From Candidatus Ventrimonas merdavium (GTDB lineage Bacteria > Bacillota > Clostridia > Lachnospirales > Lachnospiraceae): a stretch of DNA of 35,484 nucleotides. A program made the position numbers and the translations under genes. The notes under the pieces were generated by a model that saw only the letters and a list, made by a program, of their open reading frames with translations, did no database searches and was not told the origin of the DNA. The stretch lies in assembly GCA_018715565.1 (NCBI GenBank), contig DVLJ01000001.1, positions 1 through 35,484 on the forward strand. Reading direction: 5' to 3'. This document shows positions 1 to 35,484 of the stretch, one piece after another (within the stretch, counting starts at the first letter, position 1; every line of letters starts with the position of its first letter).

Positions 1-271
1 GTATAAGATAAGACCAACCACAAAATTTCAGAAGGATTTGAAGCGCATAAAAAAACGCGGCTTTGATATTTCTTTGCTGACCGATATTATTAAAAAGTTA
101 GCGGCAGGGGAGCCGTTGCCGGAGAAGAACAGGGATCACCAGCTTTCCGGGAATTATACGGGATGTCGTGAATGCCATATCACCCCGGATTGGCTGCTGA
201 TCTACGAAGTGGACGGAGACCAGCTGATTTTATATCTCACTCGGACAGGCTCGCATAACGATCTGTTTTAG
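1..271 (+). CDS. yafQ: YafQ-family type II toxin (mRNA interferase), 5' end cut by the window
   Basis: A small RelE/YafQ-fold ribosome-dependent mRNA endoribonuclease, the toxin of a type II toxin-antitoxin pair. The open frame runs from base 2 (residues YKIRPTTKFQKDLKRIKKRG) and family members normally begin MYKIR or similar. Base 1 is a G, so the ATG probably has its first two bases just outside the window. A TTG at 38 would give a protein missing the first beta strand. The C-terminal half carries the family signature: DHxL, ECHITPDW and TGSHNDLF. By analogy with E. coli YafQ, the two conserved histidines, the Asp of PDW and the terminal Phe belong to the active site. The DinJ/RelB-type antitoxin would be expected immediately upstream and is not visible. 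About 90 residues is full length for the family. Confidence 0.85.
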   Translation, partial: YKIRPTTKFQKDLKRIKKRGFDISLLTDIIKKLAAGEPLPEKNRDHQLSGNYTGCRECHITPDWLLIYEVDGDQLILYLTRTGSHNDLF

Positions 272-313
272 GAGAGGTCCAAACCAAAAAGGAAAGAGGA
301 CCATTCTATTTCT

Positions 314-1300
314 TTATTTCCGCTTATTCACCACATAGATCCCCATACACACCAGCCCCAGCGCCGCCAACGTATTCCAGGTCAGCGCCTGGCCGCTCTC
401 CCCTAAGAACACTGCCGACAAAAGCACGCCGAACATCGGGTTCATGAACCCGAAGATGGTGACCCGGCTGACCGGGTTGTACTTCAGCAGCACGCCCCAC
501 AGGGTATAGGCCACCGCCGAGAGACAGCCCATGTAAAACAGCAGGACAAAGGCCGGGATCCCCACGGCTCCGGCCAGGGAGCCGCCGGCGGCCGCGCCCA
601 CCAGCAGGAGCACCGCTCCGCCCAGCATGAACTGGTATCCCGACAGGGTCACCACGTCAAAATCTCGGGAATACTTCTTCACCAGGGCGCCGGAAATCGC
701 ATAAAAGATCTGGGCCATCAGCACAAAGCCCTCCCCCAGGAAGGACACCTGGAACAGATCGTCCGAACCGGCTCCCGCCAGATTGACCAGCACGATCCCG
801 GCAAAGCCCAGAAGGCAGCCCACCACCTTTCTGGCGTTTAACGCCTCATACCGGAACACCAGGCTGGTAAATAAGATGGAAAAGAACACATTCGTTCCCG
901 TGATGATTGCCCCATGGACGCCGGTGGCGTGGGACAGGCCCACGTAAAAGAACAGATACTGGAAAATGGTCTGGGATAAGGCCAGCTCCAGGATCGCCCT
1001 TCCCGCCTTTTTCGGCGGAAGGATCCAGGTCCTATGGGTCAGGCTATGATATGCAATGACCAGAAATCCCGCCAGCACAAACCGCGCCCCCGCAAACATC
1101 AGGATCGAAGCCGTATCCGCCGGATCGATCTGGAACAGCTGATACCCGATCTTGATCGCCGGCGTTGCGCTTCCCCAGAGAAAACAGCAGACTCCCGCCA
1201 ACAGAAGCACCACCTTAAGATCCGTCAGATCCAACCGTCCTTTCCGTTGTTTTTCCTGCGCCTTATCTTGTACCTTATCCTGTATTTCCCTCTGCATCAT
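314..1300 (-). CDS. DMT-superfamily (EamA) metabolite transporter
   Basis: A 328-residue integral membrane protein with about ten hydrophobic helices in two EamA repeats, roughly residues 28-175 and 190-325. Each repeat ends in a glycine-rich helix (GCLLGFAGIVLVNLAG and LGLVCMGIYVVNK). The first helix has the FLWGSATPAIKIG pattern and the family's TGTNVFFSILFTSLVF follows mid-protein. Family members export amino acids, nucleosides or related metabolites at the cytoplasmic membrane; the substrate is not predictable here. The first 25 residues are very polar (QDKVQDKAQEKQRKGR) and may be a cytosolic tail. The ribosome site before the ATG is weak, so the start is uncertain and may lie a little downstream. 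It is followed at 1301-1419 by a spacer and then the GNAT gene on the same strand. Confidence 0.85.
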   Translation of the reverse strand: MMQREIQDKVQDKAQEKQRKGRLDLTDLKVVLLLAGVCCFLWGSATPAIKIGYQLFQIDPADTASILMFAGARFVLAGFLVIAYHSLTHRTWILPPKKAGRAILELALSQTIFQYLFFYVGLSHATGVHGAIITGTNVFFSILFTSLVFRYEALNARKVVGCLLGFAGIVLVNLAGAGSDDLFQVSFLGEGFVLMAQIFYAISGALVKKYSRDFDVVTLSGYQFMLGGAVLLLVGAAAGGSLAGAVGIPAFVLLFYMGCLSAVAYTLWGVLLKYNPVSRVTIFGFMNPMFGVLLSAVFLGESGQALTWNTLAALGLVCMGIYVVNKRK

Positions 1301-1419
1301 TTCCTGCCTGCCATTCCCTTTTTCGTTTTTTCACGGCCGCATCCGCAGCTTTCTGCTCATTTCCCTGCGGCCCAGATCATCTCCAGTCCTGCTCCGGCCT
1401 TCCTCTTGCCCGTCTAAGA

Positions 1420-1878
1420 TCATCCCAGTTCCTTCGCGAATAACACCTGCGTCTTCAGCTCCTCGAACCCTTGCTTCTGATAAAACCCATACGCCGGCAT
1501 GGTACGGTCCGTGATCAGATCGATCCCCGTCAGCTTCCGCTGCTTCAAAGCGGTCTCCACCCGGCCCAGAAATTCCCGACCCACACCTGCACCCTGCGCT
1601 CCCGGAACAAGTCCCAGCTCATCGATCCAGAACTCCGTCCCCGTATACCAGTGCCGGATCCGCCCCAGGCAGATCCCGATCAGCTCTCCCCCGCGGAAAA
1701 GCCCGAAGCTCAGGGAATTGGGGTTCCCCATCAATTCCAGCATATATTGATGCAGCTGCTCCGGATCCTCCCAGTGGTCGTTCCACGGCTCCCCGGAAAA
1801 GATCTCCACCATCCGCGCCTTTACCGCCTCTACATCATCCAAACTCAGCTCCCGCAGTTCCAGAGCCCCTGCTCCCAT
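1420..1878 (-). CDS. GNAT-family N-acetyltransferase
   Basis: A 152-residue single-domain acetyltransferase of the GCN5-related family, which moves acetyl from acetyl-CoA to an amine. The acetyl-CoA pyrophosphate loop is seen as GLVPGAQGAGVGREFLGRVE (about residues 90-109), preceded by the beta strand FWIDELGLV. The closing strand-helix pair YGFYQKQGFEEL is typical of the family C-terminus. The acceptor is unknown; family members act on small molecules, proteins or antibiotics. It lies 119 bases upstream of the DMT exporter on the same strand. The spacer holds an inverted repeat (GGCCGCA at 1335-1341 and TGCGGCC at 1366-1372) without a T-tract, so whether the two genes are co-transcribed is unclear. 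Confidence 0.85.
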   Translation of the reverse strand: MGAGALELRELSLDDVEAVKARMVEIFSGEPWNDHWEDPEQLHQYMLELMGNPNSLSFGLFRGGELIGICLGRIRHWYTGTEFWIDELGLVPGAQGAGVGREFLGRVETALKQRKLTGIDLITDRTMPAYGFYQKQGFEELKTQVLFAKELG

Positions 1879-1943
1879 CCTGACTCCACGCTCCCTTTCC
1901 TTGTTCTGACATTGATCCTGGCATTTATTCTACCACACCTTTA

Positions 1944-3287
1944 TCAAAACAAAAACCTTTTTTCCAATGCCAATCCGATCAATCGATCCGCCTGATCTGC
2001 CATGAACAGCGGAATGTTCAGCACATCCTCATCCAGCCTCAGATTATCCAGAGAAAAGCGGATACGGAGCCTGACCTTATCAGGGAACAGCTCCTTGAAT
2101 TTCTTCAGGCTCTTACTGGCGGTGTTGGTCTCGGATTTCACCTCCACGGGGAAGATGTCGTTCTCCCGCTGAATGAGGAAATCCACTTCGTAAGGCGGAT
2201 TGTTCTGGCTCCAATAACGGGGCATGACTTCAAACTGTGTGATCAACGTCTGCAGCACAAAGTTTTCGGTCAATGCGCCTTTAAATTCCGTAAACAGTCG
2301 GCTTCCTTCGCCAAAGGCCGTGGGAGCCAACTGCGCCAGACGGCGGAGCAGCCCCACATCCACCAGATAAATCTTGAACGCAGACAAGTCATCGTAGGCT
2401 GCGATCGGCAGGCCGGGAGCAGAGCTGCGGTAGACCTTATGCACCAGACGGGCATCCACCAGCCATTGCAGGGCATCCTCATACTCACGGGCTCGTGCGC
2501 CTTCCTTCACCACCTTATAGAGGAACTTCTTGTTCTCCCTTGCCAGCTGAGAAGGAACCGATTTCCAGATCATGGAGATCTTCGGGAACTCGCTGAGATT
2601 CGGATGCTTGGCAAAGTCACGCTCATAGGCTCCGATGATTCCGGACAGAGCTTCCTGCATAGCGGAAACATCCCGCGCCTCCGTCCACATCAATACTGGC
2701 TCCGGCATACCGCCGGTGACATAGTACATTTTCAGCTTCTCATACAGCGGATTGAAGAAGGCGTCGGGGATTGGTTCGAGGGTGTCCACCTGTTCCAGAT
2801 ACCGCGCCAGATTTTCATCGCCATTGGCAAGCAGGAACTCCGTAAAGGTCATCGGGTCGATCTGCATGAAGTTGACCTTGCCTACGGGAAAAGAGGAAGG
2901 CTTCGCCAGAGCGATCCCCAGCAGAGAACCGGCGCAGGCAATGTGATACTGGGGCGCATTCTCGCAAAAATATTTCATAGAATTAATGACCTTAGGGCAA
3001 TCCTGCACTTCATCAAAGATGATAAGGGTCTTTTCCGGCAATATTTTCTGAGCGCTGGCAAGCATCAGATTCTGCAGGATCCGATCTACGTCCTTGGTGG
3101 TCTCAAAAAATTGTTTGTATTCTTCATTTTCGTCAAAGTTAAAGTAAGCTGTATTTTCATAATAGCGTCTGCCAAACTCTTTCAGGATCCAGGTCTTACC
3201 CACCTGACGTACCCCCTTCAGGATCAACGGTTTGCGGTAGGGAGAATTCTTCCAATCCAGCAGCTTTTTTAAGATAAATCGTTCCAC
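1944..3287 (-). CDS. AAA ATPase with DUF4143 domain
   Basis: An ATP-binding protein of the common prokaryotic AAA_14/DUF4143 family. The Walker A motif GVRQVGKT is near the N-terminus and Walker B TLIIFDEVQDC follows about 65 residues later. The C-terminal third has the DUF4143 pattern: KIYLVDVGLLRRLA, GALTENFVLQTL, then YWSQNNPPYEVDFLIQ..IFPVEVKSET, which resembles a PD-(D/E)xK nuclease core (D, E and K present). The physiological role of the family is unknown; defence, toxin-antitoxin and DNA-linked roles have been suggested. Two starts are possible: GTG at 3302 lacks a ribosome site, whereas GTG at 3287 has GAGGGG seven bases upstream and gives a natural N-terminus (MERFILKKLL). I chose 3287. 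The upstream region has unusual repeats (see 3316-3423). Confidence 0.85.
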   Translation of the reverse strand: MERFILKKLLDWKNSPYRKPLILKGVRQVGKTWILKEFGRRYYENTAYFNFDENEEYKQFFETTKDVDRILQNLMLASAQKILPEKTLIIFDEVQDCPKVINSMKYFCENAPQYHIACAGSLLGIALAKPSSFPVGKVNFMQIDPMTFTEFLLANGDENLARYLEQVDTLEPIPDAFFNPLYEKLKMYYVTGGMPEPVLMWTEARDVSAMQEALSGIIGAYERDFAKHPNLSEFPKISMIWKSVPSQLARENKKFLYKVVKEGARAREYEDALQWLVDARLVHKVYRSSAPGLPIAAYDDLSAFKIYLVDVGLLRRLAQLAPTAFGEGSRLFTEFKGALTENFVLQTLITQFEVMPRYWSQNNPPYEVDFLIQRENDIFPVEVKSETNTASKSLKKFKELFPDKVRLRIRFSLDNLRLDEDVLNIPLFMADQADRLIGLALEKRFLF

Positions 3288-3315
3288 AGAGTCACCCCTC
3301 ACATTTTTATTGGAG

Positions 3316-3423
3316 TTTTAGGCTTCATAATCACACTTTTATTATATGCAAAAGCCTAAAAAAGCACAACTGCAATCACAAAATTATTCAGAAAAAATGT
3401 ATCAAAAATCACACTTTTATTAT
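3316..3423. repeat. Direct and inverted repeats in the AAA ATPase leader
   Basis: A 17-bp direct repeat AATCACACTTTTATTAT occurs exactly at 3329-3345 and 3407-3423, with a degenerate third copy at 3374-3388 (AATCACAAAATTATT). The first copy sits in the loop between inverted arms TTTTAGGCTT (3316-3325) and AAGCCTAAAA (3352-3361). The location just upstream of the ATPase start fits an operator or promoter region; function is inferred only from position. Confidence 0.6.
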
Positions 3424-3502
3424 TTTATTGTGTCTTTTTACTCCATTCGGAGTCGGAAAAGAACGATCGATACCTCTATCATCCGTTTCCCCCCACAAGC
3501 AA

Positions 3503-3548
3503 GACCCGGCCCGTCCCCTGCCTTTCATGCAGAGGACCGGACCGGGTC
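3503..3548 (-). terminator. GC-rich hairpin downstream of the ten-gene operon
   Basis: Arms GACCCGGCCCGTCC (3503-3516) and GGACCGGACCGGGTC (3534-3548) pair nearly completely around a 17-base loop. It lies about 80 bases beyond the MFS stop in the direction of transcription. What follows on the minus strand (TTGCTTG) is only weakly T-rich, so it may be a poor intrinsic terminator or an RNA 3'-end stabiliser. Confidence 0.45.
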
Positions 3549-3575
3549 CGATCCAGATCCTATTCTGTTTGCTGT

Positions 3576-3611
3576 CTATCTTGCTTTCTATCCTTCTTTC
3601 TATCCTTTGCA
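3576..3611. repeat. Three tandem 12-bp units
   Basis: Three contiguous 12-base units: CTATCTTGCTTT, CTATCCTTCTTT and CTATCCTTTGCA, lying 16 bases past the MFS stop codon. They look like a slipped-strand low-complexity expansion. Confidence 0.6.
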
Positions 3612-3626
3612 AGCCAGTCTGCCAGA

Positions 3627-4967
3627 CTATCGCACTGGCTTCTTGATCAGCACACTGCACACGAACGCCAGCACCGCCGCCCCGATCATCGCCAGGAACG
3701 TGCTTAAGAACGAGCCGCTCCGGTCATACAGCATCCCTGCGATCGTGCTCCCGAAGGAGGAGACCAGCAGGTTCATGTTGATGATCGAAAAGTTCACCGG
3801 GTAATGGGTCCGGCCATAGTAGTCGCTAATGAACGCCGAGTTGGTGGGATTGATCCCGCCGTAGGAAAATCCCGTACAGATAAAGCCCACCGTGATCACC
3901 CCAAAGCTCTTCTGGATCAGGGCAAATACCAGCACGCCCACGGAGATCAGGAATGCCCCCGTGATGACCGCCATGGTCTTCCCACGGCCCATCCGGTCAT
4001 ACATCCCGCCGAAAATCACCCGGCCGATGCCGTTGCACACCGAGATCAGTCCCACCACCGTGGCGATCGTTCCCGCGTCCACGCCCTGGCCTACCTCCGA
4101 CGCTACGCCGGTGGCCTGAGAGATCAGCGCCAACCCTGCCGCGCTCAGCAGGATGGCCCATGCAAAATACAGCCAGAACGAGCTGGTCCGCAGCATTTCC
4201 ATCGGCGCCCAGTCCTGAGCCTGGCTGCCCACGCTGCCCGCGGCCTTGCCAAGCACCGGTGCCTTACCAGTCACTGAGGCCTTGCCTTTCGCTGAGGCCT
4301 TGCCTTCTGCTGAAGCCTTGCCAGCCGCCGGGGCCTTGCCGGCTGCTCTTCCGCCGCCCTCCGGCCCGGCAAGCCCTTCTAAGTCCTTCGCCGTCGGCTT
4401 TACAAAGAAGAAGCCGCACACGCCCATCACCACCAGGATCAGCGCGCCAAAGGCAAAGAAAGAGTTTCTCCACGCCTCTACGCCCACGCCGGACGGGGTC
4501 ACTGCCTGGTAGATCTTCCCTACCAGGAAGCTGCTGATCCCAAAGCCCATCAGAAGAAGGCCCGAGATCAGCCCCGGCTTATCCGGGAACCAGCCCGACA
4601 CCGTGCTCATGACCGCATTGTACACCAGGCCCGACGCAAATCCGCACAGCACCCCGTATCCCGCGTACAGCACGCCCACGCTCTGGGCCCGGGACGCGAT
4701 CAAAAATCCGATAAAGAACAGGACCGCCGACGCCCACACATGGATCCGCACCGGGATCCTCCGGTTGGCCAGCCCGCCTAAAAATCCTCCGATACAGAAA
4801 AATCCCATGCAAATCGTGAAGGTCAGGGACAGCTGCGCCTTGCTCCACTCTGGGAAATAGGCCGCCACCGGGGCGGACAGCACGCTCCAGGCGTACACCA
4901 GCCCCGCTAACAGCAGTACGATCACACCGGCGGCGGCATAAAGCCACCGCCTGTTCTTCCCGCTCAT
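3627..4967 (-). CDS. MFS transporter, oxalate/formate-antiporter (OFA) type
   Basis: A 446-residue, 12-helix major facilitator. The N-terminal segment [29 protein letters not shown] followed by [17 protein letters not shown] is characteristic of the OFA family, whose members carry small mono- and dicarboxylates. The motif [18 protein letters not shown] in the second half is the usual loop 8-9 signature. The start ATG overlaps the EtfA stop (ATGA), so it is translationally coupled as the last gene of the ten-gene operon, implying a role in uptake or release of the pathway acid. The central cytosolic loop (residues about 200-250) is enlarged by a six-fold repeat of a six-residue unit rich in Gly, Lys and Ala, absent from ordinary OFA proteins as far as I know. 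Substrate unknown. Confidence 0.85.
4243..4350 (-). repeat. Six in-frame 18-bp tandem repeats inside the MFS gene
   Basis: Six contiguous 18-base units. On the plus strand each begins GCCTTGCC or GCCTTACC, for example GCCTTGCCTTTCGCTGAG at 4279-4296. In the protein they give units of the form x-GKA-(S/P/A)-x at about residues 209-244 of the MFS carrier. The units keep frame and vary mostly at two or three positions, as expected for a coding minisatellite under weak constraint. Confidence 0.9.
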
Positions 4968-6145
4968 TTCTCCAGCTCCTCCAGGATCGCCGGGATCACC
5001 TTATAGAGATCCCCTACGATGCCGTAGTCCGCCACCTCAAAGATCGGCGCCGCCTCGTTGGTATTGATGGCGATGATCTGCTCCGAATTCTGCATACCGG
5101 CTACGTGCTGGATCGCTCCTGAGATGCCGCAGGCCACGTAGATCTTCGGCTTAACGGTGGTCCCGGTCTGGCCTACCTGGTACGCATGGTCGATCCAGCC
5201 TGCGTCTACCGCCGCTCTGGATGCCGCTACCACGCCGCCCAGCTTATCTGCCAGCTGCTTTAACAGTGCAAAGCCCTCCGGTTTCCCAAGGCCCATGCCG
5301 CCGGATACGATCACGTCCGCATCGGTCAGGGATACGGCGTCCTTCATGGTCTTGACCACTTCCACCACCTTCGTGCGGATATCCCCGTCCTGAAAGCACG
5401 GTTTTAACTCTACCAGCTGGCCTTTCCGGCCTGCCTCCCGCTCTGCCTTGGCCATTACGCCGGGACGTACCGTGGACATCTGGGGACGGTGGTTCGGGCA
5501 CACGATGGTAGCCATTAAGTTGCCGCCGAAGGCCGGACGGGTCTGCTTGATCTTCTTATCCTCCGGATCGATCTCCAGCTTCGTGCAGTCCGCGGTCAGA
5601 CCGGTGTTGCACTTTACGGCCAGGATCGGGCCTAAGTCGCGGCCGATGTGGGTCGCGCCTAACAGCACGATCTCCGGCTTATATTCCTGGATCGCGTCAT
5701 AGATCACCTTGCCGTAGCCGTCGGTGGTATAATCCTTCAGCTCCGGCGCGTCTGCCAGGTAGACCTTATCTGCGCCGTACTCGTAAAGCTCCTCTGCCAG
5801 ATGGGCCACGCCAGAGCCGCACAGCACCGCGCACAGCTCGCAGCCGATCTCCCCGGCCAGCTTCTTTCCTTCGCCTAACAGCTCGATAGCCACCGGCATG
5901 ATCTTGCCCTCTCTCTGCTCGGCAAATACCCATACGCCGTGGTACTGGCTTAAATCTTTAACTTCTTTTTCTTCCTCCGTCTTCTCGATCGCTTTGAACG
6001 GGCATTTCTCCACGCATACGCCGCAGCCGGTGCAGGCGGTCCCGATCACGGCCAGCCGGTCTTCCATGGTGATGGCCTCGAACGGACAGTTCTTCACGCA
6101 GATCGAGCATCCTTTACATTTTTCCTTGATCACATTTACTGCCAT
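4964..6145 (-). CDS. etfA: Electron transfer flavoprotein alpha subunit with N-terminal ferredoxin domain
   Basis: A 393-residue EtfA. The first 60 residues form a 2x[4Fe-4S] ferredoxin module with Cys10, 13, 16, 20 and Cys38, 41, 44, 48 in two CxxCxxC..CP motifs. The rest is a standard ETF alpha chain: an N-terminal alpha/beta domain (from about residue 70) and an FAD-binding domain from about residue 270 ([71 protein letters not shown]). EtfA proteins with such a ferredoxin extension are known from caffeyl-CoA reductase (CarE) and electron-bifurcating lactate dehydrogenase. With EtfB and the acyl-CoA dehydrogenase just upstream it probably forms a complex passing electrons from NADH to enoyl-CoA and ferredoxin. 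The stop overlaps the MFS start. Confidence 0.93.
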
Positions 6146-6167
6146 GTCTTTGTACCGTCCTTTCCCC

Positions 6168-6956
6168 TTACAGATAATGCTTCTCTTTCAGTTTTCCTAC
6201 CAGCGCCGCGCTCATCTCCTGGATGGTCCCGGCAAGCATCTCGCCTTTGCCCTTGGCCGGCGGGGTGAAGGAACGGAACACCTGGGTGGGAGATGCGTTT
6301 AAGCCGCAGTCCTTGGGATCCAAGCCCACGTCGTTGTGGTCCCACACCGTGATCTCTGCCTTGCAGGCGTCCACGATCCGGCCGATGTTCATGTATCTGG
6401 GGTCGTTCAGCTCTTTCACGCAGGTCAGCACGCAGGGGGTCTGTACCTCGATCACCTCATAGCCGTCCTCCAACTGGCGCTGTACGGTCACGGTGCCATT
6501 TCCCATGGACTGGATTTTCTGCACGTAGGTCACCACCGGAAGGCCCAGACGCTCCGCTACCTGGGGTCCTACCTGGGCCGTATCGCCGTCGATGGCCTGC
6601 CGTCCCGCAAAGATCAGGTCCGCTCCGCCTACCTTCCGAATCCCGGCTGCGATGGTGGTGGAGGTGGCGCAGGTGTCGGCTCCGCCGAACGCCCGGTCGC
6701 TTAACAGATAGGCGTTGTCTGCGCCCATGGCCAGACACTCTCTCAGCATATAGGACGCCTGGGGCGGTCCCATGGTCAGCACGTCTACCTCCACGTCCTG
6801 ATCCTCATCCTTTACCTGCAGCGCCGCTTCCAGCGCATTGGCGTCGTCCGGGTTTAAGATGCTGGGCACGCCGTCACGGATCAATGTCCCCTTTACCGGA
6901 TCGATCTTTACTTCATTGGTATCCGGAACCTGTTTTACACATACTACGATCTTCAT
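6168..6956 (-). CDS. etfB: Electron transfer flavoprotein beta subunit
   Basis: A 262-residue EtfB, full length. It starts [25 protein letters not shown], contains the AMP/FAD-binding stretch [24 protein letters not shown], and has [14 protein letters not shown], an element I associate with the clostridial butyryl-CoA dehydrogenase type of ETF in which the beta subunit carries the bifurcating [23 protein letters not shown] is the usual mid-protein signature. It lies 21 bases after the acyl-CoA dehydrogenase and 22 bases before EtfA on one strand, so the three are surely co-expressed. The heterodimer should be cytosolic. Bifurcation is inferred from family and context, not shown by sequence alone. 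Confidence 0.93.
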
Positions 6957-6977
6957 GGTCTTGTCCTCTCCCCTCTC

Positions 6978-8117
6978 TTATTTCTTCAGCAGCTTACCGG
7001 AGATCACCATCTGCTGTACCTGGCTGGTCCCCTCGTAGATGGTGAACACGCGGCAGTCGCGATACATCCGCTCTACCTTGTACTCTTTGATATAACCGTA
7101 TCCGCCATGGATCTGCACGGCCTTGGCCGCAATCTCATTGCAGACCTCCGCGGCGTAATATTTGGCCATGGAGGCGTTCATGGAGGCGTCCTGCTTGGTG
7201 TCCATCAGGTACGCGGTCTTATACACAAGCTGCTTGGCTGCCTCCAGCTTGGTAGCCATGTCAGCGATCATGAAGCCGATGGCCTGGAAATCTCCGATCC
7301 GGCGGCCGAACTGCTTGCGCTCCTTGGCGTATTTGATGGCCTCGTCTAAGCAGGCCTGGGCTACGCCGATGGACTGGGCCGCTACGCCCATACGCCCGGT
7401 ATCCAGGGTCTTCATGGCGTTGGAAAAGCCCTTGTTGATCTCGCCCAGCACGTTGCTCTTATGCACCCGCACGTTCTCCAGGATGATATCGCTGGTGGCG
7501 CAGCCGATCAGGCCCATCTTCTTCTCCGGCTTGCCGCAGGATACTCCTTCCTGCTTCATGTCCACGATGAACGCGGTGATGCCCCGGCTGCCTCTGGACA
7601 TGTCGGTCTTGGCGTAGACCACCGCAAAATCGGACAGGGGCGCCATGGTGATGAAGGTCTTGCGGCCGTTCAGCACGTAATAGTCTCCGTCCTCCACCGC
7701 CGTGGTGGTCATGCCGCCTGCGTCAGAGCCGGCTCCCGGCTCGGTCAGGGCAAAGGCTAAGATCTTCTCGCCGGTAACGACCGGACGCAGGTATTTCTCC
7801 TTCTGCTCGTCATTTCCCGCTAATAAGAGGGGACCGCCGGATAAGGAGTTGGGGGAGGATACGTAAAGGCTCGCCACGGCGCTCACCCGGGCGATCTCCT
7901 CCATCACCAGCACATAGGAACGGGAATCCGCTCCCTGGCCGCCTAACTCCTTGGGCACCTTGATCCCGAAGAATCCTGCTTTCGCCATCTTGTCCAGGAT
8001 CTCCTTGGGGAACTCTCCGCTCTCCTCTACCTGGTCCAGGATCTCTGTCGTCAGTTCCTTTTCCGCAAACTCTCTTGCCAGCTTGCGTACCAGCTCATGC
8101 TGCTCTGTGAAATACAT
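6978..8117 (-). CDS. Acyl-CoA dehydrogenase / enoyl-CoA reductase
   Basis: A 379-residue short-chain acyl-CoA dehydrogenase type flavoprotein, complete. Visible motifs: FALTEPGAGSDAGGMTTTA (substrate and FAD contact), the dimer signature around RKQFGRRIGDFQAIGFMIADM, QIHGGYGYIKEYKVERMYRDCR and IYEGTSQVQQ, whose Glu362 is in the position of the catalytic base of short- and medium-chain enzymes. With EtfB and ferredoxin-domain EtfA following directly, it more likely reduces a 2-enoyl-CoA to the saturated acyl-CoA, as CarC, Bcd and AcdA do, than oxidises fatty acids. The gene sits 17 bases after the acyl-CoA synthetase. This order (synthetase, dehydrogenase, EtfB, EtfA with ferredoxin) is the order of carB to carE in the caffeate operon. 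Chain-length preference cannot be read. Confidence 0.92.
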   Translation of the reverse strand: MYFTEQHELVRKLAREFAEKELTTEILDQVEESGEFPKEILDKMAKAGFFGIKVPKELGGQGADSRSYVLVMEEIARVSAVASLYVSSPNSLSGGPLLLAGNDEQKEKYLRPVVTGEKILAFALTEPGAGSDAGGMTTTAVEDGDYYVLNGRKTFITMAPLSDFAVVYAKTDMSRGSRGITAFIVDMKQEGVSCGKPEKKMGLIGCATSDIILENVRVHKSNVLGEINKGFSNAMKTLDTGRMGVAAQSIGVAQACLDEAIKYAKERKQFGRRIGDFQAIGFMIADMATKLEAAKQLVYKTAYLMDTKQDASMNASMAKYYAAEVCNEIAAKAVQIHGGYGYIKEYKVERMYRDCRVFTIYEGTSQVQQMVISGKLLKK

Positions 8118-8134
8118 AATGCTTCCTCCTCATT

Positions 8135-9757
8135 TCATTTTTCCTTATGCTCCGCCTGTTCCTGCTCCCGGATCCGCTCCGCCGCCGTCTCCTTTAGCTT
8201 CCCCAGTGCCACCTTCCCGCTGGCCGTCACCGGCAGCTCGTCCACCAGGACCACATGGGAAGGGATCTTATAGTAAGCGATCCGGTTTTCCAGGAACGCC
8301 TTCAGACCGGTCTCGCTGACGGACGCTCCCGCCTCCGGCGCCACGCAGGCGACCACCATCTCCTGGAGCACCTCCACCGGAAGGCCGATGACCTTGACGG
8401 CTTTCACCCCGGGATACTGGCGGATGGCGTTCTCGATCTCCACCGGGGAAATGTTCTCCCCGCCCCGGATGATCAGCTCCTTCACCCGTCCGGTCATGTA
8501 CAGGAAATGCCGCTCGTCCAGATACCCCAAGTCTCCGGTATGGAGCCAGCCCTCGGGATCGATGGCCTTTGCCGTCTCCTCCGGCAGGCGGTAATACCCC
8601 TGCATGACGTTGTAGCCCCGGACCCGGATCTCTCCCGTTTCTCCCGTCTCAACTTGTCGACATGTATCCAAGTTGAAAATCCCGACTTCGCAGTGCTCGA
8701 TCACCCGCCCTGCGGAAACGGCATTCTCCTCATCCGTGTCCCCCACATCCCCGATGCTGACGCAGGGAGAGGTCTCGGTCTGGCCGTAGGACGCATGCAG
8801 CACCAGGCTGGGGATGCTTTTCCGGATCTCCAGGTACTCCTCTCTCGTGTACGGCGATCCGGCGATGATGCCCCGGCGCAGGGAGCTTAGATCATAGTTC
8901 TTCCGCTCCGGGTTGCGGACCACTGCCAGGAACATGGACGGCACGCCGTTTAACAGGGTGCACCGCTGCTCCTGAACCGTCCGCAGAACGATCATGGTCT
9001 TAAAATACTCGATCACGTACATGGAAAAGCCTGTATGGATACTGGAAAGCAGGCTGGAGGTGATCCCGAAGCAGTGGAATAGGGGCACCGCGATCAGCAT
9101 CCGGTCAGTCTCATCCCACTTCATGTGGGCGCAGGTCTCCAGGGAGCTGTTGACCAGGTTGTCATGGCTCAGCATGACCCCCTTGGGGCTTCCTGTGGTC
9201 CCGGAGGTAAAGAGCATGGCTGCCGTTTCCTCCGGGCGGGTCTGCCGGATGCAGTCCTCCACCTGGGCCGCGGCCTTCTTCATCCGCTCCGCAAAGACGA
9301 AGCTGTCCTCCCCCATCCATTTCCGCTCCTTGTCCCGGCCGATGTAGATCCAGCGTTTCACCTTGCTTTCGAGGCGTTTCTTCAGCTCCTCCACCATTCC
9401 CGCGTAGATCAGCTTCTTGTAGCCCTCTCCATAGTAGACGTACTCTACGTCCGCATAGTCCAGGACCTGGGCCAGCTCATCGGTGCTGTAGCAGGTGTTT
9501 AAGAGCACCGGGATCGCCCCCACCTTTTCCAAAGCCAGGAAGGTGATGATCCAGTTGGGGGAGTTGGTGCTCCAGATGCCTGCGTGGGTGCCCTTCCGGA
9601 CGCCGTGGGACAGCATCCGGGCCGCCATGCAGGTGCTTAAGTGATCCAGCTCCCGCCAGGTATAGCTGCCTTCGTCCGACGCCAGGGCGATCCTGTCGGG
9701 ACAGGCGGCTGCCCGGGCCTGCAGGCATTGGGTGATTGTTTTATGTATCAGTTCCAT
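8135..9757 (-). CDS. AMP-forming acyl-CoA synthetase
   Basis: A 540-residue member of the ANL adenylate-forming superfamily, which converts a carboxylic acid, ATP and CoA to acyl-CoA, AMP and PPi. The phosphate-binding loop TSGTTGSPKG is at about residues 184-193; later come YGQTETSP, the hinge region GWLHTGDLGYLDERHFLYMTGRVKELIIRGGENISPVEIE, and the catalytic lysine segment VTASGKVALGKL near the end. It lies 12 bases after the dehydratase activase and 17 before the acyl-CoA dehydrogenase. In the operon it offers an ATP-driven route of CoA loading beside the CoA-transferase, as in the caffeate (CarB) and carnitine (CaiC) systems. The acid substrate is not predictable. A stretch near 8650-8675 has an inverted repeat resembling the unit C operator. 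Confidence 0.92.
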   Translation of the reverse strand: MELIHKTITQCLQARAAACPDRIALASDEGSYTWRELDHLSTCMAARMLSHGVRKGTHAGIWSTNSPNWIITFLALEKVGAIPVLLNTCYSTDELAQVLDYADVEYVYYGEGYKKLIYAGMVEELKKRLESKVKRWIYIGRDKERKWMGEDSFVFAERMKKAAAQVEDCIRQTRPEETAAMLFTSGTTGSPKGVMLSHDNLVNSSLETCAHMKWDETDRMLIAVPLFHCFGITSSLLSSIHTGFSMYVIEYFKTMIVLRTVQEQRCTLLNGVPSMFLAVVRNPERKNYDLSSLRRGIIAGSPYTREEYLEIRKSIPSLVLHASYGQTETSPCVSIGDVGDTDEENAVSAGRVIEHCEVGIFNLDTCRQVETGETGEIRVRGYNVMQGYYRLPEETAKAIDPEGWLHTGDLGYLDERHFLYMTGRVKELIIRGGENISPVEIENAIRQYPGVKAVKVIGLPVEVLQEMVVACVAPEAGASVSETGLKAFLENRIAYYKIPSHVVLVDELPVTASGKVALGKLKETAAERIREQEQAEHKEK

Positions 9758-9769
9758 CGTCGCCTCCAG

Positions 9770-10552
9770 CTATCCTTTCTGGCATTTTTCAAACGCCGCC
9801 ACGGCCGCTCCCATTGCTCCCATATACTGGGCGTCCTCTGTGGTCAGCACCGGCACGCCTAATTCTCTGGCCAGCGCCTCCCGCACGCCCTGGTTCTTCG
9901 CCACGCCGCCTGTCATATAGACGTCGCTTCTCACATCCGCCCGCTTTGCCAGGGCGGCCACCCGGCTGGCCACGGAATTGCAGATGCCGGCCACCAGATC
10001 CGGGATATGGACTCCCTTGGACAGCTGAGAGATCACCTCTGATTCCGCAAACACGGTACAGGTGCTGGAGATCCGGGCGGGTTCCTTTGACTGGAGGGCA
10101 TATCCGCCTAATTCATCCACGTCCATCTGGAGGATCCCCGCCATCACATCCAGGAACCGGCCGGTTCCTGCGGCGCATTTGTCATTCATCAAAAAGTTTA
10201 AGATCCTGCCCTGGTCGTTCAGCCGGATCACCTTGGCGTCCTGTCCGCCGATATCGATGATCGTCCGGACGCCCGGAGCCACTGCGTACATCCCCTTGGC
10301 GTGGCAGCTGAGCTCGCTCATCTCGCTGTCCATGGAGGAAAAGGTGGCTCTGCCGTAGCCGGTGGCCATCACATAAGCCACCTGCTCCCGGCTGATCCCG
10401 CCCTGCTCCAGGACCGCCTCAAACGCCTGCCTGGGACCGTCGGTGCCGGTCCCCGCCACTACCAGGCTCTTTGCCGCAATGGCTGTTCCGTTTTCCAGAA
10501 GCACACATTTGGATGTGGTCGATCCAATATCGATTCCCAATGTGTAGATCAT
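9770..10552 (-). CDS. hgdC: 2-hydroxyacyl-CoA dehydratase activase (HgdC/FldI/LcdC type)
   Basis: A 260-residue ATPase of the BadF/BadG/BcrA/HgdC (ASKHA) family, the archerase that injects one high-energy electron into the dehydratase. The N-terminus has the phosphate loop GIDIGSTTSKCVL; DIGGQDAKVI is the second phosphate motif. Cys126 (NDKCAAGTGRF) and Cys165 (STCTVFAES) sit where the two cysteines per subunit coordinate the single [4Fe-4S] cluster at the homodimer interface. MTGGVAKNQGVREAL is the adenosine motif. The length is normal for HgdC. The gene is 9 bases after the LarA-like gene and 12 before the acyl-CoA synthetase. It is separated from its partner dehydratase (16961-19313) by two transcription units, whereas many clusters keep activase and dehydratase together. 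Confidence 0.94.
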   Translation of the reverse strand: MIYTLGIDIGSTTSKCVLLENGTAIAAKSLVVAGTGTDGPRQAFEAVLEQGGISREQVAYVMATGYGRATFSSMDSEMSELSCHAKGMYAVAPGVRTIIDIGGQDAKVIRLNDQGRILNFLMNDKCAAGTGRFLDVMAGILQMDVDELGGYALQSKEPARISSTCTVFAESEVISQLSKGVHIPDLVAGICNSVASRVAALAKRADVRSDVYMTGGVAKNQGVREALARELGVPVLTTEDAQYMGAMGAAVAAFEKCQKG

Positions 10553-10561
10553 GCTCTCCTC

Positions 10562-11872
10562 CTATTCCTGCGGCCATTCCGTCTCGATCAGGCTCCCGTC
10601 CTCCGCAAACCGCATGGGGACCGGACCGCTGACGAAATGGATGCCCGGCAGGTCTTTGATATCCTCATACAACGGCACCGACACCTCGATCGTGCTCATG
10701 GCCAGGGTATTCTTGATATGCACTACCCGGACCTTGCTGTAATCCGCGTTGTACAGGGTCTTTAAGCACATCTGGATGGCGTCCTTGTCATGGTTGGCAT
10801 AGATCGGGATCTGTCCTGCCGTCATGATCCCCGTAGTCAGGCCGTTGGTCCAGGTCACGTCCCAGTCCACGTCGTTCAACACCTTTCTGGTGGTGATATC
10901 GCAGGCAGAAAGGCCGCTCCCGTTGTGATGGGCCTGGGGGGTGATCCCCCGCACGAATAATTTCTTCAGATCCAGGGTGTCCTTGAACGTGCCGCCCAGG
11001 TTCCGCCCCGTCACGTTGGGGTCGTGGCCGTTCCCGCTGATGTTCTTGCCGATCTCGTCGATGATCAGCAGGTCGATGTGGTCGAACAGGAACTTGGCCA
11101 GCTTCTCCTTGGCGATCTTTAGCAGGCGGGCGTCCGTCTGGATCATCTGATCCGGCGTGCACACGTCGATGTTGCAGATATCGTCATAAGCGTTCTGGAC
11201 CACGCCCACGCCAAAGGCCACCGGGCATTTCTCCAGGAAGATCTCCGCTACCGGCGGGATCAGCTCCGCAAAGCGGTGGAACCCAAAGCTGTGGAACATG
11301 GCCGCGCCCTGATGCTTGGCGATGCCGATGGCGATCATCTTTAACAGGCCGCTTTCATGGGGCCCCCGAAAATCCGTATGGGGCTTTACCTTGTTGAAAA
11401 TGACGATGCCGTCGGATTCGTATGCGTACTTATCGCAGTATAACGGGATCCCGTTGAGATCTCCATACTGTACCACGTCCATGCTGGCCAGCAGAGGAAC
11501 GCCCATGCTCTCCTCCGTGATGTTGTAGCCGGCAAGCATTTCTACCTGTCCTTCCGCCACGCCGCCGCCGTGGCTTCCCATCGCCGGGATGATGAACGGC
11601 TTTGCGCCCCATTCCTTCAGCACGTCGCACATGGTGCGGACCATCACGTCCAGATCCGGGATCCCCCGGCTTCCTACCGTGATGCAGATCCGCTTGTCCC
11701 GGTACTGCTCATGATCCGGGAGCGCTTCCAGCTGGGCCCGCAGATGTCCCGCCGTGTCCGTGATCTTCTGACTGTCGTATTCCTGGTGGATCGTCACCAT
11801 CTCCGGCAGCGGCACGTTCTCCATCCCGGGGACCCGTGCATGGACTTCCGGGAAATCAATAAACATGCTCAT
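10562..11872 (-). CDS. LarA-like (DUF2088) nickel-dependent 2-hydroxyacid racemase/epimerase family protein
   Basis: A 436-residue protein of the LarA superfamily. LarA isomerises lactate by transient hydride removal with a nickel-pincer cofactor tethered to a lysine; homologs act on other 2-hydroxyacids. Recognisable features: VGSRGI near residue 66, MGSHGGG with His101, KPHTDFRGPHESGLLKM with His165, His172 and Lys178, then His194. From remembered L. plantarum LarA numbering (His108, His174, Lys184, His200), the Lys-to-His spacing of 16 and the His-to-Lys spacing of about 76 are reproduced, so the cofactor lysine and catalytic histidines appear present. Cofactor genes (LarB, LarC, LarE) are not in this window. 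It follows MaoC by 40 bases with a strong AGGAGG site. Inferred role: making the enantiomer the dehydratase accepts. A more distant DUF2088 function remains possible. Confidence 0.8.
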   Translation of the reverse strand: MSMFIDFPEVHARVPGMENVPLPEMVTIHQEYDSQKITDTAGHLRAQLEALPDHEQYRDKRICITVGSRGIPDLDVMVRTMCDVLKEWGAKPFIIPAMGSHGGGVAEGQVEMLAGYNITEESMGVPLLASMDVVQYGDLNGIPLYCDKYAYESDGIVIFNKVKPHTDFRGPHESGLLKMIAIGIAKHQGAAMFHSFGFHRFAELIPPVAEIFLEKCPVAFGVGVVQNAYDDICNIDVCTPDQMIQTDARLLKIAKEKLAKFLFDHIDLLIIDEIGKNISGNGHDPNVTGRNLGGTFKDTLDLKKLFVRGITPQAHHNGSGLSACDITTRKVLNDVDWDVTWTNGLTTGIMTAGQIPIYANHDKDAIQMCLKTLYNADYSKVRVVHIKNTLAMSTIEVSVPLYEDIKDLPGIHFVSGPVPMRFAEDGSLIETEWPQE

Positions 11873-11912
11873 GGATCGTTCCTCCTTTTTCCTTTCATAC
11901 GTTCTTCCGTTC

Positions 11913-12359
11913 CTACTGTCTTGCCATCTGCATCAGCGTCCATTTGCACTCCGTGACTACCGTTCCCTTCTGGTTCACCAGATTGGCGTCGATCTTTAGG
12001 ATCCCCCGTCCCGGCTTGCTGGTGCGGCGCGCCTCGGTGGGCGTCATCTCCAGATGGACCGTGTCGCCGATCTCCAGGGGCGCCGGATACTTGATGCTCA
12101 ATTCCAAAAACGCGATGGTCGTTCCCTCGAACATCCCGGTCTGATTGCTCATGCCGGTCATCAGGACCGGCCCCAGCATGCCGTGGGCCACCCGTTTTTT
12201 AAAGATGCTCACATTCCTTCCGTATTCCTCGTCCATATGGAGAGGGTTAAAGTCGCCGGATAATCCGGCAAAATTGACCACGTCGCACTCGGTCACCGTG
12301 CGCGCGATGCTGGTGTAGGTCTTTCCGATCTCAAAATCTTCCAGATACCATCCTGCCAT
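11913..12359 (-). CDS. MaoC-like (R)-specific enoyl-CoA hydratase
   Basis: A 148-residue hot-dog fold protein. The hydratase 2 motif is seen as FAGLSGDFNPLHMDEEY, giving the likely catalytic pair Asp36 and His41, followed by the conserved VAHGMLGP. Family members interconvert trans-2-enoyl-CoA and (R)-3-hydroxyacyl-CoA, and some act on other thioesters. It follows the crotonase-type hydratase by 17 bases and precedes the LarA-like gene in the operon. Having a MaoC hydratase directly beside an enoyl-CoA hydratase of the opposite expected stereochemistry is odd for a simple 2-hydroxyacid reduction. Together they could epimerise or bypass a 3-hydroxyacyl-CoA. A thioesterase-like role cannot be excluded, but the intact Asp/His motif favours hydratase. 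Confidence 0.85.
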   Translation of the reverse strand: MAGWYLEDFEIGKTYTSIARTVTECDVVNFAGLSGDFNPLHMDEEYGRNVSIFKKRVAHGMLGPVLMTGMSNQTGMFEGTTIAFLELSIKYPAPLEIGDTVHLEMTPTEARRTSKPGRGILKIDANLVNQKGTVVTECKWTLMQMARQ

Positions 12360-12376
12360 TTCCTTCCACCGCCTTC

Positions 12377-13150
12377 TTAATCCCTGCGGAAAACCGCTTT
12401 CCGTTTTTCCTTAAAAGAGGCAAAGCCTTCCAGCTGGTCCGGCGTTCCGAAGCAGGCCGTCATGTAGCCCAGCTCAATGTCCTTTCCCACGTCCACGCTC
12501 ACATCCTCGCCGGCCGCCATGGCCGCCTTTGCAAGGGAAATGGCGCTGGCGGACTGGTCCGCGATCTGCTCCGCCGTATCCATCACAGCGTCCCAGAACT
12601 GCTCTGCCGGGACCACCCGGTTGACGATCCCCATGCCGCAGGCTTCCTCCGCGAAGATCCGCCGCCCGGTGAACATCAGCTCCTTCGCCCGGGCCATGCC
12701 CACGCACTTGGGGAGCCGCTGGGTGCCGTTAAATCCAGGGACGATCCCCAGAGACACCTCCGGGAACCGGAATGACGCTTTCTCATGGGCGATCCGGATA
12801 TCCGTGCAGAGGACGAATTCAAATCCCCCGCCAAAGGCGTAGCCGTTCACCGCCGCGATGGTCGGCTTCGGCATGGTCTCGATCCGACGGAACAGCGCCG
12901 CGCCCTTTCTGGAATAATCGATGATCTCCAGTCCGGTCTTAGCGTCCATCTCATGGATATCCGCCCCAGAGATAAAGGATTTCCCCTCTCCGGTAAATAC
13001 GAGGACCCGGACGCCGGGATCGGCCGCCGCATCCTCGACGGCCTCCCCCAGCTCGGTCAGCACCTGGCTGTTCAGCGCGTTCAGCGCCTCCGGCCGGTGG
13101 AATGTGATCACTTCGATCCCGTTTTTCTTCTCTACGATCAGATGTTTCAT
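12377..13150 (-). CDS. Enoyl-CoA hydratase/isomerase (crotonase family)
   Basis: A 257-residue crotonase. Start choice: an upstream in-frame ATG at 13195 would overlap the CoA-transferase by 35 bases, whereas ATG at 13150 has AGGAAG just upstream, lies 10 bases after the transferase stop and gives the normal N-terminus MKHLIVEKKNGIEVITFHRP. The oxyanion-hole segments SGADIHEM and AVNGYAFGGGFEF are present. Both glutamates used by classical hydratases are present, in GGGFEF and FRFPEVSLGIVPG. It should hydrate trans-2-enoyl-CoA to (S)-3-hydroxyacyl-CoA. In E. coli's carnitine operon a similar gene (caiD) accompanies a CoA-transferase, ligase and reductase; the same four functions recur here. 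Confidence 0.9.
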   Translation of the reverse strand: MKHLIVEKKNGIEVITFHRPEALNALNSQVLTELGEAVEDAAADPGVRVLVFTGEGKSFISGADIHEMDAKTGLEIIDYSRKGAALFRRIETMPKPTIAAVNGYAFGGGFEFVLCTDIRIAHEKASFRFPEVSLGIVPGFNGTQRLPKCVGMARAKELMFTGRRIFAEEACGMGIVNRVVPAEQFWDAVMDTAEQIADQSASAISLAKAAMAAGEDVSVDVGKDIELGYMTACFGTPDQLEGFASFKEKRKAVFRRD

Positions 13151-13160
13151 ATCCGCTTCC

Positions 13161-14396
13161 TTACTGCTCCGGCTTCCACACATACAGAGAACCATTTTCC
13201 AGCATGCCGGCGATCTGCTCGTCGGTGTAGCCGATCTCCTTTAAGATCTCCGGTCCCTGCTCGCCGATCAGAGGAGCGGTCCGTCCGTCCAGCTCGCCCT
13301 CGCTGTCGATGCGCACCGGGGTGTGGGTCACCTTCCGCACCTGTCCGTTGGGACATACGCAGTCGTAGAACGCGCCGATGGCGTTGGCCTGGGGATCCTC
13401 CAGGATCTCCTTCCAGCTGTAAGCCACGCTGAACGGGATGTCTCCCTCGGTCAGGATCTTCTTCCACTCCTCGCAGGTCTTCTGAGCGAAGGTAGCAGAG
13501 AACTCGTCGATACACTCGGTCAAATTCCCGGCTGCCAGCATATCCGCCTGGGGCCAGAACTTGCCGCTTTCGATCATATCCTTCCGGCCGATCACCTCGC
13601 AGAAATGCTCGAACCGGGGATTGTAATCCGGCATCGCGCACTGGATGATGCGGTCGTCGCTGGACAGATACGCGCCGTTCAACGGGTTCTTGTTGTCGTA
13701 GATGGAGATCGGATACTCCAGAGCCGCCCCGTTGTACTGAGCGCCCATCAGCATAACGGACTGGTTGAAGATCGCCGTCTCGTACAGGCTTGCGCTTACA
13801 AAATCGCCCTTGCCGGTCTGCTGCCGCTTATACAGCGCGGTCACGATACCCAGAGCCAGCATCAGGCCTACGTTGTTGTCGCCCAGGCCAGGGATCATGG
13901 TGATCGGCTGGCCGCCTCTGCGGCGCAGATTCTCCGTATATCCGCCTCTGCCGAAGAACGCGGTAAAGTCGTAGCCTGGCAGATCCTTGTCCGGACCGGT
14001 CTTGCCGTAGCCTAAGATCATAGAATAGATCAGCTTCGGATATTTGGTCTTTAATGTCTCATAGTCCAGGCCGGCTCTCTCCAGCGCTGCCAGACGCCAG
14101 TTGGTCACCAGCACGTCCGCATCCTCCAGAAGCTTCAGCAGAGCGTCCATGCCTTCCTTCGTCTTGGTATTGATGGAGATACATCTCTTATTTCCATTTA
14201 AATACTCCCAGGTGGTGTTCTCCAGCATCTGCTGGGGACGGCCCTCCTGCTCCTGGGTGTAGCGCAGCGGATCTCCCTTCGCCGCCTCTACGATGATCAC
14301 GTCCGCGCCATGGTCTGCCAGATAACGGCCGGTCGCCGCGGCTGCAATAAAGTTTGCCAGCTGAATGACTTTCACACCTTTTAATGCTTTATCCAT
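13161..14396 (-). CDS. Family III CoA-transferase (CaiB/BaiF/FldA type)
   Basis: A 411-residue enzyme of the formyl-CoA transferase family, which moves CoA between two carboxylates through aspartyl anhydride intermediates. The N-terminal Rossmann segment GVKVIQLANFIAAAATGRYLADHGADVIIVEAAKGDPLR is typical. The catalytic aspartate is most likely Asp173 in PGLGDNNVGL, followed by the family stretch ALYKRQQTGKGDFVSASLYETAIF. It is the first gene of the ten-gene operon and starts 97 bases from the divergent membrane-protein gene, with AGGAGG upstream. FldA (phenyllactate) and HadA (2-hydroxyisocaproate) are CoA-transferases of this family working with 2-hydroxyacyl-CoA dehydratases, so the natural role is exchange of CoA between the reduced product and the incoming hydroxyacid. 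Family members have varied acyl specificities, so the substrate is open. Confidence 0.92.
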   Translation of the reverse strand: MDKALKGVKVIQLANFIAAAATGRYLADHGADVIIVEAAKGDPLRYTQEQEGRPQQMLENTTWEYLNGNKRCISINTKTKEGMDALLKLLEDADVLVTNWRLAALERAGLDYETLKTKYPKLIYSMILGYGKTGPDKDLPGYDFTAFFGRGGYTENLRRRGGQPITMIPGLGDNNVGLMLALGIVTALYKRQQTGKGDFVSASLYETAIFNQSVMLMGAQYNGAALEYPISIYDNKNPLNGAYLSSDDRIIQCAMPDYNPRFEHFCEVIGRKDMIESGKFWPQADMLAAGNLTECIDEFSATFAQKTCEEWKKILTEGDIPFSVAYSWKEILEDPQANAIGAFYDCVCPNGQVRKVTHTPVRIDSEGELDGRTAPLIGEQGPEILKEIGYTDEQIAGMLENGSLYVWKPEQ

Positions 14397-14435
14397 CGTT
14401 TTTTCCTCCTAATGTTTTGTCTCCCTCTTCCTTGC

Positions 14436-14468
14436 TTGCATTCTTGTCTACTAGTTGATATACTAACA
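14436..14468 (+). promoter_or_regulatory. Promoter with overlapping operator, divergent region of units A and B
   Basis: TTGCAT (14436-14441), a 17-base spacer and TATACT (14459-14464) form a good sigma-A-type promoter for the plus-strand gene at 14494. The -10 is embedded in GTTGATATACTAACA (14454-14468), which matches 13 of 15 bases of the minus-strand element GTTAAAATACTAACA over the -10 of the dehydratase unit at 19416-19430. A TTGTCTAC (14444-14451) inside the spacer resembles the 8-bp units at 19372-19411. I see no equally good -35/-10 pair for the minus-strand operon in this 97-base gap. Confidence 0.6.
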
Positions 14469-14493
14469 TCACGATAGAAAAAGGAGAATCCAT

Positions 14494-15525
14494 ATGATTA
14501 CAATTGATCTTGCCAAAACACAGCATCATTTTATCGACGCCGACGAAGCCCAGGACCGGATCGCCAGTTCTCTAGCTCAGTCCGTCCAGTATACCGGGAA
14601 GAACCTGCTGATCAGCTCGGTGACCTTATGCGTCATCCTCTTTGTCAGCGCCGGCCTCATCGGCTACCAGCTCCGCTCCGGCGTAAATCCGGTCTACCTG
14701 ATCGTAGCCGCCGTCCTGCTCTTTCTCTACATGCCCCGCTGCCTGAAGGTATGGCAGGAATACCGGGACAGCTCAGGCATCCGCCTGCTGGAGGGAAAGG
14801 GGCCTCATCATTTTCTGCTCTGTCAGGCCGTATGTACCAGGAAGAATCCGGTCTCCCGGCACGTCTATTCCCTGCGGGTCCGCTGCAGCAATGAATCGGT
14901 CCTGGATGACGTCCTGGTCTCCAAAAAGGTCTATGACGCCGTCCAGGTCAAGGACCGGGTGACCCTGCTGGTCTGTGCCGACGCCGAGCGCTCCCAGGTA
15001 GCCGCCTTCCCCTCCGGCGTCTTCCGCCGCCAGGAGCAGGCCGCTCAGACTGTGGAGCAGCAGCCGGATACCCTGCGCCCGATGACCCCGGAGGAACGCG
15101 CCTTCTGCCAGCTGCAGTATGAGGACCGGATCCGGCAGCGGTCCGGCCTGTATGACCGGAGCTACGCCCTGATCATGATCATCTGCGCAGCTGCCGCAGC
15201 CGTTGGGATCGTGCTCCGGAGCAATCCTCTCATCTATCCGCCCCTGTTCGTCATCGTCCTGTTCGCCGGGATCCTGTTCATGAACCACGCCGAGGACGCC
15301 CGCGTGAAAAAGGCGCTGTCCGGCGATGGGGCCGTTTCCTGCGGGGAGGTCCGTGTAACGGAGCATCTCCATGACAGCTCCCAGGGATACCGGACCACGT
15401 TCTCCTGCGGGGACCGCATCGCCCTCACCAGCCGGAAGCGGGAAGATTTTGAATGGTTTTCCCTGCACGATCCGTGCCTCCTGGTCTACATCGGCAGGGA
15501 AAAGCCCATTCCGTTCAAGCAGTAG
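14494..15525 (+). CDS. Four-helix membrane protein with duplicated architecture, function unknown
   Basis: I do not recognise a family for this 343-residue protein. It has two similar halves. Each holds a hydrophobic hairpin (helices at about residues 37-59 and 64-80; 223-241 and 245-263) followed by a soluble segment rich in short beta-like strands (about 105-172 and 283-340). Each soluble segment ends similarly (VYDAVQVKDRVTLLV and DFEWFSLHDPCLLVYI). The middle (174-220) is polar and Gln/Arg-rich. It has a strong AAGGAG ribosome site seven bases before ATG. It is the only plus-strand gene in the catabolic island and shares an operator-like element with the dehydratase promoter, suggesting co-regulation. 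It could be a membrane sensor or accessory protein, but nothing in the sequence decides that. Confidence 0.8.
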   Translation: MITIDLAKTQHHFIDADEAQDRIASSLAQSVQYTGKNLLISSVTLCVILFVSAGLIGYQLRSGVNPVYLIVAAVLLFLYMPRCLKVWQEYRDSSGIRLLEGKGPHHFLLCQAVCTRKNPVSRHVYSLRVRCSNESVLDDVLVSKKVYDAVQVKDRVTLLVCADAERSQVAAFPSGVFRRQEQAAQTVEQQPDTLRPMTPEERAFCQLQYEDRIRQRSGLYDRSYALIMIICAAAAAVGIVLRSNPLIYPPLFVIVLFAGILFMNHAEDARVKKALSGDGAVSCGEVRVTEHLHDSSQGYRTTFSCGDRIALTSRKREDFEWFSLHDPCLLVYIGREKPIPFKQ

Positions 15526-15551
15526 CCCCACCGGCTGCTGCTTTTTCTTTT
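15518..15551 (+). terminator. Intrinsic terminator of the membrane-protein gene
   Basis: Arms AGCAGTAGCC (15518-15527) and GGCTGCTGCT (15533-15542) pair over ten bases with one G-U, loop CCACC, followed by a T-rich run. The stop codon of the gene lies inside the left arm. On the other strand there is no good T-tract. Confidence 0.8.
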
Positions 15552-15566
15552 ATGCAGATCCAGATT

Positions 15567-16913
15567 TTATGCAAATCCAAACATGAAGCAGAGCGGGATC
15601 AGCACGAACAGGGTGATGATCGGGATCACTACGTTTGCCACACCGGCCTGGATATAAGAATCCTTATGGGTATTGCCGGAGTAGTCGATAACGGTAACAA
15701 CCAGGCCGCAGTGGGGCAGGGAGTCTAAGGTCAGGGACGCCAGGCCGCTGATACGTGCCAGGCCCTGGATCTGAGCCGGGCTCATGCTGCCTACAAAATA
15801 CTCCTTGATGATCGGCAGAGCGATACCCTCACCGCCAGTACCGGAGCCGCATACGCCGGACATAGCCGCTACCGCCAGGGTGGATACGATCAGCGGATTG
15901 CCGCTGATGCTGGTCAGGCCGCCGATGATGGTGGCGAATGCCGGGGTTCCCTGTACCACAGAACCGAAGCCTACTACCGACGCCGTATTGAACAGCGAGT
16001 TCACGCCGCCCATCAGGCCAGAGCGCAGGGTCGGCCAGATCTCCTTCCAGTTAAGCTGCTTCATAAAGCATACCAGGGCTGCCAGCACACCGATGAACAG
16101 AGAGGTGGGAGCGCCCAGGCTGGTGAAGTTCAATACCACCAGCAGGATCGCCATCGGCACCAGGGAAAGCAGGAAGCCGGGAAGCTTCAAACCCTTTACC
16201 TTCTCGATCTCTTTTTTATCTGCCTCTGACATCTCAAAGTGCTCGCCTTTTTGTTTGGAGCGTTTTACGCACCAGTAGATCCAGGCAAATACCAGGACCA
16301 TCTCAAAGATACCTGCGATCATGCCGGGAACCAGCGCCGCGTTGTACGGCACGCCCAGAGCCTCTGCCGGGATGGTGTTCTGCAGCTGGGGAGAGCCGGG
16401 CATCCAGCCGGAAGCCGTGCCTGCGCCTGCAAAGTAGAAGGCCGGGATCAGCTTTCTGGAAATGTCCGCTTTCTCAAACATGGAGAGCATCAGCGGATAC
16501 AGGGCGAAGAAGCATACAAATACGGAAACGCCGCCGTAGGTCAGAACGAAGCCAGCGATCAGGATCGCCGGGATCACTGCCTTTTCACCAAACTTGCTGA
16601 TGATGCCGTTGGCGATCGCATTTGCCGCGCCGGTCACCTCATACAGCTTTCCGAACACAGCGCCCAGGATGAACATCCAGAAATAGTTTCCAAAATAGGA
16701 CGCCAGACCTGTGATATAGCTGGCCTTCGCCGTAGAATCAGCCAGCTGGGCCGTGCTGGTCATCCCCGTGATCACGCTCATGCCGCCGGTAAACACCTGC
16801 GCAGTCAGCAGGCAGAAAATACTTGCCAGGACTGCGGAAAAGAATACCGGGATCCCACGGAATACCAAAAATACCAACAATGCTAAACTTAATAAAATAA
16901 GAAAGATACCCAT
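15567..16913 (-). CDS. GntP-family carboxylate permease
   Basis: A 448-residue, roughly 12-helix permease of the GntP (gluconate/organic anion:H+ symporter) group. Features: repeated long hydrophobic helices, GGVSVFVCFFALYPL, the conserved GWMPGSPQLQNTIPAEALG loop, and AMSGVCGSGTGGEGIALPII followed by LDSLPHCGLVVTVIDYSG in the last third. Family members import gluconate, hydroxybutyrate and similar acids. It lies 47 bases after the HgdB-type subunit on the same strand and faces the plus-strand gene's terminator. Its place in the dehydratase unit makes it the best candidate importer of the hydroxyacid substrate. The polar stretch at about residues 218-238 is the central cytosolic loop. Confidence 0.85.
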   Translation of the reverse strand: MGIFLILLSLALLVFLVFRGIPVFFSAVLASIFCLLTAQVFTGGMSVITGMTSTAQLADSTAKASYITGLASYFGNYFWMFILGAVFGKLYEVTGAANAIANGIISKFGEKAVIPAILIAGFVLTYGGVSVFVCFFALYPLMLSMFEKADISRKLIPAFYFAGAGTASGWMPGSPQLQNTIPAEALGVPYNAALVPGMIAGIFEMVLVFAWIYWCVKRSKQKGEHFEMSEADKKEIEKVKGLKLPGFLLSLVPMAILLVVLNFTSLGAPTSLFIGVLAALVCFMKQLNWKEIWPTLRSGLMGGVNSLFNTASVVGFGSVVQGTPAFATIIGGLTSISGNPLIVSTLAVAAMSGVCGSGTGGEGIALPIIKEYFVGSMSPAQIQGLARISGLASLTLDSLPHCGLVVTVIDYSGNTHKDSYIQAGVANVVIPIITLFVLIPLCFMFGFA

Positions 16914-16960
16914 AATCGTTTCCCCTTCATCTTCTTATATGTTTTTCTCTATGGTTTCCC

Positions 16961-18076
16961 TTACAGAAGATCCTTAAATGTCTCGATCATCGTTCTTGCC
17001 TGCTCGTAATTGACCATCTGCCGGTCGGCTTCGATCAGCAGTACGGGGATCCCCGCTGCCTCGCAGGCCCGTTTGATCGGTACGTAGTCAAATTCCTCCG
17101 GATCGCAGAACTTGGTCATGATCAGGATCACGCCGTCGGCCTTCGCCGCCTTGGCCTGGTCTACGATCATGGCAACCCGCTTCTTATCCCGGTCATACAG
17201 AACGGAGCAGTTGTCCATATTGGCGAATTTCTCCGCCAGGCTGTCCAGGGCAGAAGCTGCTTCCCCGTTGTCCGTGCGGTACTGCCGGCTCTCTGCGGCC
17301 ACGTCGTCGCAGACGATCTGCAGGCCGTTCTCGTCGAAGATCTTTAACAGCTCCGGCGAATCAGTCAGCACGCCGGTGGTCATGATGCGCTTCTTCGCCG
17401 CTCCCGGCTGCTCCGCCTCCAGAGCCTGGATCAGCTCCTTCACCAGCTGGGTGTGCTCCTCCTTGCGCAGGAACCAGGCGCTCTTGAACACGTCGTTCCT
17501 CTGGACTGCGCTGACCTCCGGATGGTCTGCCAGGACTGCGGTCAGATGGCGCATAGCTTCATTGTGCTCATTGTAGACTCCTAAGGATTCCTGCAGCGCC
17601 TCCTCAGAGAACTGGGCTCCCGTCGCCTTTTCTAAGTCCCGCATCACCCGCTCATAGCCCGCCTTGGTATATGCGATGCCGTAAGCCGGTTTCCGGTTCT
17701 GAGGATAGGTCATGGGGATGAACGGGATCGACGGCACCGCGTATTTCCAGTTCTCTCCCAGTACCTTCAGGCTGTCGCACAGGCTGGGGACGATCAGGGC
17801 ACTGGCTCCTTCATAGGCGCCCTTCATGCCCATCTCCACGATGCTCTGCACGATCGAGCAGATAAATGCCGGGAAATACCGTTTGGCCTCTTTTAATTCC
17901 ACGTCGGCTCCCCATACGCCCATAGGAACCATGCCCATGGCATGGACCAGCTCCTCCGGCGTATAGACCGGCGCAGTCAGAACGACCTTCCGGCCCTCTG
18001 CCAGGTAGCGGTCCATCTGCTTTTTCGGATCGGAGGCAATGTCATGGAACTGGTTTAATAATTCCTTTACGCTCAT
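16961..18076 (-). CDS. hgdB: 2-hydroxyacyl-CoA dehydratase subunit B (HgdB/LcdB/FldC type)
   Basis: A 371-residue dehydratase component. The N-terminal part GRKVVLTAPVYTPEELVHAMGMVPMGVWGADVELKEAKRYFPAFICSIVQS is the family's conserved opening: promise of a new [4Fe-4S] ligand at Cys73, and further cysteines later in VPSLCDS and MTKFCDPEEFDY. Together with subunit A and after one-electron activation by the HgdC-type protein, it removes water from (R)-2-hydroxyacyl-CoA through a ketyl radical to give a 2-enoyl-CoA. The ATG lies one base after the stop of subunit A, so the two are coupled. Length and motif order suit a functional subunit. Substrate range in this family includes lactoyl-, 2-hydroxyglutaryl-, 2-hydroxyisocaproyl- and phenyllactyl-CoA. 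Confidence 0.92.
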   Translation of the reverse strand: MSVKELLNQFHDIASDPKKQMDRYLAEGRKVVLTAPVYTPEELVHAMGMVPMGVWGADVELKEAKRYFPAFICSIVQSIVEMGMKGAYEGASALIVPSLCDSLKVLGENWKYAVPSIPFIPMTYPQNRKPAYGIAYTKAGYERVMRDLEKATGAQFSEEALQESLGVYNEHNEAMRHLTAVLADHPEVSAVQRNDVFKSAWFLRKEEHTQLVKELIQALEAEQPGAAKKRIMTTGVLTDSPELLKIFDENGLQIVCDDVAAESRQYRTDNGEAASALDSLAEKFANMDNCSVLYDRDKKRVAMIVDQAKAAKADGVILIMTKFCDPEEFDYVPIKRACEAAGIPVLLIEADRQMVNYEQARTMIETFKDLL

Positions 18077-18077
18077 G

Positions 18078-19313
18078 TTAGTTTCCCTCCTTGTTCTGTT
18101 CCATGATCTCAGTCAGGCCCTGCACCCGCGTGTCATACTGCGCTTCCGAGAAGTTTCTGGGATCGGCCTGGTCGCCGTCGAAGCTGGCCACCGGGATGCC
18201 GCAGGCCTCGCCGATCTGACGGCTCATCTCATACATGAAGCCGCTCCACAGCTTGCAGGAGCGGTTGGTATGTACCAGCAATCCTTCTACGTGGTTGTCC
18301 TTGCAGAGCTTGATCCGCTTGTCTCTGGCCAGCTCCAGGTTGATAGCGTTGGGCACCTTGGCGTAGGCCCGGCACATATCGTCGAAATCGTCGTAGATAA
18401 AGCCGAAGGCGTCCGCATAGATGGTGGTCACCATGTTGATCCCCCGGCTCTTCAGTCCGGTGGAGGTGACTCTCAGCCACGGCCAGCAGGCGATCCCCTC
18501 GAACATGATGCGGTATTTTTCCTCTGCCCGGAAGGTGGAAACGCCCTTTTCGTGGTTCTCCTCGTATTCCTTCAGCAGGGTCTCCATGGCCTCCGCCGCC
18601 TCCAGCTTGCCTCTGGCCGTTACCATAACTGCCATGTGGTTTAACAGGTCGAAGCCGTTGAACGGAGACGGGACATACCTGGCGCAGGAGGTTGCCGCCA
18701 GCCATGCCCGGCTGGTGCGTCCGGAGATCTCCCGCACTTCCTCGTAGCGCTCATTGCTCCATTTCTTGCCGGTGATCTCCTCCAGCTGATGGATCGCATC
18801 CCAGAACTGGGCCTTCACGTACTCGGTCTCCGCGTCAGATACCTCATAGTCCGGGTTGAACGGGATATCGATCATGATCATCGGGATATCCAGCTCTTTG
18901 GCAATGTTCTCGTACCACTTGATCATGCAGTTGCAGATGTTGTTGCAGCACAGCAGGAAATCCGGCTGGGGCATGTTCTGCTCCGGCGCGTCCTTCACCT
19001 TGGCGTAAGCCAGGCTGATCCTTGCATAGGCGCAGATGTCGTTGGAATATCCGTCCGCCTCGCTGATCTCGCACATGCGCTCTCCGCCGCCTCTCGCCGC
19101 GATCCCTGCCGCCTGGTTCTCCGGATAGCAGACATACAGACCAAGGGTCTCCGGGATCTCTACCGGGAAGTTGCTGGAACACCATCCAACCATCTCTCCC
19201 CGCGCTTTCGCCTCGATCGCGTCGGTGTAAGCCTTCGCTGCGATCTGGCCAAGCTTGTACTTGGCCGAATTCGGATCCGGCGGCATGCGTTTCGGTTTCG
19301 TTTCTTCTGCCAT
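18078..19313 (-). CDS. hgdA: 2-hydroxyacyl-CoA dehydratase subunit A (HgdA/LcdA type)
   Basis: A 411-residue dehydratase component, first gene of its unit. Hallmarks: GWCSSNFPVEIPETLGL then CYPENQAAGIAARGG (residues about 43-76), Cys81 in ERMCE, Cys94 in DICAYAR, the cysteine cluster LLCCNNICNC (about 121-129), SPFNGFDLLNHMA, and the C-terminal HTNRSCKLWS and SFDGDQADPRNFSEAQYDTRVQ. The last segments and CNNICN-KWYEN resemble lactoyl-CoA and 2-hydroxyglutaryl-CoA dehydratase alpha chains as I remember them more than the aryl-type FldB, but I cannot rank that without alignment. It binds a [4Fe-4S] cluster and forms the heterodimer with subunit B. Transcription should start at the promoter near 19423-19451. 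Confidence 0.92.
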   Translation of the reverse strand: MAEETKPKRMPPDPNSAKYKLGQIAAKAYTDAIEAKARGEMVGWCSSNFPVEIPETLGLYVCYPENQAAGIAARGGGERMCEISEADGYSNDICAYARISLAYAKVKDAPEQNMPQPDFLLCCNNICNCMIKWYENIAKELDIPMIMIDIPFNPDYEVSDAETEYVKAQFWDAIHQLEEITGKKWSNERYEEVREISGRTSRAWLAATSCARYVPSPFNGFDLLNHMAVMVTARGKLEAAEAMETLLKEYEENHEKGVSTFRAEEKYRIMFEGIACWPWLRVTSTGLKSRGINMVTTIYADAFGFIYDDFDDMCRAYAKVPNAINLELARDKRIKLCKDNHVEGLLVHTNRSCKLWSGFMYEMSRQIGEACGIPVASFDGDQADPRNFSEAQYDTRVQGLTEIMEQNKEGN

Positions 19314-19371
19314 AGTCTTTCTCCTTTGCTTTTATTTGCTGACATCCGAAAGGCGGCGTAATCTTGAATCC

Positions 19372-19411
19372 TTGTCGACTTATTGTCTTGTCGTCTTGTC
19401 AACATGTCAAC
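19372..19411. promoter_or_regulatory. Array of five contiguous 8-bp units in the dehydratase leader
   Basis: Read on the plus strand the units are TTGTCGAC (19372), TTATTGTC (19380), TTGTCGTC (19388), TTGTCAAC (19396) and ATGTCAAC (19404), consensus TTGTCRAC. They begin a few bases downstream of the expected transcription start, a position suited to a repressor. The neighbouring GntR protein is the obvious candidate ligand, by inference only. Confidence 0.65.
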
Positions 19412-19413
19412 GT

Positions 19414-19451
19414 TGTGTTAGTATTTTAACACATTTGATTTTGACATGCAA
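19414..19451 (-). promoter_or_regulatory. Dehydratase promoter with inverted repeat over the -10
   Basis: On the minus strand TTGCAT (19451-19446), a 17-base spacer and TAAAAT (19428-19423) make a good promoter, with TG one base upstream of the -10 (extended -10). The -10 lies inside the perfect inverted repeat TGTGTTA (19414-19420), 6-base centre, TAACACA (19427-19433), a plausible dimeric repressor site. The same 15-base core recurs at 14454-14468. Confidence 0.65.
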
Positions 19452-19638
19452 ACCCTTTTCGACACTTTTTGCATCTTTTTTTCAACAAAAAACCGGCTAT
19501 CCCCTCTTTTCTTAGCTTTTTGCACGAATTTCTTCGCCTTCTTCTCCGGTTTCCTTTGTAAAAAAAGTACAGCCGGCCGCTCCTGTCTTGTTAAAAGATG
19601 CACGAAAGCAGGGCCTTGACCGGTGCTCCAAACGCACA

Positions 19639-19668
19639 GCAGGGCCACGGCTCGCGCCGTGACCCTGC
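19639..19668 (-). terminator. Strong hairpin with GNRA-type loop after gntR
   Basis: Arms of 13 bases, GCAGGGCCACGGC (19639-19651) and GCCGTGACCCTGC (19656-19668), pair with one G-U. In minus-strand RNA the loop is GCGA, a GNRA tetraloop. It begins 38 bases after the gntR stop. There is no clean T-tract behind it (TGTGCGTTTGG), so termination is plausible but not certain. Confidence 0.5.
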
Positions 19669-19706
19669 CATAAGGGGATCCCCCCAGCTTCTCAATATGG
19701 AGCTGC

Positions 19707-20387
19707 TCAATCAAATATAAAATATTCCGGACTGTTCTCCTTGAAAATATAGGAGAGCCGCTCTACGGTATTCAGATGCACATGGAGCTGCTCATGGGCC
19801 CGCTTGTACAGGTCCTGCTCCAGCGCCTTTGTAATCTCCCGGTGCTCCTCTACAAGCCCCATCTGCCGGTTCGTCCCACCCAGCTCAAAGTTCCTCCAGC
19901 GGCGGACGTGGATATAGTGATGGCTGATCAGATCCATCACGTTCTCCTTCTTCACCGCCCGCAAAAGGCAGGCGTGATACGCATTATCGATCTTATAAAA
20001 TTCGTCCATATCTCCCCGGCTTTCGATGATCTTCTCCTGGAGCCCGATCATCTCCCACATCTGCCGCACCATCTCTGCCCGCACTTCCGCCGTCTGGAAC
20101 TTTAACAGCCGGATCGCCTCCTGCTCTAAGGCCTCCCGCAGGTACAGGACCTTCTCCACCAGCCGCATGTCGATCAGGCTGACGAACGTCCCCCGCTGGG
20201 GATACACCGTGATCAGAAGCCGGTCCTTCAGCCTGGTGATCGCGGAGCGGACGATATGGCGGGATACCCCGTAGATCTTGCACAATTCATTCTCACTGAG
20301 CCGTTCTCCCGGCATATAGACTAATTTCTCTATCTTCTCACATAAATCCTCATATACTTCGTCGCTGGTCAGAAATCTTTGCTGCAT
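19707..20387 (-). CDS. GntR-family regulator with FCD ligand-binding domain
   Basis: A winged-helix repressor or activator of the FadR/FCD subgroup. Residues about 10-70 form the DNA-binding domain (VYEDLCEKIEKLVYMPGERLSENELCKIYGVSRHIVRSAITRLKDRLLITVYPQRGTFVS). The helical FCD effector domain follows with LREALEQEAIRLL, YKIDNAYHACLLRA (Asp and His expected at the metal/ligand pocket) and VEEHREITKALEQDLYKRAHEQLHVHL. I chose ATG at 20387 (MQQRFLTSDEV) over the TTG at 20417, since it matches the normal N-terminus; its ribosome site (GGGG) is modest. FCD regulators commonly sense small carboxylates and control adjacent catabolic genes. Its position beside the dehydratase unit makes it the probable regulator of the island. 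Confidence 0.88.
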   Translation of the reverse strand: MQQRFLTSDEVYEDLCEKIEKLVYMPGERLSENELCKIYGVSRHIVRSAITRLKDRLLITVYPQRGTFVSLIDMRLVEKVLYLREALEQEAIRLLKFQTAEVRAEMVRQMWEMIGLQEKIIESRGDMDEFYKIDNAYHACLLRAVKKENVMDLISHHYIHVRRWRNFELGGTNRQMGLVEEHREITKALEQDLYKRAHEQLHVHLNTVERLSYIFKENSPEYFIFD

Positions 20388-20426
20388 ACTAAAACCCCAT
20401 CTTCTATCCTTGATCAATTTCCCAAC

Positions 20427-20450
20427 ATCATATTCTTTTATGATACCACG
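20427..20450 (-). promoter_or_regulatory. Candidate gntR promoter with inverted repeat
   Basis: Minus-strand TGGTATCAT (extended -10, with TATCAT at 20445-20440) overlaps a perfect inverted repeat ATCATA (20427-20432), 6-base centre, TATGAT (20439-20444). The 6-base centre equals that of the dehydratase operator, though the arm sequences differ. I see no convincing -35. The rest of the 157-base gap to the precorrin-2 dehydrogenase gene is AT-rich without a clear terminator. Confidence 0.35.
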
Positions 20451-20544
20451 AATTTTCCCTTCTGGCTATGAAAATTTTCCTCATCTGCTTCTATCATATC
20501 ACATCAAAAAGGACAAAAACAGGCCATCCTGCAGCATAATTTCC

Positions 20545-21039
20545 TCAATCTGCGGTTCTGTTTTTGGAGGTTTTGCCTTCTCCCATCATCCTGCGGATCT
20601 CCCTCACGGTCTCCTTCACCGCGCCATGCCCTTCCCCGCTGGCCGTGACGCCGATCACCAGGTCCCCGTCCCGGACGATCCCCGGGAAATAAAAATCGCA
20701 CTGGCTCCTGTCGCTGCAGTTATTAGAAAGGAGCTTCCGTCGGCGGCACCAGGAGACCAGGGCCCGGTTCAGCTCCGGATCGTCAGTGGCGGCCAGGACC
20801 AGGCGCAGGTCCCCGGTATCCAGGTCGGTCTCCTGGATCCGGCGGCGGAGCCAGCGCACCTGCCCGGCCTGCTCCAGCGCCTCCATCTGAGGGCAGCCCT
20901 CCGGCGCGATCACCGTCAGACGGGCGCCGAACTCCGCCAGGGCCGCAGCCCGCCGAGCCGCCACGTTCCCCGCTCCCACGATCAGCACCGCCCAGTCCCG
21001 GATATCAAAAAAGAATGGAAAATACGGCGCTCCCATCAT
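20545..21039 (-). CDS. Precorrin-2 dehydrogenase / sirohydrochlorin ferrochelatase family
   Basis: A 164-residue protein homologous to Met8 and the N-terminal part of CysG. It oxidises precorrin-2 to sirohydrochlorin with NAD and may insert metal, giving siroheme or feeding cobalamin synthesis. The Rossmann motif DWAVLIVGAGNVAARRAAALAEFGARLTVIAPE opens the protein; VLAATDDPELNRALVSWCR and LLSNNCSDRSQCDFYFPG are conserved later. The ATG at 21039 overlaps the stop of the upstream fusion gene (ATGA) and gives the natural start MMGAPYFPFFFDIRD. An open frame extending back to 21219 exists but would run inside the fusion gene. It is short for the family because the C-terminal helical domain is reduced. 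Confidence 0.88.
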   Translation of the reverse strand: MMGAPYFPFFFDIRDWAVLIVGAGNVAARRAAALAEFGARLTVIAPEGCPQMEALEQAGQVRWLRRRIQETDLDTGDLRLVLAATDDPELNRALVSWCRRRKLLSNNCSDRSQCDFYFPGIVRDGDLVIGVTASGEGHGAVKETVREIRRMMGEGKTSKNRTAD

Positions 21040-23561
21040 CCGTCCCTCCGTTCTCCGCCATGTTGGTCTGCCAGGATCACCGCGGCGATCCCCTGGGCGG
21101 TGTACTCGGCGGCTTCTCCGTACAGAGGAAGTCCCAGATCCCGGATCGTCCCGCTGGTACTGGGCCCGATGGAAATAAGCTTTGCCGGGAACGCCCCTTC
21201 CTTCTCCCACAGCTCCCACAGGGCCCGGGCCGCCGAGCTGCTGGCCACGGTCACATAGTCCACCCGGGGAAGGAGACGGTTCAGCTCCTCCTTCCGCCTG
21301 CAGTCTCCCCAGGTCTCATATACCGGCACGTCGTCAAAGGCGATCCCGGCGGCCTTCAGCGCCTCCGGCAGCACCGGAGAACCGTCCTTCGCCCGCACCA
21401 GCAGTACCCTGGCGTCCGTCTCCAGGTCCGGGATCCAGGTCCGGGCCAGGTCCGCCCCAGAATAATGCTCCGGCACGGCGTCGCAGAAAAACCCATGGTC
21501 CTCCAGTTCTCCTGCGGTCTTTCTCCCGATGGCCGCAAAGCGCAGTCCCATCAGCCGCCTCAGATCGACCTTCTCCTCCTTCAGCATCTGGAAAAACAGC
21601 CTTACGCCATTTGCACTGGTAAAGACCAGCCATCTGTAGGTCTCCAGCTGCTTCAGGCTCGCCCGGAGCCGTTCTGTCTTCAGCGGGCGGCTTTCGATCA
21701 GGCTGACCTTCACGCACTCCGCGCCCAGAGGAGAAAGAGCCGCCTCCAGCTCTCCCGCCATATGCCGGGTCCCGGTCGCCAGGACCCGGACGCCGGACAG
21801 CGGGCCGCCAGGGCTGCCGGTCTCCCCCGCCAGCTCCTCCCGCAGGCGGACCGTATCTCCGATCACCACGACCGCCGGCGTGTTCAGCCCCGCGTCCCGG
21901 ACCAGCGCTCCGATCTGGGACAAGGTCCCGGCCACTGCCCGTCCGGAGGCGGTGGTCCCGTTCTCGATCACCGCCGCCGGCGTCTCCGGATCCTTCCCAT
22001 AGCTGATCAGACGGGCCGCGATGGCATCCAGCCGGTGCAGGCCCATCAAAAAGACCAGGGTGCCTTCCGCCTGGGCCAGGTTCGCGTAATCCACCGCCTC
22101 ACCCGCCTTCCCGGCTCCTTCGTGTCCGGTGATCACATGGAAGGAGGAAGCCAGTCCCCGGTGGGTCACGGGGATCCCGGCCCATCCGGGCACACTGTAT
22201 GCGGACGAAACTCCCGGCACCACCTCAAAGGGGATCCCCGCCGCCTTAAGCGCCAGGGCCTCTTCTCCGCCCCGCCCGAACACGTAGGGATCTCCCCCCT
22301 TCAGGCGGACGACCCGCTTTCCTTCCAGGGCCTTCTCCACCAGGATCTGCTGGATCTCCTCCTGTTTCCGGGAATGTCTCCCCGCCCGTTTGCCCACGTA
22401 AATGAGCTCTGCATCCAAAGGCGCTTCGTTCAGCAGAGAGCCGGAGATCAGGTCGTCATATACCACCGCCTGGGCCTGGCGCAGAAGCTCCAGCCCCCGC
22501 CGGGTCACCAGGCCGTCCCCGCCGGGACCGGCCCCGATGAGTGATACCGAACCCTTCCGGATCCGGCTCACCAGCCGGGCAGCCAGGGCCTTTGCACAGG
22601 CCAGCCGGTCTGAGCGCTCCAGCCCCTCCAGCTGCTCCTGACCCTCCGCCGTGTCTCCGATCGTCATCCGCTCCTTCCAGATCTCCGGGTGCACCCCGTC
22701 CCCGGCATACATCACCGTCATCACCAGCTCACCGCCTTCCTCCCGGCACCAGGCGCCGCAGGGGGCGTTGCATCCGCCGCCCATCAGCCGCAGGACCTCC
22801 CGCTCTGCCATAAGCTCCGCCTCTGCCTTCGGAGAGTGGATGGCTTCCATCAGCTCCGGAAACGTCCCCGTCCGGATCTCTACCGCCAGGATCCCCTGTC
22901 CCGCCGCCGGCACAAAGGTCTCCTTATCCAGATAGCTTACTGTTAAGCCCTCCGGCTGTTCCATCCCCAACCGTTTCAGCCCCGCCGCCGCCAGGAGGAT
23001 CCCATCGTACTCTCCCTGCCGCAGCTTCTCTAACCGGGTGGGGACGTTGCCCCGCAGGACTTTGGGGACCACCCCCGGATACTGGGCGCAGATCTGCAGC
23101 TGCCGCCGCAGGCTGCTGGTCCCGATCACACTTCCCGGAGGCAGCGCCGGCCCGACGGCTCCTCTGCCTGCAGCCCTCTCCAGGCCGCCTCCTATCCGAT
23201 CCAGCTCCCCGCCGCCGGACAGCCCATCCGCCGGCTTCCGGGTCACCAGCACGTCCGCCGCTTCCTCCCGCTCCAGCACCGCGCCGATGCAGAGTCTCTC
23301 CGGCAGTTCCATAGGCATATCCTTAGCGCTGTGCACCGCCATATCCACCGCCCCAGACAGCAGCGCTTCCTCCAGCTCCGCCGTGAACACGCCCTTGCCT
23401 CCAAAACTGGCAAGAGACCGGTCCAAGATCCGGTCTCCCTTTGTCGTGACAGGTACAAGCTCTATCTCCAGCTCCGGAAACCGGGCCAGGAGCGCATCCC
23501 GCACCAGTTCTGTCTGGATGATGGCAAGGCGGCTTTTTCTCGTTCCGATCCGCAGTTTCAT
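21036..23561 (-). CDS. Trifunctional HemC-CobA-HemD fusion (tetrapyrrole synthesis)
   Basis: A single 841-residue frame carrying three consecutive enzymes. Residues 1-335 are hydroxymethylbilane synthase (MKLRIGTRKSRLAIIQT, VHSAKDMP, GTSSLRRQ, LRGNVPTRL, PAAGQGILAVE, and Cys264 in MGGGCNAPCG for the dipyrromethane cofactor). Residues about 337-575 are uroporphyrinogen III C-methyltransferase (SLIGAGPGGDGLVTRRG, VVYDDLIS, YVGKRAG, VRLKGGDPYVFGRGGEE, VPGVSSAYSVP, GIPVTHRG). Residues about 588-841 are uroporphyrinogen III synthase (RVLATGTRH, VFTSANGVRLF, FAAIGRKTAGELE, VTVASSSAARAL). HemC carries an extra Gly-rich insert at about 112-142. The three steps take porphobilinogen to precorrin-2. Bifunctional CobA-HemD proteins are well known in Clostridia; adding HemC is less common. 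It starts 9 bases after the HAD gene. Confidence 0.9.
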   Translation of the reverse strand: MKLRIGTRKSRLAIIQTELVRDALLARFPELEIELVPVTTKGDRILDRSLASFGGKGVFTAELEEALLSGAVDMAVHSAKDMPMELPERLCIGAVLEREEAADVLVTRKPADGLSGGGELDRIGGGLERAAGRGAVGPALPPGSVIGTSSLRRQLQICAQYPGVVPKVLRGNVPTRLEKLRQGEYDGILLAAAGLKRLGMEQPEGLTVSYLDKETFVPAAGQGILAVEIRTGTFPELMEAIHSPKAEAELMAEREVLRLMGGGCNAPCGAWCREEGGELVMTVMYAGDGVHPEIWKERMTIGDTAEGQEQLEGLERSDRLACAKALAARLVSRIRKGSVSLIGAGPGGDGLVTRRGLELLRQAQAVVYDDLISGSLLNEAPLDAELIYVGKRAGRHSRKQEEIQQILVEKALEGKRVVRLKGGDPYVFGRGGEEALALKAAGIPFEVVPGVSSAYSVPGWAGIPVTHRGLASSFHVITGHEGAGKAGEAVDYANLAQAEGTLVFLMGLHRLDAIAARLISYGKDPETPAAVIENGTTASGRAVAGTLSQIGALVRDAGLNTPAVVVIGDTVRLREELAGETGSPGGPLSGVRVLATGTRHMAGELEAALSPLGAECVKVSLIESRPLKTERLRASLKQLETYRWLVFTSANGVRLFFQMLKEEKVDLRRLMGLRFAAIGRKTAGELEDHGFFCDAVPEHYSGADLARTWIPDLETDARVLLVRAKDGSPVLPEALKAAGIAFDDVPVYETWGDCRRKEELNRLLPRVDYVTVASSSAARALWELWEKEGAFPAKLISIGPSTSGTIRDLGLPLYGEAAEYTAQGIAAVILADQHGGERRDG

Positions 23562-23570
23562 CCTTCCTCC

Positions 23571-24386
23571 TTAATCCGCTGCCGGGCAGCCAGGTTCCTC
23601 CCCCAGCAGCCCCAACTGTTCCATCGCATACCAGATGCCGTCTTCCTCCACCGTCCTGGTGACAAAGCTGGCATACGGCTCCAGCTCCGGACTGTGACGC
23701 CCCATCAGCACGGCGTTGGGCACATGCTCAAACATAGGCAGGTCGTTGGTGCTGTCGCCGAACACATAGGCGTCCTCCAAAGCAAGTCCGTACTCCTTTA
23801 AGACCACGTCGATCGCCGTGGCCTTGCTGTGCCCCGCGGGCACGCACTCGTAAAATCCGTCTCCCCGGTCGATCACCTGGAACTCCGGCTCCAGAGCCGC
23901 GATCAGGCCCTCCAGGCCGCTGGCCTCGTCGGCCAGGAAGCAGAACTTCTCCGCTGTTCCCCGCTCCTTGTTCCAGTCCATGGACCGGATCGCCATCGCC
24001 AGGCTTTTGCGCATCCGGCGCCCCTGGGGGAACCGGCTGTCCGGACTCCCCACAAAGCAGCCGTACCGCCCTTCCAGGATCCCGTCCACATTCGCCGCCT
24101 CCAGAGCGCGGCACACCCGCTCCTTCTGGTCCTCGGTCATACTCCGGTAATACAGCTCCCGCCCCTCGGCTTCCACATACGTACCGCATCCGCACAGCCA
24201 GCCATCCGGTGTGACAAGCTGGCGGATCGTGCCGGTACAGGCGTAAGTCCGCCCGGTGTTTATAAAGACCAGATGCCCCTGAGACCGGGCGGTCTCAAGG
24301 GCTCTTTTTGCACTTTCCGGGACCTGCCGCGTTATCTCGCTCAGCAGGGTCCCGTCTATATCGAAAAATAATGCTTTTCTGTTCAC
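23571..24386 (-). CDS. Cof-type HAD-superfamily phosphatase
   Basis: A 271-residue HAD hydrolase of the Cof/IIB type. Motif I FFDIDGTLL contains the nucleophile Asp and acid Asp; motif II is INTGRTYA; the later lysine lies in HSKATAIDVVLKEYG; motif IV is FGDSTNDLPMF. The cap domain occupies about residues 85-190. Such enzymes dephosphorylate sugar phosphates, nucleotides or flavin mononucleotide; the substrate here is unknown. The start is a GTG that overlaps the xpt stop (GTGA), and the stop is 9 bases before the tetrapyrrole fusion gene, so translation is coupled to xpt and transcription continues into heme/siroheme genes. Confidence 0.9.
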   Translation of the reverse strand: MNRKALFFDIDGTLLSEITRQVPESAKRALETARSQGHLVFINTGRTYACTGTIRQLVTPDGWLCGCGTYVEAEGRELYYRSMTEDQKERVCRALEAANVDGILEGRYGCFVGSPDSRFPQGRRMRKSLAMAIRSMDWNKERGTAEKFCFLADEASGLEGLIAALEPEFQVIDRGDGFYECVPAGHSKATAIDVVLKEYGLALEDAYVFGDSTNDLPMFEHVPNAVLMGRHSPELEPYASFVTRTVEEDGIWYAMEQLGLLGEEPGCPAAD

Positions 24387-24970
24387 GCCTTTTCATCGCG
24401 GAACACAATGGTTCCTTTCTCCTCATCCATACTGTCGATGATCGCCAGAGACTCCAGCCGGATCCCTTTTTCCCGGATGCGGTCCCCGCCGACCTGGAAG
24501 CCCTTCTCGATCACGATGCCGGCTCCCACCAGCTCCGCTCCGGAAGCCTGTACTAATGCCGCCAGTCCTTCCAGGGCCTTGCCGTTGGCCAGGAAATCGT
24601 CGATCAGGAGCACCTTGTCCCCTTTTCCCAGAAATTCCTTCGCCACGATGATATCGTACACCCGGCCATGGGTATAGGACTCCACCTGGGTCGTATACAC
24701 ATCCCCGGCAATGTTCTTGGTCTGGTTCTTCTTGGCAAATACGACCGGCACATGGAACTGCTCGGCCACCACGCAGGCAATGCCGATGCCGGAGGCCTCG
24801 ATCGTCAGGATCTTGTTGATGTCCGCACCTTCAAAACGCCTTTTAAATTCCTTGCCGATCTCCCGGAACAGCTCCGTATCCATCTGATGGTTCAGGAAAC
24901 TATCCACTTTCAGCACATTCCCGGCTTTGATCTTTCCATCCTTGCGAATTCGCTCTTTTAACAGCTCCAT
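24383..24970 (-). CDS. xpt: Xanthine phosphoribosyltransferase
   Basis: A 195-residue purine salvage enzyme that makes XMP from xanthine and PRPP in the cytosol. The family opening MELLKERIRKDGKIKAGNVLKVDSFLNHQMD and the region ILTIEASGIGIACVVAEQFHVPVVFAKKNQ match Xpt. The PRPP-binding motif is VLLIDDFLANGKAL. The length is normal. It appears to head a unit xpt, HAD, HemC-CobA-HemD, precorrin-2 dehydrogenase. In many Firmicutes xpt is preceded by a purine riboswitch; the 84 bases upstream here do not show that fold. Confidence 0.95.
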   Translation of the reverse strand: MELLKERIRKDGKIKAGNVLKVDSFLNHQMDTELFREIGKEFKRRFEGADINKILTIEASGIGIACVVAEQFHVPVVFAKKNQTKNIAGDVYTTQVESYTHGRVYDIIVAKEFLGKGDKVLLIDDFLANGKALEGLAALVQASGAELVGAGIVIEKGFQVGGDRIREKGIRLESLAIIDSMDEEKGTIVFRDEKA

Positions 24971-25006
24971 GGTCTGTCCCCCTGTATCTTTTGATTATTT
25001 GTTGAT

Positions 25007-25028
25007 GGGGCGGGCAAACGGCCGCCCC
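25007..25028. terminator. GC-rich hairpin between the foldase lipoprotein gene and xpt
   Basis: Perfect 7-bp arms GGGGCGG (25007-25013) and CCGCCCC (25022-25028) around an 8-base loop. It follows the lipoprotein stop by 26 bases on the minus strand. No T-tract follows on that strand, so termination is uncertain. Confidence 0.4.
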
Positions 25029-25054
25029 GGTCTGCTTTCCTCTCCAGTCCGCCC

Positions 25055-26131
25055 TTACTCGGTCACGACTGCGTTGTCCCTGATAAAGTTGGCTACCTTA
25101 TACTGCATCGCCATCTCATCAAGAGCCTCCTGGCCGTACATGCTCTCCATCGTCTCCACATCCGTGCCGTATAAGTCCGCCACATACTGCCGGTCCTCGT
25201 CGGCCACTTCCATCTTCTCGGCTTCCGCTACGGCATTCATGAACAGGTTCTGCTTGATCACATCCTCTGCGATATTCCGCATCTCCGTCTCAAACTCTTC
25301 TAACTCCAGGCCCATCATGCCCACATAATCCTCCATGGTCATGCCGTAGCCCTGCACCATGGTCTCATAGTAGCTGTACTGCGCCTGGAACTGCTGCTCC
25401 ACCGCATCCGGATTGATCTCAAACTCGCTGTTCTCCAACGCGGCCATCAATGCGTCGTTCTGCAGCTGGGTGTCTGCCTGCTGGACCTTCTCCGCTTCCA
25501 TATCGGCCCGGGTATCGTCGCGGAACTCCTCCACCGTAGTGAAATCAGACATCCTCTGGACAAAATTCTCATCCAGGACCGCATCCCGCTTCTCCTCGAT
25601 GCTGTTGACCGTTACGTCAAACACCACTGCCTGGCCAGCCAGGTCCGCGCTGGCATAATCCTCCGGGAAGGTCAGGTTCAGGCTCAGCTCCGCGCCCTTG
25701 GAGGCGCCGATCAGGCCGTCCTCGAATCCGTCGATGAACACGCCGGAGCCCAGCTCCAGATCGTAGCCCTCCGCGGTGCCGCCTTCAAACGCCTCGCCGT
25801 CCTTCATGCCCACAAAATCGATGTTCACCACATCCCCTTCCTGGGCCGGACGGTCGGTGATCTCCACATACTCCGGGTTCATATCCAGGATCGTCTGGAT
25901 GCGGGCATCCAGCTCCTCATCGGTCACCTCGGTGCTCATCTTCGTCACTTCCACACCTTTGTAGGTGCCCAGCTTGGTGATCTCGCCTAAGTCCACTTCC
26001 TCGGTGCTCTCCACCGTGGTCTCCTCTGCCGTGGCAGTCGTCTCCTCTGCCGCTTCCTTTTTAGAACAGCCCGCAGCCAGCGTCAGGACCGCCAGCCCGC
26101 AGAGCATCCATCTTGCATATCTTCTCATCAT
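25055..26131 (-). CDS. Surface lipoprotein with FKBP-type PPIase and trigger-factor C-terminal domains
   Basis: A 358-residue lipoprotein. Residues 1-21 form a signal peptide ending in the lipobox LTLAAGC, with Cys22 as the lipidation site. A Thr/Glu-rich linker (about 25-48) follows. The region about 98-180 is an FKBP fold (GDVVNIDFVGMKDGEAFEGGTAEGYDLELGSGVFIDGFEDGLIGASKG). The rest (about 185-358) is alpha-helical and resembles the C-terminal chaperone arm of trigger factor (LDENFVQRMSDFTTVEEFRDDTRADMEAEK). The ribosome-docking N-domain of true trigger factor is absent and replaced by the export signal, so this should fold proteins outside the membrane, similar in job to PrsA. It is often labelled Tig by homology, but the location implied is different. 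Confidence 0.85.
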   Translation of the reverse strand: MMRRYARWMLCGLAVLTLAAGCSKKEAAEETTATAEETTVESTEEVDLGEITKLGTYKGVEVTKMSTEVTDEELDARIQTILDMNPEYVEITDRPAQEGDVVNIDFVGMKDGEAFEGGTAEGYDLELGSGVFIDGFEDGLIGASKGAELSLNLTFPEDYASADLAGQAVVFDVTVNSIEEKRDAVLDENFVQRMSDFTTVEEFRDDTRADMEAEKVQQADTQLQNDALMAALENSEFEINPDAVEQQFQAQYSYYETMVQGYGMTMEDYVGMMGLELEEFETEMRNIAEDVIKQNLFMNAVAEAEKMEVADEDRQYVADLYGTDVETMESMYGQEALDEMAMQYKVANFIRDNAVVTE

Positions 26132-26270
26132 ACATTCCTTTTCTGTCTTGGAGTTACGCGAGCCATCCGCGTACTTCCTAATGTTATACCATAGAACGCC
26201 CGGATTAAAAAGCCTTTCCGGATAAATTTATGTTTTTTTCAGAATCCGGCGGCGTGTTCCGGGCCCCGGC

Positions 26271-27689
26271 TTATTTGTAAAATGCCATAAATGCCTTCCA
26301 GGTGTTGTACACATCCAGCTTGGAAGCCAGCTCGAACGGCGCGTGCATGGATAAGAGCGGCACGCCCAGGTCCACGGTATCGATGTTCAGCCGGGATACG
26401 TACTTGGCGATGGTCCCGCCGCCGCCCTGATCTACGGCTCCCAGCTCTCCGGCCTGCCAGTACACGCCGTTCTCCTCCATGATCCCGATCACCTTTGCCA
26501 TGGTCTCCGCGCTGGCGTCGTTAGAAGAGGATTTGCCCCGGGCTCCGGTGTACTTGGTCAGGACGCAGCCCTTGTTCAGCATAGCCGTATTGTTCACCTC
26601 AAATACATCTGGGAACGTGGGATCATACGCCGCGTTCACGTCCGAGGACAGGCACAGGGAGTTCGCCATCACCTCTTTGGGATCGCAGCCCTCCATCTGG
26701 GCCAGGTACTCGATATAGTGCTTTAAAAAGTCGGAGTTCATGCCGGTGTTGCCGTCGGAACCGATCTCCTCCTTATCCGCCAGCACCGTGATGGTGGTGT
26801 AGGTCGGCTCCGCCGTCTCGATCTCCGCCCGCAGCGCCGTGTAGGCGCACACCCGGTCGTCCTGGCCGTAGGCGCCCACCATGCTGCGGTCAAAGCCTAC
26901 GTCCCTGGCCTTGTGGGCCGGCACCATCTCCAGCTCCGCCCGGAAGAAATCTGCCTCAGTGATGCCATAACGCTCATGGAGCAGCTGCAGCGCCAGAAGC
27001 TTCACCGGCTCCTTCACCTTATCGTCCGCATACGGCACCGAGCCGACGATCACGTTCAGCTCCTCGCCCCGCAGGCCCTCTCCCAGCTTCCGCTCATTCT
27101 GCTTCGCGCCCAGGTGGGGAAGCAGATCGCTGATGCAGAATACCGGCTCGTCCTCCGCCTCGCCGAGGCAGACCTCCACCAGCTCTCCATTTTTCTTGAC
27201 CACCACGCCGTGCATAGCTAACGGTACGGTCCCCCACTGATATTTGCGTATGCCGCCGTAATAATGGGTCTTAAAATATCCGATATCGTGTTTCTCATAC
27301 AGTGGGTTCGGTTTTAAGTCCAGGCGGGGAGAGTCGATGTGGGCGCCGTTGATGCGCACCCCCTCTTTCACGGGCTTCTTCCCGAACGTGGTGATGAGCA
27401 GCGCCTTGTTCCGGTTGACCGCATACACCTTGTCTCCCGGCTGATACTGCCTGCTGTAATCCACCGGCTGATAACCCGCCGCCTCTAGCTGGCGCAGCGC
27501 TTCCGCCACGCACTCCCGCTCGGTCTTTCCTGCGTCCAGGAAGGCCTTGTAGCCCTGGCAGAATGCGTCTGCCTCCGCCCTCTGCTCCGGCGCTTCCGCC
27601 CCGATATGGGGGAACTTAAAGCACAGCTGTTCCTCCAGCCGCTGTCCCTCGGTCTTTTCTGTTTCCTGCTTTCTCTGTCTGTCTTCCAT
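26271..27689 (-). CDS. M18-family aminopeptidase
   Basis: A 472-residue dinuclear-zinc aminopeptidase of the aspartyl aminopeptidase family. I chose ATG at 27689 (AGGAGG nine bases upstream) over the upstream frame extension to 27854, which overlaps the dtd gene. Metal-site motifs: INGAHIDSPRLDLKPNPLYE (His and Asp), LADKEEIGSDGNTGMNSDF (Glu-Glu pair), SSDVNAAYDPTF (Asp) and LLSMHAPFELASKLDVYNTWK (His near the C-terminus). It trims N-terminal residues from peptides in the cytosol. It lies 38 bases after dtd on the same strand. The extreme N-terminus is highly charged (MEDRQRKQETEKTEGQRLEE), a common feature of the clostridial members. Confidence 0.92.
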   Translation of the reverse strand: MEDRQRKQETEKTEGQRLEEQLCFKFPHIGAEAPEQRAEADAFCQGYKAFLDAGKTERECVAEALRQLEAAGYQPVDYSRQYQPGDKVYAVNRNKALLITTFGKKPVKEGVRINGAHIDSPRLDLKPNPLYEKHDIGYFKTHYYGGIRKYQWGTVPLAMHGVVVKKNGELVEVCLGEAEDEPVFCISDLLPHLGAKQNERKLGEGLRGEELNVIVGSVPYADDKVKEPVKLLALQLLHERYGITEADFFRAELEMVPAHKARDVGFDRSMVGAYGQDDRVCAYTALRAEIETAEPTYTTITVLADKEEIGSDGNTGMNSDFLKHYIEYLAQMEGCDPKEVMANSLCLSSDVNAAYDPTFPDVFEVNNTAMLNKGCVLTKYTGARGKSSSNDASAETMAKVIGIMEENGVYWQAGELGAVDQGGGGTIAKYVSRLNIDTVDLGVPLLSMHAPFELASKLDVYNTWKAFMAFYK

Positions 27690-27727
27690 GTTCTTATCCT
27701 CCTGCTGTCTCAATCCCTTTTTCGCCT

Positions 27728-28189
27728 TTAGGCCTCCCGGATCCCGGTCTCGTCTCCCTCCAGGATCAGAGTAAAGGGCCCGTTGTTCTGCAGATCCACC
27801 AGCATGTGGGCGCCGAACACGCCGTGTTCCACCTTGTCCACATACCGGCGGCACCGTTCCATAAAATATTCATACAGCCGCTCTGCCTTTTCCGGCGACC
27901 CGGCCTTGATAAAGCTAGGCCGGTTGCCCTTGCGGCAGTCGGCATATAAGGTAAACTGGCTCACCACCAGAAGCTGTCCCCCTACATCGGCCAGGGACAG
28001 ATTGGTCTTCCCGTCCTGGTCCTCAAAGATCCGGAGCTTGCAGATCTTGTCGGCCATCTTATCCGCGGCCGCCTCGCTGTCTGTCTCCGCCACTCCCAAA
28101 AGGATCAGGAATCCTTTCTCAATGGCTCCGGTCACGGTCCCGTCTACGGTCACCGACGCCCGGTCCACCCGCTGCACTACTGCTTTCAT
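27728..28189 (-). CDS. dtd: D-aminoacyl-tRNA deacylase
   Basis: A 153-residue DTD that hydrolyses D-aminoacyl-tRNA (and glycyl-tRNA-Ala), protecting translation from D-residues. Start ATG at 28189 has AGGAG at proper spacing and gives the universal beginning MKAVVQRVDRASVTVDG. The active-site motif SQFTLYADCRKGNRPSF and the cross-subunit motif NNGPFTLILE are both present. The frame stays open up to 28309 but that part overlaps the glycerophosphodiesterase gene and is not DTD-like. Confidence 0.95.
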   Translation of the reverse strand: MKAVVQRVDRASVTVDGTVTGAIEKGFLILLGVAETDSEAAADKMADKICKLRIFEDQDGKTNLSLADVGGQLLVVSQFTLYADCRKGNRPSFIKAGSPEKAERLYEYFMERCRRYVDKVEHGVFGAHMLVDLQNNGPFTLILEGDETGIREA

Positions 28190-28281
28190 GATCGTCTCCT
28201 CTTTCTGCGGCGCAGGACTTGGCGCATCCCGCGCCAGTCCTCTCCTCCGCGTGGGATATGCGCGTCCCGCGCCGCCTGGCT

Positions 28282-30081
28282 CTACCGGCGGAACATCAGC
28301 TTCACGCATTCGATCACGCTGTCCGCCGCTTCTTCCTGATAAATGGTCTCCCGGGCGCGCACCGGCCAGTCCGTGATGATGCCGTCCACCTGGAGCAGCA
28401 TCATCCGTTCCATCTCGCTGGCCGAATTCACCGTCCAGGCGTAGATCGCCTTGCCCTGCTCATGGATCCGCTCCACCAGCCTCCGGCTGACAAAGCTGGA
28501 CCGCAGGCTGATAAAATCCACCGCCTCGTCCGAGTAAAAATCTCCGTAAGCCGCTGCAATGATATATCCGGTGCGGATGTCCGGCTCCAGGGCCTTCACC
28601 TGCTCCAGGCAGGACAGGCTGGCAGACGTCACCACGCACTGCTCCTCCATCCCGTATTCCCGGATCAGCGCCGTCACCGCTTCCGGCAGGGCGCAGTCCC
28701 GCCCCGTATGCTTCAGCTCAATGTTCAGATCCACCCGGTCCTGGCAGAGCTCCAGCACCTCCGCCAGGGTAGGGATCTTCGTCCCCGCAAAATCATCGGA
28801 AAACCAGCTGCCCGCGTCCAGCTCCTCCAGCACCTGGTAAGTCAGATCACCGATCGCCTGGTTTACCCCTGCCACCCGCTTTAGGTTGGCGTCATGGGCC
28901 AGCACTACCACTCCGTCCGCCGTCATCTGCACGTCGATCTCGATCCGATCCGCCAGCTCCTCGATCGCCGCCAAAACTGCCGGGACCGTATTCTCCGGCG
29001 CGGTCATGGAGCTGCCCCGATGGGCGGTGATCTCCATATCCGTCACCATCTCATCCGTCAGCGCCGAACCATGCCTGGCGATATCGTAGGCGGAAAACGC
29101 CCCCGTGCAGAGGACGATGGCAAGGCAGATCCCAAGCATCCTCCGGCGGAAAGACCCCGGAGCCGGATATTCTGCCGCCGCGCCTTCCAGCTGCAGCCTT
29201 CCGTATCCGTATCTGCGGTACAGAGAGCCCAGGACGGTACAATGCCCCAGCTGGACTACGATGCTCCCCGCGAACAGAGCCAGCACCTCCAGCTTGTCCG
29301 CGACAGAAAGGAACAGCGCCATCGTCAGATACTGGCTGCTGCCCCCCACCACGCACACGGCGGACACGAATACCGCCAGGGCATAGATCAGGAACACTGC
29401 CAGGACGCTGAGCAGATTCCCTGCCATAAGACCAGCTGCGATCCGCCAGAAATGCCCGCGCATCAGCAGGCCGCTGTAGCTGCGGCTGTCCCGGTATCCC
29501 CGCCCCTCCGCCAGGCAGCCGTACACCGTGAACCAGGCAGGAAAGGAGAGGACGAGCACCACGGCCAGCCCTGCCGCAAGAACGGCAAGGGCTCCGGGCC
29601 TGCTCCCTAATTCATCCAAAATGAAATTCACCGGCCGGATATGGGTGGCCGCCCGCAAGAAAAACAGCAGATTCGCAAAGAAATACTGGATCAGCAATAC
29701 CAGGCCCAGACGCCAGTGACGCCGCTCCAGCTCTCTCCCGGCCTTCTGCAGTCCGCCCCACAGCATATGCAAAGGGGTCAGCTTCTGATAAGAGGCTGCC
29801 CCCTCAAATGCGGTGATCAGACTGGCGGTCTCCAAGAGCAGGATCAGCGCGCCCACGGCTCCGACCGCGCAGACCACAGCGATGGTCCCCGGCCGAAGGA
29901 AAAAACTGCCGATATTCTCTGCGGTCAGATAGCTGTACCCGGCCCATGACAGCGCCAGCTGAAGGCCCCGGTCCAGGACCTTCAGCCAAGCCGGCAGCGT
30001 CAGCAGCCGGTACAGCAGTTCAAACAGCAGGATCGCTTTCCAGTTGCAGCCCGCGATCTGCCTTATCTCTTTTGCCAACAT
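28282..30081 (-). CDS. Glycerophosphodiester phosphodiesterase with N-terminal multi-helix membrane domain
   Basis: A 599-residue two-part protein. Residues 1-340 are a membrane domain of about seven or eight helices of the kind found fused to GDPD enzymes in Firmicutes. Residues 348-599 are a GDPD TIM barrel: His354-Arg355 (ITAHRGSSMTAPENT), Glu381 and Asp383 (IEIDVQMTADGVVVLAHD) and His396 form the catalytic and metal-binding set. The enzyme cleaves glycerophosphodiesters from phospholipids or teichoic acid to glycerol 3-phosphate and an alcohol; the catalytic domain probably faces outward, though topology is not certain. Starts 7 bases after the small alarmone synthetase stop. Confidence 0.92.
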   Translation of the reverse strand: MLAKEIRQIAGCNWKAILLFELLYRLLTLPAWLKVLDRGLQLALSWAGYSYLTAENIGSFFLRPGTIAVVCAVGAVGALILLLETASLITAFEGAASYQKLTPLHMLWGGLQKAGRELERRHWRLGLVLLIQYFFANLLFFLRAATHIRPVNFILDELGSRPGALAVLAAGLAVVLVLSFPAWFTVYGCLAEGRGYRDSRSYSGLLMRGHFWRIAAGLMAGNLLSVLAVFLIYALAVFVSAVCVVGGSSQYLTMALFLSVADKLEVLALFAGSIVVQLGHCTVLGSLYRRYGYGRLQLEGAAAEYPAPGSFRRRMLGICLAIVLCTGAFSAYDIARHGSALTDEMVTDMEITAHRGSSMTAPENTVPAVLAAIEELADRIEIDVQMTADGVVVLAHDANLKRVAGVNQAIGDLTYQVLEELDAGSWFSDDFAGTKIPTLAEVLELCQDRVDLNIELKHTGRDCALPEAVTALIREYGMEEQCVVTSASLSCLEQVKALEPDIRTGYIIAAAYGDFYSDEAVDFISLRSSFVSRRLVERIHEQGKAIYAWTVNSASEMERMMLLQVDGIITDWPVRARETIYQEEAADSVIECVKLMFRR

Positions 30082-30088
30082 CGTTCCT

Positions 30089-30760
30089 TCAGTCCTGTTC
30101 TCCCTCCGCTCCCGCGTACCGTTCCTGCGCCTCGCCCTCCTGCAGGATCGACTGGTTCAGTGAGAACATCTTCGCGTCCAGCATATCCACCATATCGGCG
30201 CATGCCTTTAGCTCCGCCTGCAGCGACGCCGGGGCATTTCCCTCAAATTTGTAATAAATCTTGTGTTCCAGGCTGGCCCAGAAGTCCATGGCCACGGTGC
30301 GGATCTGGATCTCCACCTTCGTCTCCACCGGACCGGCGGTCAGATAGATCGGAATGGTCACCACCATGTGGTAGCTCTTGTAGCCGTTGGGCTTGGGCTG
30401 CCGGATATAATCCTTCACATAAAGGACGCTGACGTCCTTCTGTCTGGCGATCATGTCGGCGATCTGGTAAATGTCCTGGGTAAAGGAGCAGATGATCCGG
30501 ATCCCCGCGATGTCGCTCAGCTTTTCCACCATATTGTCAATGGTGACCTCCAGGTTATCCGCCTTCAGCTTCTTCACGATGCTTTCCGGGGTCTTCAGCC
30601 TGGACTTGATGTGTTCGATGGGCGTATGCCCGTAAATGTGCACGAACTCGCCGTTCAGGATCTCGATCTTCGTGCGAATCGCCTTCAAGGCCGAATCATA
30701 CAGGAACATGACCGAGTTCCACTGATCCAGCTGTGTATATGCGTCTGGGATATTGGTCAA
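30089..30760 (-). CDS. Small alarmone synthetase ((p)ppGpp synthetase, RelP/RelQ class)
   Basis: A 223-residue single-domain pyrophosphokinase that transfers pyrophosphate from ATP to GTP/GDP, making the stringent-response alarmone. Motifs: HIKSRLKTPESIVKKLK (ATP/basic loop), DIAGIRIICSF (Asp for Mg), YIRQPKPNGYKSYHMVV (G-loop tyrosine region) and VEIQIRTVAMDFWASLEHKIYYK (catalytic Glu and C-terminal signature). There is no HD hydrolase or TGS domain. The start is TTG at 30760, supported by AAAGGAGGG just upstream. It lies 32 bases after the S1-domain gene and is probably co-transcribed with it and with the glycerophosphodiesterase. Confidence 0.93.
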   Translation of the reverse strand: MTNIPDAYTQLDQWNSVMFLYDSALKAIRTKIEILNGEFVHIYGHTPIEHIKSRLKTPESIVKKLKADNLEVTIDNMVEKLSDIAGIRIICSFTQDIYQIADMIARQKDVSVLYVKDYIRQPKPNGYKSYHMVVTIPIYLTAGPVETKVEIQIRTVAMDFWASLEHKIYYKFEGNAPASLQAELKACADMVDMLDAKMFSLNQSILQEGEAQERYAGAEGEQD

Positions 30761-30792
30761 AGGTATCCCTCCTTTATGTCCTTACCTGAATC

Positions 30793-31512
30793 TTATAATT
30801 TGATGCCTTTTAACAGGGCGCCCAGTCCGGTGGTCGCTGCGCCGGTCTCTTTATAATGGAAGGTCTCCTCCTTCTCCTGGGGTTCCTCTGCCAGAGCCTT
30901 CATGCTGAGGCTGATCTTGCCGTCCTTTAAGCCGATGATCTTCACGGTCACCTTCTGGCCCTCCTTCAGCACAACGCCCGGATGCTTGATCCGCTGGGTG
31001 CTGATCTGGGATACGTGCAGAAGACCGGTGAGGCCGTTCTCCAGATCTACAAATGCGCCATAGTCCTTGATGCTGTCCACCGTACCTTCTACGACTGCGC
31101 CTACCTGAACGGCTTCCATCTTCGCCGCCTTCTCAGCCGCTTCCTTCTGCTGCATCACCACACGGCCGGACAGGACCAGCTTCTTGTTCTCCGGGGTCAC
31201 GGTGATCGGCACCACCTCCAGATACTGGCCTACCATATCCTCCAGCTTCTCTACGTATTTGGTAGAGATCTGGGATGCGGGGATAAAGCCCTGGATGTCG
31301 TCGATGTAGGTCACCAGGCCGCCCTTTACCGCCTCTTTTACTTTTACCTTGGTCACGGTCTTGTTCTGCATCTGCTCAACCAGCTCCGCCCACTTCTCCG
31401 CATCCGGGCCTTCCTGCTCCTGATACGGGTTGCGGCGCTCGTCGTACTCCTTATAAGATGCTTCCAGCTCGCTGGCAAAATCTTCCATTGTCTCTTTTAC
31501 TTCTTCGCTCAT
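30793..31512 (-). CDS. S1-domain RNA-binding protein (short ribosomal S1-like)
   Basis: A 239-residue protein with two S1 OB-fold domains: about residues 50-125 (VTKVKVKEAVKGGLVTYIDDIQGFIPASQIS) and about 150-222 (GAVVEGTVDSIKDYGAFVDLENGLTGLLHVSQIS). The second is a canonical S1 repeat; the first resembles the second domain of ribosomal protein S1. Firmicutes carry such short S1 homologs, which bind RNA or the ribosome; the precise target is unknown. Start ATG at 31512 has AAGGAG upstream and begins MSEEVKETMEDF. An upstream ATG at 31572 is less likely. A promoter may be TTGTTA (31635-31630), 18 bases, CATAAT (31611-31606). Confidence 0.88.
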   Translation of the reverse strand: MSEEVKETMEDFASELEASYKEYDERRNPYQEQEGPDAEKWAELVEQMQNKTVTKVKVKEAVKGGLVTYIDDIQGFIPASQISTKYVEKLEDMVGQYLEVVPITVTPENKKLVLSGRVVMQQKEAAEKAAKMEAVQVGAVVEGTVDSIKDYGAFVDLENGLTGLLHVSQISTQRIKHPGVVLKEGQKVTVKIIGLKDGKISLSMKALAEEPQEKEETFHYKETGAATTGLGALLKGIKL

Positions 31513-31682
31513 AATGATTCTCCTTTTCTTCGTCCTCCCTGGCGCTGCCGCCGGATATGTTGACTTTACCACATTTCCTTAGTTTTTACCATACTTTTCT
31601 CTATAATTATGCGGGGAAATATGCTACAATAACAAGGAAGATACAGGCCGCGCGGGACGAAGCCCCATTGGAGCGCGGCAGA

Positions 31683-31715
31683 CTGCCAGAAAAAAGGGGC
31701 ATGCCCCTTTGGCAG
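31683..31715 (+). other. Extended hairpin in the leader of the PHP gene
   Basis: The inner arms AAAGGGGC and GCCCCTTT pair perfectly, with outer arms CTGCC (31683-31687 region) and GGCAG (31711-31715). It sits between two candidate plus-strand -10 elements (TATAAT 31602-31607; TACAAT 31625-31630) and the start at 31759. No T-tract follows, so a leader RNA structure is more likely than a terminator. Confidence 0.5.
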
Positions 31716-31758
31716 CTCAGGATCTTAGCTGGAATTTGAGAACAGGAGATTTTTCATT

Positions 31759-32502
31759 ATGATACAGGACATTATGGATCTGCATACCCACACCATCGTC
31801 AGCGGGCATGCCTACAACACCCTTTACGAGATGATCGATTCGGCCGCCAGGAAGGGGGTATCCCTTCTGGGGGTCACGGAGCATGCCCCCCGGATCCCGG
31901 GAGCCTGCCACCCGTTTTATTTTGTCAATTTCCGGGTGGTCCCCAGGGAGGTGAAGGGCGTCAAGCTGATGCTAGGCTGTGAGATCAACATCGTGGACCC
32001 GGACGGGAGTTTGGATCTGGAGCCCCGGTATCTCAAGGGCCTGGACTTCGGCATCGCCAGCATCCACGATCCCTGCTATCCCAGCGGATGCACCATTTCC
32101 CAGAACACCCAGGCCTATGTCAAGGCCATGCAGAGCCCCTACGTGCACATCATCGGCCATCCCGACGACGGCCGGTTCCCGGTGGATTATGAGACCCTGG
32201 TGTGCGCCGCCAAGGAGCATCATGTGCTCCTGGAGATGAACGCCTCTTCCCTCCATCCCAACTGCCACCGGCAGAATGCCCGGGAGAACTATATCGCTAT
32301 GCTGGAGCTGTGCAGGCGGTACGGCGTCAGCATCGTACTGGACAGCGACGCCCACTCCGAGGCGGATGTGGGGAACCACGAACGGGCCCAGGCGCTCTTA
32401 GAGGAACTCCAGTTCCCGGAGGAGCTGGTGGTGAACTCTTCTATTGAAAAGGCCGCCGCATTTATCCCCTGGCTGAACAAGGCTCCTTACCTGGATGTGT
32501 AA
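31759..32502 (+). CDS. PHP-domain phosphoesterase (YcdX-like)
   Basis: A 247-residue PHP phosphatase with a distorted TIM barrel and a trinuclear metal site. Metal ligands appear in DLHTHTIVSGHAY (first His pair and third His), GVTEHAPR, GCEINIVD, ASIHDPCY, IIGHPDDG, LEMNASSLHPN and VLDSDAHSEADVG. This pattern matches the YcdX/histidinol-phosphatase-like group rather than DNA polymerase PHP domains. Substrate unknown: histidinol phosphate, sugar phosphates or nucleotides are possible. Start ATG has AGGAG ten bases upstream. It is the first of four genes on the plus strand and ends 95 bases before perR. Confidence 0.88.
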   Translation: MIQDIMDLHTHTIVSGHAYNTLYEMIDSAARKGVSLLGVTEHAPRIPGACHPFYFVNFRVVPREVKGVKLMLGCEINIVDPDGSLDLEPRYLKGLDFGIASIHDPCYPSGCTISQNTQAYVKAMQSPYVHIIGHPDDGRFPVDYETLVCAAKEHHVLLEMNASSLHPNCHRQNARENYIAMLELCRRYGVSIVLDSDAHSEADVGNHERAQALLEELQFPEELVVNSSIEKAAAFIPWLNKAPYLDV

Positions 32503-32519
32503 AAGATGGCATTTCATCC

Positions 32520-32571
32520 TTGACATTTCCTTTTTTATCCGTTAGAATATAATAGTAACTGTTACTATTAT
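32520..32571 (+). promoter_or_regulatory. perR promoter with perfect PerR-type operator
   Basis: TTGACA (32520-32525), exact 17-base spacer, TAGAAT (32543-32548). Immediately after the -10 is a perfect inverted repeat with 11-base arms ATAATAGTAAC (32549-32559) and GTTACTATTAT (32561-32571) around one base. The position over the start site suits autorepression. Confidence 0.8.
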
Positions 32572-32597
32572 CCCACGGAGCAAAAAGGAGCTGATCT

Positions 32598-32993
32598 ATG
32601 AAGACCTTAAAGTATAGCCGTCAGAGGGAATCCATCAAAGCGTGTCTGGTGAGCCGGCATGACCATCCGACCGCAGACGCCATATACACCTGCATCCGGG
32701 AAGAATTTCCCAACATCAGTCTGGGAACCGTATATCGGAATCTGAATCTGCTGGTGGACTTAGGCGAGATCCGGAAACTGACCTTTGGCGACGGAAAAGA
32801 CCACTTTGACGCGGATGTCCATCCCCACTGCCATTTTGTATGCCGCTGCTGCGGAGCGATCCAGGACCTGCCTATGCCGTCTCTGGAGAGCATTGAGCAG
32901 GAGATGCAGCCGCTGACGGATGGACGGATCGAGAACATGACCCTGGATTTTTCCGGTCTGTGCAGCGCGTGCCTGAAGGCAGAAAGTCATTAA
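32598..32993 (+). CDS. perR: PerR-like peroxide-sensing Fur-family repressor
   Basis: A 131-residue Fur-family regulator. The winged helix covers about residues 1-75 (TADAIYTCIREEFPNISLGTVYRNLNLLVDLGEIRKL). The structural zinc site is formed by CRCC and CSAC. In the regulatory metal site, DHFDADVHPHCHF supplies an Asp in the position of B. subtilis PerR Asp85, two His (HPHCH) and a later Asp in IQDLP. An Asp rather than Glu at that position favours PerR over Fur. PerR with Fe senses H2O2 by histidine oxidation and derepresses peroxide defence. Its own promoter and the two following rubrerythrin genes carry the same operator, so autoregulation and control of both are very likely. Confidence 0.9.
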   Translation: MKTLKYSRQRESIKACLVSRHDHPTADAIYTCIREEFPNISLGTVYRNLNLLVDLGEIRKLTFGDGKDHFDADVHPHCHFVCRCCGAIQDLPMPSLESIEQEMQPLTDGRIENMTLDFSGLCSACLKAESH

Positions 32994-33012
32994 AAAAAAT
33001 TCTCAAAACACA

Positions 33013-33063
33013 TTGACAGACAGAAAGATTTGTGCTAAATTAATATTAGTAATCATTACTGAT
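33013..33063 (+). promoter_or_regulatory. Reverse rubrerythrin promoter with PerR-type operator
   Basis: TTGACA (33013-33018), 17 bases, TAAATT (33036-33041). The operator core is AGTAAT-C-ATTACT (33048-33060), a perfect 6-bp inverted repeat extended with one mismatch to 33045-33063. Confidence 0.75.
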
Positions 33064-33117
33064 TACACCAACACACGGTCAACCAATAATTTTAATACAT
33101 GTAAAGGAGATTGAGTT

Positions 33118-33660
33118 ATGAAGAAATGGGTTTGTAATGTATGCGGTTATGTTCACGAAGGCGACAGCGCTCCGGAGTTCTGCCCGGTATGTAAGGCGCC
33201 GGCTTCCAAGTTCACCGAGCAGGCTGGTGAGAGAACCTGGGCTGCTGAGCACGTAGTAGGCGTGGCACAGGGCGTGAGCGAGGATATCCTGGCTGACCTG
33301 CGCGCAAACTTCGAGGGCGAGTGCTCTGAGGTTGGTATGTACCTGGCGATGGCTAGAGTGGCTCACAGAGAGGGCTATCCGGAGATCGGCCTGTACTGGG
33401 AGAAGGCAGCTTGGGAAGAGGCTGAGCATGCTGCGAAGTTCGCCGAGCTGTTAGGCGAGGTTGTGACCGACTCCACCAAGAAGAACCTGGAGATGCGGGT
33501 AGACGCTGAGAACGGCGCGACCGCAGGCAAGTTCGACCTGGCTAAGAGAGCGAAAGCTGCGAACCTGGATGCGATCCATGACACCGTTCATGAGATGGCT
33601 AGAGACGAGGCTCGTCACGGCAAGGCATTCGAGGGTCTGCTGAAACGCTACTTCGGCTAA
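33118..33660 (+). CDS. Reverse rubrerythrin (rubredoxin domain at N-terminus)
   Basis: A 180-residue protein with the domain order inverted relative to classical rubrerythrin. Residues 1-35 are a rubredoxin-like iron site with [20 protein letters not shown]. Residues about 50-180 are a four-helix diiron domain with ligand pairs in [26 protein letters not shown], and [16 protein letters not shown]. In Clostridium acetobutylicum, reverse rubrerythrins act as NADH-linked oxygen and peroxide reductases and are strongly PerR-controlled. Ribosome site AAAGGAG is present. It is followed by an excellent terminator at 33691, so it forms its own transcript. Confidence 0.93.
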
Positions 33661-33690
33661 TTTCTGACCGATCCTTCCTTGAACCTTTGG

Positions 33691-33725
33691 GGAGTGGACA
33701 TGAAGTTGTCCACTCCTTTTTTCGT
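33691..33725 (+). terminator. Intrinsic terminator after reverse rubrerythrin
   Basis: Perfect 10-bp arms GGAGTGGACA (33691-33700) and TGTCCACTCC (33707-33716), 6-base loop, then six Ts (33717-33722). Confidence 0.95.
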
Positions 33726-33781
33726 TCTATTTTCCGTTGTTCCACATTCCCAATTTTTAACAATTCTTTTTCAGATAATGC

Positions 33782-33830
33782 TTGACTTTTTTCATCTTTT
33801 GTGATACTCTAATTTTAGTAATAATTCCTA
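33782..33830 (+). promoter_or_regulatory. Rubrerythrin promoter with PerR-type operator
   Basis: TTGACT (33782-33787) with a -10 that can be read as GATACT (33803-33808, TG extended) or TACTCT (33805-33810). The operator AGTAAT-A-ATTCCT (33817-33829) has one mismatch in the symmetry relative to the two other copies. An overlapping perfect repeat AATAAT, 4 bases, ATTATT is an alternative. Confidence 0.6.
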
Positions 33831-33859
33831 TTATTTATTGTCTTAAGGAGGATATCCAC

Positions 33860-34396
33860 ATGTCAAAATACGCAGGTACTAAAACCGAGAAGAACCTTTG
33901 GGAAGCATTTGCCGGCGAGTCCCAGGCACGCAATAAGTACACCTACTACGCTTCCGCCGCCAAGAAGGCCGGCTACGAGCAGATGGCTGCCCTGTATCTG
34001 GAGACTGCGGACCAGGAGAAGGAGCACGCGAAGATGTGGTTCAAGGAGATCCACGGCATCGGTTCCATCGAGGAGAACCTGGTAGACGCTGCTTCCGGTG
34101 AGAACGAGGAGTGGACCAGCATGTATGTGCGCATGGCGAACGAGGCCGACGAGGAAGGCTTCCACGAGCTGGCTGCCAAGTTCCGCGGCGTGGCTCAGGT
34201 TGAGGCCGCTCACGAGAAGCGCTACCTGAAGCTGTTAGACAGCCTGCGCAAGGACGGCACCTTCAAGGGCGACGCTCCCTTAGGCTGGAAGTGCCGCAAC
34301 TGCGGTTACGTTCACGAGGCCGAGGAAGCTCCGGAGATCTGCCCGGTATGCGCGCATCCGAGAGCATATTTTGAGAGAAAGGTTGAGAACTACTAA
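33860..34396 (+). CDS. rbr: Classical rubrerythrin
   Basis: A 178-residue non-heme iron peroxidase. I chose ATG at 33860 (AAGGAGG upstream; [13 protein letters not shown] is the family start) rather than an in-frame ATG at 33782, which is inside the promoter. Residues 1-140 are the diiron ferritin-like domain ([37 protein letters not shown], and [12 protein letters not shown]). The C-terminal rubredoxin domain has [29 protein letters not shown]. It reduces H2O2 using electrons from rubredoxin/NADH. It is adjacent to the reverse form, each with its own promoter. Confidence 0.95.
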
Positions 34397-34436
34397 TCTT
34401 TCACAATCAGTCCAGGGTATGGATGAACAAGCGGAG

Positions 34437-34469
34437 GCAGAGTCCCTGTTAGGGGGGCTCTGTCTTTTT
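34437..34469 (+). terminator. Intrinsic terminator after rubrerythrin
   Basis: CAGAG-T-CCC and GGG-GG-CTCTG arms around TGTTAG-type loop, followed by TCTTTTT. The stem has a small bulge. Confidence 0.75.
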
Positions 34470-34560
34470 ATGTCCTGCTGTATGATTATTCCTCTGCTGT
34501 TTGTTCTGCGACATCTGGCTGCCTGGCTGCCTCACAGCTTTGCAGCCTGGCAGCCAGCAG

Positions 34561-34617
34561 CCCGACAGCCAGGCTCCCCGACAGCCAAGCTCCCTAACAG
34601 CCAGGCTCCCTAGCAGC
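34561..34617. repeat. 16-bp tandem repeats, 3.5 copies
   Basis: Units CCCGACAGCCAGGCTC (34561), CCCGACAGCCAAGCTC (34577), CCTAACAGCCAGGCTC (34593) and a partial CCTAGCAGC (34609). The preceding 50 bases also contain CTGGCTGCCTGGCTGCCT and GCAGCCTGGCAGCCAGCAGC, so the region is a small GC-rich minisatellite between two terminators. Confidence 0.85.
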
Positions 34618-34618
34618 G

Positions 34619-34665
34619 AAAAGGGCGCAGCCGCAGGATCTAGTTTCTGCAGACTGCGCCCTTTT
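34619..34665. terminator. Bidirectional intrinsic terminator between convergent genes
   Basis: Perfect 12-bp arms AAAAGGGCGCAG (34619-34630) and CTGCGCCCTTTT (34654-34665), with extra inner pairing CGCAG/CTGC. Symmetric A and T ends let it work in both directions, serving rubrerythrin on the plus strand and the P-ATPase on the minus strand. Confidence 0.85.
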
Positions 34666-34683
34666 GGGACAATCCTACCTCAG

Positions 34684-34736
34684 AGAAATTCTGGCGCCAG
34701 AATTTCTTAAACCAGAATTTCTTACGCCAGAGCTTC
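34684..34736. repeat. 24-bp perfect palindrome and 15-bp tandem units across the P-ATPase stop
   Basis: The palindrome has arms AGAAATTCTGGC (34684-34695) and GCCAGAATTTCT (34696-34707). On the minus strand three contiguous 15-bp units run GAAGCTCTGGCGTAA (34736-34722, last codons and stop of the ATPase), GAAATTCTGGTTTAA (34721-34707) and GAAATTCTGGCGCCA (34706-34692). Unit 2 repeats an in-frame TAA. Confidence 0.85.
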
Positions 34737-35484
34737 CCGCACCATCTTCGTCGCCTGGATCACCACCGTAGGCAGCGCCGCCAGCACCACGATGGTCAGC
34801 AGCTGCCGCACGCCCAGATCTGCTACGGCAAACAGGACCTGCAGTCCCGGCAGGAACAGCACCGCCGCCAGCAGCAGCACGCCGGCCTCGAACGCCATGA
34901 TGCTCCAGGGATTTCCCTTGAAGCCCAACCGGACGATGGAATGTCCGCTCCGACAGTTAAAACCGTGGAACAGACGAGCCAGGGTCAGAGTTGCAAACGC
35001 CATGGTGCTGGCTACTCCTGCGCCGCCGGTCTCCATCCCGATGTGGAAGGCTGTCATGGTGCACACGGCGATCAGGCCGCCCTGGACGATCAGCTTGCCT
35101 AAGAACCGGCCGGTCAGGATGCCCTCCTTCGGATCCCTGGGCGGCTGATCCAGCAGCCCTTCCTCCTGGGGCTCCATACCAATGGCGATCGCCGGAAGGG
35201 AGTCGGTCAGCAGATTGATGAACAGCAGGTGCACCGGGGCGAACGGCATAGGCAGAGCCAGCAGGGATGCATACAGCACGCTGAAGATCCCCGCCATATT
35301 GCCGGACAGCAAAAACTGGATGGCATGGCGGATGTTCCGGTACACGTTCCGCCCGTTGGCCACTGCCTTGACAATGGTGGCAAAATTGTCGTCCGTCAGG
35401 ATCATGGACGCCGCGTCCTTGGAGACCTCGGTGCCGGTAATGCCCATAGCCACGCCGATATCCGCCTTCTTCAGGGCCGGAGCG
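34722..35484 (-). CDS. Cation-transporting P-type ATPase (Ca2+-type), C-terminal part
   Basis: The last 253 or so residues of a P-type ATPase; the frame is open to the window edge, so the 5' end lies outside. It begins APALKKADIGVAMGITGTEVSKDAASMILTDDNFATI, the hinge region downstream of the phosphorylation domain in SERCA-like/PMCA-like pumps. Transmembrane helices follow: NIRHAIQFLLSGNMAGIFSVLYASLL, then PVHLLFINLLTDSLPAIAIGMEP (the NxxTD motif of helix 6, a Ca2+ ligand site), then a cation-ATPase C-terminal domain with four helices. It probably exports Ca2+ at the cytoplasmic membrane; Mn2+ or other ions cannot be excluded. GTG at 35453 is internal, not a start. Confidence 0.92.
   Translation of the reverse strand, partial: APALKKADIGVAMGITGTEVSKDAASMILTDDNFATIVKAVANGRNVYRNIRHAIQFLLSGNMAGIFSVLYASLLALPMPFAPVHLLFINLLTDSLPAIAIGMEPQEEGLLDQPPRDPKEGILTGRFLGKLIVQGGLIAVCTMTAFHIGMETGGAGVASTMAFATLTLARLFHGFNCRSGHSIVRLGFKGNPWSIMAFEAGVLLLAAVLFLPGLQVLFAVADLGVRQLLTIVVLAALPTVVIQATKMVREALA

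What the first reader, a model, noticed from the sequence alone, without database searches (positions are those of the whole stretch)
3627..19313. Candidate uncharacterised 2-hydroxyacid reduction island combining LarA-type racemase, HgdABC dehydratase and ferredoxin-domain Etf reductase
Thirteen consecutive pathway genes plus one membrane protein encode uptake, racemisation, CoA loading, radical dehydration and electron-transfer-flavoprotein-linked reduction. Parts resemble four known systems: acrylate pathway, Fld phenyllactate, Car caffeate and Cai carnitine. None of these as I know them has this exact combination of a family III CoA-transferase, an AMP-forming synthetase, two hydratases, LarA and two carriers. 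The substrate is open: small aliphatic hydroxyacids (lactate-like) are suggested by the dehydratase motifs and GntP carrier, aryl acids by the Fld/Car parallels.
Basis: partly seen in the sequence, partly recalled or inferred. Interest (0 to 1): 0.75.

Follow-up and report, generated by a model that had tools for sequence, protein, structure and literature searches.

The report
Nickel-racemase-equipped hydroxyacid respiration gene cluster
A bacterial gene cluster that appears to import a 2-hydroxy acid, flip its handedness with a nickel enzyme of unassigned role, remove water and then use the product as an electron sink through a close relative of the energy-saving caffeate reductase; if right, it gives that nickel enzyme group a testable job.

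Summary
In detail: 13 pathway genes (minus strand) and one membrane gene (plus strand) at 3627-19313. The gene set recurs in other Clostridia. Strongest new fact: the reductase is of the caffeyl-CoA reductase type (80% to CarC, 75% to CarE of Acetobacterium woodii), and CarC nests inside the clade of dehydratase-linked reductases. HgdABC keeps its ligand cysteines and its HgdA clade is separate from HadB. The racemase is not canonical LarA but nickel-pincer 'group 22': NPN-binding residues and both catalytic histidines are kept, D72 is absent, Q295 and K298 do not align. It is linked to dehydratase or reductase genes in 11 of 53 group-22 loci examined, all 11 in one supported clade; in one genome larC, larE and larB share the locus. 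Synthetase plus CoA-transferase fits the priming-plus-CoA-loop scheme of caffeate respiration. MaoC and ECH were not seen in related clusters. Best reading: electron-bifurcating respiration of an imported 2-hydroxy acid, with racemase and transporter as an optional module. Substrate: aryl-lactate most likely (about 0.5); sugar-acid-type transporters and racemase relatives keep a polar acid open. No enzyme activity was tested. New variant of a known kind.

The parts
18078..19313 (-). HgdA/HadB-like alpha subunit of a 2-hydroxyacyl-CoA dehydratase
   Evidence: Pfam HGD-D 237 bits; best PDB HadB 3o3m 415 bits with three cysteines aligned (C94, C127, C353); clade separate from HadB
16961..18076 (-). 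HgdB/HadC-like beta subunit
   Evidence: HGD-D 287 bits; best PDB HadC 3o3m_B 362 bits; C73, C100, C324
15567..16913 (-). GntP-type permease, possible importer of the hydroxyacid
   Evidence: PF02447 53 bits; a homologue is directly upstream of the racemase gene in L006, L007, L008, L009, L010 and L116; in the window itself it is not adjacent to the racemase gene
14494..15525 (+). 343-aa membrane protein of unknown role, plus strand
   Evidence: no Pfam/NCBIfam match; 27-30% homologues, opposite in strand to their neighbours, in L008 and L009; structure prediction poor (pLDDT 45.6)
13161..14396 (-). family III CoA-transferase (CaiB/Frc type), proposed CoA-loop enzyme
   Evidence: PF02515 257 bits; GLGDNN at 170 aligned with YfdW; homologues in L007, L010, L013, L015, L110-L115, L167, L168, L189
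12377..13195 (-). crotonase-type enoyl-CoA hydratase, accessory
   Evidence: PF00378 228 bits; best PDB 3-hydroxypropionyl-CoA dehydratase 206 bits; not seen in related clusters
11913..12359 (-). MaoC-like hydratase, accessory
   Evidence: PF01575 69 bits; not seen in related clusters
10562..11872 (-). nickel-pincer-nucleotide isomerase, group 22 (LarA superfamily)
   Evidence: NF052515 477.6 bits, cut-off 400; R69, H101, H165, K178, H194 align with LarA R75, H108, H174, K184, H200 and are invariant in 38 of 38 group-22 sequences; AlphaFold model pLDDT 94.4; the 18 PDB matches with E<=0.001 are 17 LarA- or malate-racemase-type chains and 4nar
9770..10552 (-). HgdC-type ATP-dependent activase
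   Evidence: TIGR00241 269 bits, cut-off 125; C126, C165
8135..9757 (-). AMP-forming acyl-CoA synthetase, CarB-like
   Evidence: PF00501 273 bits; 43.9% to A. woodii CarB; best PDB chains 8weu/8wev (fatty-acyl-CoA synthase/feruloyl-CoA synthetase) and 4-coumarate-CoA ligase; best NCBIfam name is a fatty acid CoA ligase model, below its cut-off
6978..8117 (-). enoyl-CoA reductase, CarC type
   Evidence: 670 bits to CarC 6fah_C, next best 397; 79.9% identity; CarC nests in its clade
6168..6956 (-). EtfB (CarD type)
   Evidence: NF040731 479 bits, cut-off 445; 71% to the EtfB of the car operon L188
4964..6145 (-). EtfA with N-terminal 2x[4Fe-4S] ferredoxin domain (CarE type)
   Evidence: 664 bits to CarE 6fah_A, next 334; 75.3% identity; eight cysteines in residues 1-60 and R203
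3627..4967 (-). MFS transporter near the oxalate/formate and lactate types
   Evidence: SfMCT 228 bits, below cut-off 320; 51-54% homologues in L007, L008, L009
19707..20417 (-). GntR/FCD transcriptional regulator, probable regulator of the cluster
   Evidence: PF00392, PF07729; GntR genes precede the cluster in L006, L110, L111, L115, L116, L189
19382..19410 (-). promoter-like element upstream of hgdA (10 of 12)
   Evidence: consensus scan (12 promoter-like sites found in 3000-21000, 7.8 expected in shuffles, sd 2.8); not evidence of function

Best explanation
The cluster encodes respiration-like reduction of an imported 2-hydroxy acid. (1) GntP and/or the MFS carrier imports the acid and exports the product. 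(2) The group-22 nickel-pincer enzyme interconverts the two enantiomers so that the (S) form can also enter. (3) The synthetase primes CoA activation with ATP; in steady state the family III CoA-transferase moves CoA from the saturated product to new hydroxyacid (a CoA loop). (4) HgdC activates HgdAB by ATP-driven one-electron transfer; HgdAB eliminates water from the (R)-2-hydroxyacyl-CoA through a ketyl radical. (5) A CarCDE-type reductase reduces the 2-enoyl-CoA with NADH while bifurcating electrons to ferredoxin, which Rnf could turn into an ion gradient. The substrate is most likely a 3-aryl-lactate (phenyl-, hydroxyphenyl- or dihydroxyphenyl-lactate), giving a (hydroxy)cinnamoyl-CoA and then an arylpropionate. 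Shown here: gene content, recurrence, CarCDE kinship, catalytic residues, NPN-cofactor genes, an rnfB match. Inferred: every reaction, direction, stereochemistry and the substrate.
For: In a 24-row tree CarC lies inside an 18-row clade (99/98): 9 reductases from dehydratase clusters with racemase, 6 without, 3 from CarAB-type operons, CarC among them; 4 reductases of other dehydratase clusters fall outside. SSPNSLxGGP is shared by 14 of 14 clade members compared, CarC and window included (4 of the 18 were not compared), versus SAHTSLGSWP in Bcd and TAGSSLVALP beside the HadB-like dehydratase (that this helix lines the acyl pocket is recalled). In a sample of 397 family genomes the dehydratase type is in 9, the CarE type in 7, both in 6, p=1.1e-10 (identity threshold chosen after seeing the hits, relatedness not corrected). 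In G113 the dehydratase genes have no reductase within the 19.9 kb held, but a CarABCDE-like operon lies on another contig. Racemase linkage: 11 of 53 loci, all in one 19-row clade (100/100), none of the 31 rows outside it. L168 carries larC, larE and larB in the locus; the own genome has larB, larC and larE together and an rnfB match. CarCDE bifurcation and the carA-E caffeate genes: passages of PMC5861303 and PMC10472528.
Against: No substrate is shown. Transporters beside the racemase gene are often GntP or, once, KdgT types, which point to sugar acids; some other group-22 genes sit beside galactarate/altronate-dehydratase-like genes. The synthetase (35-49% to the window) and HgdB (55-67%) vary more than HgdA (65-89%), so substrates may differ between clusters. 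G576 pairs a window-type HgdA (83%) with a reductase outside the CarC clade and an EtfA without the ferredoxin motif; that outside reductase also reads PNSLxGGP. EtfA in L015 and L189 also lacks the ferredoxin domain, so bifurcation through it is not universal. The best NCBIfam name of the synthetase is a fatty acid CoA ligase and that of the reductase is acryloyl-CoA reductase, both below cut-off. ECH is short-chain-like. D72 is absent and Q295/K298 do not align, so racemisation is an inference. No FldBC or LcdAB sequence could be placed in the dehydratase tree. Many dehydratase clusters lack the racemase (L110-L115, L189).
Confidence: 0.5

Rival explanations
1. Same pathway, polar substrate: a hydroxylated or sugar-derived 2-hydroxy acid is imported by GntP, epimerised by the group-22 enzyme, dehydrated as its CoA ester and reduced by a CarC relative of altered specificity.
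For: GntP directly upstream of the racemase in 6 of 6 loci of its subclade outside the window; KdgT next to it in L168; group-22 gene after a GarD-like dehydratase in L011 and, by eye, after a UxaA-like and before a DHAD-like gene in L012 and beside UxaA- and TctA-like genes in L173 and L174.
Against: Pocket-helix residues are unchanged in the 14 clade members compared; CarC itself nests in the clade; nearest solved relatives of the synthetase include feruloyl- and coumaroyl-CoA ligases.
Confidence: 0.22
2. Acrylate-pathway variant for short aliphatic acids (lactate, 2-hydroxybutyrate) ending in propionate or butyrate.
For: NCBIfam acryloyl-CoA reductase models are the top names for EtfA and the reductase and second for EtfB (446, 418, 317 bits); the MFS is near lactate transporters; ECH and MaoC fit short enoyl-CoAs.
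Against: All three Acr models are below their cut-offs (600, 640, 475); CarC and CarE are much closer than other solved proteins, though no AcrC sequence was compared; the genome already has a canonical lactate racemase.
Confidence: 0.15
3. Reductive Stickland branch of amino-acid fermentation (Had/Fld type) with the racemase as a bystander.
For: Same core enzymes (HgdABC, family III CoA-transferase, ACD-EtfAB); a D-2-hydroxyacid dehydrogenase lies divergently near the racemase-free cluster of G113.
Against: No 2-hydroxyacid dehydrogenase was seen by eye among the genes of the racemase-linked clusters (no profile search was run for it); G670 carries a HadB-like cluster (74% to HadB) next to this type; the own genome has another dehydratase cluster on C63 (L122); racemase linkage recurs in differing gene orders.
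Confidence: 0.06
4. The cluster runs in the oxidative direction (saturated acid to 2- or 3-hydroxyacid) using ECH/MaoC.
For: Presence of two hydratases.
Against: The hydratases were not seen in related clusters; the ferredoxin-domain Etf of CarE type fits reduction with bifurcation; the ATP-dependent radical dehydratase acts in the dehydration direction (recalled).
Confidence: 0.04

Closest known systems
Caffeate respiration operon carABCDE of Acetobacterium woodii
   Same: CarC 79.9%, CarE 75.3%, EtfB 71%, CarB-like synthetase 43.9%; CoA-transferase plus synthetase; EtfA ferredoxin domain with eight cysteines
   Different: CarA is PF01144 (family I), here PF02515 (family III); no dehydratase or racemase beside the car operon in L188; PadR-type regulator beside it, here GntR
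HadBC-I / FldBC-I 2-hydroxyacyl-CoA dehydratase clusters (Clostridioides difficile, Clostridium sporogenes)
   Same: HgdABC, CoA-transferase, ACD-EtfAB (family III for Had/Fld recalled)
   Different: 49% to HadB and 45% to HadC; has a synthetase, a CarCDE-type reductase, transporters and a racemase; no LdhA-like gene seen in the cluster. FldBC could not be compared
Acrylate pathway (LcdABC, AcrABC, lactate racemase)
   Same: Racemase, CoA loading, dehydration, Etf-linked reduction
   Different: Below the Acr model cut-offs; racemase not of the lactate type; different CoA-transferase family (recalled for Pct). LcdAB could not be compared
LarA superfamily, nickel-pincer group 22
   Same: NF052515 over cut-off; NPN-binding residues and both catalytic histidines
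   Different: 42 of the 53 loci examined show no link to this pathway (short contigs among them). 'Group 22' does not occur in the main texts of PMC7583248, PMC11770544 or PMC12611868; I read parts of these, not the supplements

Membership tests
Caffeyl-CoA reductase CarCDE | High sequence identity and common clade with CarC/CarE | tested here: met
   79.9% and 75.3% identity; CarC inside the clade
[quoted passage not shown]
   Cys 10,13,16,20,38,41,44,48; R203 in QTRPAF
Caffeyl-CoA reductase CarCDE | Reduces caffeyl-CoA with NADH and ferredoxin | not testable with these tools
   needs enzyme assay
carABCDE operon | Family I CoA-transferase CarA beside carB-E | tested here: not met
   CoA-transferase is PF02515; A. 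woodii CarA is PF01144
2-Hydroxyacyl-CoA dehydratase (HgdABC type) | Two HGD-D subunits and a BcrAD_BadFG activase | tested here: met
2-Hydroxyacyl-CoA dehydratase (HgdABC type) | Three cysteine ligands of the alpha-subunit cluster | tested here: met
   C94, C127, C353 align with HadB cysteines; that these are the ligands is recalled, the number three is stated in PMC11574389
2-Hydroxyisocaproyl-CoA dehydratase HadBC | Passes the HadB and HadC models, groups with HadB | tested here: not met
   499 of 750 and 436 of 700 bits; separate clade
LarA superfamily group 22 | NF052515 cut-off | tested here: met
   477.6 bits, cut-off 400
LarA superfamily group 22 | NPN-binding R75, K184, H200 and catalytic H108, H174 | tested here: met
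   R69, K178, H194, H101, H165; invariant in 38 of 38
LarA superfamily group 22 | Binds NPN and isomerises a substrate | not testable with these tools
   needs enzyme assay
Canonical LarA racemase | D72, Q295, K298 | tested here: not met
   D72 absent; Q295/K298 not conserved, but the C-terminal alignment is uncertain
Acryloyl-CoA reductase AcrABC | NCBIfam cut-offs | tested here: not met
   446/600, 317/475, 418/640 bits
Family III CoA-transferase | PF02515 and Asp of the GLGD motif | tested here: met
   257 bits; GLGDNN at 170; the role of the Asp is recalled

The most novel reading that the evidence does not exclude
Group-22 nickel-pincer enzymes of this clade are aryl-lactate racemases that let Clostridia respire both enantiomers of aryl-lactates (for example L-aryl-lactates made by other bacteria; recalled) through a CarCDE-type bifurcating reductase: a new anaerobic respiration module and a first role for an unassigned nickel-enzyme group with a divergent substrate domain.
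Probability: 0.35. Interest if true: 0.72.

Novelty: new variant of a known kind. Interest (0 to 1): 0.52.

Why it matters
It joins two known anaerobic systems (radical 2-hydroxyacyl-CoA dehydration and electron-bifurcating caffeate respiration) and ties them to a nickel-pincer enzyme group for which I found no assigned activity in what I read. It predicts that some Clostridia conserve energy by reducing hydroxyacids, possibly aryl-lactates to arylpropionates, and it names enzymes and a substrate list to test.

Tried and rejected
Acrylate pathway by name: AcrABC models are among the top NCBIfam names but all three are below cut-off, and CarC/CarE are far closer than other solved proteins. Canonical lactate racemase: rejected; group 22 instead, and a separate LarA exists. 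Had-type dehydratase: rejected by identity and tree. A PDB sequence search with the racemase gave only chance hits, so a structure model was made and compared by fold (TM-scores 0.46-0.54 and 13-17% identity for the 18 significant chains, so the overall match is modest; 4nar, a Thermotoga protein labelled putative uronate isomerase, is one of them and also matches the own canonical LarA by sequence). The structure of the membrane protein was poor. The synthetase tree resolved little. Operator search upstream of the cluster was inconclusive. Promoter and terminator counts are near shuffled expectation.

Literature. Caffeyl-CoA reductase together with 2-hydroxyacyl-CoA dehydratase: 0 papers in the held library. 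Lactate racemase with hydroxyacyl-CoA dehydratase: one paper on brewing bacteria, only its listing seen. Searches (7 of 7 listed; 15 of 344,809; 25 of 35; 0; 15 of 55; 1) listed no title or abstract start on this gene set. Absence from print is not claimed beyond these searches. Papers: passages only of PMC7583248 (plus part 3 of 6), PMC12611868 (plus part 1 of 5), PMC5861303, PMC11574389, PMC10472528, PMC9232219; parts 1-3 of 6 of PMC11770544.

Rows dropped or not examined: racemase loci L017-L019, L163, L181 and L185 gave no racemase frame in the context script and are not in the 53; L125, L169 and L172 were too short for the tree. Of the 40 family-level racemase places, stretches were not fetched for several of the less related ones (under 41% identity); the six with 50% or more were. 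'Linked' means at least one HgdA/B/C, ACD or Etf gene at 57% or more in the held stretch; L010 is linked by HgdC alone (with CoA-transferase and synthetase), L009 by EtfA and EtfB. L008 has the gene order of L009 but none of these genes on its contig and is not counted. L014 is a short contig. L116 is a close relative of L006.

Full report
Observation. Thirteen pathway genes lie on the minus strand; the membrane protein 14494-15525 lies on the plus strand and splits them into two likely units. A GntR/FCD regulator at 19707-20417 should be added; GntR genes stand before the cluster in L006, L110, L111, L115, L116 and L189. MaoC and ECH were not seen in the stretches held of related clusters.

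Reductase. The acyl-CoA dehydrogenase matches CarC of the A. woodii caffeyl-CoA reductase with 670 bits (next 397) and the ferredoxin-domain EtfA matches CarE with 664 bits (next 334). Identities are 79.9% and 75.3%. In a 24-row tree CarC sits inside an 18-row clade (99/98): 9 reductases from dehydratase clusters with racemase, 6 from dehydratase clusters without it, 3 from CarAB-type operons with CarC among them. Four reductases of other dehydratase clusters, Had-like ones included, fall outside. SSPNSLxGGP is shared by the 14 clade members compared, CarC and window included, and differs from Bcd and from the reductase beside the HadB-like dehydratase; L113, outside the clade, also reads PNSLxGGP. 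That this helix lines the acyl pocket is recalled.

Dehydratase. HgdA and HgdB are nearest to HadB and HadC among solved proteins but only 49% and 45% identical, below the HadB and HadC model cut-offs, and HgdA is in a clade separate from HadB. The aligned cysteines are kept. Genome G670 carries this type next to a HadB-like cluster (74% to HadB), which argues for a different substrate; the window's own genome has another dehydratase cluster on contig C63 (L122).

Conservation. In a sample of 397 genomes of the same family, 9 have the dehydratase type at 76% or more (one, G496, a partial copy at a contig end) and 7 the CarE type at E<=1e-170; 6 have both, p=1.1e-10, with the threshold chosen after seeing the hits and without correction for relatedness. 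The three dehydratase genomes without a CarE match are G539, whose copy is cut by a contig end (L116), G496 (68% complete) and G576, which has a different reductase and an EtfA without the ferredoxin motif. In 291 genomes of the class, 6 have the CarE type at E<=1e-165. Together 11 distinct genomes pass one or other threshold: 8 next to HgdAB (G000, G348, G453, G510, G670, G121, G205, G210) and 3 in CarAB-type operons (G090, G536, G113); G539 would be a ninth of the first kind. In G113 the dehydratase genes stand without a reductase in the stretch held while a CarABCDE-like operon is on another contig. EtfA of L015 and L189 lacks the ferredoxin domain.

Racemase. The LarA-like protein is nickel-pincer group 22. 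The counterparts of LarA R75, H108, H174, K184 and H200 are R69, H101, H165, K178 and H194, invariant in 38 of 38 group-22 sequences; D72 is absent and Q295 and K298 do not align. The model has pLDDT 94.4; of 18 PDB chains with E<=0.001, 17 are LarA- or malate-racemase-type entries and one is 4nar, at TM-scores of 0.46-0.54. Of 53 group-22 loci whose neighbours were examined, window included, 11 are linked to HgdABC or CarCDE genes; in the 50-row tree all 11 lie in one 19-row clade (100/100) with L008 (gene order only) and 7 unlinked rows, and none of the 31 other rows is linked. The gene stands beside GntP, HgdC, CaiB, the synthetase or another membrane protein in different genomes, so the association has survived rearrangement. 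In L168 a KdgT-type permease, larC, larE and larB follow it. The window's genome has larB, larC and larE together and a separate canonical LarA over its cut-off, which makes lactate a less likely substrate for the group-22 enzyme. The genome's two other group-22 genes lie outside this clade, one of them beside genes that look like sugar-acid metabolism by eye.

Mechanism. Here the transferase is of family III, the kind that Had and Fld systems use for hydroxyacids (recalled). CarCDE bifurcates from NADH to enoyl-CoA and ferredoxin (PMC5861303 passages), and the genome has an rnfB match over its cut-off when matches further along the frame are added (79.3 against 68.7 bits); the other Rnf subunits were not searched. 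This gives an energy-conserving scheme for an external 2-hydroxyacid. No 2-hydroxyacid dehydrogenase was seen by eye among the genes of the racemase-linked clusters, whereas one lies divergently near the racemase-free cluster of G113. Enzyme activities were not tested.

Substrate. For aryl-lactates: CarC kinship and helix, the co-occurrence, the split arrangement in G113, and the synthetase's nearest solved relatives (8weu/8wev, the latter feruloyl-CoA synthetase, 217 bits; 4-coumarate-CoA ligase 215; A. woodii CarB has the same kind of neighbours). Against: GntP and KdgT transporters, polar contexts of some other group-22 genes, variable synthetases (35-49% to the window) whose best NCBIfam name is a fatty acid CoA ligase below cut-off, and a short-chain-like ECH. 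I put aryl-lactate at about 0.5, polar hydroxyacid 0.22, short aliphatic 0.15.

Verdict. A real, recurring cluster; a new variant that joins known modules and gives an unassigned nickel-enzyme group a likely pathway. Interest 0.52.

Noticed in passing
21036-23561 (-): 841-aa fusion with hydroxymethylbilane synthase, uroporphyrinogen-III C-methyltransferase and uroporphyrinogen-III synthase domains.
   Followed up: no
L168:8961-13841: Group-22 racemase, KdgT-type permease, LarC, LarE and LarB in a row within the dehydratase/CarCDE cluster.
   Followed up: yes
L009:1765-2775, L008:259-1269, L010:5788-6317, L110:18946-19901: An MBL-fold hydrolase recurs beside these genes (L009 by Pfam/NCBIfam; the others by similar N-termini, by eye). 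Role unknown.
   Followed up: partly
L006:7430-8551, L110:11801-12922, L189:4982-6172, L171:7757-8917: A 370-400 aa membrane-like protein recurs in the clusters and, by eye, beside a HadB-like cluster (L121); L006 and L189 copies have no Pfam match. Perhaps a carrier.
   Followed up: partly
L006, L115, L116, L189 upstream of hgdC/hgdA: TTGTATACTAG-like or CTAGTATAC-like sequences recur, a possible GntR operator; the window instead has GTCGACAAG, shared with L131.
   Followed up: partly
L122 (own genome, C63): Another, more distant CoA-transferase-HgdABC-ACD-EtfAB cluster in the same genome (36-61% identity to the window's genes), beside a 448-aa frame that was not identified.
   Followed up: no
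L011:8803-11302, L012:8778-11287: Group-22 racemase directly after a GarD/UxaA-type dehydratase (L011 by profile; L012 by eye), suggesting sugar-acid-like epimerisation in other members.
   Followed up: partly
34722-35484 (-): Contig end cuts a gene for a P-type calcium ATPase.
   Followed up: no
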